A stretch of DNA of 64,000 nucleotides from Phragmites australis (Eukaryota > Streptophyta > Magnoliopsida > Poales > Poaceae). The notes beneath the pieces were generated by a model. That model was not told where the DNA came from, did no database searches, and saw nothing but the letters and a program-made list of their open reading frames with translations. Shown in pieces: positions 1 to 64,000 of this stretch; the first letter of the stretch is position 1, and each line of letters starts with the position of its first letter. The stretch is from the NCBI RefSeq assembly GCF_958298935.1, contig NC_084927.1:32252001-32316000 (forward strand), read 5' to 3'. Both the position numbers and the translations under genes were made by a program.

Positions 1-2
1 TA

Positions 3-1430
3 GCGGTGCGAAGAATGGAAAAATACTTCCTCGGATTCATAGTCAAGAATATATTAAGAAATGATAACTCCGAAGCAGATGAACAAGCGAAAGCGGCTTC
101 GTAGAACCTGCCTATGCATTCAGATGTTTTCTATCAGAAGCTGAGTGAACCAGCCCTTGAAGACACTTTGAACCAAACGCGTCTTGTTGCAACAGTCGAA
201 AGCGAAGACTGGCGTTCTCCAATACTGGCTTATCTTCACGGTCAGAGAGACATTGAAGATGAGGTCGGAGCAAAGCGCATGGCCCAAAGGGCCAGAAATT
301 ACAAAGTTATGAAAAATAATTTGTACAAAGCCGGGGTCTGTGCACCGCTCTTGCGATGCATATCCCGGAAAGAAGGACAGAACCTGTTAAAACAAATTCA
401 CAGCGGGTTGTGCGGTTCTCACATCGGCACAAGAGCTCTAGTTGGAAAAGCATACATGCAAGGCTTCTATTGGCCGACGGCTGTAAACGATGCGGATCAA
501 ATGGTCCGAAGTTGTCAGTAGTGTCAATTATGGGCGAAGGGGTTAAACAGACCCACGACGAAGACACAACTCATTCCGCCGATTTGGCCACTAAGGCAGT
601 GGGGAATCGACATTATTGGGCAGCTGCCGCCAGCTCCAGGAAATTTGCGATATGCTGTGGTTGCAGTAGAGTACTTCTCAAAATGGGTGGAGGCAATGCC
701 ACTCGTGAGCATAACATCAAGAAACATACATAAATTTCTATGGCAGAATATCGTATGCCGCTTCGGAGTCCCAAGCGAAGTAACCGTGGATAATGGCACT
801 CAATTCGATACTGCAGGTTTCAGGGATTTCTGCAACAGTCTGGGGATAAAAGTAATTTTTGCATCCGTGTACCACCCACAATCTAATGGGGCAGTTGAGA
901 GAGCGAATGGCATCATCTTCGCTGGTGTCGCGAAGCGTCTTCAAGGGTTGCCAAAAGGGAAGTGGGTCGACGAATTGCCCAAGGTACTATGGTCATTAAG
1001 AACAACGGTTGCAAGACCAACTGGGTACACGCCATTTCGCCTCCTCTTCGGCGAAGAGGCCATGACCCTAGAGGAATGCAAAACCAAATCATTCAGGGTC
1101 GGGAACGAACCAGAGCAATGCGAAGAATTATCATCGAAGGATGCCCTTGAAGAAGTAAGATTGCAAGCCGCAGAAAATCTGGCCAATTATCAGCAGGAGA
1201 CAAGAATACGGAGAGATAGGAATATATCCGAAAAAACCTTCGCACCTGGAGATTTGGTGCTGCGAAGATTCGGTACAACAACATTAGTGGGAAAACTTCA
1301 GAGTAAATGGGATGGCCCTTTCTTAGTAAAAAGATCGTTAAGACCTGGCTCATATCATCTAGCTAATATGGAAGGTGAGGAGCTTCCGCACACCTGGAAA
1401 GCAGACAACCTTCGCAAGTTCTACGCCTGA
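3..1430 (+). pseudogene. Gypsy pol 3' end: RNase H tail and integrase, with nonsense codons
   Basis: One reading frame runs from the window edge to the stop at 1,428-1,430, broken by in-frame TAG codons at 102-104 and 519-521. Upstream of the first stop is the end of the RNase H region. Next comes the zinc-binding domain of integrase, with two His near HSGLCGSH and Cys residues around the second stop, which falls inside the CxxC pair. The catalytic core follows: GIDIIG at about 603-620 with the first Asp, VDNGTQF near 786 with the second Asp, and HPQSNGAVERANG near 874 with the Glu. The C-terminal part has the GDLVLRRF and KWDGPF motifs typical of gypsy integrases. The core residues are present but the two stops make the copy non-functional. 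The start lies outside the window. Confidence 0.9.
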
Positions 1431-1775
1431 AATCCGGCGACCAAGTCCAAGACTCCTATGTAATTTTTATTTCGCAATATTTCTTGTAATCAAATTGTAA
1501 GGGTACTGCACTCTTTTCCTCACAGGGGACCCCTTCGTTAGGGGGTGAGGTTTTTAACGAGGCAAGAACCCATGTAAACATTGATATAGTGGTACCCCAG
1601 AAAATACTGCTTGTCTCGAGTACTAGTAATTTATCGTCGAAGCACGCCAACCCAGGGGTGGATTGGCGTGCCAATCGACGACGCGAGGGCGGTGCGAAGT
1701 GTAAGCAAAAAGACGTACACTTTCGACCTTTTAAAAGAAAAATATATATATAAACAAAAAAAGAGAGAAACCATC
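1431..1775 (+). other. Post-integrase untranslated region of the gypsy element
   Basis: This is non-coding spacer between the integrase stop and the tandem array. It holds a short inverted pair of GGGG/CCCC blocks near 1,526-1,545 and a partly diverged version of the array sequence near 1,690-1,720. No convincing ORF is seen. Confidence 0.5.
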
Positions 1776-2560
1776 CGGGGGCTAAAAGTGCCTGCCCCCG
1801 CACCGAAGGAAAGACAAACCTTCGGGAGAAAAAACAAAGTGTCGCTTGACCTACGAAATGGCGGCGCACTTCGAGCAAAAGTCAGGGGCTAAGAGTGCCT
1901 ACCCCCGCACCGGAGGAAAAACAAACCTTCAGGAGAAAAAACGAAGTGTCGCTTGACCTACGAAATGGCGGCGCACTTCAGGCGGAAATCGGGGGCTAAA
2001 AACGCTCGCCACCGCACCGAAAGAAAAACAAACCTTTGGGAGAAAAAACAAAGTGTCGCTTGACCTACGAAATGGCGGCGCACTTCGAGCAAAAGTCGAG
2101 GGCTAAGAGTGCTTGCCCCCGCACCGAAGGAAGAACAAACTTTCGGGAGAAAAAACGAAGTGTTGCTTGACCTATGAAATGGCGGCGCACTTCGAGCAAA
2201 AGTCGGGAGCTAAGAGTGCCTGCCCCCGCACCGAAGGAAAAACAAACCTTCGGGAGAAAAAAAAACGAAGTGTCGCTTGACCTACGAAATGGCGGCGCAC
2301 TTTGAGCAAAAGTAGGGGGCTAAGAGTGCCTGCCCCCGCACCGAAGGAAAAACAAACATTCGGGAGAAAAAACGAAGTGTCGCTTGACCTACGAAATGGC
2401 GGCGCACTTCGAGCAAAAGTCGGGGGCTAAAAGTGCCTGCCCCCACACCGAAGGAAAAACAAACCTTCGGAAGAAAAACCGAAGTGTCGCTTGATCTGCG
2501 AAGCGACGACGCACTTCGGGCGGAAATTGGGGGCTAAAAACGCTCGCCATCGCATCGAAG
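1776..2560 (+). repeat. Tandem array of a 107-bp unit inside the gypsy element
   Basis: The anchor GTCGCTTGAC (one copy reads GTTGCTTGAC, the last GTCGCTTGAT) recurs at 1,841, 1,948, 2,055, 2,162, 2,272, 2,379 and 2,486. The spacing is 107 bp except for one step of 110 bp, where the A-run is longer. Each unit contains a G-run followed by CTAA, a C-run, then CACCGAAGG and CTTCGGGAG. About seven and a half units are present and the last one is the most diverged. Such arrays between pol and 3' LTR are known in Tat-lineage elements; no function is inferred. Confidence 0.92.
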
Positions 2561-2692
2561 AAAAATCAAACCTTCAAAGAACAAGTCGAAGAGTCGTCCA
2601 ACCTAACAAAAGGCGAACTAAGCGATTAACACAAAATCATTTGACCAACCGCATAAATCTCTACAGGCTGAAGTTACCTGCAACTAAAAATC

Positions 2693-2737
2693 GGGGGGGG
2701 GGGGGGGACGGTGTTTTACAATAATAATAATAATAAC
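2693..2737. repeat. G15 homopolymer followed by an (AAT)n microsatellite
   Basis: There are fifteen G at 2,693-2,707, then about five AAT units at 2,721-2,737. Tracts like these are prone to sequencing and assembly error. Confidence 0.9.
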
Positions 2738-2919
2738 ACAAGAACTGTGCAATCGCAAGAAACTACAGCAAAAATCGGGGGAACGACGCCGCTCGGTATG
2801 TCGAGTCCAAAGCCCCTCCCTACCATAAGGTTTGGAATGTCTCAAATCGCAAACAACGCTTCAGACACTATAGTCGCTGAAGTGTAACAAGAGAGAACAA
2901 GTCGTAATGCAAACCCAAT

Positions 2920-5298
2920 TTATTCCGCATAGTGATCAACATCTGGATCAACAAAATCCTTATACCAATGGCTGAAAGCAAATTGAAAAGCAACGCCTTT
3001 GCTGGCGTGAAAATGCGTCGTTGGGGCTGGTGGGGCCCCAACATGAGTCGAATATGATGGGGATATCCGAACATTACCTTCGCCACTGTTGTGCTTTACT
3101 ACTTGCGAAGAAGGGCCACGACGATAGCAAAGTTGCGGCCAGCGCAAAAGTGGCTCATCGTCTTGAGGCTCAACCTTTGGCTCAAGGAGCACAGACGAGC
3201 CTTCGACGTCTCCCCTCGCTATACGGCGCAGATCGCGTTCAGCTCGGCGACTAGCTAGCGTCGAAGGACTAAGGGATTTCCAAAATGCTTTTGTCCTAGC
3301 ATTCATATCATCATATGACCTACACTTCGCGTGCCAATACCGCTCCAGCTCGATATCGGCATGACGACGGTGAAAAGATTCCCAGCAAGACCAAGACACA
3401 TAAAAATTGTCCCTCATCATGGTCAAGGGGACAACTTCTTTGTCTACCTGCGCAGTGTCCGAAGGAAGGACCTGCGCAGGGAGCGCAGCAAGTTAAAAAC
3501 ACTTCGATATAAATATAAGATATATTACACAACCAATGTATTACATCGTTAATCACAAAAGCGAGACCAAAAACAAAACGACCCTTCGCGCTGATTCAGC
3601 CCACCTTTCCAGTATCTTCGGCCGTCGCGGTTGTCGCTTTCGACGAGGGATCATCCCTCGCCTTGGCCTGGAAAAAAGATGTTTGATTACAAATAATTTA
3701 TTTATGACCTTAGACCAGATAACGTAATAGGTAACTCAGCGTACTCGTTGTCGGTTCATCTCCGCTTCTCGAAGAGCGAGCTCGCGGCTGTGCTTGCACC
3801 AATAGTTGGTGGTAAATGATCGGCCGGTGCTATTCGACGCTTTCGTAACGGCCGAGGTCGACAGGTCCACTGGATACTGGAAGGAGGGCCTCTGGAGAGC
3901 AGTATGATGGTCACAACCCGTCATCTTGATAGACTGCACGAGACTTCGGGCGGCAACCATCGCACAAAAGTCGCCATAAAGTTGCGCGACAGGCAGGAGG
4001 CTTCCGCTGGTTTCGTTGATCCAATTTATATGTCCCCCCAGCCCGACAAGTTCCATTGTTGGGGGAGTCGCCGAGGCACCAATACCTTCTAAGGTATGGC
4101 TGATGGCTTCGCAGGCGGCAACTGCCTTCGGCTCAAGCTCCCCAATAACATTAAGGGCATCATCGGAAAAAGCCTTCGCCTCGCTCAATTCGGATTGTAG
4201 CCGCTGCGTTTTTGCCTTCTCTGATGCACAAAGTTCCTGCAGGTCGCACACTTGCACCTCAGAGGACTGTAGGTTTTGGCGAAGGCAGCTTACTTCGCTT
4301 TCGGCAATTTGCTTCTCCTAGCGAAGGGTGCTGAGCTCCTTTTCAAGCTATTCCAGGCGTGATTCAGCATCCTTCGCTCGACGCGACAACTCGCGCTTTT
4401 CGCCTTCGGCTTTCTCTGCCTGTTTTTGCAGCATGTCAATCTATGTGTGTGTGCTCCGTGCTCAGGGTTCAGATTTCTCAGCCTGCTTGCGCTGAGCCCG
4501 CGATAGAAGCAAGGACTGCAACATCGACACAAGTCAGCAAAATACTAAGTATAATAATGTAAGAAAATAAACAATATACCTTCGCAATAGCCACGTCAGA
4601 GGCATCGAGCAGCTCGTTGGTGGACTTCTAGCCGAGAGGGATTTCGAGTTCAGGGTGGACGAAGGTACCAAAAATCTTCTTCGCGTCACCAACCTCCCCG
4701 GCGCTTGGCTCAAAAGCGGCAGGCCTCAACGCCTCAGGCGCAACGGCCTTCGCGTCAAGCAGCCCGCCGAGGCCCATCAATCCCTCCCCGCTGCGGCGGG
4801 GCGCACTCGGTGTAGATGCTTCGGTCTCAGAGGACGAGCTCGAAGGCGAAGAGGGCGAGGAGTACGCCACCACGTCAACGTTGTCGGTACCCTCGGCTTC
4901 AGGCTCCTGAGTGGTGGCCTCGGGTATCATCCCCGCCTCTGTCAACTCCTCGTCATCGCTCAGGATCAGCGTTGGAAGATCGACGCGGGAGCAGAACAAT
5001 GACTTCGAGGCCTAGCCCTCCTGCGCGCCTTCGGAACTTTCCCGCTGGGGCATATCGCGCGACGCAGCGGAGCCCTCTGGAGATGTTTCTGTATTAAAAA
5101 CTTCGCGTAGCCTCTTCTGGAGGGCAAGAGCTTTCTTAGTCCGGCCTCCCTTCGGCGATCGCTCAGGGTGTTTTCTCTTCGTTGAAGGACCAACGGCGGC
5201 CTCTTCGCCTTCGTCTGCTGCTGGAGAACCTTCCATGCCACTCTGCAGCACGGCGGCGATCTTCGGCCGTTCAGGATAGGATAGGCCTCGATATTCAA
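2920..5298 (-). pseudogene. Degenerate C-terminal remains of the antisense gypsy ORF
   Basis: Several overlapping minus-strand open stretches (4,966-5,298; 4,628-4,999; 3,736-4,257; 2,920-3,426) lie in line with the better preserved PF04195-like ORF upstream on the same strand. Read in order they give a Lys/Arg-rich acidic linker (KRKHPERSPKGGRTKK-like), an Asp/Glu/Ser-rich stretch, a heptad-like segment around SEKAKTQRLQSELSEAKAF that looks like coiled coil, and a tail with HWYKDFVDPD. The frame changes and stops show decay. Assignment as the C-terminal half of one antisense protein rests on strand, order and composition; a spliced structure cannot be excluded. Confidence 0.6.
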
Positions 5299-5571
5299 AA
5301 ACTCTATTCAGTCTTCGAATGAGGCCTTGGTCGGCACAGAGCTATGCTTCGCCTGGTGTGAACTTGCCGACCAACATTATAGCCTTGGCCTCTACTTCAG
5401 CCACTGATAAATCTGAAAAATATCAAAACCGTTAGGCAAGGACATGCAAATTGTATGAGCAACTACGGATAAGAGAGTACCTGCAAAGCCATGTACAGCA
5501 GGGTGGGGCCGGCAGAGCCCCTCGGGCCCTTTTTCCCCGAACTCCGGAATAGCCCAACCCTGGCTCAGGGG

Positions 5572-6471
5572 CTAAACTCCGGCAGCTATGAACTCCACCA
5601 CCAGGTCGCGAGTTGAAAGATATTTCGCGCACCTGGCGAAGGCCTCGAGAGCCGTCTGTTGCGACGACTTCAATCGCACATCGGGTGCACGGTTTCCCTT
5701 CACCTCTTCGCATTTTGATACGAGATATTCCTCGGTGTCCACCTTGTGGTAGAACCACCATTGGGTCCAGTCACTAGGCCACTTGTTCTTATACACCACG
5801 ACGGGCGTAGATAGCCCAGCGCGATATGCGAAATTCAAGCAGCCATAGTGAGCCTCGCTCTGCACTCCGCGAGCAAAGATTGGGTTGGGTTGGTGATGAA
5901 GTCGGTGTGCGGCAGCGAAGGCCCTGACAGACGCTTTCACACCCTCCGAACGAGCTGCCCAGGCGAAGAGACCCATCCTCACTATGGCGTTGGGGGTCAG
6001 CTGATGGAGATAGACTTTGAACAATTTCAATACTTTAATGACCATCTCATCGCAAGGGAGGCGAAGACTGGCTCGAAAATAGTGCACAAATACAACAGCC
6101 TCGTCATCAGCTGACTCCGGTATCTCCTGTTGGCCGGGAAGCCGGATCTTTGAAACATCGCTGATTAAACCCTCCCTCACAAGGCCGGCCAACACTTCGC
6201 CGTCCACCTTGGACTGCCCGATCCAGTAAGTCTTCGGGCGAGAAGATCGAAGCTTTGATGCCATCTGGTCCAAGGGGTGACTCCAGCAGCAAATTGCGCG
6301 AAGAGTTTTAAACCGGGGGCTTCCTCCAAAACGCTCGAGAAACTTTAGTCGACTTCGTACGAGAGCGACAGCTTCAGCAAAGGCGTGGTAAAAAATATTG
6401 ACAGCGGCTCGATATTTATAGTGCGAGGCAGTGGCGGTTACAATTGCCCGCATCGAAATTTGAACCGGCAC
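5572..6471 (-). pseudogene. Antisense 'putative gypsy type transposon' ORF (PF04195-like)
   Basis: A 299-residue minus-strand frame contains the segment DEAVVFVHYFRASLRLPCDE, followed by VLKLFKVYLHQLTPNAIVRM. I recognise this as the plant domain known as Transposase_28, or 'putative gypsy type transposon'. The family is found in grass LTR elements and runs opposite to gag-pol, as here. Its biochemical role is unknown. The N-terminus seems to start within the untranslated 3' part of the element, and the C-terminal half is broken in the next interval. I score it as a pseudogene because the downstream portion is frame-shifted, although this segment alone is open. Confidence 0.75.
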
Positions 6472-6710
6472 TGGAAACCATGCTTAGGTATACATCAAGG
6501 ACATTAAATGCAGGCAGTTACTGAGAACGTTCGGCAGTTACCGAGGAGCCGTTTGTCAATCAATAAAAAAAACCCTTATATACAACAACAAAACTCAACG
6601 GCATGCATTGACCCCAGTACACTTCAACAGGCCGAAGGGGTCGGCGTTGAGATATCTCGCAGGCTACAGGCTCGGCCTATCGAAGATAAACCTTGCCAGT
6701 AGGGGACTAC

Positions 6711-7336
6711 TGTTGGGGATGATCTCCCCCCCCCCCTCCACTTCGAAGGGAACCGCGAAGTCTACTAGAGATGCTGCGTGATAGCCTTTGTGGTTTTGTT
6801 ACAGGGAGTTCATCTGTTAGCGGCGAAGATCGTAGAGCAACGTTGGTCGAAGGGTGTAGTCGCGCTCTCATCTTCGACTTCCTGTACCAGCGAAGACGAA
6901 GGAGACCTTTGACTGAAGAGCGAAGCCCGGGTCCGCAGTCTGCATCGTTCGCAGCTGGCAAAGACGCAAGCTGACCCTCGTCGGGGGGACGAAGGCTATC
7001 TGACGGGCATCCGGGCGAAGGAGGCTTCGACGCCTTTCGGAGAGATGAATCACCTCGACACAGTGGGCCCGATTTCGATCGCCTAAGGTACTGCTGTAAT
7101 TATGCGATTATGCTTATTTGTACCATAATGCCCCCAGATATTTCGGGAATGTAGCAGGTAAGGGAGTAAAATTTGTAAACGGCACCTATGGTTGCCGGGT
7201 ACGGGCTATAAATAGAGCCACAGTGTAACCAGAAGGAGTATCAAAGAACTGTTCCGTCTCCAACACGCGTCGCTCTGAGTGCCCTCCGATATCTCCGTAT
7301 CCGAAGGCTCTCCTTGTCTGGGAACCAGTCCCAACA
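6711..7336 (+). repeat. 3' LTR of the gypsy element (626 bp)
   Basis: The LTR starts TGTTGGG at 6,711 and ends CCCAACA at 7,330-7,336, a perfect 7-bp terminal inverted repeat of the TG...CA type. It is CGAAG-rich like the rest of the element and has an internal C11 run (6,726-6,736). The 5' LTR is not in the window, so the age cannot be estimated from LTR divergence. Confidence 0.88.
7207..7214 (+). promoter_or_regulatory. TATA box of the gypsy LTR
   Basis: TATAAATA lies about 120 bp before the end of the LTR, the usual place for the U3/R promoter of such elements. Confidence 0.65.
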
Positions 7337-7410
7337 CAATACCCTATATGCCTATAAGAATATTGGTAATTGTACTTGAAAAAATAATCCTGTCCTTTTA
7401 CATTGTTCAG

Positions 7411-9740
7411 ATAGAGCATGCTCATAATGGGTTGGAACCTTTGGTTATTGCTGCAATTCCTACTGTGAAGTATAATTGTGAGGCTTTCCATTCTAAAGAT
7501 GATGCCCAGTAAGTGCAAATTTATCCATACGAACTAAAGATTAGCTTTTTTTTTTGGTGCTTCAATGTATTAAAAATGCTTCCAATATCGGTGAGACTAT
7601 TCAAATTATCGTCACTGAAATGTCTTGATTCATGAAAATGTGAAGACGGTGAGCTAAGTAGTTTTTCACCTGGCAATTGGTGGATGTAGCTCCAGACCAA
7701 TGATCCATGAGCTATCAATAGCAGAATTACTGGTCATATGGTTTGTAACTCTTACATAGGCGCAGCCGCGCAAGAGCTATTCCTTCATGTTTTAATTAAC
7801 ATGTCTGTTCTTATTTCCCCTAAACATTTGGGCTTGGTTGGAAGTTACTTTAGATGAAACATAATAAACTCACATGTATGTGTGCATGCACTTGTTGGAG
7901 TATTCGTGCCAAGATATGTTTATATAGAAGCATATTTTAGTGCATCACATGAACTCAAGTTATGACTTGCTGTTGACTTGGAAACGGTATGTTGACGATT
8001 TATGAACCGTCGATCTAACAAACTTGTTGAAGAGGTAGATGATGCTTTGAGTAGACAAATCACAGGAGAGCAAATAGGGTTTTTATACAAGTTCGGACCT
8101 CCTTAGTATAATAACTCAACTCTACGTCATGTTTGTCTTGTATTGATTTGAGTCTGTTATAAGGGAGTATGTGGCTAGCTTAGATAGATCTAAACCTAAT
8201 CGACGATTTCTTTGCTTTGCTTCGGGTGTCTTCTGGCTTGTAGAAAGGCTTGTGCGACTTATTCGACTTGTCCTCCGCAGGGACCCCATGCTCTCTCTAT
8301 ATATAGGGGATGTCGTACGCTTTCTGGAGTTTTCATTTCTGTTCTTGAACATAAACTTTCCTGTTTATAGAATATCCTGGGTACCTACAGTTAGTTTACT
8401 TTTCATCTAGGGATCATTTTCCCGGAGATAGCTATATGCCCTGAGAATTACGGGAAACCTGAGATGCCCCGATATGATAGTTATCCTATAGCCATCGTCA
8501 CGGTCCAAGCTAGAGTGAGTACATGAAGGTTTGGTTTGGATAAGACAACTAAACCTCCTCTAATGAGCTTGTTTCGGATTCTAATCTAGCACTGTTTGCT
8601 GATTGAGCTTTAGTTTGAAATACCTTGTGGCTTAAGTGGAAAGGGGACAATCAATGTTGTAAAATTTCATTTTGAAGGGTTTCAACTCTTAACCCAACTC
8701 AAGTCTGGAGTACAATAATTACACATACAAGTCTTCTGTGGCGAGTCTAGCAACGGATCATAGGGGGATGAGCAGACATTTAATATACATATATTTGAAC
8801 AGCACTTAGAGACATCATATGGTCAACCCACTATACATTTAAAACCTCTCCAGTCTCCATTATCTAGGTTCTGTAATAGTTTATTTGGACTCTTGGAGTA
8901 AAAATAGCAATACAACAATGCTGTATTTGTTTAGCAAAATAAGAAAAATGTGTAGGCTGTTGTTCTTGCCCTTGGCCTTCTCTACACCTGCAGTATTCCC
9001 ATACTCGTGGCTGCTAGCAATGAAGGTCCCGGAATCTGTGTTTTGCCCATCGGTGGCAACCAGGAGGCTGCTCCTGCTGCTTCAGTTCTTGGCTAGCCCC
9101 TGCAAGTCATTAAGCCTTTTAAACTTTGTATGAGCACACAAAATCCTCAAATTCAGCCTAAACACCAGAAGCTTAAAAGACTTGCGTATTCAACTAGAAT
9201 TGGTGCATTCTTGTAGTCGATTCAACTTAAAATTCACATATAATTTTGGACCAAATTTGCACACTTGCATCTTCTTGGATTAATGTGGAGTCGTTTTGAT
9301 CTACTATCAAGTAATAAGTAAACCTTGTGCACTGTCCAGCCTTAGTTGCTGTGATGCCTGTAGCGTTGTATAAATTATTGTTTTTAGGAGAACTAAACTT
9401 TTTCATGATTGATTGTTTTAACAGGTCCTCCTATATGTTTAGGTGAATACAAGGACAAATAGATTCTAAGAATCATACATGCCATCATAACTTTCACCTT
9501 GCCTGCTTAGATCTATGGTTGCAGAAGCAGACGACTTACCCGATATGCCGGATCTCACTGAAAAGGCTGCAGGCTGCCATGTCATCTGCACGTAGCATCC
9601 AGCAACTCCCCACCGTCCCAGAGAATTCCGTGAACCCAAAGCATCAATGGTTCCTCCCTGTTCATCAAGATCACAGAGGTCAAAATAATAGCCCAGAGAC
9701 ACAAGAGTCAGTAGAAATGGTTATTGAAATTCGACAATGA
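7411..9740 (+). pseudogene. Decayed ATL-type RING-H2 ubiquitin-ligase gene (two exons left)
   Basis: The first visible exon, 7,411-7,508, follows a TTGTTCAG acceptor, encodes HAHNGLEPLVIAAIPT...AFHSKDDAQ and ends at a canonical GTAAGT donor. This is the segment that precedes the RING domain in plant ATL-like proteins. An intron of about 1.9 kb follows. The second exon starts after ACAG at 9,425 and encodes ICLGEYKDK, then (after a change of frame) CHHNFHLACLDLWLQKQTTY and PIC, the RING-H2 core, then a Ser/Gln-rich tail to the stop at 9,738-9,740. Damage: a frameshift at the first Cys pair, a TAG after EYKDK, a second frameshift before CHHNFH, and Tyr in place of the Cys in the C-P-I-C motif. 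Upstream exons are missing, replaced by the gypsy element on the left. The intact family attaches ubiquitin through E2 recruitment, usually at membranes. Confidence 0.82.
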
Positions 9741-12399
9741 ATACAACAATGACGTGACTATAGAAGCGGCGGAGGCAAATGTGAAACTATACCTAGCATC
9801 AGTATGCTCTGCGGGGCCGTGGATATCGTGTCCTTCACTGCATTGTTGCAGCATTATAATGTTTGATCTCAGAGTTTCTTTGCAAATGAAACATTTTATG
9901 TACATTTCACGTGGTAGGTTAGCATGTTGTATCATGAGACATTAGTGGCCTTGAGTTCTTTCTTATGTGACGGTGAATTTGTAAATACGGTAACAGTAGT
10001 TAATTTAGCCTCGGATAAATTGCAGCAAAAATATTTGCCTTTTGGTTCCCTAAAGCTAGTGATGCACAATCGCATCTGTTTTTAAAAGGTTCTCGTGTGA
10101 GCTATTCCTTCGGTTATTTAGTGGATTGTGGCATTTGACAGTAATCTTGTTCATCAAACACAAAAAAGAATCCTGAAGAATTCAAACAAAGCCTGAAGCG
10201 TGAACCAAGCCAAGGCTTGAATGGTTAGTGGAGTTAGTTGTATCATCTGTGTATTATGGATTAAATTTTAGGTTTATTCTTTATATATCTCATAAAGATT
10301 GAATATTCTTTTAATGATAGGCGTCATACCAACCAATAAGGAGATGTTTATGATGATTTTGTTAATTTTCAAACTCTGTGTTGAAAGAATGCTACCATGT
10401 TAACCTCTTTTAACTTCGGCTGATCTCAGCCGACCCTAAGGATAGGAAGCGATCCATGACGCTAGCACTCTCCTAATGGGCTAATTTGGTCGCGGGTATG
10501 GAACCGAAGGATAGCCAAGGAGTGGAGCCCGAAGGCTAAATCTTCGAGAGGTCAAAGACCATTGAAGGAGTTAGTGAGACCCGAGGAGTTAGCTGAGGCG
10601 GAGAGAGAGCCCAAAGGAGTGAAATCCGAAGAACATCCGAGGATCTGAAGGTTCGACTTTCGGAGGCCAGAGGGATCCGAAGGTTCAATTTCCACAGGCC
10701 AGATGATTGGCATACCGAAGGTCATCTTAGATCGAAGATAGTCATAAGAACGTAAATGTAAAGTCCTATATTGGTATGTCTTATATATGTACAATGACTG
10801 AAATATCTCAAAAATATTCTAATAGATAGGGATACCAATGTAATATAAACCTGGATGATTGGGTATGACTATGAATATCCCACCATTTTGGTGTAGTGGG
10901 AGAATGGATTACAGCTCCACCATAAACTTATTTATTGTGTTGTGATCCCGATTCTCATGATCACAACAATCCACATCTCTGGTGTTCAGTAGGTACTGTG
11001 TGAGTGTATACGTGTAGTGGTGTGAGTATATACGTGCTTCTCCGTATTGTACTAGTATTAAAAAAAAAGCCTGAGGCACTTGTAGGGATCATAATTTTAT
11101 CCGTTTACCTGCGGGTTAATACCATAATAGGGTTGGATATGAGTAGCATTTGGTACCCGCGGATACGTTTATGAGCGAAAAATACTAACAATAGGTATAC
11201 GGATATGGGTATAGATAAATTCATACCAATGACACTCATTTACTCATATAGGTCTATAATAAGTGGACCCATTTCTCTGAACCCTAGCATTCAACATTCA
11301 CATCATATAAATACTCACTATACAGTAGCCCAGCTCTCCCTCTTCTCGACCTCACCCTCAGTAGCTCTGCCCACCACCCCGTGCCACCATCGCGCGTCGT
11401 TACCTGCCCGCCCACCACCCTATGGGTAAATAGACATACCTACGAGTGACGGATTTTATATTGACCCTTTGCTCACAAGCGTAATCTATGAATGAATAAG
11501 TAACCAATAGATACGGATAACCAATACGTACGGATATAAGTAAGCAATATGGTAACCATCTTACCCGATTGACTATCCTAAGCACGTGCTTATTTCTGTC
11601 TTTGTAGGACTTGCTTATCAACGAAATATCTCCTTGATTGCCAGGACACGCAGATTAAGGCAACGATTTCTGCGAGGCCGTACCAGCTACCACGACATGC
11701 CATCCAATCATCCATCATCAGTAATCCTGACTGTTTTCCCCCGCTTTCCTCACCGTGCAATTACACGCTACGCCTATCTGTCTGTCAATCACAAACCACT
11801 CCATTTTTTGCTTCGTCTTTCACAGCGGTTACCGTCTCAGCTCACTAGGCAACGATTCGGATCCAGGTGTAACCGTGTGGTGTGGACGCATGAGCAGGAC
11901 AGCACGAGATGGCGCTATCACCGTCCCCTATCGGCCTAGCGAGGTACCAGAAGGCGAAGAACGCGGCGGATTGAGCCGTCCCTCTCGCCGGTTTCCGTCG
12001 CGGAGCATCTGCGGGCGCGCCACCTGCCGAGCAGGGTAAAAACTGACCGGATTTTTTTCGTCCGTTCGATGCTCGAACCGTTTCGTATGTTAATCGGACT
12101 TCGAATATTTGATATCTGAATAATGTTAATCGGATTTCGAATATTCGATATCCGAATAAAATCTTAGATATCAAATTAGATCTCGGATATTTATATCGGA
12201 TATCGAATTCAGATGTAGAAATTAAATATCTATCAGATATCTGATATCCGAGAATAAAATCGGATATATTTAAAAATAATCATATAACTATCTGAGCTTA
12301 TTGTTTGAGCATGTAATTTTTTGGTACGGAGTTGAATGAAGATGATTTTATATTAAAACTATAGTTCTCGATGAGATCTACAAGTTTATAGTTGGCTTT
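9741..12399. other. Intergenic, repeat-like DNA
   Basis: No gene is supported. 9,741-9,950 looks like the 3' trailer of the RING pseudogene. 10,400-10,760 is a moderately GC-rich block with CGAAGG/CCGAAG words, resembling a retrotransposon fragment. 11,040-11,620 holds simple A-runs and GGATACG/GTATCCG words. 12,060-12,260 is AT-rich with many repeats and inversions of GATATC and TCGAATATT, a low-complexity palindromic patch. A related GATATC-rich patch is inserted at 43.46-43.72 kb. Confidence 0.5.
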
Positions 12400-13430
12400 T
12401 GCTAGTATATTGGATACTTATAATTTTTCCGATTTCACTCTAACATAACTCATTTCATAAAAGTATATTGTTAATTTGCTTGTTGAATCTCCAATATAGT
12501 TAAGTTTTAAATACGTAGAATAGTCAAATAATCATAACATATGTGATATATAAGGTTGTTGCTCTTACTCAATATCTGAATAAATATTCGTGACCGATAT
12601 TGTTTATATCGAACTCGTCATATATTTGATTTGTATTTATAACAAGACTATTCGTATTTGTATGTATATCCGATATTATTTATATCTAATTTCAAATTTA
12701 ATAAAAAATATAAAATAAAATATAACATTAGTGATATAAGTTCGTATCCGATTGGATTATACCCTGCTTAGATTCCGCAGGCCACCTGCTGTGCACGCGG
12801 ACGTCGCGCTCGACGCATCCATTGGATTTGACCCGCGGCTTGCGCGACTCACTAGTCCCGCCAGCCAACTTGGTAATGACCACTTCAAAGCCACCATTCG
12901 AGCACCTTACTGACATATAGGAATATTAATCCAATGGTTGCTACGAGTTTATTCGTTTTCTTTTAGTTTTTTGCCTCTTTTTGCTACGAGTCAAATAGGG
13001 TTTTTTTTTTAGGAAAGTCAAAGAGGATTGTGGATATAGACACATACTTTTGACCATCAGTAGGAGTCTGTTGTTTTTAGACCTGTCTTTGGGGACTTTA
13101 TATATTCTGTCTAAGTCAAGCACAAGATGACAAGAACAGAACGAAATAAAGTTCCCAGGCCATCTTCGGCCATGGTAGCTGCAGCACCTAAAAATGATGA
13201 GCTTTAACGGGCTAATTGGTTGCTCGCATAGGGTGATCTGCCTGCGAATGCATATAATATTAAGAAGATGTATATTTGATTATTTATATCTACTGTTTAA
13301 GTCTAGTTTAGCAAATGTAAATATATATCTTTAGTTTGGTGCAGGCTTCACTTTATAGCCAGTCTGATAAATAAAAATTCTTACATCCACTTATATAAAC
13401 GGACTCACTTATTAATATTATAAAATCATC
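12400..13430 (+). repeat. Segmental duplication copy 1, 5' block
   Basis: Matches 34,890-36,140 along its length. An AT-rich lead (CTAGTATATTG...) runs into a unique-looking GC-rich stretch (GATTCCGCAG, GACGTCGCGCTCGACGCATC, CCAATGGTTGCTACGAG) and then a MITE-like AT-rich tail. Small indels and substitutions separate the two. I infer that this is the left flank of the ancestral duplicated block. Confidence 0.85.
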
Positions 13431-14702
13431 TTCATACGAACAATTCATCGTAATATCAATTCTTATATCTATTTATACAAACTCATATTCGGCTAACTAA
13501 ACAGAAACTCAACTCAATTTATCCATACAAATACAATCAATCAAATACTCTTCTTTTTAATAAATATATTTCTGCTCAGCATGTTTCCTATCAACCTTTA
13601 TATACCATCCATACAGATAAGATCTCATACAAATAACCAATCACACTCTGAATACGATCGAACCCGATATGCATGTCCATATAATGACACAATTTAAAGG
13701 ATTGGACCACTTTTATTATTGGATTCACCTTACTTTGGAGGACAGGACATTTTATTCACCGTCCACGATCTCTGACGCCACCACACGAATTTGTCTCAAT
13801 GAAACCGTGATATATTAAACCTGCCAAACAGTATACCAATATTCTAGCAAATTTGAAATTTCTCCACTATTTATATTTATATATCATGTTCCTTATAATC
13901 CATAGCGGAGCTTGAATTGAAATTTAAAGAGGGTCAATGAAGCTAAATGAGTTTCAACTAAGCCGCAAAAGTCCGAATCAATAAAATATGAGCGATTAAA
14001 CTCAAAATATACTATAAAATCAAAAAATATACTATAGAAAACTTGTTAGACCAAGAGCACCGTGAACTCTCTAGTCACAGTGAACTCTCTAGTCACAATA
14101 ATGCTCCGCCCTGCTTACAATCCCACACTCTGGGAGTTCAGAACGAATATCATATCCTTTGGGTCCTTCATGAATCAACGCAGGGACCAAAGAGCAATCT
14201 GGAGCACTCGCTGACGCCGTGATCCAGATGATCGAGCAGCCAGTTTCACGGCAGTCGGCTCATTCATGGACCCTACTTGCCATGCTCGTCAGCCAGCAAA
14301 ATCCATCGGATCTTCAGATCGACACATAAATAAAAAGCCCTTTCAACATATATAATTACAAGGAAAATGTACCCAATGGATACATACTTAAAACGAGATC
14401 GCAGCACGACGCCACTAGCAAAATATGCTTGCTATCTCGCGAGTGGAGCGCATCGGCGCCCATACCAGAAGTGGAGCGTGTCGTCGTACCGCGACGATGA
14501 CGACGCAGATGAGATGGACCCCAACTCGCTCGCGTCCAGCTCGGGCTGGTCCCAGGGCATGCGGGGGCCGGGGCCTACATGAATGTCCCAATGGTGCGCC
14601 CGCGTCCTGTGAGATTAGGGTTTGGATCAGATAAAGGTCCAAGTTGAACCGCGTCAGAATGAGACGATGTGGGTGTGTTTTGTCTGCACGGCCCTAGATT
14701 AT
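13431..14702. other. Copy-1-specific intergenic DNA
   Basis: AT-rich non-coding DNA that is not matched in copy 2. Short words such as TATACCATCC and CAAATACT suggest old MITEs, and AACTCTCTAGTCACA is tandemly repeated at about 14,060-14,098. No gene is seen; the short open frames near 14,400-14,640 lack family similarity that I can recognise. Confidence 0.45.
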
Positions 14703-16697
14703 CACTACAACAGAAATAATCATATGAACCGGATCATCAGTGCCAACTAGAATAGAACCAGCACTGATGAAGTATCACTAATAGTTCATATCTTTCCGCG
14801 CTCGATCATTTATTGAGAAGGGTTAAACCGGCATTGATAATCAGGTTCTTGGAATAAACCAGCACTGATTCTTCAGCGCCGGTTGGTAACTATGAACCGG
14901 CACTGATACTTGACCCCTATATATATGAGGACTTAGCTGCATCCTCTCAATCCCTTGCGCGCCTACTGATTCCTCTGTCTCTCTGATGTCGTCGTCCTCA
15001 GAGCCCTGCTGTCTCCCTAACGCCGCCATCCTCATCCCCGTTACCGTCCCTGTTGTCGTCGCCATCCCTAGAGCCTTGTCATCCTTGTCCTTATCGCTGA
15101 CACCGCTTCTCTCCATCCTCGACGTCGGTGAGCGTTGTCGCTCCTTTCTCCTTCCTATGCACCACCGCTCTCCGCTTGGTTGACGCACGTGCAGCCGTAG
15201 CCGCGCCGCCACTCCATGGCTATGCTATGTAGCCCGCCACCGAGTTAGGATTCCCATGGCCCGTGCCTCTAGAGAAATAAAATTGGTTGGTTTACATATG
15301 TTTCACTCTTTATAGATATCGCGTGGATCTAGCTTGTATCGTGGATACATCTGAAGTAGCGTCTACATCCCGCCACATGCCCCCCCCCCCTCGCGTCTTC
15401 CCGTCATATTTCTTCTATGAACTCAATGCCCTACCCTCCCCGACGTACTCAGAGATGATCAAAATGGTATACCTCGTATCTATTTTGGCTTAACAACTAA
15501 TAATTGAAAAATATGTAATTGTTAAAGATTATGCATGTGTTGATATAGTGATTACTCCTCTAGTTTAGTTAAATAGAATGATTGCTCATATAGAGGGTTG
15601 TACACAACCTGTTGTGACTACCACTATAGATGATAATAATACAAGAAAGATATCAAATAGTTTTCAAATGTCGGTAACGAATAATCCACGATGACAGTGA
15701 TTTTGCAAGAGATTGAGGATTAAGTTTGGTATATTTTGCATGACTACAACTATTTTAAATTGAAAGCGCTTGAGCAGAATGTAGAGGATGTAGCTTTGAT
15801 GACTATCAGTCTGTTGCGGTTACATGCACTTTACACGGTTGGTGCCACAAATGTTAGTCTATAGTATTATTTTATATATTATCAAATTTTCTCTTCATAT
15901 TCATGCTCTTTGCCTGTAAGATTTTTATTGAAACAACATGATGCATTTAGCTGTTAGCTTGAGTTCACTCTTACGTTATGTCATGGAGCGGCTGGGTTTC
16001 ACAATGATTGGTCCGAAAGTCAAGAGAGTTCTTGAAGGTAGGTATCAGGTTTATACGGAGTTCGATGGAGGAGGTTTCGTTGTTTATAGAATTGTGATGG
16101 ATCTGTCCTTTCTTGCTCGAGATAGTACGCTTGTTTATGCACTATGCTATATGGATAAAATATATGGAGTTGATATCAAGACTATATGATTTGACGTGCA
16201 TTGTAGAATCATGGATGTGTGTATTTACAATGTGTTTAACATATGATGTGAACTATGATAATATTTATGTGTGGATGTTAATGAAGTTAGAATTATGTGT
16301 GGATATGGATGAACTATTTGTGATCCATGTGTAGATATCTTCCCATGATGAATGCTTACATATATTTGAATACAAATTTGAAATCGAATTTTGAATATTG
16401 TATTATTGAATTCATAATTTATTTGTGTCTACAGAAGTATCAATATCGGCTTGTCACACTAGCCGGCACTGATACTCAAATTACCAATGCTGGTTCGTTC
16501 TTATGGCCCGACACTGATAGTTTGAGCATCAGTGCTGGTTCTTTGTTATGAGCCGACAATTATACTCATTATTAGTGCCAGTTCACAAACCAACATTGAT
16601 AGTCCATGACTATCAGTACCGAGTAATCAGTACTGATTCAAAAATCGACACTGATGACGTTTTTGAGTCGATATTGATGACCAGTTATGTAGTAGTG
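14703..16697. mobile_element. Non-autonomous CACTA-type DNA transposon
   Basis: Begins CACTACAACAGAAAT at 14,703 and ends with ATGTAGTAGTG at 16,697, that is inverted CACTAC termini. The flanking triplets are TAT and TAG, a degraded 3-bp target duplication at best. Both ends carry many subterminal copies, in both orientations, of a motif close to AACCGGCACTGATA (for example 14,724-14,905 and 16,450-16,670), the standard arrangement in grass CACTA elements. The interior, about 14,950-16,400, has no transposase that I can recognise; it contains a CT-rich block and an open stretch near 15,940-16,189. Confidence 0.85.
15938..16189 (+). other. Unrecognised open stretch inside the CACTA element
   Basis: An 83-residue frame including MERLGFTMIGPKVKRVL and EFDGGGFVVYRIVMDLSF. 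The composition looks protein-like, and it ends beside the subterminal repeats. It may be a captured host gene fragment or chance. I do not recognise the family and assign no function. Confidence 0.25.
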
Positions 16698-17064
16698 TAG
16701 GGATGGCAACGGGACAGGACAGAGCCGAGGTGACACTCGTCCCCATCCCGACTCTTGAACTTGGAGTCCCACCTTGCCCCTGAAAAACACATCGAAGCAA
16801 AAGATGCCCCGTCCCTGACCCCGTCAAATCCCCAAACTCCGGTGGCTCCCCTGGTGCGCGGCGAGCAACTCCCCGGCGTAGCGATGAGTGGCGTGCGGCG
16901 AGCGACAAGCGACACCCCCTGCGATTGCCAATCTGCCGAGTGTCGACCTGAACTCGAGATCCCATGGAGCCCCACGAGTAATACTCCATCCCTAACCCCA
17001 CCCCGATCGGGACTCAAGGTCCTGCCCCGTGAGCCCCATGAGGGGAAAGCTCGTCCCATCCCTA
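16698..17064. mobile_element. MITE-like repeat with TAGGGATGG termini
   Basis: A 367-bp GC-rich segment begins TAGGGATGG, directly abutting the CACTA end, and closes with CCATCCCTA, a 9-bp perfect terminal inverted repeat. GGGATGGCAACGGG-type sequences are common dispersed repeats in grasses. It encodes nothing recognisable; the long plus-strand frame that crosses it continues into unrelated DNA. Confidence 0.55.
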
Positions 17065-19450
17065 CCCTTTTCGGGGCGGATCCACGTTTTCACAGGAAAA
17101 AAATTACCATCGCTACCCTAGACGAGGAGGTCGTACGCATGGACGGGCCCTCCTCTCTTGCCCTGTTTTTTGGCGCTGCCCTGATAGCTTCTTTTTGCTT
17201 CATCGGCGTAATGGCGCCATTCGCTCTGTCACACCAACGTAGAAGCACTCGCGCGTCAAGTTTGAGGGCTCCAAGCCGCCATACAATGATACAAACAGAA
17301 GCTACAAATTTTCATGGTCTAGCACAAGGTCAAGAGGTCAAGTCATGTATTCTGTCTTTTCAAAAAAACATATTCTGCTTCATGATACCTAAAAGGTTAG
17401 ACATTTGTGTTTCCTTAATATTAGCAGGAAAATTAGCACATTTTTTATTTAATCCAATAATTGGGCCTAATAGATCCTCTATAAATCTAAACGAGCGTAA
17501 TTGCCCCAACCACACCCTTTCCCTCTCGTATGTCCACGTGCATATGAAAGACATATTATACGTTGAGAGCTGCTGAACAACATAAAACTTTATTGTCTGC
17601 TGATTATTCTCCTTAGCAATAGCCAAAAATCAAGCAAACAAGAGCTTGCACAAACCATCTCTATTTGTGGCATACATTCCAGCATAATTCTTTGTTTTAT
17701 TTTTTATTTTTTTGCGAAAGAGTCCAGCATAATTCTGAACGTACGTAGACAGGTCCATACATTATAAACGGGGTTGTTTCTTTGATTATCCAGAAAAGTA
17801 GGTTGAGACAGGGCGACTTTTTAGGCTTGAAACTGATCCAGACTCCAGACACCCAAACTTAACTCATGGTCATCCAGAAAGGTTCCGAGCCCAAAGGCAT
17901 GCAAAATTTCAGATTGGTTAATTAATTAGTCAAGGGAAAATAAGACTTTACATAGCTCTTCTAAATTTCGAAAAAAATAATATATTATAATGGGCGCAGT
18001 ATTGTTCTGATAAATAACCATACATTATAGTGTCCATCAGTAATTAGCAATTTTAAAATGTGCTCCAGCAAATAGCACATTTTTGCAGTGTGTCCTAGAA
18101 CTATTTTTTGGGGTACTTTAATTGGATGCAACTTGTCCGAACAAAATCATAAAAAGATAGCTATAAAGGGTACGCACGTGTGACAAGACTTTCGAATTGC
18201 AACAAGAGTGGGAGAAAATAAAATGATACCGCAAGCCAAAATCTTACAGGAAATAGCGTCTGGATTTCAGAGAAAAAGCACGATGCATGCATCTTCACCC
18301 ATGTATCAAGGTTGTTTGGACCAGCGCCCGGATTTACATTACTTCACTTTCAATTGAGAAAAGCTACAGAATGAGATCTCTTAAACTTTGGTGAAACCGC
18401 TCAAAAACCATGATTAAATCTCTCTGAAGCTTGCTTATTACATCTTGGAACTTGACATATTTAATATAAAACACTAGTACAGAAGCACCAATCCAAAACC
18501 CTTTATCACTATTGGTTCCTTAAAACCTAGCAGTGATAATGTATAATTGTCAGCTCGTGTTAAAGAACTGACAGTGATGATCCATCCAGAAAGAATAAGT
18601 AGTAAAAAACTATTATCACTATCGATTCATATTAAGACCTCTCATCTTGTCTAATCCATATTCTGCAAATCTACAGTAAAGCGATAGTAAAGAAAGTTTA
18701 TGTTACATGATCTCTTAAACTTGAGAAAAAGGTCACTTAAGCTTAGATGAAACCACTCAAAATAGGGATTAAACCTCTCTGAAACTTACATGAAACATTT
18801 TTTAAACGAGACATTTTAGATAAACACCGAAACTTCTGCCAACCTGCTATCCCGTCCCAGTGAGATCCCCTCGGCTAGTCTGCGGCTTGGCATTTTAGCT
18901 GAGTCCATATTTTAGCTAGCAATGTGAATGTTATTGTGTGTGTAAACCTCAATCATTGGTACGTTTGGCCACATTGCCTCCAAGTCGGCAAGTTGGGTGG
19001 CAAAATTGTTCACGCATTTCAGTAGCCGTATTCTACTATTTTATTTCTCCGAAAAATGGGGGTCAAGCAATAATAAAGCTATTTTCTGTTAAAGCAAGTT
19101 GCTAATCTGTTTGTTTTGTAACTTAAGTTGCATCTTATAGCAGTGGTTTCACGGACACAAAAAAGAAAATTAATGGGGTGGAAGTAAATTGCGCAATCCA
19201 CAAAAAAAGAAAAAAAATGAAAGCGGACACGGATCCCCTCAGCTCTGAATAAAACCAGGAAAAAAGTTACTAAAGCCGCACACTATCTAGCCCATTTTAG
19301 AAAGGTCGAGAGCGACGACGTGATTCTTCCCACACGCCTGAAAGTAACAGGCCGCCGTGCGGAGGGGCTGTGGCCACGTTGTTATTTTTCCTGAACTTGT
19401 TGTTCGCTTCCGGGGCACCAGCTCATCTCAAGCGAGCCCCTCACGCTTCC
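17065..19450. other. 5' flank of the first A-type DREB gene
   Basis: Non-coding. The part from 17,405 onward is shared with copy 2. 18,475-18,600 holds short repeats of the type CTATTGGTTCCTTAAAA and CAGTGAT, probably an old MITE present before the duplication. 18,240-18,470 and 18,660-18,850 share phrases such as ATGATCTCTTAAACTT and GAAACCACTCAAAA. No second gene is seen. Confidence 0.6.
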
Positions 19451-19456
19451 GCCTCC

Positions 19457-19464
19457 TTAAATAG
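19457..19464 (+). promoter_or_regulatory. Probable TATA box of the first A-type DREB gene
   Basis: TTAAATAG lies about 150 bp before the start codon and is conserved in copy 2 at 43,868-43,875. A conserved G-box CACGTG follows in the presumed leader (19,539-19,544; copy 2 43,947-43,952). Confidence 0.6.
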
Positions 19465-19615
19465 CCTCGTTCCTCCTCGTGAGTTTCCAGGGAACCTGCA
19501 TGCACGAGCACAGCCACAGCTACTGCTATATCCTTGCACACGTGCAGATAGAGATTGCTACGTGCATACTCATTGGGTGTAGTAGATCATATCGGAGCTG
19601 CTGCCCTAGCACTGA

Positions 19616-20206
19616 ATGTCTGAGCACGGCGAGCCGCCCTCGCCGCGGTCGTCGGGGAAGCACCCCTTCTACCGGGGCATCCGGAGCCGGAGCAGCAAGT
19701 GGGTTTCGGAAATCCGGGAGCCGAGGAAGGCGCGCCGCATCTGGCTCGGCACGTTCCCGACGGCCGAGATGGCCGCCGTGGCGTACGACGTGGCCGCCCG
19801 CGCGCTGCGCGGGCCCGACGCGGCGCTCAACTTCCCCGACCTAGCCGCCTCGCGCCCCGCGCCCGCGTCCACCTCCGCGGACGACATCCGCGCCGCCGCC
19901 GCGGAGGCCGCCGCGGCACTGCAGCAGCTGCCTCGTGGCGCTGCCGGACGCGGCATTGCTCCCGCGGCCGCTGGAACAGCGCGGCAGCAGCTCGGCGGGA
20001 GCAGCGCGGCGGCGCAGCAGGAAGGCAGCAGCGCGGCGAGCCCATACTTCATGGACGAGGAGGCGCTCTTCGAGACGCCGCAGTTCCTTCGCAACATGGC
20101 TGCCGGGATGATGATGAGCCCCCCCAGGCTCAGCCCCAACTCGTCCGACCACTCGCCGGACCCGTCGGAGGCCGGGGAGAGCCTCTGGAGCTACCGTGAT
20201 CCGTAG
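19616..20206 (+). CDS. DREB-type AP2/ERF transcription factor (A-4-like), paralogue 1
   Basis: A single-exon gene of 196 residues. One AP2/ERF domain spans residues 18-74, from FYRGIRSR to LNFP, with the YRG element, WLGTF and the [11 protein letters not shown] helix. Val30 and Glu35 correspond to V14 and E19 of the domain, the pair that marks DREB-type binding to CCGAC-core DNA. The PKK/RPAGRxKFxETRHP signature of CBF/DREB1 is absent, and REPRK after the second strand points to the A-4/TINY-like branch. The Ala/Gln-rich middle is low complexity. An acidic region ([11 protein letters not shown]) and a terminal LWSY (190-193) followed by RDP look like activation motifs. Expected to act in the nucleus. 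The ATG at 19,616 is the first in frame and lies about 150 bp after a TATA-like box. It differs from paralogue 2 at ten residues. Confidence 0.92.
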
Positions 20207-20682
20207 AGATTCCGGTAATGGCGATGACAATAATAATGATGAATAATAAGCTCTACCACTACTATTGCTGCAGTATTCCTGCAGAACTTGGAAGCTGGCT
20301 GGAATGATATGGGAGAGACAAGGAGGTACACATACAGGTGCCCGCCCGTGGAGGGAAGGACGATCTCCTTTTTATATTAATTGTCGCTTGGTCAGTGCAT
20401 ATGAAACTGCAAAGGGGATATATATATATATACACTTGAAATGCCAAATAGATGCCATACCGGTGTTGTATAAGTGGATGTAGTTGTGTAAGATCGTATT
20501 GGGCAAATTAATCGGTATTGTGGCGGTGGATCAGCTATAAGATGTGCGCGCAGCACATGGCTGCACCTTGCCCTTTTATAAACACTCTCTGCTTTGACTA
20601 TTCGCAGCTTACTCAAGTGTGTGGAGGGTGTGAACTTTTGCTTTTGAGTGGCTGGCCGTTGAAAGAAAAACGAAAAGATGCA
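20207..20682. other. 3' flank of the first A-type DREB gene
   Basis: Presumed 3' untranslated and flanking DNA, homologous to 44,610-45,148. It contains AATAATAATGATGAATAATAAG just after the stop, and a short (TA)n tract at 20,419-20,432 where copy 2 has a long (GTAT)n expansion. No clear terminator can be assigned. Confidence 0.6.
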
Positions 20683-21678
20683 GAGTTAATTTCATAAACC
20701 CATCATTTTTTTTCTAATAATCATAAAACTACCATTTTTTACGACTATTTCATAAAACTATCACTATATTGGAGTTTCTTCCCACAAAACTACCGTTTCT
20801 GTCAGTCTGCCATTCAAAATTTAATGTTCACGAATAGTACTGTTTATGAGCACGGTGATCTTCTGTTTATCCAAAAATCAGTGGTCTTTTGTCTTTCAAA
20901 AAATCCTATAAATTTTTGTACATATTCCATAATCCATGTGCAACCCATTTTAATTAGATTCATATAAAAATCCTGTGTAGAATTTAAATTAAAATTATCA
21001 AAAAATGCTACCTTTATAACCTCTAACAATTGTTAGGGCCTTAAATAAAATCTCAAAGTTCTGAAAAAATTCACTAATATTTTTATTATGTTGTGTACTA
21101 ATTTATAAAATTAATTTCAGCCCTAGTTTACATGATGAAAAAATGAGTTCATTGTAATGCTCTATTTCCATCTATTTCATCACGCTGTATATAAATAGAG
21201 CATTACAAAGGAACTTACTTTTTCAACATATAACCTAAGGCTGAAAATAATTTTAGAAAATAGTAAATAATATAATAAGAATATTAGTGAATTTTTCCAG
21301 ATGTTTGGGATTTTATTTAAGGCCATAAATTTTGTTAGAAGTTATAAAGTTAGCATTTTTTGGAGAATTTTAAATTCTACATAGGATTTTTATGTGAATC
21401 TAATTAAAATGGGTTACACATGGATTACGTAACACGCACAAAAATTTATAGGATTTTTTGAAAGACAGAAGACCACTGATTTTTGGAGAAACAGAAGACC
21501 ACCATACCTATAAATAGTACTATTGGTGAACAGTAAATTTTGAACGGCAGATAGATGTAATCGCAAAAATGTTAGTTTTGTGAGAAGAAACCCCAAGATA
21601 GTGGTAGTTTTGTGAAATAGCGGTAAAAAGTGGTAGTTATGACTATTAAAAAAAATTGGGGGTTTGTGAAATTAACTC
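20683..21678. mobile_element. Foldback/long-hairpin element, 996 bp (family member 1)
   Basis: The two halves are inverted copies. Left GAGTTAATTTCATAAACCC pairs with the reverse complement of the right end at 21,660-21,678, and the pairing continues through ACTGTTCA-type words, CCATAATCCATGTGCAACCC and TTCACTAATATTCTTATTAT to a centre near 21,180, where AATGCTCTATTT faces AAATAGAGCATT. The arms are roughly 490 bp. No ORF of a transposase is present. Similar core sequence is found at 30.47-31.83 and 45.15-45.92 kb. A target duplication is not obvious here. A transcript would fold into a very long hairpin. Confidence 0.9.
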
Positions 21679-22965
21679 GAGGGGAAATGGAGGACGGGTG
21701 GAAGAGAGAGGAAGCATAATTTTTTATTTAATATTGTGGGTCCCACGTTAGGTGCTAACCGTGCTATACGTTGGAGTATATTCTACCAAACTACCTCCAC
21801 TCTAATGGGTCTCATCTTAGTATAACAACATGACTAAACACTAAGGACTGTTTAGTTTTCCGTAAGGTCTTATCCTAGCTCGTATTAGTAAGTTAGGCTC
21901 TGTGCATGCAGTGTCTCTTCGTTTGATGGATTGTATATGCTTAGTTTAGTTGGGAATAGATTATGTTTAATTATTTATATGAATATGTATTGCATTAGAT
22001 TGAAATAAAAAAACAAATATTAATATGATGTTTATTTTATATAAATACACTCTATAATGCTTACTTTATTATATTAAGACTTAATCTAATTTAAAATATA
22101 CTAATAAGTTAATACTTACTAATCATATATTAATACTATTATTAATTGAACGCATACCTACATCCTACGAGCCTAACTATAGAGAAACGGCCAATTTCTT
22201 TGTTACCACCCAACCAAGCTCAGAAGCCCTTTTATGTTTTAAACCGGATCCAATAATATATAAAGACAACTAAATAACTGCTTACTAAATAAACATCCAA
22301 ACGAAGCCTAAAGGTACCAAAGAGCTAAACTGGACAACTTATCATGCTCCTCTAGGCTCGATACGTGTAAACGCCTCCTTAGGAACACGTGTAAGCGCAG
22401 TACTGAAGACGACAAAAGCAGTCCCAGCTTTATGCTGGTCCCCGCAGGAGTTCTGGACAGTGGTCCGCACCTGGCCCCCTCTACCTGCTGAGCCGCTGAG
22501 CGCGCACGCGCTGCCCGACGAGCAAAGCACGCCTTGGAGAGGGGCCGCGGCGGTACGGAGCACCTGGCGGCGCGGCGGCGGGGACGCAGCCGAACCGTCG
22601 AACAGAATCATGGCGTCACGGACGTATGTGTGGTCGTACAATTCTTGACCCCGCCGTGCATTTGTCCCTGAGCTATGCTGCGAATCTAGGGTCTCCATAT
22701 GGTTGGCTTTGCTTACCTGGCTGGGATTAGTGCCGCTCCGACAACATCAACAAGACCGGCAGCAAGTTCCCTTTCGAAGGTGCATAAATCATAATAGACC
22801 CGACAAAGACAGATCAACGATGTGCCTGATTAATTAACTATTGTTTTTGCATAGCTAGATTTGTTCCTGAGAAAAGAAGTCCGTAAATTTGACGCTATCA
22901 ATCTCAATGCCCAATCTGGCTACTCGGCAGTCTATTTGACAAAAATCCTCTGAACCACGGGCAGC
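21679..22965. other. Intergenic DNA, copy 1
   Basis: Mostly AT-rich. The stretch 21,842-22,315 is bounded by GGACTGTTTAGTTTTCC and an imperfect inverted counterpart (AAACATCCAAACGAAGCC) and may be a degraded MITE. 22,340-22,700 is GC-rich with a 118-residue minus-strand frame that has no recognisable family and is not conserved in copy 2, so I do not call it. Confidence 0.45.
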
Positions 22966-23388
22966 AGAATTAAGCGCTGACCAAATCGAGCAAAATCACC
23001 AGTAAATCCACCAAGGATAAGCAGTGATATAGTACCACTGTGATGGCGGTAATTTCTTGCACTCTCTACGGGTCCCAGTCCCGATCCATCCGTGCAGTTC
23101 GTGGAACAATTCGAACGGCGGTGTCATCATCAACTGAAAACCGCAAAACCAAACCCCGCAGACAGAGCATCAACTCGCCGCATGCCCATCCGATCCGCCC
23201 ATACGGCTCCAACACAAGATCACGCGCTCTCTAATTCACACGAGTCCACATCAAACCGCCCGCTTTAAAGCCCGGCCCATGAGTAGAAATCACGATCCTT
23301 CTCCTTGGGCCTTCTGTCAACGCCCCACCGCATCAAGACCACCCAAAATAGCAGCAGAATGAACAGAAAAACCCGGCCCACCACTGTG
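22966..23388 (+). repeat. Segmental duplication copy 1: distal promoter of a lost CBF gene
   Basis: The first part (22,966-23,186) matches 47,180-47,409 and the second part (23,187-23,388) matches 57,131-57,335, the upstream region of the intact CBF gene. Here the two parts are contiguous, which shows the arrangement before the 9.7-kb insertion of copy 2. Landmarks are GCGCTGACCAAATCGAGC, GATCCGCCCATACGG and CGCCCGCTTTAAAGCCCGGC. A CCGAC core found in copy 2 (57,153) is CCAAC here. Confidence 0.9.
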
Positions 23389-23431
23389 CCAATTCTGCCA
23401 TAGAGCCCCTTGCTTGCCTGTTTCGCGTAGT

Positions 23432-23625
23432 TGAGAAACCGCTGTTATCGAGTATAGTCTAGTGATATCTCGAGAGAATAATTATAAAATAAGATAAGAT
23501 ATAAGAGTAGGAGAAAGACTGCCTATTTTTTATTAATCTGTGTGTTACAATGCGGGGTTCTATCCTGTATATATAGTGCCAAAAATATATTAGTTCTAAT
23601 GACTATGTTGTCATTAATCACCAAA
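23432..23625 (-). repeat. 3' LTR of the copia element (approximate)
   Basis: Aligns with 28,657-28,870 for at least about 150 bp and then diverges. The inner border is approximate. Confidence 0.65.
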
Positions 23626-23632
23626 ATCATAA

Positions 23633-26600
23633 TCATAATCTAATAAAACCATTTTCTCTACAAGAAAGGTATCTATTTACTCTACCCTGATTCGGTAATG
23701 GTGTTCCTTCAGGTACCTTCATGTAAATATCTGAATCTAGACTAATATAAAGATATGCGGCCACAATATCCATCAATTTCATTTTCAACTCTAAGTTGAC
23801 TGCTATCGAGATTAAATATCTAAAAGTAATATCACCCATTACCAGGGAATATGTTTCTTCATAGTCAACGTCTGGTCGTTAAGTGAAACCTTGTGCAATT
23901 AGTCGTGCTTTGTACCTCATAATTTCATTCGTTTCATTTCTCTTATGAACAAAAACCCACTTGTATTCTATTGATTTGATATGGTGAGGTGTGCAACAAA
24001 CTTAACCAAAAACCTCTCTTTTATTCAAGGATAACAGTTTATCTGTTATTGCCTTCTGCCAGTCTTCTCAATCTGATCTCATGCTACATTCAGTGAGCGA
24101 TGTAAGTTTAGAGTCATGATCTAAACTGTGGCAATTTTATTTGTGAAGTATGTGTCAACTATTATTGTTGCTCTATTGCAGGATTCTTCTGAATTCATAT
24201 AGTTTATTGCTATTTCATCATGAGCTACACTTTTAGGTACTTCTACATCTTGCTCTTTATAATTTTTTACTGTTGGAGCAAGGTACTTTAGTTTACCAGC
24301 GTCAATTTTAGCGCGCGTATTTTCACTGATTTCTTCTGGCATGGGAAGATTCAAATCCAGTGCGCCTACTTACTAAGGTTCCATACCATCACCAGGTCTC
24401 AACTGGTTCGCCTTCCTTTTCCTTTAGGGCATTTTCATGATCGTTTATGGTAAGCTCTCATTTCCTACTTTCGCTAGACGTCTCCGACTGTTTGGTATTT
24501 GATGAACCAAATTTATTGTCTTTTTATTATTTTTTGGAGCTCTTAGGATAAGATGAGGGATACCTTCGTTTGGTACTTCTACCCTCTCCGGTGCATTGCG
24601 TGTAGGCACATACGTCTTAGTCACGCTCTTCAAATCACAAAAATAATCAAGCAGATCGTTTGCTAATTTATGCAAATCAATAATTTTCCATACTTCATCA
24701 TTTTGCTTCACTAGTGTGAGGATCATGTACTGCAATTTCTTCAATCTGCTATATAATTTTCTGACATTTTTCATCCAAATATATATTTCCTTTCCTTAAT
24801 GAAAAATTATTTTCATCAAAAATACAGTCAACGAAGCGGGATATATGCAGATTTCCAGTTGTTGGTTCTAAATATCAGATTATGGATGCAGTCTCATAAC
24901 CGGTATATATTCCAACTTGCTGCAAATGTCCAATAGTGGTTCACTGTGGCAGTGGTATTGGCACATAAACAATACATCCAAATTTACGTAAATAGAAAAT
25001 CTTCGGAATTACCCCTTGCACAAGTGGCAGAGGTGAATGGATGTTATAGGAGGATGATATATAATTAATGAGAGCTGCCGCATATAAGACTGCATATCCC
25101 TAACATGTAGCAGATAAATTCCAGTGTTGCAATAAAGATCTAGCAATAAACTTTATTCTTTTTATCAGCGCTTCGGCTAGTCCATTCTAAGTATGGACGT
25201 GCAGTACAGAATTTTCAACTTTAATTCTTATACCAGTGCAATAATCATCGAATGTTTTAGAAGTAAATTCTCCAGTATTATCCATTCTAATGGATTTCAT
25301 GAGATGATCTAAAAAATTATTCCTAATTTGTATGATCTGCAAGATCAACTTTGCAAAGACATGATTTGTAGGTAGATAATAGACATACATGCGACCATTT
25401 CGAGGATGAGTCTATTAATACCACGAAGTACCAAAACAAATTAGAGAGAGACTAAATTGGACCACAAATATCCCCCCAGATTCGGTCCAGGAATGCATAA
25501 ATTTTATCTTGTACCTTCAAGGTAGACGATCTTATTATTAATTTTCTGGTAGCGCATGCAAGGCATATAAAATCTTCATGATTCGGAAAATTCTTCACAT
25601 TTATGCCATGACCTTATGAATTAGTAATTATGTTTCTCATCATTCTAAGACTAGGATGACATAATCTATCATGTTATAGGGAGAATAATTTTGAACTACA
25701 AAACACAGTCTTCAAGGTAGTGAACATTTCAGGTGCTTTAATGCGAGTATAGTATAAGCCACTACTCAGTTACTCCCTATTATCTTCTTCACCCGTTTTT
25801 GCATGGAAACTGTTAGCGTGAATATCTTTAAAACTTAAGAGATTTCTTATAGAGTCATGGTGCAACAATACTTCATGTGCAATGTAGTTCCCACATGTAG
25901 TATGATTGTGGCTCTTTCAGAACCTACTATGCATTTCTCACTACCAGTGACAGTCATCACATTTTTAGAGCTATTTCTAATAGACTGAAAATACAGCTTT
26001 TCTCTTAAGATGGTGTTTGTGGTTCCATTATCCATAATACAGACTTCCTCTATGCGTGTGCCACACATATTCTATAAATAAGGCATTCAAACATTCACAT
26101 GCGAGGAAGTAGCAACAAGACTAAATGTTTTATTAACTATCTAAAGATATTGTTTTCAGCTAAGATTGCTCTTCTAGAACTTACATTTATTCATTCAATC
26201 TTCCTAAATCCAGAAACTAAGTAAATGGCTAATTACTTTGATTCTAAATAGAGTTTGCAAAATATCCGACCACTTCATCTTCAATAGCTTTCTTTTCCGC
26301 TTCATCCCTCATCACATCTTTTGTGGTAGTGGAGGAGGGTAAAGTAGAGGCCCCCGCATTCTTCATTGGGAGGTCTTTTACTGCTAGTGCGGGAGCGTCA
26401 TCAACTTCTATTTGAGATGCATCCCTTTCAACTATGGCTGCTTTGTCCTCTTCCATCCCCACTACAATGGTGATGTGTACTTCTAGTAGCTCCTTCTTCT
26501 TCTGGTATTCCACAACATGCTTTAGTGCTTTATAGATTCGGGATCAATGACCCCAAACACCGCACTTATAGCATGTCTGGCTCTACTTGGCTTGACTTCT

Positions 26601-27330
26601 TTCTTTGTCTTACCATTATCATCACCAGGCTTGACTTTGTCTGCCACCACTTCTCTTCCTCCCTTCCCCCGTTTCTTAATGTGGTTCTTGCATGCTTTGA
26701 AACAGCTATGACTGACTTCAAGGCCACTGCTCTTCCCTTGCGGTTGGGATAAGAAGTTTGCTTATGACTTCATCATGAACTTCATGAAGCTACAACACAT
26801 CAATCAATTCAGAATACTTCTTGCATTTCGATTGATAGTGATTGCATGCAGATTCTGCCATATTCGGGTGGAAAGTGGAGAGATTCTTCTCAATTTTCTC
26901 CTCTTCTATGATATCTTTTCCGCAGAGACACATGAGTGTGCAAATATGGTGCAACGCAGAGTTGTACTCTCTGACATGCTTAAAATCACGGAAATAGAGT
27001 CGAACACATTCTTGCTCTGCGAGAGGTTTGATGGTGTACTTAAAGCGCTCAAAACACTCTTACAGTGCGTTTCATAGTGCCTTAGCGTTGGTCATTGCTA
27101 TGTACTCATCCTTCGAAGTGGGAGAGAGATGGTGGCAGAGAAAATGAAGTGCCCGACCATTCTCATCCTCTGTGGGAACCATTGCACTACTTGTTCCCAA
27201 GACTATTGCAACGTGAAGCTTTTTTGTTTCAAGTACAATCCGAACATCTAACGCCCAAGTGAGATAATTGTGGCCATCAACACTCAGCTCAGCGAACTCT
27301 TTGTTCGTGATGCCATCAATCTACATATTT
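23633..27330 (-). pseudogene. Copia gag-pol remnants
   Basis: Minus-strand blocks, read 5' to 3', follow copia order. Near 27,325-27,060 is a gag start (ITNKEFAELSVDGHNYL-like, LETKKLHVAIVLGTS). Near 26,580-26,530 is a zinc knuckle, CYKCGVWGH, interrupted by a stop directly after the His, with the last Cys replaced by Tyr. 25,847-26,068 has MDNGTTNTILREKLYF, the protease/pre-integrase region with Asn in place of Ser in the DSGT-like site. 25,187-25,390 has KSIRMDNTGEFTSKTFDDYC, the integrase core. 23,633-23,839 has LISIAVNLELKMKLMDIVAAYLYISLDSDIYMKVPEG, here quoted only in part as a hallmark of copia reverse transcriptase. Many stops and frame changes lie between them. The element is dead; catalytic regions C-terminal to the reverse transcriptase start and RNase H are missing, so it is also internally deleted. 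Confidence 0.88.
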
Positions 27331-28656
27331 AATAATGCAAGTATTACTACTTGTAAAGTTGCATCATATTGCTAAATTGCATTACTGCAAATTTTTCGAT
27401 ATTTTCCATGCTATTATTCGAATTTTACTGAATTAACGCATAATAGACAATTTAAATAGTAAAAACATTAATTAACAGCATAGAAACAATAATAACATAA
27501 TTAAGTATTGTATAATTACAAAAACAGATATAAAATTCGAATTACAGGGTACTTCTATGCAAAAACCTAGCGTCTGGATAATTTTCAGAACAATCAGGGG
27601 CCTAAATGTAAAAACTTATGGATTGCGCTAAAATAATAGAAAATCTGGGGAACTAAATGCAAAATTGGATTTTCTTTTCCTTTTTTCTTTCACCGAATTT
27701 TCCTTATATCAGGCCGGTCTGCATACCCTTTTGGGTCGACCCGGTCCATTCGGCACACCCACCTCACCTAAATGCGGGGCAACTAGGGTTCCCAAACTCG
27801 AACCATCGATGGCCGACGCTGGGCATCCCAGCACGAGGCGCGGTGCACAGTCCTGTCACATACGGGTGTCGTAGGGTGGCAGGGCTCGGGAGGTGAGCTT
27901 CCAGTTGGACGGCTACAGGCGCAGAGCGAAGCCGCTGGCCCGTGGCGGCGTCGCTTCGGGCTGCGTAGGCGGGGCAAACGGCTGGCGGCCTGGCGATTCA
28001 ATGCAGCAAAGTGAGGGTGTCGGCATGCCGTAGATGGTTGCGGGTGGCCGACTTCAAGCGAAGGCAGCCGACGTGGCAAGGTGAGGGAGGAGGCGGCCTG
28101 CGGAGTGGCTCCATCGACTAGGAGATGTGGCGCATTACAGGCAGCCGATACGGCATGGTGGCGGCACGTGGCGGTGTCGCTTCGAGACGGCGGCGCATAC
28201 GGCAGGCGGTTCGATGGAGCTACAAGGCCATCGGCTTCATGCCGGTGTTGTACTCCTCCTCCTGTTTTTTGATCTGTGCAGAGAGGTGGCCATCGGTTTG
28301 CTGACCGGCAGCACACGGTGGTGGCTGCGGAGCCCACCAATTCTATGTCGTGCAGATCGCTCTCGCCTCACCGCGTTCATGAGTTGGATACTGTTCACAT
28401 GTACGAGGTGATGCTACTGCTCATACATATTTGGTACTATTCATGCATATACGATGCAACTATGATGGAGCTCATACCATACTCGCTATTGTTCATACGT
28501 AAACGCTACTGTTCACACGATTCAGATTTATTTTAACGCAAAATAAATAGTAGCAGCGAGTATACGTACTAAATCGATCGAACTTTTCAATCCTTACGAG
28601 CGAGATGATCCGATTTCCTAGCTTGCCTTTGGCAGAGCTTCGTGTTGATAAGGTAT
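27331..28656. other. Long leader region of the copia element, with GC-rich block
   Basis: About 1.3 kb lies between the gag start and the inner edge of the 5' LTR, far longer than a usual copia leader. 27,700-28,400 is GC-rich with ORFs on both strands that resemble no family known to me; 28,390-28,540 repeats the words TACTGTTCATAC/CTACTGTTCACAC. It may be a nested insertion or a captured fragment. Confidence 0.45.
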
Positions 28657-28870
28657 TGAGAAACCACTGCTACCGGATGTAGTCAAATGATCACTCAAGA
28701 GAACAATTCCAAAAAGAGACGTAAGAGTATGAGAAGGACTATCTATTCTTTATTTATCTGTGCTATAATGAAGAGTATGTCCTATATATAGTACTAAATG
28801 TTTCTAAAAATAGAATCAAATCTTCCTAAAAATCAAGACGGATCCGCATTCAATAGTAAAAGTTAATGTT
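28657..28870 (-). repeat. 5' LTR of the copia element (approximate)
   Basis: Partner of 23,432-23,625. The right edge is placed before the resumption of CBF promoter homology at 28,878. Confidence 0.6.
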
Positions 28871-28877
28871 TGCGTGC

Positions 28878-29046
28878 TTCCGCGCGGCCACCAGCTGGTC
28901 CGACAGCTAACCTAGCATCCCACCCAACCAACAACCATCCCGCGCGGACCTGGCTCACACATCGCGCTTCTCCTAGCTAACGCCCTTGTGTCACACGCCG
29001 CGTTGCAGCATGCTCGCGCCCACGCCCGCGTTCGTACGTCCCCGTC
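28878..29046 (+). repeat. Segmental duplication copy 1: proximal promoter of a lost CBF gene
   Basis: Matches 57,346-57,509 (TTCCGCGCGGCCACCAGCTG, GGCTCACACATCGCGCTTCT and CACACGCCGCGTTGCAGC are shared). A CCGAC core (TGGTCCGACAG) is retained. The homology stops after GTACGTCCCCGTC, about 15 bp before the TATA box of the intact gene. No TATA box, leader or coding sequence follows. Confidence 0.92.
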
Positions 29047-30459
29047 AATAGCGAGCCCAGGTGTGACTTTCTAACCCTGGCTCCACCAATATGTTTTATT
29101 AGGTCATAGGATAGGTTGTAGGACAGGGCGTGTGCTCTGATTTTGTAAGATTGGGATCTTTTGTCAGCCTTTTGTAATGCAAACTTTTGGTAATGAGATG
29201 AGCCCTCTTTAGAGTTGCTTCTTATGGATCATCATTATGGAGAATTGGATGATCTCAACTTGCTCTGAGAGCTTCGCGTGCCCGTCCCATCTATGGAACG
29301 CCTCCCTTTGTGGACCCCGGACGCCCGACCTGTCCCATCGTCGTGCGCCACAAGATCATCTACCAAACCGTCATGTCCCTGCGCTCTACAGGTCTACATG
29401 CAAAATAGTACACTTGTCTAGTCGTCCTGCAGACCTTGTCCTATTCGCAGTGTGGCGCCACATCGGCCCGCAAAGCCTCATTGGATGGGGCAATAACCAA
29501 CTGCGCCGACCATGAATTTGTTCATTGAGTAGATAATAATAAATACGATTAGACGTGTTAGGTAAGGACTGGCCCTGCGATTAGCAATAACTGGTCATAG
29601 GATCGCACAATATCTCAAGGAGATTGGTCGCGGGATCGCATAATATCATAAGGAGGCTGATCGCGTAAGTCTTGCCCTGGTCGTGCGAGTCTCCACTTGG
29701 TCGCGTAATAGGCCACGGGTCCAAAAATATCTCTTGCCAGCTGTCATATGCCTCGTGGGCCCTATCAGTCAAGATGCCTCCTCACCTAATACTCTGACAC
29801 AACTCCACCAAAAGGCTTACTAATGGGGCCTCTTCCCTAGAACTGGATCCCTCCCTTGAGCAGCGAGAGCCACTAGTGGCCTCTTCCCTGGGCAACTAAC
29901 AACAGAGAGGTGGATTGGGAACGGGAGATGATGCCACGTCGAGGAAGTCAGAAGGTGCAATGTTGGCTCTGAAACACGTCACAGTGTCGAGCAAGTCAGG
30001 AGGTGTGTAACGGTTGTTCGGGCTCAGATGTGCGGCGTGACCTAGGATTGGGAACGAATGGAAGTCTTGGGTGAGCCCACTCTGTTGTTAGGCCTTGTAC
30101 GGCTCACGAGTGGCTCATAAGTCAGCTCTTTAACTAAATAAACTAAAACGTTGACTCTTACTTGTTACAAAATACAACGAGTTAAGTCAGCTCGCGGACT
30201 TTTAGCTTTTGATCCACCCCTCAGAACAATGCTCGGAGGTCCTAGTGTCCAGAGGAACGAATATCTCAGACTATGATAATTGGCATCACTCCATTTTAGT
30301 TTAATTAAATAAACTAAAATGTTGTCTTGACTCATTACATAATCCAACGAGTCAGCCGACGAACTTCGAGTTTTTCGTCCACCCTAATGATAATGCTCGG
30401 AGGTCCTAGTGCCCGGAGAAACGAATATCTCAGACTCTGAGGGCAATCGGAAGATAATG
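29047..30459. other. Intergenic DNA between the two duplication copies
   Basis: No gene is supported. 29,100-30,130 has retrotransposon-like composition, including repeats such as GGTCGCG and ATCGCATAATATC/ATCGCACAATATC near 29,600-29,650. 30,134-30,450 is a two-copy tandem repeat, listed separately. Confidence 0.45.
30134..30450. repeat. Tandem duplication of a 164-bp unit
   Basis: GCTCGGAGGTCCTAGTG occurs at 30,231 and 30,395, and both copies share AAATAAACTAAAA on the left and ACGAATATCTCAGACT on the right. Two diverged units. Confidence 0.85.
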
Positions 30460-30469
30460 CAACAAAACG

Positions 30470-31834
30470 GGCAAAAATCCAAAATTAGACAATATATGTG
30501 ACCGTATTTACCGAAATAGACAACATGTTAGCGTATTTACAATTTTAGCATCCGTATTCGACACACCGTGTGTCGAATATGGCACTGTAGCTCATATTCG
30601 GCACACGGTGTGCCGAAAATGACACTGTAGCATAATTTTCAGCACACCGTGTGCCGAAAATGGACTGTAGCACAGTATTTCGGCACACGGTGTGCCGAAT
30701 ATGGACTGTAGCATAGTATTTCGGCACACGGTGTGCCGAAATAAGGTGCTACAGGCCATTTTCGGCACACCACACTCCGAAAATGAACAGTACCGCGCGT
30801 GAACAGTACAGCAGTGCGTTTGAATTTCGTTTTTACTCTTTTTCAAAACGGTGGTCTTCTGTTACTCCAAAAATGTTAAAACTTTTTTTACATATTCCAT
30901 AATCCATGTGCAACCCATTTTAATTGGATTCACCAAAAAATCCTTTGTATATTTAAAACTAAAATTATTCAAAAAAGACTACTTTTATAACTTGTAATAA
31001 TTTTTAGTGTCTCAAATAAACTCCCAAAAATCTAGAAAAATTCACTAATATTCTTATTATATGATGAACTAATTTCTAAAATTATTTTCAGCTCTAGTTT
31101 ATATGATGAAAAAATGAGTTACTTTGTAATGCTTCATTTACATGAAATGATAGAAATACATATAAATGAAGCATTACAAAAGAAATCACTTTTTCATCAT
31201 ATAAAATAGGACTAAAAATAATTTTGGAAATTAGTCCATCACATAATAAGAATATTAGTGAATTTTTCTAAATTTTTGGGAATTTATTTGAGACACTAAA
31301 AATTATTACAAGTTATAAAAGTAGTCTTTTTTGAAGAATTTTAGTTTTAAATATACAAAGGATTTTTCAGTGAATCCAACTAAAATGGGTTGCACATGGA
31401 TTATGGAATATGTAAAAAAAGTTTTAACATTTTTGGAGTAACAGAAGACCACCGTTTTGGAAAAGAGGAAAAACGAAATTCAAACGCACTGCTGTTACTG
31501 TTCACGCGCGGTACTGTTCATTTTCGGAGTGTGGTGTGCCGAAAATGGACTGTAGCACCGTATTTCGGCACACCATGTGCTGAAATACTGTGTTATAGTC
31601 CATTTTCGACACACGGTGTGTCGAAATACTGTGCTATAGTCCATTTTTGGCACACGGTGTGCCGAAAATTGTGCTACAGTGTCATTTTCGGCACACCGTG
31701 TGCCGAATATGAGCTACAGTGCCATATTCGACACACGGTGTGCCGAATACGGATGCTAAAATTGTAAATACGCTAACATGTTGTCTATTTCGGTAAATAC
31801 GGTCGCGTATATTGTCTAATTTTGTATTTTGGCC
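30470..31834. mobile_element. Foldback/long-hairpin element, 1,365 bp, with 10-bp target duplication (family member 2)
   Basis: Inverted arms start GGCAAAAATCCAAAATTAG and end as its imperfect inverse. CAACAAAACG flanks both sides (30,460-30,469 and 31,835-31,844), a 10-bp direct repeat. A 9-10 bp target duplication suggests the Mutator superfamily. The outer arms contain a cluster of short palindromes of the form TTCGGCACACGGTGTGCCGAA (30,555-30,780 and 31,520-31,750), and the inner arms share the core of the hairpins at 20.7 and 45.2 kb. The centre lies near 31,150. No transposase is encoded. Confidence 0.92.
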
Positions 31835-31844
31835 CAACAAAACG

Positions 31845-34800
31845 CAGTGCCTGCTCTGCTGCCACCGAATCTGAACGACGAACTTTGTCATCACTCCGTA
31901 TTCGGAACGTAGAATAACACAACCTGTACAAAAGGCCAGGCACGCAAACAAACACGAGCGCAACCTGCTGCCGCTGGAATCCAATAAAGCCCCACGGTTC
32001 CTTGCCAAATCATCAGCAACGCACCACACCGGGCCAAAAATGGCGCGCGCCTCGGAAGCTAAACACGGGCAGGTCGTCGGGTGCCGCCGCGGCTCGCGAG
32101 CTCCACGGGGCGCGCAATGCACGCCCACCCAACCCGGGTCTCCACCACCTACCGACCGCTTCGTACGTTTCTTTTCCTGCCGCGCTCCTCCTCTGCCTTC
32201 GCGAAGTCGCAGATCTCCATGCGTGCCCGCGGCGCGGCTTCGCCCGCACGCGACCACCTTGGCCAGGGCGCGGCCGGCCACGTAGGGGGAGCGGGAGGAC
32301 GAGTCCACCGTTTCTGAACCACGGGCGCCGCTCCCGATGGCGCAACGAGTGCTAAAACTAGTCGGCCGTCACAAGAACCCGACCTGCCCCGACAGGCAGC
32401 CCCACTGGCGCGCTGCGCTTTACGTTCGAAACGGGGGTGTGAGCTTTTTGCCATCGCCAGTTCAAACCCAGTTCGAATGAGTAGAGCATGATTTTCGATG
32501 GATTAACGGAGCTGTACTCTCGAGTGAAAAAAAAATACTGAATTGTGGTTATGAAATTCCCTTGTTCAAATCTGTGGAATAAAATTTTACCAATCAGTGA
32601 AATTAAGACGATGTTAGTAAAGTTGGATCAAACATCAAATTTAAGACACAATCTCACGGTTACTCACGATTGAAGAGCATATATCCATGACCAACAGTCA
32701 GACATATGCATGCTCAATCAGGACGGTCATTCTTGTTTGTTGCATATACGAACTCTTAAATCCAGTCAAACACGACTAATACGACCTGAAAACGATACAA
32801 GCGTCCGATGCAGGCACTGTTTATCTGCAACCGTCCGTACAGCCGCACTATTTTTTATAACAATAACGCTACTATATATATATATATGTCCAAACGAATG
32901 CTTTCGATGGGATGCTATATGTACCATTTTCATTCACATCTAAGTTGCATTGTTGTCCACTTCTATCTCTGCTACCTCTCTATCTTTCTGAACCTCCTCT
33001 CTCAAAAAAAAAAAATACAGAGAGAGAAACAACAATTGCCAATCCCCTCCTTGTCGATCCCTGCAGAGGGGCAAATCCTTCACCGCGCAAGCCTTGGCGT
33101 CGACGCACGGTGTGGGAAGCCAGCCCACGGTGGCATGACGAGGCAGGCTAGCGCCCTGCTGTGCGGTCTGCGCGGCGAGGGCAAGCGGCGATGGGTCTCG
33201 ACTACAAAGAGCACTACATTATCGTTGGGGAGCTTGTCGGAGGGTTCATCTCGAATCCGTTCGACGAACAATCACGACGAGTGGAGCGCTTCCCGGCATG
33301 GCTCATCGACAGTAACTAGAGCTTGCTCTTATTTTCTCCGCCCTCTCCCTCTCTCCCAGTGGCATCTCCCAGTCGCATCCTGGGAGCTAGCACTCCATTG
33401 AGTATCAACTTCTGCAATAAGTCCATCCTATCCTCTCTCTCCTTCATAAGATTTGGCTAGATATGTCCGAGGAGCATGACAAGCATTGTAGGGGTGTGTC
33501 GTTGAGGTTGCATGAGAACCAATGACCTTCAGTGTACCTCACTGGAGAGTCAAGACTAGCAGAAGATATCTATGGACTAGGGTTTGTTACAATAGGTGTT
33601 TTTATGTTGCAGTATATGATTTATGACGTTGCAATAGCTGATTTGATTCACTCTAGTATGTTGAATTTCGATTACTTCATACATTGATTACGATTGTTGC
33701 AATAAGTAAACCAATTTGTTGCATGCTTCTTTTTTGATGTTGCAATAGCTTTCTAAGAATATTCTAACTATGAGTTGAATAGTTACAACGGCTTTTTTTT
33801 TATGTTGCAGAAGCTTTTCATGCATGTTGTAGAAGTCAATTTCATATGTTTCATCGAGATGGAGATGAATATGTTCTCTTCATGTTGCAATAGCTTTTTT
33901 TCTTTTTATGTTACAGAAGTGGATTCGGTTTGTTGCAATTGTTCCTTGAGTGGTTTGTTGCAGCAAGAGATTTATTAGCATTTTTTAGTTGCAACATATA
34001 CTTTTAGAATTTTGCTAATTTGAAGTAATTTTGTCAATAGGGAGGCTTGTTTTTTTTCTTTTCTTGAGATTCAGTTTCGGCTTTGTTGCAAAATCGACAA
34101 ATTATGAGTATGGTATGGACCGATCATTCTATCGTTGGATATTGTTGTCTTCTTTCTCATCGTAGACGAGGGCCGCGGCATCCTTGCAACTCTCCTGTCA
34201 TCGGCCCTCCACATCATGCTAGTTCCCTCCCTGTGGTCGATGCTTTCTTGATGCCACGAAGCTCGCGAAGTAGCTTGGCGGACTTGGTCATTGCGGGACC
34301 AAAGGAGATGAGGTACTTAGCATCCCGGAGCACGCACAGACACACTGCAGCTTGGCATTGAGCAGCAGAGCTGGTCCTCATTGATATAGACACAAAGCTT
34401 GAAGTTTGGGAGGCCGAGCCGATCCTTATTGACGTACGTGCAGTGGAATGTTACCAGAAACAAGAATCGGTTGTTATAGTGGGAGATTTTATCTTCAAAA
34501 TCGTCCGGTGCATAAGTTAGCAGACGAGAAAATCGAATAGCAAAGGAACGTCTTAGGCTAGCGCCTAAATAGAACATCCGAGCGCTAGCAGCGCCGTTTT
34601 TATAACGTGCATGCCACTCTTTGACCGCACTACCGCAGCATACAAAGTGCAAAGCGCACATCCTCCTGCTTCTCCTGACGCAGCTGAGTTCTTGCTTCCA
34701 GCCAAGGCCGTATATGGGTATGTTCAGAAGGCTCGCTGCTCAGGGGCCAAAAAATTAGGGCCCTAACCTTGGTACTAATAAACAGTGATGTGAGCAATCA

Positions 34801-34889
34801 ACAGGTCTGCAACGGTTTACGTCAAAAGTTTTTAATTGATACTTTTTTATTTTTGTTATTAATATATTTAAATAATTAATAAAAGTTTC
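31845..34889. other. Intergenic DNA, including a GC-rich island and a TTGCA-rich tract
   Basis: 31,990-32,460 is GC-rich with overlapping open frames on both strands and no recognisable family. 33,020-33,400 has a similar mixed frame. 33,590-34,095 repeats TTGCAATAGC/TTGCAGAAG-like words many times. 34,100-34,660 has short frames without similarity. I see no supported gene. Confidence 0.4.
33590..34095. repeat. Irregular array of TGTTGCA(A/G)(T/A)AG words
   Basis: The word GTTGCAATAG, GTTGCAGAAG or close variants appears roughly every 30-60 bp on the plus strand. Such degenerate arrays are typical of subterminal regions of DNA transposons; no boundaries could be set. Confidence 0.5.
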
Positions 34890-36140
34890 TACTAGTATAT
34901 TGAACACTCATAACTTCTCCAATTTTACTTTAACATAACTTTTTTATACAAATATATTATTAATTTTTTTTGTTAGATCTTTAATATATTTGAGTTTTAG
35001 ATATGTAAAATGATCGAACAATTATAACATATACGATATATATAGTTATTATTTTTATTTTATATTTAAATGAATATATATGACTGATATTATTTACATC
35101 TGACTCATAACATATTTGATCTGTATCCGTAACCAATATTATCCGCAGCTATATCTATACCGGATAATATTCGTATCTAGTTTTGATTCTAATAAAAAAA
35201 TATAAAATGAGATATAAAATCAATAATATCCGTGAGTATCAGATTGGATTACACACCTATCTAAGATTCCGCAGCGGACGTCGCGCTCGACGCATCCATC
35301 GGACTTGACCCACGGCGCGCGCGAATCACTGGTGCCGCCAGCCAACGTGGGGATGACCACTTCAAAGCCAGCATTCGAGCACCTTACTAGCCTATAGGAA
35401 TATTAATCCAATGGTTGCTACGAGTTTATTCGTTTTCCTTTAGTTTCTTTTTTGTCTCTTTTTGCTACTACTCAAAGAGGGTTGTGGATATAGACAGACA
35501 TACTTTTGACCATGAGTAGAAGTCTGTTGTTTTAGGTCACGTCCAACAGATTCTCCTCGCGGACCAAATTCATATCGTGAAGGAATTTTTATTCCCTTCA
35601 GCGCCCCAACAGTTTCACTTCGCGGTTCCCTTCACGACGGGATTTCCAAGGTCATTCCCTTCAAGACGGGATTCTCTCTCATTTCCCTTTGCGATTCCCC
35701 TCAAAGGAAAGCTGTTGGAGATAAGCGAAAATAAAAGGAATGAGAACGGGAAAGAGAATCGATAAGAGAACGAAATGAAGGGAATATAGTTAGGGATGAT
35801 CTTAGACCTGTCTTAGGGAATGACAAGAACCAAACATAACAAAGTTTTCCAAGCCATGGTAGCTACAGCAACTAAAAAGTGATGAGCTTCAATGGGCTAA
35901 TCGGTTGCTCGCATGGGGTGATCCTAACTTAACGGACATGTATAACCTTAGAAACGTGTTTAGTTGTTTGCATCTATTATTTTAGTTTGGTTTAACGAAT
36001 GCAAATATATGTCTTTAGTCTAGTATAGAGTGAAACTTGATTCAAGCTTTATTCCATAGTCTAGCCCAGTGGATAAAGGCTCCTATATACGTTTATGTAA
36101 GCGGACTCACTTATTAATATCACAAAATCATCTTTATGCA
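34890..36140 (+). repeat. Segmental duplication copy 2, 5' block
   Basis: Counterpart of 12,400-13,430. It contains one extra stretch, 35,538-35,810, built on repeats of GGATTTCCAAGG/GGGATTC and CCCTTC, which is absent from copy 1. The homology ends near CACAAAATCATCTTTATGCATG. Confidence 0.85.
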
Positions 36141-38325
36141 TGTCATATCCTGTTTTTCCTGACCCAATTTTTTTTTATTCGTCTCTCTCCTCCATCCCGT
36201 CCCATCGTTTAGTGCCGCTCGCATCACCACCATCACTCGCCCTTGTCGTGCGTTGTGCTCACCGTCACCTCATCCTTGTCATACGTTGTAGACCCTCCTA
36301 GCCGCCGTCAAGCCATCTTGTCTCGTCAGACGAGGCGCACATGTCGCGTGAATCCCGGCGGCGCCATACCCGGTGCCAGCCACTTCGTCCATGCTACGCT
36401 CCCCGGCCGCCCATAGATGGGGTCGAGCTCCTCTCATTCGCCATCTCCACCCGACCAACACCACCACCGAGCATCATCCATCCTCGAGCTCGCTGTCGCT
36501 GATTCCCCGCTGTCGCTGAGCCTCTTCCTCCCTCTCTTCTTCTCTCACCCGAAGACACCTAAGAAGCCCCAAAACCCAAGCCCACATACCTTAGCCTCGC
36601 CGTCACCAGTCACCTCCTTTGTCGCCGTCACCGATCGCCCTCGCCATTGCTGTTGCCAGCCCAGATCCACCACCACCCTAGCCTGATTCGACCCCTGCTG
36701 CCTTCTTTTGCCGGTCACTAGAGTCCAGCACCGCCGAACCTGCCGCCGCCTCCATCTTCCCATCTACCTTTGCTCTCTCTCGATCTGAGCCGATCGAGCC
36801 AAACCGCCTAACCTCTCTCTCCCTTATCCTTCTACTGACATGTGGGCCTCACCAAAACTAAGTCGAGCCTGCCGAGCCGCTCAACCAAGCTAAGATGACC
36901 CAGCCCAGCCAACCCAACCCAGCCGAGCCACCAAGTTGAGTCCGAGCCGAGCCATAGAATATTCTAGGTATATTCCCTACTTTTCCTTTTTCTCAAATTA
37001 ACCTCCCAGCAGTACTTCCAAAACTCATTTCTCCTCCGTCCTAACTTCGTTTTCAACAATTCTTCCACCAATATTCATCTAAATTTGAGATCTAGCCAAC
37101 CATGTCAATTTCATAGTTTTTGTAATTTAATTTGTTTTTAGTAAATTAATTGTTTGATTGATTGTATGTGCTTTTATCGTTGGTTGCGTACGTTAGAGGA
37201 AGGAACGTCCGAGGAGGGTCACGAGGACCTAGATTTTGAGGAAGGAGCGGGTGAGAAGTTCAATGAAGGCAAGTCCTACACCGTTGACCTTGTTGCACCT
37301 ATAATTTCAAACACAACCAGTAGAGTCTTGTTTTAAAATATAGTAATATGCATGCTTAAGTTGTTAACTCTAATTTAAAATGCTGAGATAGTTATGACCT
37401 GGTTTGTTAAAGCTCTGCCTTGTTATTGATTACGTTTATTCCGTTAAAACCCTATAAGGTCCCAACATCAACTATATTGATTGTTTGGATGATTGCTTGC
37501 CTACCAGCATGCTTAGGACTACTCTGCTTAAACAAATGAATCACCATAATAACCTGAATCATGCTTTTTCAAAATGTGTGAAATACGTGTGTTTGGTGGT
37601 GTGAGTGAGTGTGTTAATAAAGAAAACCCAATGATGTTTTGACAGGGTGAGTATGATGAGCATGATGCTAGGAGACACTCACCTCAGTCACATAAAGATC
37701 GGTTCGTTTTGATATCTCACCTAGCGACCATCCGTACAACCACATGTCCGTCAGAATGGGTAAAGGGTTTGGCAACTCACCTTTCGACCTTTCCGAAGGA
37801 CCGCCAGAAGGCATACATTGCAGTGGGAACCAAGAGAAGACTTGAGTCGTCCATTGGGAAGCTCGAGGTCCGGCTAGAGGCTGTTACATTCCAGATATGC
37901 CCTGAGCGGTTGACTTGAAAGCCAAAAGCCCTAGGTCGCAGATTTCCCATAGGCGGAAATTCAGAAGGTTCGATTGGTGAGTAGCCTCATTATGTCTCTC
38001 CACTGCTGATCCCAGTTGGAGGTCGGGCATATCATGTGGGTAAAGTTGTACACCTCTGCAAAGTGAAAATCTATTCGAATAGCCATGTCCACGATCATAG
38101 ACAACACTATGGTGTGGTCTCTTAATGATTAGCTTTATGGTGTGAGAATTCCTTGATGTGTGAGTGGATTCAGATGAAGACCCAGAAGCTGACTTCGTCG
38201 AAGATGAAGAAGAAGAGTTAGGTTTCGTCCAAACTCAAGTTGCATGTAGGGCTTGGGCTACTTTTGCGTTATTTCCTCTGTGTTGTAAGACTCTATTTAA
38301 TTAAATCTACAGGCCATGTTGTAAT
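36141..38325. other. Copy-2-specific intergenic, retrotransposon-like DNA
   Basis: CT-rich, then AT-rich DNA without a supported gene. 37,190-37,336 has a short frame with EEGTSEEGHEDLDFEEG, an acidic stretch of the kind seen in leaders of grass LTR elements. 38,010-38,110 (GTAAAGTTGTACACCTCTGC) and the adjacent words resemble LTR-type sequence. The class could not be fixed. Confidence 0.4.
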
Positions 38326-39287
38326 CACTACAAGAAATCACACTATCGATGATGACAGAGTATCGTCACGGTATAACGATTTTTATCACAGAATAATAAT
38401 AGTGATGTATTTTTTGTGCCACACGCTTCATCACAGAATCTGCTTCGTAGAATGCAATTAGTGACGAAGCCCACACAATCGGCATGAAACGTGCGACATT
38501 TTATGACAATTTCACTATTATCATGGAAGAGAGGGTATTCTATGACATTTTTATTTATCATGTAATGTCCTATTAAACCTCATTATTGGTGCATGTTTTG
38601 TCACTAAAATTTACGCAGCCACTCCCTGTCTGTGATGAAAAGTGAAACCGTCATGCAAAGCGTGATCGTTGTGACAAAACATTTCGTCATGAAGTTATGT
38701 ATATTGTCACTAAGCTACAACATGCATTGATTGATTGTGACAAAAAAAATAGTCATAATGCAACATATGGTCTCTATGACAAAATATTTGTCATATTTCA
38801 TCACGTACTTGTGTCTATATCGTCACATATCCTTTGAGAACGTCAGCGTAATATCCTAATTTTTAAATTTGCAAGTTTCTAAAATTGGCTAGATTTTAAA
38901 TTGAGTTTGAATTAAATAGCCTAGGTTTAAAATCTAATTTATAAAATTTGCGCAACCAATACCTATCTGTGATGAAAAGTGAAACCGTCGTGCAAAGCGT
39001 GATCGTTGTGAAAAAACATTTCGTCATGAAGTTATGTGTATCATCACTAAGCTACATCATGCATTGATTGATTGTGACAAAAAAAATTAGTCATAATGTA
39101 ATATATGGTCTCTATGACAAAATACTTCATCACGTACTTGTGTCTATATCGTCACAGATCCCTTGAGGATGTCAGCATAATATCCTAATTTTCAAAATTG
39201 CAAGTTTCTAAAATTGACTAGGTTTTAATTTGAGTTTGAATTAAATAGCTTAGGTTTAAAATCTAATTTATAAAATTAAATTCCGAA
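38326..39287. mobile_element. CACTA-type transposon end with 337-bp tandem repeat
   Basis: Starts CACTACAAGAAATCAC at 38,326, a typical Spm-type terminus, followed by many GTGACGAA/TATGACA/CGTCAC words. From 38,614 a 337-bp unit occurs twice (CTGTGATGAAAAGTGAAACC in each, TGTGATGAAA at 38,631 and 38,968). No opposite terminus is visible before 41,050, so the element is partial or its other end has decayed. Confidence 0.6.
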
Positions 39288-41052
39288 TGAACATAGGCTA
39301 TATTTGATTTATATGCATTCATACTGAGTATAGGCATGCAGGGTTTTATTTGGAGTTTATTTAGCTTTGTTTGAATTGATTTTGCTTTGAATTCAAATTT
39401 CAAATGAATTAAGAAAGAAAAAGATAAACTCCAAAACCCCACCCGGGCCGCCTTCTCCCTCTCTTCCCTCTCCCTCGGCCCAACTCACCAGCAGCCCAGC
39501 CTTCTCTCTCCTCCTTCCCTTCTCTTCCGTGTGGGTCGCACCTTGGTTCCAGCATAGCTCGCCTCCTCGCAAAAGCTTGCCAGCCGACCTGCCTCCTCCT
39601 CTCCTGCTCCAGCCCAGCTGCAGCTCCGCGCCCGTGGAAGCGCCCCGCACCTAACTCGCCTTCGCCTAAGCCACCGACATGTGGGTCCCACCCGTCAGAC
39701 CCGTCTTTAACCCGAAGATCGCTGCACTGACCGTCGAATCCCATCGATTCCGTGCCAAAGCTGGATGGGAGGTCTTCCAAAAACTTGCCAAATCGAAGCC
39801 GCATGGTTCCCGTGACCTGTTGCTGCCTTATCCTCAACCGAACTGTGTTCAAACGAAGAAATCAAAGTCAGGTGGAAACCGTCGCCATTGCCATATCCTA
39901 ACTAACCTCGAACCCGACCCTCTCTAGCCCCGCCTATAAATAGATGGCCCTACGCCCTCCCCAGATCACGTCACCCCTTTTCCCTAACTCACCAACTCGA
40001 GTTCGAGCTCCTCACCGCCTTTTCCACCACGCCTAGGTCTAATCTCGCCACCGAGCTTCCTAGCGCCGCCTCACCCCGTCCAAGTCGCCTAGAAGCTTCG
40101 CCTCCTCTTCCCGGAGCCCTTGCGATGGAAGATTTGATCTTCCAGCCACCAGAGCACCTCACCGACGAGCAACAAAACTCCTCCACCGCCTCCGCTGTCA
40201 CTGAGCTCCTTCCGGTGTCGCTCCCTCTCCAATAAGGCCTCAAACGAACTCCCCATTCGCTACTCGTCGTGAATCGCCGCTCGCTGTCGATCTCCGAGGC
40301 TGGCGATGAGGTTCCAGCCAACTCCAGCAAGGTCGCTGATGCGTCCCAAGCTCCCTACGTCGTGCCACCGTTCCCCTCCGGCCGCCACCTCTTGCCACCG
40401 TCCAATCTTGTTTTATGGCCTAGATTAGATTAAAACTTACCTCTTCAGTACCCAACACCATGCCAACACGTGTCCACCTTAATCCGACTCGGCATCGAAG
40501 TTCTAGTCAGCAAGCCACGTGTGCGCCACGCAAGCCATCAGAGCCTAGTCAGCATGTCATGCAATAAAACATAAAATAATTTCAATACTTCCTAGAATTT
40601 GGTAATTTTACAATTTGACCCTTGAACTTTTCAGTAATCACAAAAAGAGTCCTATCTTTTTACAATTAGGTCCCTAAACTTTTCCAAAATTTCATATAGG
40701 TCCATCTATTTTTACAAAAAGGTCCCTAGTTTTTGTTAATTGCAAATTAGTTATTTTATTTTTCAAACTATACCCTAAAACTATTTTTAGCATATCTTTT
40801 CCATCGTAACTATGTTTTAAGCGATTCTTACGGTGTTAGATTCGTTTCTTCGAGCTCTATCTTTCTAGATAGTTTTTGTCTTGTTGTTATTTTGTTTTGT
40901 GCTCCGTTCTTAATGTATTTTGTTTGTGTGTATTACCGATAATTGTGCGATTAGTCAACAACATCCCGGATCAATTTGAGTAACGTCAAGATCAGGAGCT
41001 AGAATACACTGAGCAGCAGCAAGTCGAAGGCAAGTGTCCTTGATCATTTGTG
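39288..41052. other. Copy-2-specific retrotransposon-like DNA
   Basis: GC-rich, CT-biased DNA at 39,420-40,430, then AT-rich DNA with repeats of TAGGTCCCTAAACTTTT-like words (40,615-40,740). It resembles the order in 36.2-38.2 kb: a GC-rich half, an AT-rich half, then an AAGGCAAGT motif (41,028-41,036). Overlapping open frames on both strands of the GC-rich half are not conserved. The duplicated block resumes immediately afterwards. Confidence 0.4.
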
Positions 41053-42347
41053 ATTCCTTAATATTAGCAGGGAAATGAGCTCATTTTTTCATTTAATCCA
41101 ATAATTGGGCCTAGTATATCCTCTATAAATCCGAACAAGCGTAATTGCCCCAACACCACCCTTTCCCTCTCGTATGTTCACGTGCATATGAAACACATAT
41201 TGTACATTGAGAGCTGCTGAACAACATACAACTTTATTGTTTGCTGATTATTCTCTTGAGCAATAGCCAAAAATCAAGCAAACAAGAGCTTTCACAAATT
41301 AACCTTCTCTATTTGTGGCATACATTCCATCATAATTCTTTGCTTGCTTTTTTTTTTTGCGAAAGAGTCCAGCATAATTCTGAACGTACGTAGACAGGTC
41401 GATACATTATAAACGGGGTTGTTTCTTAGATTATCCTGAAAATTAGGTTGAGACAGAGCCACTTTTTAGGCTTGAAACTGATTCAGACTCCAGACATCCA
41501 AACTTAACCCATGGTTGTCATCCAGCAAGGTTCTGAGCCCAAAGGCATGCAAAATTTCGGATTGGTTAGTCAAGGGCAAATAAGACTTTACATAGCTCTT
41601 CTAAATTTCAAAATAATAATATATTATAAAGGGCGCAGCATTGTTCTGATAAATAACTATACATTTTGTGTCCATCGGTAAATTAGCAATTTTAAAATGT
41701 GCTCCAGCAAATAGCACATTTTTGCAGTGTGTCCTGGAACTATTTTTTGGGATACTTTAATAGGATGTTCATATGTTGTGTACGTGGCATGACAAATTGG
41801 ATGCAGCTTGTCCGAACAAAATCGTAAAAGATAGTTATAAAGGGTACGTGTGACGAGAACCACACTTCCGAATTGCAACAAGAGTGGGAGAAAATAAAAT
41901 GAAACAGCAAGCCAAAATCATACAAGAAATAGCGTCTGGGTTTCAGAGAAAAAGCACGATGCATGCATCTTCACCCATGGATCAAGGTTGTTTGGAAAGG
42001 CACCCTGATTTACGTTACTTCACTTTCAATTGAGAAAAGCTACATAATGAGATCTCGTAAACTTCAGTGAAACCTCTAAAAACCCACGATTAAACCTCTC
42101 TGAAGCTTGCCTAAAACATCTTGGAACTTGACATCTTGGAACCAATCTGGTACTCTTTATAACTGTTGGTTCCTTAAAAATTGATAGTGATAATATATAG
42201 TTATTAGCTCGTATTAAAACCAGCAGTGATAGTTCATTCAGAAAGAATCACAGTAAAATTCATTATCAGTACAGGTTCATATCAAGACCTCTGAGCCACG
42301 GTCAAGAGATAGTAAATAAATTTTATGTTATATGATCTCTTAAACTT

Positions 42348-42467
42348 TTTTTTAACGGCACTTCCCCACGACACGATCTTCGTTGGAGAACTAAGGTACA
42401 GGACGGTGGCTCGAACTACATCAGCTCGGCTCTATTCGTGAACGTTGCCATCGAGCTCCATGTCCAA
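42348..42467. mobile_element. Short insertion with a 16-bp target duplication
   Basis: ATGATCTCTTAAACTT is present at 42,332-42,347 and again at 42,468-42,483. Copy 1 has it once (18,706-18,721). The 120-bp insert begins with a T-run; in reverse orientation it would end in an A-run, as for a retroposed sequence. The insert contains GGTGGCTCGAACTAC, vaguely like a tRNA-type B box. A SINE fragment or another retroposed RNA is possible; I cannot decide which. Confidence 0.75.
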
Positions 42468-42700
42468 ATGATCTCTTAAACTTCAGAATAAGGTCACTTA
42501 AATTTAGATGAAACCACTAAAAATAGGGATTAAACCTCTCTGAAACTTATATGAAACATCTTTGAAACTAGAGACATTTTAGATAAACACTATGTGAAAC
42601 TTCTGCCAACCTGCTATTCCGTCCCGGTGGGATCCCCTCGGCTACTCTGCAGCTTGGCATTTTAGCTGAGTCCGTATTTTGGCTAGCAATGTTAATGTTA

Positions 42701-43137
42701 GAGGACTTTTACAGTACACCTAAATGAGTGCATACCGTCCATTTTCTTCATCCGGTGGTTTAGATTGGTCCAATGATACTCTATCACCCATCAGTATCAT
42801 AGGTATCATTAAAGAGTATCATGGGTATCATAAGGGTAGGATTGGAAAAAAAACCATGATAAACTTGTAAATTATATGTTTAATTAGGGAAGATCAAAAT
42901 GTTAGTTTATTCTTCGGATAAGCTTTCACTTATTCTGTTTATTTCATTTATTAGGGTTTCCACCCTACATCGGTCGGTCGATGATGGGTGACGAAGGTCC
43001 GAAGTCTGGTCAGTCAATGACGTAATTACCCCTAAGGGTATCAAGATAATTATAATAATACCTACTAAAATGGACGGTTGAATCACAACAATGATACTCT
43101 CCACCATCTAGTATCATGGTGTACTGTAAAGGTTCTC
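42701..43137. mobile_element. MITE, 437 bp, in the 5' flank of the second A-type gene
   Basis: Ends are GAGGACTTTTACAGTACACC and the inverse of GAGAACCTTTACAGTACACC, a 20-bp terminal inverted repeat with three mismatches. It is absent at the homologous position in copy 1 (near 18,930). The interior repeats ATGATACTCT and GGTATCAT. No coding capacity. The target duplication is unclear. Confidence 0.88.
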
Positions 43138-43460
43138 GTGTGTGTAAACCTCAATCATTGGTTTGCCCACGTTGCCTCCAAGTTGGCAAGTTGGGTTGCA
43201 AAATTGTTCACGTATTTTAGTAGCCGTATTCTACTATTTAACGTAACATAAGTTGCATCTTATAGCACTGGTTTCACGGACACAAAACAGAAAATTGTGT
43301 AGAAGTAAATTGTGCAATCCACACAAAAAAAAGGAAAAAAATGAAAGCGGACACGGATCCACTCAACTGTGAATAAAACCAGAAAAAAAAGTTACTAAAA
43401 CCGCACACTATCTAGCCCATTTTAGAAAACTAGAGACGGACGTGATTCTTCTCACAGACT

Positions 43461-43720
43461 CAAATTAGCTATTTTCACAGAAAAAGTTATAAGTTTTAAA
43501 AGATAAACTCGAATTTTCAGATATATCTAATTTTATTCTTAATATATCTGACAGATACTTGATTCTCTACGTACGAATCAAATATCTGATACAACTATTT
43601 AAGATCCGATTCGATATCTAGAATATCTTTCGGATATCTGTATCTAAGATCCCATTAGCTCCTAAAATCGGATGGTGGGACAGGCCAGAAAAATCTGATC
43701 CGTTTTTACACCTACTCAAG
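43461..43720. repeat. Filler insertion flanked by a duplicated promoter segment
   Basis: About 260 bp of AT-rich DNA with GATATCTG/CAGATATC words separates two versions of GAGCGACGACGTGATTCTTC (43,432-43,459 and 43,721-43,747). Copy 1 has the flanking segment once (19,308-19,333). A template-switch or break-repair origin fits. It lies about 120 bp upstream of the TATA-like box. Confidence 0.75.
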
Positions 43721-43867
43721 AGCGACGACTTGATTCTTCCCACACGGCTGAAAGTAACAGGCCGCCGCGCGGAGGGGCTGTGGCCACGTTGTTATTTTAC
43801 CTGAGCTTGTTGTACCCTTCCGGGGCACCAGCTCATCTCAAGCGAGCCCCTCACGCTTCCCGCCTCC

Positions 43868-43875
43868 TTAAATAG
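43868..43875 (+). promoter_or_regulatory. Probable TATA box of the second A-type DREB gene
   Basis: TTAAATAG, identical to the copy-1 motif, with the conserved G-box CACGTG at 43,947-43,952. Confidence 0.6.
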
Positions 43876-44018
43876 CCGCGTTCCTCCTCGTGAGTTTCCA
43901 GGGAACCTGCATGTACGAGCAAAGCCACAGTTACTGCTACCTTGCACACGTGAAGATAGAGATTGCTACGTCCATAGTCATTGGGTGTAGTAGATCGGAG
44001 CTGCTGCCCTAACACTGA

Positions 44019-44609
44019 ATGTCTGAGCACGGCGGGCCACCCTCGCCGCGGTCGTCGGGGAAGCACCCCTTCTACCGTGGCATCCGGAGCCGGAGCGGCA
44101 ACTGGGTTTCCGAAATCCGGGAGCCGAGGAAGGCGAGCCGCATCTGGCTCGGCACGTTCCCGACGGCCGAGATGGCCGCCGTGGCGTACGACGTGGCCGC
44201 CCGCGCGCTGCGCGGGCCCCACGCGGCGCTCAACTTCCCCGACCTGGCCACCTCGCGCCCCGCGCCGGCGTCCACCTCCGCGGACGACATCCGCGCCGCC
44301 GCCGCGGTGGCCGCGGCGGCACTGCAGCAGCTGCCCCGTGGCGCTGCCGGACGCGGCATTGCTCCCGCGGCCGCTGGAACAGCGCGGCAGCAGCTCAGCG
44401 GGAGCAGCGCGGCGGCGCAGCAGGAAGGCAGCTCCGCAGCGAGCCCGTACTTCCTGGACGAGGAGGCGCTCTTTGAGACGCCACAATTCCTGCGCAGCAT
44501 GGCTGCCGGGATGATGATGAGCCCCCCCAGGCTCAGCCCCAACTCGTCCGACCACTCGCCGGACCCGTCAGAGGCCGGGGAGAGCCTCTGGAGCTACCGT
44601 GATCCGTAG
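44019..44609 (+). CDS. DREB-type AP2/ERF transcription factor (A-4-like), paralogue 2
   Basis: An intact 196-residue single-exon gene, 95% identical to the gene at 19,616. The AP2/ERF domain is at residues 18-74 and Val30/Glu35 are kept. The ten replacements relative to paralogue 1 are E6G, S27G, K28N, R40S, D68H, A78T, E97V, G127S, M146L and N160S. Four are in the AP2 domain, two of them in the loop just before the Trp-Val-Ser strand that contacts DNA. No indel and no stop separates the two proteins, which suggests both were kept under selection or that the duplication is young. The start and the LWSY end match paralogue 1. The 5' flank carries three insertions that paralogue 1 lacks, so expression may differ. 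Family knowledge predicts a nuclear regulator of DRE/CRT-containing genes. Confidence 0.92.
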
Positions 44610-45149
44610 AGATTCCGGTAATGGAGATGACAGTAATAATGATGAATGGTGGTGAAACTAATAAGCTCTACCACTACTATAGCTGCAGTATTCGTGCTGA
44701 ACTTGGAAGCTGGCCGGAATGATATGGGAGAGATAAGGAGGTACACACATACAGGTGCCCGCCGTGGAGGGAAGGACGACTCCTTTTATATTAATTGTCG
44801 CTTGATCTCCTTATATTTTATCCATTATTATTAGATCATTGCAGTGCATGATATGAAACTGCAAGGGTATGTATGTATGTATGTATGTATGTATGTATGT
44901 ATGTATGTATGTATGTATACACATGAAATGCCAGGTGGGTCATGAGACCTCTGTGCCGTGCCGGTGTTGTATAAGTGAATGTAGTTGTGTAAGATCGTAT
45001 TGTGCAAATTAATCGGTATTTTGGCGGTCGATCAGCTATAAGATGTGCGCGCAGCTCACCACTCCACCTTGCCCTTTTATGAAAACTATCTGCTTTGACT
45101 ATTCGCAGCTTACTTGTGTGTACGTGTGAACTTTTGCTTTTGAGTGGCT
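44610..45149. other. 3' flank of the second A-type DREB gene
   Basis: Homologous to 20,207-20,640, with small insertions (for example AATGGTGGTGAAAC near 44,645) and the (GTAT)n tract. No gene. Confidence 0.6.
44867..44919. repeat. (GTAT)13 microsatellite
   Basis: A pure tetranucleotide tract. The equivalent place in copy 1 holds a short (TA)n tract, so it expanded after the duplication. Confidence 0.95.
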
Positions 45150-45915
45150 TATACAAAACTATAAGTATTATGTTATTTATAATATAAAATTTAATTTTAA
45201 TTGGATTTACCAAAAAATGATCTTTTGTTTCTCTAAAAATCTTAGAATTCTTTTTACGTATGCCATAATCCATATGCAATCTATTTTTTGGATTCATCCA
45301 AAAAGCCTATGTAGAATTTAAACTAAAATTCTTAAAAAGGTTATTTTTATAACTACTAACAATTATTAGGGCCTCAAATAAAATCTTAAAAATCTGAAAA
45401 AATTAACTAATATTCTTATTATATTATGGACTAATTTATAAAATTATTTTTGGTCCTAGATTATATGATGAAAAAGTGAGTTACTTTATAATGCTCCATT
45501 TATATACTTAAAAAGTGGTGAACTCACTTTTTCACCATATAACCTAGGGCTAGAATAATTTTAAAAATTATTCCATCATACAATAAGAATATTAATGATT
45601 TTTTCTAGATTTTTAAGATTTTATTTAAGGCCCTAACAATTGTTAGGAGTTATAAAAATAGCATTTTTTGAGAATTTTAGTTTCAATTCTGCACAGTTTT
45701 TTTAGGTGAATCCAATTAAAAAGGGTTGCACATGGATTATGGAACATGTAAAAAAATTAAGATTTTTTTTAATAAATATAAGATTATGTTTTAGGTGAAT
45801 CTAATTAAAATAGGATTTTATATGAAATTGGTGCACAATATTTATAGTTCTATATTACTTTACGTAATACTTATATTTTTGTGTTATAAATGATATAATA
45901 CTTGTAGTTTTGTAC
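45150..45915. mobile_element. Foldback/long-hairpin element (family member 3)
   Basis: Left ATACAAAACTATAAGTATTA pairs with the inverse of the right end (TAATACTTGTAGTTTTGTA). The arms contain CCATAATCCATATGCAATC, the ACTAATATTCTTATTAT core and a centre near 45,505-45,530, as in the hairpins at 20.7 and 30.5 kb. It sits about 30 bp from the position, in homologous coordinates, of the copy-1 hairpin, but the flanks show that it is a separate insertion. Confidence 0.85.
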
Positions 45916-46532
45916 TATTCACTGAAATAAAAATGAAAAGATCGATGGATAGGCAGCTCGATAACTCTACATCTATGCATAATTCAGCTGTGGCAGTGGC
46001 ACGGCGTTTGTCGTCACTCTACTACTTCTGGAGATGTATTATTTGCACATGTATAACCAGACAAGTGTTTGCTTTTAGCAAACCCAAGAAAAGTCATACA
46101 TTTCATGTAGCAGTGAAGGTCGTCGTTCGGTAGCAGCCAAGATAAGCTATGGATAAGCTAAAGTTTCAGTATGACTTTATCTATTCAGTAAAACTCTATT
46201 GTAGACCCGACTTACTCAAAAATGTTATTAAAGGTTTTATCTAACTCCAACCTCGAACCGTAACTCCTTTGATGAGCATTGACCGTGGCTTCTACTACCA
46301 ATGCCACAATCATCGCCCCCTCGTTTGTTACACTCTGCCACCTCCAATTGTTGGCCTACCTCCGGCCCCCTCCCCGTCGGCCGTTGGATCCACCAGCCAC
46401 ACTCCCTCTCGCAGTAGTCAATTCAACCACCGGCCTCCACACCTCCCTCCGTTGTTAATTTGAACCGGCAATGAAAAGTCATCCAGACCCGAAATCTAAC
46501 TTCAATTCGATTTTGGCTCGCAATACTCACAT

Positions 46533-46609
<77 letters not shown>

Positions 46610-47156
46610 TGGCCACTATCTCTGCCTCACTCACTCTCTTTCTCTGTCTCTCTCGCCCCCCTCTCCCACCCCACCACCCGAGCCATTCCTCCTCCTCCAG
46701 ATCTCCTCCCCCACCGGCATCCTCCCCTGCCTCCTCTCTCACCGACCTCCTCCTCCTCTCCTCGCGAGATCCACTGTGGCATCCAGTGGGGATCCGGCCA
46801 TGGATCTCGCTAGGGGCAGAGATAGCGGGCGACGATAAGGACAACAAGGGGATCTAGAGGTCGATGCTCCGTGCGGCTATCCCAAGGGCGCCACCAGACC
46901 CTTACTTTCATTGGCGTCACCGTCCTCATGGGTCCAAGGATGGGGTGGCTAACCAAGGCACGACAGGAGTGATGGGTGGATGCAGGTGACTAAGAGCGAC
47001 GGAGCTGGCGACCCGCAGCGATGTGCGGATGCGGGTGACCAAGAGTGGCACCCGCTACGTGCGTCTCAAGGGCGCGAAGCATAACAGGGCCGAGGGCTGG
47101 CTCACCATGGCCATCGAGATCTTCAGCGTGGCGCGGTCCGTGCTTGTGGTCAATGT
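45916..47156. other. Intergenic DNA, copy 2
   Basis: No gene is supported. 46,260-46,850 is CT-rich, and 46,850-47,156 has a GC-rich stretch of plain composition. The open frames at 46,269-46,857 are mostly low-complexity Ser/Leu/Pro from CT repeats and are rejected. Confidence 0.45.
46536..46605. repeat. (CT)n microsatellite, about 35 units
   Basis: A pure dinucleotide tract. It creates artificial Ser-Leu frames on the plus strand and Arg-Glu frames on the minus strand. Confidence 0.97.
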
Positions 47157-47409
47157 CAAGAATTAAGCAACAAAATTAAGCGCTGACCAAATCGAGCACA
47201 ACCACTAGTAAATCTACCAAGGATAAGCAGTGATACAATACCACTATGGTGGCGGTAATTTCTTGCACTCTCTGCAGGTCCCAATCCCGACCCATCCCGA
47301 GTAATTCGATGCAAATGCATACAGCTCGTGGAATGATTCAACGGCGATGTTATCATCAACTAAAAACCGCAAAACCAAACCCCAAAGACAGAGCATCTAC
47401 CCGTCGCTT
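47157..47409 (+). repeat. Segmental duplication copy 2: start of the CBF upstream region
   Basis: Matches 22,966-23,186. It breaks at CATCTACCCGTCGC, where copy 1 runs straight on into the promoter block that copy 2 resumes at 57,131. Confidence 0.88.
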
Positions 47410-47499
47410 GTCTGAATTATATATATACGACGAATTGTTCTACGCCTAGACGCACTGTAGTTCATTGTTACACAACCCCAGTTACAACTCAAAAACTGT

Positions 47500-47840
47500 T
47501 AGTTACGACAGATAGATAGTTAAGTTACGATCACATGACAAAATGTATATAATTACGACTAGAGAAGGTATCCGAGTTACGACCATATATATTTATAGTA
47601 ACTGACATATCTTGTGAATCGCAACTATACTGCTTTTAGGATCGTAACTGGAGGGTGTGCACAGAGGTGAACAAGTTACGATCACATGATAAAAAGTACA
47701 TAATTACGACAAGAGAAGGTATCCAAGTTACAACCATATATATTTATAGTAACTGACATATCTTGTGGATCGTATCTATACTGCTTTTAGGATCATAACT
47801 GGAGGTATGCGCAGAGATAAACTATGTTACATCTAGACAC
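47500..47840. repeat. Tandem repeat of a ~151-bp unit, two copies
   Basis: GTTACGATCACATGA at 47,524 and 47,675. Both units contain GAGAAGGTATCC, CCATATATATTTATAGTAAC and CATATCTTGTG. A third, partial unit may precede them. Confidence 0.85.
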
Positions 47841-47889
47841 ATAATAGATATACAATGTGTGTATAAATGTTATATTACACTTATAATGT

Positions 47890-49370
47890 AAAATAATATT
47901 CTACACCTAAAACTCAAATAATATTCTACACCAAGCCGACCCAACACAACCTCCCCTATTGGTTACCATCCGGCACCACCCAACCCAACACCCTACTCGA
48001 CATTGCTCCTATCCAACACCGATACCTTCCCTAGAAACCTCGTTACCTTTCCTAATGATGCCTTCCTCCGGCAACCCCAATCCCAACTCCGGCGATCATC
48101 TCCCCTTTCCGGCCGGGGCCTCATCTTGCGACCTCGATCCTATCTCCAACGACCTCGTTCCCCTCCCTGGCAACCCCATCCCCCTCCCTGGTATTGAATT
48201 GGGGCAGCTACGCACCCAGCGAAGATCTAGAGTCGGTAGGGGAACAGGACCCAGACAGGAATCGGATCGAGGCAGTATCCATGAGCTCTGTGCGTAAGGA
48301 ATCATTGGAGTGATCGTTGCAAGCTCTGATCCAGGTGGGAATCGAAGGTATCCGGTATCCCTAACTCTCCCCTATAATTACTAATTCGGGTTCGTGATAT
48401 TTTTGTGGATTTGTGACTTTTTTCTGATTCTGTCTATAGAATCGTTTTGTTGATCAAGGGAGAATTAGAGAATTATGTGCTGCACTTTTTTAATTCGTGA
48501 AGATGAATACATGCTCACATGTTTGACAAATGATTCAGATGTCACAAGTTCACTGCAATGCACAGAGATGTAGATCGACGTGGAACACTCATTTTTGTTC
48601 AGATTTGTTTGTTGAGAAATTGTTCTTTTTCAAAATGTTCAGATGCATAATGGTTTCTATGATCATATAGGCTAATATAAATATATGATCTTTGTTGCAG
48701 ACCCAAAATAACCATGTTCCATCTTCAGTTTGCTTCTGCATTCAAACAACAGTACTTATGGTCATCATAGCCATTGTTGTGTGTTCATACTACTTGTAAT
48801 CATATTTCCAGTCCACCTCACAGCATGGATGAACTTGGGCAACCTGGCCATGCAGCAGGGGGACTTAGTGTTGTTTCAGCCTGGTTCCAAGAGAAATGGT
48901 GAGAACAGCATGCAAGAAGTAGCTCTTATGACACATTGATATGAAACAGGCCGGTAAAAATTGAAAAGCACTTGTAGCCTGCATTGATATGCTGAATGTT
49001 TTAGCTCGATGTTGTTTCAATAGTTGTATCTTCATATTGTAAGTTAACTATACCATTGTATTGGCTCCTTGGGTAGCAACATGGAAACTCTTTTATTTTT
49101 TCCTCTAAGATAAATGAAGGACAATGCTCCTGCCATTTGCGTCAATATTTTCAGTCCACCACATGTACATTGGTGTAATCAAAATGGGAAATAGCGCAGC
49201 AAGCGCATGATAGTGTATGAAATGTACGAAAATGTGCAATTCCTCTTTAATACGAAGCTTACTCTTTTGAGAGATTCGTGTAATGAAACATGGACCATCT
49301 ACCAAATTACTAAAGAAATTCATTAAACTACTGAATAATGTTTCTATGACTTGGACACCTAAAAATTGTA
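47890..49370. other. Unclassified part of the copy-2 insertion
   Basis: Pro/Ser-rich open stretch at 47,959-48,297 without similarity to a family I know. At about 48,811-48,903 a short open stretch reads SPPHSMDELGQPGHAAGG...SAWFQEKW and may be an exon from a captured gene. No splice pattern or start could be confirmed. Confidence 0.3.
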
Positions 49371-49379
49371 TAAGAATTT

Positions 49380-51900
49380 GCTATAATATGGATTAGTAGT
49401 TCTTCAGTGTCCTCATTTTTTCTTCAGTAGATCCAAGATTTTTCTATAACTTAGATTCGGTAGTTCTTCAGTAATCTTCAATTGTCCTTTGGTAGTCCTC
49501 CTTTTTCTTCAGTAGTTTTACCTATTTTTTTATAGTTCAAAGTCGTAGCAAACTCCACTAACTTCGGTAGTTTCCTTTACTTTAGTATGTCATCACCTTC
49601 TCAATAGTTGGATATAAGATCATGCCGGTAACAAATTACTTTTGCAATTTTGCTATGACTTGAAACTACTGAATGATAAAAACCTGATTCAATGTTTTGG
49701 TAGTACTCTCTCTGCTTTAGTAGTCCTCGAAAATTACCAAATAATTTTTCTATAACTTGTATGCCTGAAAACTGTACTAAGTGTAAGAATTTTCTATAGC
49801 TTGGATCAGTAGCTCCTTAGTAGTTCTTTTTTCTTCAATATCTTTCTTCAATAAGTTCCCTTTCACTTTAGTATTTTTTATTTTCTACAGTACCTTCCTA
49901 TAACTTGGATCAGTAGTTTCGGTAGTCCTTTGTAGTTTCTCTTTTTCTTCAGTATTGTTTCTTTTCTTCAAGTAGTTCCAAAAGCATTTATTGAAAAAAA
50001 ATTCCTATTATTCGGTAGTGCATCCAAGTCATTTGAAATTGCGTCAATAATTCATCCTTGGATGGTTTGCTAGTTCATCCTTTTAGTAGTTCCAAGATGT
50101 AGCAAATTTAGTAGTTCCAAGATGTAGCAAATTTGCTAGTTCATCCTTTTAGTAGTTCCAAGATGTAGCAAATTTAGTAGTTCCAAGATGTAGCAAATTC
50201 CAATACTTCCAACTCAAGTGACATTGTGTCAGTAGTATCCCTTCGGTGGTTCAGTAGCTTTGAGTCCTAACAATTTGTATCATTAGTCACCCTTTTCATG
50301 CTTCAGTAGTTCATCCAAGTCGTAGCAATCCCAGTATGCACAATCTAATTTCCCCCAACATTTGGACTTGACCTACCAACCGGGAGATGATCCTTTGCCA
50401 TCCCGTGAATTTTTTTATACACCCAATAGTCAAGCATCAATAGATAATTCAGTAGCTATGTCTTAGGCCATTCAATAGAAATTCAGTACACAGTCAATAG
50501 CAATGAATTGTACACTTAGTAGGCATTCAGTAGGCCGGCTCTAATAGACATTCAGTAGAAAATCAGACACTAATAGGTATTTAGTAGACAGGTGGTAGCT
50601 ATGCAGCATACATTCAGTAGGCATTCAGTAGGCAATGTGAGCAGTAAAGACAAGTAATGGAATACTGAGATACTGCTGATATTTTCAAAAGTATTGAGAT
50701 AGTACAACACCAAAACAATGCACTTATTGATCACTACTGCAGTGGCGGGGAGCCTCAGTAGTAGCCTCCGGTGAGTTTTTCCACTCCGGTCGCCGCTCCG
50801 TGACAGGGGAAGGAAGTCAGCTAGTTTGCGTTGGTGTGGGGCACAAAAACAAGGTAATTTGTTGGGATGCGGAGGGACGGGCAGGTTCGATCGTTAGGTG
50901 GTTCGATCCGACACAAGGGAACCAAGTTTGTCTGGTCGGCTACCTACTTGGCATACACATATATATACATACATATATATAACATTATTCTACACCCTAG
51001 GTGTAGAATACTATTCTACACCAACAAGCCTAACCAACTCTGGCTTCCTCCTGTCAGATCGAGCTCACCCCCCCCCCCCCCCGACCCCTTGCTTCTTTTC
51101 TCTTCTTCCACCGACCTTGCCTCCCCTCAATTGTAACAGGCTCGCCTTCTTCTATGCGTTGCTCCAACGCCCGGGCTCCTCTCTTCTCCCCTACGTCCCG
51201 TCGCTTCTCCTACTAGAGACATCGCACCTCCCTGCCTGCAAAAATCTTGCACAGATATGGATGAATCGACTCCAATGCCGAGGGCTTCAGCAGGCGGGTT
51301 TGTTTTAATCCAATTTGAGGATGGCTAAATGAGAAGAGAAAGAAAAAATGGTGATTTAGGTAGATAAGTGGATTCGGTTAGCTGCGCCATAGTCTTTGCT
51401 TGGAAGATCTGGTGTGTTGCGTGCTCCGGATTGTGCGACCCTCTTCTTGTCGATTTGGGGAAAAAGTGATCACATACTGAGCTGTGAGATGGAGAAGCAG
51501 AGGGAGCATCAGTAAATTTGAGAAGAGGGTCAAGCATCTAGGGATCACATCTTGTGTTTTGCTATGCATTCAATAATGATATAGGGATCACATCTGGTGT
51601 TTTGTTATGCATTCAGTAATGACTGCTTAATCCTTTACTGAGTTGGTACGGTGAGCATTAAGTACTATTGAGTATTGAAATTTTTACTATGATTTGGAAG
51701 CTACAAATTAACCTAAGTGTTGGAACTTGCTATAGCTTGGAACTACTAAAAAGGATGATCTACTAAAAAGGATTTCTATTGAAGAAAAAAGAAAGGATTA
51801 ACTATTGAAACAAGAGGTTAAACTACTGAAGGGAGGACTACTGATCCAAATGATAGCAAAATCAATTTACTATGACTCAGAGTTACTAAACTAACAAGCA
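49380..51900. repeat. Zone of AGTAGTTC / TTCAGTAG words, with inverse orientation at the right
   Basis: Between 49,390 and 50,640 the plus strand repeats TTCAGTAGT(T/C)C and later ATTCAGTAG(G/A)CA; 50,085-50,200 is a local tandem of AGTAGTTCCAAGATGTAGCAAATT-like units. At 51,720-51,850 the same words are inverted (GAACTACTAAA, CTACTGAAG). Opposite orientation at two ends is what subterminal repeats of a DNA transposon look like. A C15 run lies at 51,068-51,082. Confidence 0.55.
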
Positions 51901-51924
51901 ACAACAGTTGCACGAAGACGAACA

Positions 51925-53935
51925 TACACCTACTGGCAAGCGACGAGGACATCTCCCACCACTTGGAGGCATACCTCATGTGGTTGTTCGGGTGGATCAT
52001 GTTCACCGAGACCCATAGCAGCACGGTCTCGAGGAGCATGATCCTATACGCCAGAGAGGTTGCGGACGCCGACCCAGGGGGTCCAACAGTATAGCTGGGC
52101 TTCTGTCGTGCTTGCTGCGATATACTATGGCCTGTGCGACACCTGCACGAAAACAGACGACAACGCGATTCTCATCGAGTGTCCCCTGACTTCAAATGTT
52201 GTCATATGAGCGCTTCGCCATCGGTAGGCCCATTCTGGACCATAGTGCATACTAGTTCACTACAGACGACATCGACGGCCTGACCTTGGGATCATCGTGG
52301 TGCAGACAGAGGGTAAGAGCTCTGAACTTTGTACGTATTTGTTCATTACCTCCTTTTTTGTTTGTCTAACTTAGTTTGGTTGTACAACCATCTTGGTTCA
52401 CTGTGTAGACACACCACGTATACCCGGACTTCATTCACCAGTTCGATGAGCTGACGGTAAATGACGTCCGCTGGAAGCCATACACGGAGGATGAGGTACA
52501 TCTACATGCTCGCTTGAACTTTCGGTGTTGTGCTTACATGACCGGGAGTCCTAGCTCATGTGGTGCACCCTTGTCTGCAACATCTACATCGAGGAGTACT
52601 CACCGCATCATGTGATACGACAGTTCAGGAAGTTCTAGGCGTTTTCGATCCCAATGACTAGGACAGTGCCTAGAAACATGCACAGGTGTGTAACGTTGTA
52701 ATTACCTTTTAATTGGAGACACTGCAGTATGTTTTTTTCATTTTCTTATGTTTTTACAGGTTGAAGCGCAATGCGACTCGTGTGCAAACGTGGGTTGACA
52801 AATAGGACCATGCTGTCAAGAACGTTGTGGACAAGGATCAGCCGCACTCTGGGGAGGCGTACGTGGAGTACTTGTCCTGGTTCATGGCTCGAATGCACAT
52901 CGGGTCACGTACACATCGACCGAGCTTCCGCGGCACATGCAGAACATTCACGACACGTATCCGACTCACAGGGACTATGTGCGTTCCTTTGAGGTACATA
53001 TAGTACTACGCGACTCCTCATTTACTACACTTGTTGGTACAAAAAATTATGTAATCAAATGAAACTTTTATTTACAGAGGGACATTCTGCACCATGTTGA
53101 GGTTTAGGCATGGGTGACCAAGGTCCGAATCGACAGTGGCCTCGAGATCCCCAAGGCCGAGGTGAGCGCAACATTAGGCCAGATTATCTGATAGGTGAAC
53201 AAGGTCTGCAGGTCGCAAAGCTACAAGTCATCCTCAGACGTTGCAACGGGAGCACAAGCATCGGTTCCTCTACCAGCACGCCCATTCGTCACATTCATCG
53301 AGCTGTCGCACCCACCAGTACGTCTAACCTTCATCGCAGAGTTGTCGAGGTCATCTTCCACCCCGAATTTTGACCCCTACTACGGTAGCGCCTTGGCTAG
53401 GCAGTCCTTCTCTGGGGTCAGTGACCCCCACTACAGCGGTTCCTGGGCTAGGCATTCTTTCTCTAGTGCCGGTGACCACTTCTACGCTGGTAGCGGATCC
53501 ACATAGCCTTCCTCCATGGACCTGGGTCCTTCGAGTTCTCGCGCCCCTGGCTCAGGTACGGCACTTGCTTCATGAATAACCAATTGTTACGTATATCATG
53601 CTTTATCAGTGTTAACATGTTTTCTTCATTATTCCATGTGTAGAGATTGACGATCTCAGGGACGTAGAGGCGCAAGGTAGCTACATGGTGTTGCTCACTA
53701 GGGACGGTAATCAGGTCTGTGGATACTCATACATCTTTCGACAAAGTGACGAGCTCGGTGCGTCGTAGCTACCTGGCGTGCCACTTACAGAGACATTGTC
53801 CTCCCATGACGACTACGCCATTCCACCGCCTGTTGCATGGCCTACGCGGACGATTGTGCCACCGGACCCGCTGACGTACTCAGCTGACTAGGTGAGAGCG
53901 CAGAGACGCAGGTCCTGAGGGCGGATGCAACCAGG
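51925..53935 (+). pseudogene. Plant mobile domain (PMD) transposon gene, decayed
   Basis: Reading across frames, the + strand encodes the order typical of plant-mobile-domain proteins of Mutator-like and gypsy-type elements: HHLEAYLMWLFGWIMFTETH (about 51,950-52,010), ARE-ADADPG, SW-SVVLAAIYYGLCDTCTKT (about 52,090-52,160), then, after a frame change, LQMLSYERFAIGRPILDHS, DDIDGLTLGSSWCRQR (about 52,270-52,310), YPDFIHQFDELTVNDVRWKPY (52,420-52,490), and RNATRVQTWVDK and YVEYLSWFMARMHIGS (52,770-52,910). GT/AG-like borders (TGCAGACAGAGG|GTAAGA; TTTTTACAGG) suggest introns. Internal stops (for example after SAY and after TWVDK) and frame shifts show it is dead. PMD proteins derive from transposons and some are domesticated in silencing. 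Confidence 0.78.
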
Positions 53936-55119
53936 GGTCATCCCAAAGAGGAGCCATAACATATAGGCTACTATGTTATAGCTAGTTTCATTGTGTTATG
54001 ATACTATGTTAATGTTAATGTAATGGTACTTTCTCATGTTACCATGTTATTATTAGTATCATAATATCTTTCATGTACCGTGTTTTTGTTTTGTGATTCT
54101 ATTTGGACCATAGAGTCATACCACGAGTATTCCATAACAATCATAATAAACGCATCGACCTAACGTATAATGGTATATATGATACCCCAAGCGATGTACT
54201 AGAGTTTCTCCTAACATGCCTTAGGGAATGTAAAAGGGCAAAGATTGATGGCACTATACACAAATTACAATGTCATCCTAACAGTGATTCTAATTGTACT
54301 GACTTAAAATGAACTGTGAGGAGGCTTCTGAGTCGCAATAATCTCCAACATTGTATTACACTGACAGAGGAGGAGGAGCATCCCTATTGTGGCATGGGTA
54401 GGTGCACCATGGATCAATGCATACAGAAAGGTTCTCCATGTATATTACATGAGGACTTGGCGTATTCTCCACCTCCCTCTGCAAGTCGAAGATTTGGTCT
54501 CGCATGTGGTGGACATAATCTTGGATATGCTGTAAAACAAGAGGATCGACCAATCTTGTGTATTGGCAGTTGTCGGGGTCATCATCGGAGGCCTGTAGAA
54601 ATATGAAGGTCACAAAGTATAATATTTTCAAAAATGATACGGATGGTTATGGTGATATAGTTCTCACCCTATCAAGAGGAAAACAGAAAATCGACGCCCC
54701 ACATGAATGCTCCCATTGTACATCTGAACGATGCAATAGTAGCCATGTGAGCACTTGGGCCATGGCTCATTCGGGTGCTCATAAACACTTAGGTGACTTG
54801 TAGGACAAAAATAACTCATATCCTGCAAAAGGAAGTTGTAGAGAGGTTCCCCATGCTCAATTAGACCAAACGAACCCTCCCATCTTACCGTTGGCCTCCC
54901 TGCCCCCCCCCCCCCCCCCGTCTTCCTCGCCCCCTCCCACCCCTACCCTTCATTGATCTTTGTGGATTTAGTTTCTAGATACATGAGTTTTTTATAGATG
55001 CGTTGTAGCAGCATATGTTCTTTTACCATGGTATAATATTACCGTCAAATTTGTGTTACCCGTACACATGCAATTGTGATAATAAAACATGTACTTTATT
55101 TTTAGACCTAGCCTTTTAA
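53936..55119. other. Copy-2 insertion: unclassified stretch
   Basis: Holds short open frames on both strands (54,103-54,312 and 54,558-54,803 on plus, 54,356-54,631 on minus). The minus frame includes PLVLQHIQDYVHHMRDQIFD and CIDPWCTYPCHNR, protein-like but unrecognised. A C17 run is at 54,903-54,919. Confidence 0.35.
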
Positions 55120-55325
55120 AAAATAGCATTCTCATCAGTAGCCTTTTTAAAGGAATCTTTTTCAGACCTAGACTTTTCAGAAATAGTCTTTTCAGACATT
55201 TTTAGATATAGGCTTTTCAGAAGTAGCCTTTTCAGAAGTAGTCTTTTCAAATGTAGACTTTTTAGAAGTAGCCTTTTCAGAAGTAGATTTTTTAGAAATA
55301 GCATTTTCAGTTGATATGACCACAT
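55120..55325. repeat. 15-bp minisatellite (CTTTTCAGAAGTAG type)
   Basis: About a dozen diverged 15-bp steps, each containing TTTTCAGA and ending TAG. On the minus strand it translates as Lys-Ser/Arg-Leu-Leu-Leu repeats, a by-product of the period. Confidence 0.85.
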
Positions 55326-55469
55326 CTTATTGCAAAATCAAATGTTTTCCAGGGTCGATTTTCGTGGACTTAGTCCATGCATCAGCACGAATCCACTGTA
55401 TAAATAGATAATCGCATGCTCATATGTAAAACCAAACCACTAGCCTCAACCTCCATAACTCCGACGAAA

Positions 55470-56073
55470 ATGGCGTCCGGTCCTTTCTCCAAGAAATACA
55501 TGCCTGGTACTACGCCTGATGGGATCGAAGTGTCCATGTGCTAGTGTGGAGACATTTATAGTGCGATGAAGTCCTTTGAGTTCTCCTATACCTACGGAAG
55601 GAGGTTCTTCATATGCCACAACTACAAGTACGATCCACCCTAAGGAAGCATCAATGTTGGCTCCCGTCGCCAAGTAATAACTTCTTGACAAACTACTCCA
55701 AAGCAACTAAAATTTACCACTTAACATTTTGATCTTTATTACAGTCACCACCACCATTATGTGACTTATTACAGTGGTTGGTTACTGAGCAGTCTGAAGC
55801 AGATGCATTCCTCTTCACACCGAGCACCCCGCCACTTGAAGACGCTTCCATGAGATGGAAGCAGACGAGAGTAGGGAGGCTATGCTCAAACGTATTCAGA
55901 AGGATCAGCAAAAAATGAGGGAGGAGCATAACCGTATGATGACAATGGCTCGTGAGGCGGAGAGGGAGAGGAAGCAAACAGGTGACGCAGGACCCGAAGT
56001 GGTGAGGAAGGAAAAGTACCCATATTGCACTCAGTATACCAGATATTATAATCATGTCGTTTATATTCCCTAA
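55470..56073 (+). pseudogene. GRF-zinc-finger / coiled-coil transposon-associated gene, decayed
   Basis: From ATG 55,470 the frame reads MASGPFSKKYMPGTTPDG, then VSMC-stop-CGD (TAG at 55,542-55,544 between the first two Cys), KSFEFSYTYGRRFFICHNYKYDPP, then a stop. The spacing C-x-C...GRRFxxC is that of the GRF zinc finger in grass transposon proteins. Downstream, 55,855-56,072 (probably another exon) encodes MEADESREAMLKRIQKDQQKM and a Glu/Arg-rich coiled-coil segment. The short protein family is common beside plant-mobile-domain and Mutator-like sequences. The nonsense codon and frame changes mark it as dead. Confidence 0.68.
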
Positions 56074-57130
56074 TACATGTTATGTTTAGATGTTGTACTT
56101 GTTTATGTTATAATGATCGTGTACCGTATATACCAACACCCGTGTATGTCGCAGTTCCCATTAAAATCATCATGCTCAACTTTCTGTTTTCGTCAAATCC
56201 GAGTATCCAAAATTACGCACAAACATCTAATGGCACTAAAAGATTCGACAGCAAAAAAATTGCGGTGCACAGACGCCTATTCTACCGCAAATTAAATTAA
56301 TTCGGCCAAAGCAAGATCTCGTTCGGTAAACGGGTGACACGTCTCACGTGTGCGATTGTTCATTCCTTGACAGCTAGGTCCCACAATGTGTCATCCGATC
56401 CTTGTTCTCACCCGATGAACGGGCAACGACAGTCTATTGTTGCAATTCTATGTAATTTTTCAAATAGAGTAAATTTCACAAAACTACAGATACTCTGATA
56501 AAATTATCTCAAAACTAGAAATTTAAGCAATAGTTTCACAAAACTACAAGTTTAGTATCAATTTTATCACAAAACTATAGATTTAAGCAATAGTTTCACA
56601 AAACTACAGATTTAGTGCCGATTTTATCGCAAAACTACCAATACTTTGACAAAATTATCGCAAAACTACATATTAAAGCAAAATTTTCATAAAACTATAG
56701 ATTTAACGCTGATTTTATCGTAAAACTACATATTCTAGAGGAGTTATTACCAGCCTCGTTACTATGATGATCGAGTCCCGTTTAGAGTCTCACAACAGTT
56801 GCCATCTCATGAAATGGAACGTCCGAGAGCTCATGAAACTACACATACTTTGATAAAATTGTCGTAAATCGTAAAATTACAGATTTAAACAATAATTTTA
56901 CAAAACTACAAATTTAACACCGATTTTATCGTAGAACTATAGATTCTATCGCAGACCTATTAACCTGATGAATGGGTCCCGCTTACAGTCACATTAACTC
57001 CGAATGATCCATCTCATGAGTTGGCAGCTGCTGTGAGACTACAAATAGTATCCGATCGTTATGATAACAGAGCTAAGAATAACTATCTTGCGACATTTAC
57101 CCTTGCAAATGTAAAAGAAATTAAAAAGTC
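56074..57130. repeat. AT-rich zone with a ~61-bp repeat (TTTCACAAAACTAC type)
   Basis: Between 56,467 and 56,960 the phrase GCAATAGTTTCACAAAACTAC recurs (56,526 and 56,587) with related copies, mixed with TTTATCGCAAAACTA. The words resemble the outer arms of the hairpin at 20.7 kb. No gene. Confidence 0.7.
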
Positions 57131-57608
57131 CATCTGATCCGCCCATACGGCTCCGACACGAGATCACGCGCTCTCTAACTCATACGAGTCCACATCAAAC
57201 CGCCCGCTTTAAAGCCCGGCTCATGAGTAGAAATCACGATCCTTCTCCTTGGGGCTTCTGTCAACGCCCGTCCGCATCAAGACCACCCAAAAATAGCAGC
57301 ACAAATGAACAGCAAAGCCCAGCCCACCACCGCGTCCCCATCCGGTTCCGCGCGGCCACCAGCTGGTCCGACAGCCAACCTAGCATCCCACCCAACCAAC
57401 ACCCATCCCGCGCGGACCCGGCTCACACATCGCGCTTCTCCTAGCTGGCGCCCTTGTGTCACACGCCGCGTTGCAGCCGCGCCCGCGCCCGCGCCCGTAC
57501 GTCCCCGTCCCAAGCATCGAAAACTATATAAGCCGTTGCCTGCTCTTTCCCTCCCCAATTCAAACCAAGTAAGAACAATTCAAGACCCTTGTCTAGGCGA
57601 CTGGACTG
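57131..57608 (+). promoter_or_regulatory. Promoter and leader of the CBF gene
   Basis: TATATAAG at 57,525-57,532 lies about 80 bp before the ATG, which is a normal distance. Upstream are CCGAC cores at 57,153-57,157 and 57,368-57,372 and an E-box CAGCTG at 57,360-57,365, plausible sites for DREB feedback and for bHLH (ICE1-type) control by family knowledge. 57,131-57,509 is duplicated, in pieces, at 23.19-23.39 and 28.88-29.05 kb. Confidence 0.75.
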
Positions 57609-58337
57609 ATGGACTGGGCTTGCTCCGGCAGTGGCTACTACTCCTCGGGAACGCAGTCTCCTCCGGCGGGCGGCAACGAGGACGAGGACGCGTACATGAC
57701 TGTCTCGTCGGTGCCGCCGAAGAGGCGCGCGGGGAGGACCAAGTTCAAGGAGACGAGGCACCCGGTGTACAAGGGCGTGCGCAGCAGGAACCCCGGGAGG
57801 TGGGTCTGCGAGGTCCGGGAACCCCACGGCAGGCAGAGGATCTGGCTTGGCACCTTCGAGACCGCCGAGATGGCGGCGCGCGCGCACGACGTCGCCGCGC
57901 TAGCGCTGCGCAGCCGCGCGGCGTGCCTCAACTTCGCCGACTCGCTGCGAAGGCTCCGCGCGCCGCCGCTGGGGGCCTGGCACGACGAGATACGCCTTGC
58001 CGCGGTGGAGGCCGCCAAGCTGTTCCGTCCGCAGCCCGGGCAGCACAATGCAGCTGCCGAGACGGGGGTGATCGCGGCTCCCGGCGCCCAGGGGAGCGCG
58101 GAGCTGGGTGCCCACTTCCCTTACTACCCGGTGGAGGATGGGCTGGAGTTCGAAATGCAGGGGTACCTTGACATGGCGCAGGGGATGCTCATCGATCCGC
58201 CACTGCCGACTGCGGCGCCGTCAGCGTGGATGGAGGACGAGTACGACTGCGAGGTCAGTCTTTGGAGCTATACTGATCGTGCGTTCTTGGACTCGGCTGG
58301 CTTTGGCGCGAAGGACGCAATGTACGGCTTATGTTAA
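57609..58337 (+). CDS. DREB1G: CBF/DREB1 transcription factor, DREB1G-like
   Basis: A single-exon, 242-residue protein with the CBF signature [17 protein letters not shown] (36-52) before the AP2 domain (53-110) and DSLRR (111-115) after it; DSAWR is more usual at that place. Val66 and Glu71 match V14 and E19 of the DREB type. The Ala-rich, acidic C-terminal half ([23 protein letters not shown]...) and LWSY (218-221) are the activation region. N-terminal YYSSGT...AYMTVSS and the [20 protein letters not shown] segment recall rice DREB1G. CBF proteins bind CCGAC (DRE/CRT) sites in the nucleus and drive cold, drought and salt responses. LWSY is normally terminal, but here 21 residues ([10 protein letters not shown]... 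to YGLC) follow. The ATG is the first after the TATA box. Confidence 0.95.
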
Positions 58338-58948
58338 CTTAGTATGGCGTGACTTGTGGTGTGCTAATATGTGTTGTTTCCCTGCTATTTTGACGAATTG
58401 TAAAGCGATCAGAAGGAGCAGAGGAATTGAAAAGTAATTTGTGACTGCACAGATCCTGTTCGTGTGGAAGTTTGAAATATTGTACATGTTTGAAATTTCT
58501 TTTAATTGAAGCTCATGTAAACAAAAAATAATTTGTGAATGCAAAGATGCAGTGAAGTTCATGTTCTATTGAAAGGAGTAAGAATTTCTGATTGAAATTG
58601 TATGCCATTGTGTGTGTATATATTGGCTGTTAGAATTTGTGGCACTTCAAAAAATTTAGAACAAAGATCTGGAACGTATCAATGTACATTGAAATTTGAT
58701 GTTCTGATATCTTTACAAATTAAACAAGAGAGCATTTAGGGGCCATATTTTCATTCATTTAATGTACATTTAGGTTTCAAAATTCAAATCAGACATGAGT
58801 TTGAGTTCTTCTATACATGTAAATTTCAAAATTGTTCAAGTTCATTTTCTAATTTTAAGGGTCGAATGGGTAGGCCCAGTTCATGTTCATGTTCATGACA
58901 ATTTATTTAGTGTATTTTATTGTATTCATGTATTAAGTTTGAGTACAC
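58338..58948. other. 3' flank of the CBF gene
   Basis: AT-rich DNA without genes. The first 100-200 bp are presumed 3' untranslated region. No clear polyadenylation signal can be singled out. Confidence 0.5.
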
Positions 58949-60916
58949 GTTACTACAGAAATGATTTAGTATGACACCCATGTACAGACGTCTATTTAGA
59001 GCTATCTGTGCAAAAAGTATCACAAACGATTCTAAAATAGAACCGTCTAAAAAATGATGAGTAGTTTCTTCGAAGTGGGACGCTTTAGTACAGATAGTTC
59101 GTATTTAAGAATCGTTTGTACTAGTAATATAGACAGCTCTAAAATGTGACTGTCTATACTAATAATGTAGTTCAGACGGTTTTAACTGTGGAGTGTCCCG
59201 CATTACACACTACTAGAGCATCACTCAGTACAAACGGTCTCAATTGTGGTGTGTCCCGCATTACACCCTATTGGAGCGTCCCCCACGCGTTCACTACTAT
59301 ATCCTCAGACAACCCTTCTCCGACTCCAACCCTAGCCCATAAGTCATTTTTGCTTGAGTTGTCCTTATCCCCTCGCATGTTTTCCCCAAGCTATAGAAAA
59401 GAGCAACGGCTTGAAGGCGACCAGTTTCCCCCTGACGCCGGTGTTGGAGTGGAGGGTGGCCAGCTGACAGTGGCGGGCTCATAGTTTCCTAGGTATTCTA
59501 GCTTGTAGATCTAGGTAGCTTAGGTCGTCAGCCCATAGTGATGTGGTTGTGTGGTGTGTTTTGCCTCTACTGGGACCTCTCCAATAGCGCCGTTGCGTTT
59601 AGTTCTCTGTTAGGTAGTGATGCTTCAGTTGGTGCTCCATTTGGTGAGGTTCCAGTAAGTCCTTTCCTCTCCCTCGCATTGCTCTCCTTGTTCGTCCTCG
59701 GCGTTGGTGCCGATTCCGATGGGCAGGGCCGCGGGTTGTTGCTAATTGTTTTGTTTCGTTTTGTTTCGGTTGGATCTGTGTGGTAGGTTTCGAGATGAAG
59801 TCGAGGGTGAGGTCCAACAGTGATGACTCCAGGTACCATCCGATCCGGCCGCTTCGTTGCTCCATTCTCGTTGTGTTTTGCAGTGGTTTCGATTAGTTTC
59901 GATTGGGTTTTGATGATGTTTCGTTGTTGTTGTTGGTGGTGGTGGTGGTGGTGGTGGTGAAGTCTCGGTTAGGAAGACCAAGGCCAAGAAGGACCCAAAC
60001 AAGCCCAAGAGGCCTCCGAGCTCGTTCTTTGTCTTCATTTGAGTGTTGGATTCGTGTGTTTTCTTATGCGGATATTTTGGCGTCAATTGTGAGTTCGTTC
60101 TAATCGATTTGATCTTGTTCGATTTTTGCAGGGAGGGGTTCAGGAAGGACTACAAGGAGAAGCACCCCCAATGTGAAGCAAGTCTCTGTGGTAAGCATCG
60201 ATTCGATTCGAAATTCTACGTTGATTTCGCTGTGAAACTTGCATTCTGATTCATGTGCTTTCGTGGATCACAGATTGGCAAGGCAGGTGGCGACAAGTGG
60301 AAGCCAATGTCTGAATTCGTTCATCTTTGGGCTACCTACGTCATGCATATATCTCGCGGTTACTTGCTGCTGCATTAGATCTACAAAATTGTTGATGCCT
60401 AGCGCTAGCCCGGTTGTTTGGTTATTGTTAGTTCTCTGATTATGCTCAAATGAATGGTGATGCGCTCATGTTGTGGAGTTCGAGTTGGAGTTAGCTTGCT
60501 CACTGGTTACCATGTTTTTCTTTTATGATGATAACACTTGCACTTGCTAATCTTATATACACACAACTTTTTTGAATGTGTGGAGAGGCATGCATACTCA
60601 ATTTATGACAAGTTTCTCAAGCTCCATGAACAAATGATTAGTAGAGACAAGCTTGCTCAATTTATGACCACTTTTATTTTTTTGGTATTATTTATCTTAG
60701 GACAAACGGTTCTAAATTGAAATTGTCTATACTAATCATTTGTACAGACTGTTTTTATAGACAATTCCAGTTTAGAACCGTCTGTACTAATTATTTGTAC
60801 ATACGGTTTAAAACTCGTATGTATAAAACTGATTTGTACAGACTCTTTTTCACATACAGTTAAAAAAAACATCGGATTTTCGAACCGTCTATGCAAATCT
60901 TTTCTCTAGTAGTAAC
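58949..60916. mobile_element. CACTA-like element carrying HMGB gene fragments
   Basis: Left end (G)TTACTACAGAAATGATTT; right end, inverted, (G)TTACTACTAGAGAAAAGATTT. Subterminal copies of AACCGTCT/AGACGGTT and CTATACTAAT occur at both ends (59,025-59,170 and 60,705-60,890), as in CACTA elements, though the outermost bases are TTACTA instead of CACTA. An internal ~66-bp pair lies at 59,177-59,280 (GTGTCCCGCATTACAC twice). ACG on both sides (58,947-58,949; 60,918-60,920) is a possible 3-bp target duplication. The interior is a host-gene segment, so this is a Pack-type element. Confidence 0.72.
59795..60315 (+). pseudogene. Captured HMGB (HMG-box) gene segment, four exon pieces
   Basis: Exon 1, 59,795-59,832, encodes MKSRVRSNSDDSR-like sequence up to a GT donor. 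Exon 2, 59,963-60,038, encodes SVRKTKAKKDPNKPKRPPSS plus FFVF. Exon 3, 60,132-60,190, encodes FRKDYKEKHP and then, with one extra C in the C-run, loses frame; it ends at a GTAAG donor. Exon 4, 60,274-60,315, encodes IGKAGGDKWKPMSE and stops being recognisable. The three introns are kept, so the segment was taken from genomic DNA, not retroposed. The protein family (plant HMGB, one HMG box binding and bending DNA) is recognised from these motifs. Frameshifts and the missing 3' exons make it non-functional. It lies inside the CACTA-like element. Confidence 0.87.
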
Positions 60917-63900
60917 AACGTATAGCAACACAAAAGATTGAACTAAATCGGTGTATTATACTATTGCAAAAATTAAATAGAGCAACACAGACACGCACAT
61001 GAGAGAGAGTAACCAAAATTCAAAAATTCAAACAAACCATAAGTGTGTGAATAAGGTCAATGTTTGAATTTGCGGCATGTGTGAAAAAAATTAGAAGAAC
61101 CAAGACACGAGGGTGTACATTTAAGTTTAATCTTCAAATGAACCATGTTTGATTTTATGTTTATTTGAAATTTTTAGAAACAAATATTTGGGGTACACGT
61201 TCTGAATTTGTTTGCAAATTTCAGAGGCATATGAAAGCAGCGAGAACAAAAAAAAGTTGCCCACCTGCACACGGATCATGCGAAAGAGAGGGCATCGTGA
61301 ATTCGTGATTCATTACTCGTGAGCATATTTTAAGGAAAATTTTACGGTAGTCTCGGAGAAACTCGAGTTATCTATTTTTTTAATCAGATAGTCTAGATTG
61401 ATTAGAATACTACTCATTATTTAGAGGTAGAATAAGTAGTATATGAGAAGAGTATATGTAGTATAAGGGTATTTTTTGGAAAAAAAAGAAATGACATGGT
61501 AGTTATATCGTGCAAATTTATAGGTTTAATGTTTAGACTGGCTTGAATGCTGATTATTTGTTTGAACGATTATTTAGGGATTAGGTATAAAAAAAAGATT
61601 GCAGTGTTCTTTAATGGTATAGTGGGTAAATATTAACATTATTGTAGTAATTACAGAAATATCCAATCACGTGAACGGTCAGATTAAATTTATACTACCT
61701 CTTAGCAATAGGTAGTATGGATCACCGTAAAAGAGCTCTTTTTTTTTATAGGGATAGCATTTTTATGAGAGAAAATTGTCATATCAACTAATAAAAGTAT
61801 TTTCAGTTATAAAACAACCCTCCCTTTTCTAATCTCCAGGCGGAAAGAAGGGTAGCGATAATTAGGCATGGATGTCGAGGCAGCTCGGCTGTCCAGCTCG
61901 TTTAGGAACCGAGTAAAAGGCTGGTTCCGCTCGGCTTATTAAGCTTGTGAGCAAGACCTACTGAAAACAGCACAAACATATATTCTAAATAGCTGAAATA
62001 TCTCAATTTAAAATAACTCAAACATGAACTAGAAGCTCAACAAAATAGTAGGCAATATAGCTCAAAATGAAAGAGTTCTAAATAAGTAGGTATTAGCGCA
62101 TTACATAAAGTTCCAACTTCTAAATAGAAGAATTAGACGTCCAAGTTCTTCATAAAATGAAATCTGCTAAAAGAACTTAACAAATAATTAAATGTGCATT
62201 TGGTTCGAGCGCAAGGTTAGATAGGATAATATCATTCTTGTTTTTTTATAGGATGATCTATTTTTTTATTTGGTTAGGTTAGGTAGAATGGTCTACTTTT
62301 TTATTTAGTTGATATGATTAAAGTGGATAAGATAAATCAGTTTTCTATTTAATTAGATGAATATGATGTGATGAATGATTATAATGACCTTTCGGATAAG
62401 CTTACCCCCGAGCACCAATTATCAGCGTAACTTTGATCGCTGCGCTGTCTTCGTTAACCAGCTGATGGGCCCTACATTTCATGCCAATGATGTATTCAAC
62501 AGTACAACCACTTCCTATTTCACCATTATATAAAGCTAATGGCTGTTACTGGTCGCAGCAACAGGGAGAAGAAGGCCAGGTCAGTCGGAACCGAATGATT
62601 TTGTCTTCAGTAAAGGTTCAAAGAAGTGCAGGGGGTTGAGAGTGGAGGGCACCTTGTTCTTTTTGTTGCTGCCGCCGCTGCCGCCGCCGCCATTTCTCAT
62701 CGTTCCACTGGGGGAGCAGAGCGCTGATGCAGCCAGGCCAAGCAACGGCTCTTCTGTACCCTGCTCTTGACCTCTATATTCTCAACGCAAGATGAGCGCA
62801 GGTGAGGCTTGAGGCATGCGGCCTGTGTGCGTGCGCACAGAAGGCCCAGGTGGGCAACGCGCGTGTGGCCGAGGCCCAGAGGAGCTGGACCATGCGGCTG
62901 GAGTTGGAGTCGGCCACGTCCTGTGCTGGGATCGGCAAATAAATAGGCATCGGGGGTGCCGAACAGTACCGAGCCAAAGAGAAATAGGAGATTAGATGAG
63001 AAAAAAAATAGGGTTTTGTGAGAAAACTTTTAGGATATTTTAGAGATGCATGTTGTAACCTATCCATAACAATGAAGTACAAATTTTGTAAGTTTCTCTC
63101 CGTGTTTATTGTGTTCATCGTTTTACGGTTATTTTCGATGAATCGTTTCATCGTTGCAATTTGTGTTGTTTTGATCATCCAAAATCATCATCAAGCATCA
63201 AGCTAACTCTTAGAAAAATTTAGTTGGTCAAATTTTAGTAATTCTTAAATTATTTACATTTGATCTATTTTTGTTACAGTGCCGTAGTCTGTTTGTGAAT
63301 TTTATGTATTTAATACCAGAGATCCGATTGACTTGATTATTGTAGGAATAGTTTTGTATGATTGTCTAGTTTCTACATTAAAAAATAGGGCAATCTAACG
63401 ATTAGATTTTTCTGGGCATCGATTTTAGTGATATGATAGCTATCTGTCCAGAACTGAATTTCGCGAATAAATCGAATGTTTGTTTAAAGTGGTTTAAATT
63501 TTGAATTTAGTTTTCGCAATTATTCACCCCTCTTATTGGGTAATTTGCATGTATTCTATCCTACACTTCTGCTAATCCAGTAGATAACCAATCAACCAGC
63601 AACAAGTAATCTGACTGCCATGAACTTCAGTCAATGTTATGAGATAATCCATCCCCCAAGCGTACGAATATCAAGTATCATGGTAACATAATAGAGAACA
63701 TTTTCAAACCTATAGCTCTGAAAACAATTTTTCAAAGGCCATAAGGAACTAACAATGTATCAATGGTCAAGCATGAGGCATCATATAAGAATTATCATTT
63801 ACACATGTATGCAACATGATTGTTGGCTGGTAATATCATCAACTGTATGCAAATATCACTAGATAACATGTTGCTGAAACTTTTTGTTGTGATCGTGATC

Positions 63901-64000
63901 GCAGTGAGCAGTGAAATAGTTGTTGATGTAATAACTATTCATCCTTTTTTATTTTGGGTGAGTAGGATATTTATAGGCATACCTTAACTACTCCCTTTAT
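60917..64000. other. Intergenic DNA at the right end of the window
   Basis: No gene is supported. 61,330-61,740 resembles a MITE (GTCTCGGAGAAACTCG..., TAGGTAGTATGG). 62,190-62,400 has TTGGTTCG/TTTGGTTAGG words of the kind seen at MITE ends. 62,540-62,990 is GC-richer, with a (GCCGCC)n-like tract at 62,668-62,692 and short open frames that I cannot assign. The rest is AT-rich. Confidence 0.4.

Follow-up and report, generated by a model that had tools for sequence, protein, structure and literature searches.

Phragmites australis carries one tandem duplication in the window analyzed here (64,000 nucleotides of contig NC_084927.1), starting at position 12402 and ending outside the window. It is very probable that an ancestral block of two neighbouring stress-regulator genes, the first an A-type DREB III gene and the second a putatively cold-responsive CBF of DREB1E type, underwent a single head-to-tail duplication, that each copy then received private insertions, and that CBF was deleted from the left copy. 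This is an ordinary gene duplication followed by loss, but one that is unusually well resolved. A preliminary description, made from the letters of the window alone, had proposed an ancestral two-gene block, one tandem duplication, and independent insertions and losses, a history which the homeologous locus on C13 and the flanks outside the window now bear out.

On this reading, the ancestral locus on C7 (one of the two subgenomes) would have held the A-type gene and then CBF. A single head-to-tail duplication ran from about 12402 to about 10 kb downstream of CBF, a distance taken from the present C13 locus, with the new junction falling within 34701-34891. Each copy would afterwards have gained insertions of its own, and the left CBF would have been deleted and replaced by ~1 kb of sequence, the promoter relic and the downstream region staying behind. 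The right CBF and the two A-type genes are still open reading frames. Features are listed in Table 1.

Table 1. Features of the duplicated block and its surroundings, in window coordinates unless marked C13
Feature	Position	Strand	Remarks
Retroelement integrase	522-1430		Pfam, above curated cut-off
Gypsy-type domain	5572-6483		Pfam, above curated cut-off
Left copy, unit start, old transposon-like sequence	12402..13435	+	matches 34892-36137
Left copy, A-type gene and flanks	17402..20653	+	matches 41045-45149
A1, intact A-type (ERF025/ERF027-like, DREB III) coding sequence	19616..20206	+	196 aa
Left copy, distal CBF promoter, uninterrupted here	22961..23384	+	matches 47167-47410 and 57130-57330
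5.5 kb insertion, left CBF promoter	23385..28877	.	right copy uninterrupted; C13 uninterrupted save ~39-bp insertion
Left CBF core-promoter relic	28878..29046	+	matches 57346-57509
Scar where left CBF expected	29047..30003	.	957 bp of other sequence
Left copy, downstream-of-CBF sequence with tandem repeat	30004..30469	+	C7 window-extended 65559-65854, 77.7% and 94.2% (two pieces)
Fold-back transposon, left copy	30470..31834	.	10-bp target-site duplication CAACAAAACG; right copy is the empty site
Left copy, downstream-of-CBF sequence	31835..32861	+	window-extended 65845-66858 at 93.9%; C13 c30547-31173
1.7 kb stretch, left copy only	32862..34593	.	left-right comparison
Left copy, final piece of unit (right breakpoint)	34594..34700	+	window-extended 66846-66961 at 87%; C13 c35177-35276
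Tandem junction	34701..34891	.	~190 bp, no significant match to either flank
Right copy, unit start	34892..36137	+	matches 12402-13435
Right copy, A-type gene and flanks	41045..45149	+	matches left copy
~0.42 kb stretch, right copy only	42701..43124	.	13-bp terminal inverted repeats
A2, intact A-type coding sequence	44019..44609	+	196 aa
Right copy, distal CBF promoter part	47167..47410	+	severed by 9.7 kb insert
9.7 kb insertion, right CBF promoter	47411..57129	.	left copy and C13 uninterrupted
Right copy, CBF promoter common with left relic	57130..57509	+	self-BLAST
Sole CBF gene of both units (DREB1E/HvCBF11 clade)	57609..58337	+	242 aa
C13 A-type gene	C13:25807037-25807654		homeologous locus
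C13 CBF gene	C13:25814866-25815531		homeologous locus

Extent and orientation of the duplicated block

Self-BLAST of the window gave 47 off-diagonal matches at E<=1e-8. Among them are all four collinear pairs of the preliminary description, at the coordinates it gave, in conserved order and all plus/plus, and the self dot-plot it had suggested shows one diagonal. Pair 1 is the start of the unit and pair 2 the A-type gene with its flanks (five pieces, 82-90%); pair 3 (22961-23184 with 47167-47410) and pair 4 (23186-23384 and 28878-29046 with 57130-57330 and 57346-57509) come from the CBF promoter. In window-extended coordinates, that is, with the window numbering carried on into the C7 sequence outside it, the left copy at 12402-34700 corresponds to a right copy at 34892-66961. 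These are two collinear head-to-tail copies, as in a tandem segmental duplication, and the end of the first is joined to the start of the second by the new junction. The unit of about 23 kb first proposed is close to the left copy, now 22.3 kb, and falls short of the right one, which is 32.1 kb today; the span had been put at 46 kb with its end at 58337, and it reaches 66961.

Left and right units share 17 plus-strand matches at E<=1e-8, three of which lie off the diagonal (two join fold-backs, and one joins AP2 domains). Collinear matches, fold-back elements excluded, cover 6288 of the 22299 bases of the left unit, and therefore its bulk (~72%) is without a recognisable partner. Scattered repeats standing in order by chance might come to mind, given the transposon-like nature of pair 1 and the mutual similarity of three fold-back elements. 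Pairs 2-4, however, contain a gene promoter as well as intact genes, run collinearly and have their counterpart at the C13 locus, and of the 20 block-shuffled right units that served as control 19 gave no match and one gave two; we give this explanation virtually no weight.

The outgroup was the Phragmites C13 locus, whose proteins are identical to two named Phragmites proteins. Its gene order is that of the C7 block, and tblastn found one A-type gene and one CBF in the 90 kb examined. The outer flanks of the C7 block match this unduplicated locus on the expected sides (left, w7385-11941 with C13 c2743-4785; right, w66962-84767 with C13 up to c50869, gapped), the layout that a tandem duplication should leave. 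Over 124 kb of C7 these flanks are single-copy, with no partner across the unit save one weak match of 162 bp at 72% (13407-13568 with 77253-77401). For these reasons it is unlikely that the second A-type copy is an assembly artefact, the doubt raised in the preliminary description. The genome is polyploid and repeat-rich, so that two haplotypes or homeologues might have been joined end to end, but the homeologue sits elsewhere, at its own locus on C13, the copies have diverged (K 0.05-0.14 once pair 1, the tandem-repeat piece and the fold-backs are set aside) and they carry private insertions of 0.4-9.7 kb, which leaves such an artefact a very slight chance.

Pair 1 has 20-nt inverted ends around its left member (12336-12355 and 13416-13435), and its homology ends at an inverted-repeat end, as it would after two independent transposon insertions. 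Over 898 sites its members differ by 146 transitions and 44 transversions, transitions dominating the decay. Because its transversion rate (0.049) is near that of six A-gene flank segments (0.040, 101/2522), and because C13 c11097-11211 and c11546-11603 match inner pieces of the left member collinearly, if weakly (E 7e-7 to 1e-10), pair 1 most likely belongs to the duplicated block; the same two observations speak against independent insertions.

Insertions private to each copy

The fold-back transposon at 30470-31834 inserted in the left copy after the duplication. It matches two further fold-backs, and the three (20683-21678, 30469-31835 and ~45139-45927) stand about equally far apart, with pairwise K of 0.24, 0.23 and 0.21, which argues against their being duplicates of one another. 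Target-site duplications were looked for at the 5.5 and 9.7 kb inserts, and none were seen.

Large insertions occur in all three homologous CBF promoters, at about -271 in the left copy (5.5 kb), about -479 in the right copy (9.7 kb), and about -345 to -310 on C13 (~3.2 kb), and at each place the remaining two copies are essentially uninterrupted. Large insertions might preferentially land in the stretch ~270-480 bp upstream of CBF, and promoter disruption might then have freed the left CBF for loss while the A-type duplicate survived and started to change at K28N (A2); we consider this chain of events doubtful.

A Pfam search of stop-free frames (19 of 91, plus the CBF coding sequence) returned past the curated cut-off only the integrase, the gypsy-type domain and the AP2 domain of CBF. 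Three more matches among these frames lay below the cut-off, and Rfam and tRNA scans were empty.

Absence of CBF from the left copy

The left distal promoter is contiguous with C13 (22496-23320 with c20458-21320). The homology of the core-promoter relic ends ~15 bp short of the TATA box and 100 bp short of the right copy's ATG. The scar that follows has no match to the right copy from its promoter to 65559, and tblastn of the whole window found no CBF coding remnant on the left (best E outside CBF and the two A genes, 0.23). CBF is thus absent between stretches that flank it elsewhere. Because the left tail holds sequence found downstream of CBF in both the right copy and C13, the duplicated unit spanned CBF, which is now missing from the left copy; this loss is indicated by the lack of a coding remnant together with the comparisons to C13 and to the flank outside the window. 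We infer that the left CBF was whole when duplicated, and likewise the order of the later events. A partial duplication, with a unit that stopped inside the CBF promoter and a left copy that never had the gene, would fit the end of the relic just ahead of the TATA box and the missing coding remnant. However, three more downstream-of-CBF pieces on the left keep the order of the right copy, and two also that of C13, and partial duplication retains only a slight chance.

Divergence between left and right varies from one part of the block to another. In the main downstream-of-CBF block the transversion frequency (0.022, 22/1011) is about half that of the largest A-gene flank (0.046, 58/1256), whereas transversions to C13 are about equal in the downstream block (143/944) and the far-upstream A flank (108/745); the tandem-repeat piece at 30004-30276 reaches K 0.25 between left and right. 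Therefore a two-step history, in which the unit was duplicated and the CBF-side parts later underwent exchange or gene conversion, has to be considered. The contrast is nevertheless modest at C13-alignable sites, with 119/1596 changed in three A-side segments versus 73/1372 in four CBF-side segments (without CBF-up1 and CBF-up3), or 98/1583 when CBF-up1 is included, and we hold two steps to be rather improbable next to a single duplication.

The subgenome partner is a built-in outgroup, and release of the orphan promoter from constraint is testable. In the relic core, 7 substitutions fall on the left branch and 1 on the right over 162 sites (binomial p 0.07). Eight noncoding segments elsewhere have 70 left and 81 right changes, and the relic core compared with these gives Fisher p 0.03. 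These small counts suggest that the left relic core may be changing faster than its right counterpart; the relic segment adjoining the core has the opposite trend (2 left, 5 right).

Surviving genes, age and grass neighbours

The A-type proteins have one AP2 domain (PF00847, precomputed for P0001) and group in the tree with annotated ERF025/ERF027-like proteins, A1 and A2 being sisters (100/93) with Arundo donax outside. They differ at 10 residues, and A2 has N28 and S40 where all 53 homologues examined have K and R. Residue 28 is a position which we take to contact DNA.

Synonymous divergence between A1 and A2, estimated as the preliminary description had suggested, is about 0.10 (0.100 by NG86, bootstrap 95% 0.049-0.152; 0.127 by YN00), roughly half of the between-subgenome value (A1 to C13, 0.225 by NG86 and 0.276 by YN00). 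The relevant parts of PMC11330502 and PMC11742667 give Phragmites subgenome Ks peaks of 0.2-0.21, dated to 30.9 or 23.9 million years; with dS 0.10 scaled to these peaks, the duplication would be ~11-16 million years old. DREB and CBF are not mentioned in the main texts of these two genome papers.

The right CBF has an AP2 domain and falls in the DREB1E/HvCBF11 clade, which makes DREB1G, the reference gene first suggested, the wrong paralogue. It keeps the LWSY motif but continues for 21 residues beyond it, whereas the C13 CBF ends at LWSY, and all 52 homologues examined stop at the motif (LWSY in 49, LWNY in 3). As the motif is retained and the tree places it in this clade, we read the protein as a variant CBF/DREB1 member. 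Special decay is not indicated, since it has 6 departures from 90%-conserved columns, versus 5 in its C13 partner P0122 (median 3), and its end branch (0.12) is about equal to that of P0122 (0.13).

According to Nie et al. (2022, as cited in PMC11897497), a tandemly duplicated DREB III gene gave rise to CBF, which would explain why DREB III and CBF genes lie side by side; that event is ancient, whereas the reed duplication is found in one Phragmites subgenome only. In the grass genomes examined, A-type and CBF genes are long-standing neighbours, and any large tandem duplication here therefore carries both. The joint duplication of two DREB branches, initially judged unusual, is thereby corrected as an apparent surprise: the genes travel together, being already adjacent. 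The reed locus provides an example, datable against two subgenomes, of an ancient DREB III/CBF pair that was duplicated in tandem and resolved by unequal gene loss. Tandem duplication is also reported to have expanded DREB genes in the CBF/DREB1 arrays of cereals and legumes (e.g. PMC10670769, PMC4046650), but there CBF genes multiply, whereas reed C7 has kept both A-type copies and lost the second CBF.

For rice, the gene list in PMC3473061 places the paralogous pairs Os02g45420/Os04g48330 and Os02g45450/Os04g48350 in the same intervals of chromosomes 2 and 4, with Os02g45450 and Os04g48350 as DREB1 genes. Os02g45420 and Os04g48330 are probably the A-type genes, and OSIGBa0127A14.7, with which the tree groups the reed A-type proteins, would be Os04g48330. 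The rice intervals have one gene of each kind in that list, whereas the A-type gene is doubled on reed C7.

The duplicated unit and its limits

Four pairs of collinear segments, spread from 12.4 to 58.3 kb, had been read in the preliminary description as one tandem duplication of an A-type DREB plus CBF block, followed by transposon growth and loss. Self-BLAST recovers all four pairs where they had been placed, in identical orientation, and comparison with the homeologous locus C13 and the flanks indicates that this reading is essentially correct. At E<=1e-8 the left and right units share 17 plus-strand matches, of which 14 fall on the diagonal and 3 do not, and with 20 block-shuffled right units matches arose in 1/20 runs only (2 matches), a control that is clear against chance as their source. 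The duplication is real and the kind of event ordinary; its interest is modest, lying in steps that are mostly countable because the subgenome partner is at hand.

C13 holds a second locus of the A-type gene (88% DNA identity). The A-type translation there is the listed protein P0003 and the CBF is identical to P0122, both from Phragmites australis. The window (C7:32252001-32316000) is therefore assigned to this species, which is described as an allotetraploid (PMC11330502), and C13 is its homeologous locus. The 90 kb of C13 examined holds a single A-type gene (c17037-17654; c, C13 position minus 25790000) and a single CBF (c24866-25531). The left flank, w7385-11941 (w, window position, extended along C7 if <1 or >64000), matches c2743-4785, and the right flank past w66961 matches C13, with gaps between, up to w84767/c50869. 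Across 124 kb of C7, the outer flanks have no partner on the other side of the unit except some local repeats and a weak 162-bp match (13407-13568 vs 77253-77401, 72%) that begins inside the left unit.

The unit starts at 12402 on the left, with its counterpart at 34892 on the right, and now measures 22.3 kb and 32.1 kb, respectively. Three left-tail pieces (see table) are sequence from downstream of CBF, thus CBF lay within the duplicated unit, whose end was near c35276. The junction can be narrowed to ~190 bp (34701-34891) that have no significant match to either flank.

Insertions and left-copy remnants in the duplicated block
Feature	Position	Remarks
9.7 kb insertion	47411-57129	right copy only; site uninterrupted in left copy and C13
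5.5 kb insertion	23385-28877	left copy only; C13 has only a short (~39-bp) insertion there
~3.2 kb insertion		C13's own; same CBF promoter stretch
Fold-back element	30470-31834	10-bp target-site duplication; empty site in right copy
Left promoter relic	22961-23384, 28878-29046	two pieces
Left tail piece	30004-30469	matches right copy w65559-65854
Left tail piece	31835-32861	matches right copy w65845-66858 and C13 c30547-31173
Left tail piece	34594-34700	matches right copy w66846-66961 and C13 c35177-35276

Age and divergence

The left and right A-type genes, A1 and A2, differ by a dS of 0.100 (NG86; bootstrap 95% 0.049-0.152) or 0.127 (YN00), and A1 and C13 by 0.225 or 0.276. Scaled from dS to published subgenome Ks peaks of 0.2 (30.9 million years) or 0.205-0.211 (23.9 million years) (PMC11330502, PMC11742667), the duplication would be roughly 11-16 million years old, with a wide margin of error. 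In the tree, A1 and A2 group as sisters (100/93), with Arundo donax outside. The A1 protein is closer to Arundo donax P0002, at 93% (protein listing) or 95% (tree columns) identity, than to the C13 homeologue (~85%), a relation relevant to how the Phragmites subgenomes originated.

Noncoding divergence between the copies is uneven along the block: K is ~0.05 for the main block downstream of CBF and 0.05-0.11 for the flanks of the A-type genes, but 0.14 for the distal promoter piece, 0.25 for the tandem repeat at 30004-30276 and 0.23-0.34 for the transposon-like unit start, where the excess is mostly transitions, a pattern as in methylated sequence. Later conversion is a possible source of the lower K near CBF.

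Fates of the copies

A1 (19616-20206) and A2 (44019-44609) each have an open frame of 196 codons; their products differ at 10 amino acids, and a pairwise dN/dS of ~0.28 (bootstrap 0.13-0.67) points to constraint. With the most frequent state among 53 of the 120 listed homologues (P0002-P0054) taken as ancestral, changes at positions 6, 27, and 146 are A1-derived and those at 28, 40, 68, 78, 97, 127, and 160 A2-derived. Positions 27, 28, and 40 are invariant in 53/53 of these homologues; A2 has N28 and S40 (44100-44138) vs K and R in all 53. In alignment, position 28 falls on the lysine of the AtERF1 GKF, a residue that we take to contact DNA.

The left promoter relic ends ~15 bp short of the TATA box (57525, right copy); the 957 bp beyond it lack a match to the right copy, and the downstream pieces come next. 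No coding remnant of CBF (57609-58337) was found in the left copy by tblastn at a permissive threshold, and across the whole window the search returned A1 and A2, via the AP2 domain, and otherwise nothing better than E 0.23. Deletion of the left CBF followed the duplication; we infer that the gene was at first whole.

When C13 serves as outgroup and segments are cut at their exact ends, the core of the relic (28878-29046) has 7 left-branch vs 1 right-branch changes over 162 sites (binomial p 0.07; Fisher p 0.03 against eight other noncoding segments with 70 left and 81 right changes). This asymmetry does no more than suggest a release from constraint, since the core was singled out among nine segments and the adjacent part of the relic runs in the opposite direction (2 left, 5 right).

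As assembled, the surviving CBF carries 2 bp more than C13 just 5' of the ancestral stop, an apparent insertion (AGCTATACTGATCG in the C7 CBF, AGCTACTGATCG in C13), so that its predicted frame (58255-58337) runs 21 residues beyond LWSY. LWSY or LWNY ends the protein in 52/52 CBF homologues examined (P0122-P0173, of 120 listed).

Three independent large insertions lie within ~210 bp of CBF promoter at three homologous loci (57130-57345; C13 25811320-25814500). Scanned frames inside the inserts had no Pfam match (19/91 listed frames scanned in total). Upstream of the right promoter piece, 46459-47163 is GC-rich and coding-looking, possibly a captured gene fragment; the sole frame scanned there, 46459-46857, had no Pfam match. 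At 1776-2615, a 107-bp tandem repeat array adjoins a retroelement integrase fragment.

A-type and CBF genes as neighbours

Joint duplication of the two genes had been considered unusual; it is instead expected, because the pair already adjoins in the grasses listed. Locus tags read by eye in two protein listings (120 rows each; no systematic count) are consecutive, among the matches listed, in Setaria viridis (7G217100/7G217200), Stipagrostis (010148/010149, 026460/026461), Aristida (011355/011356, 006169/006170), Paspalum vaginatum (06G205600/205700, 04G240800/240700), and Eleusine (gb09355/gb09356). Within the Phragmites genome the distance between the two genes is ~7 kb on C13, ~17 kb on C5, and ~30 kb on C6; the Phragmites australis proteins with 100% matches are P0090 and P0150 on C5 and P0093 and P0153 on C6. 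Corresponding rice pairs are reported in one interval each on chromosomes 2 and 4 (PMC3473061), and a review attributes the origin of CBF to tandem duplication of a DREB III gene (PMC11897497, citing Nie et al. 2022).

P0110 of Linum perenne is a 300-aa gene model, half A-type and half CBF, that may be a true fusion or the result of annotation merging the neighbour pair. Zizania latifolia (P0043/P0044) and Alopecurus (P0030/P0052) each have two A-type proteins on equally long contigs, which suggests further A-type gene copies in these grasses.
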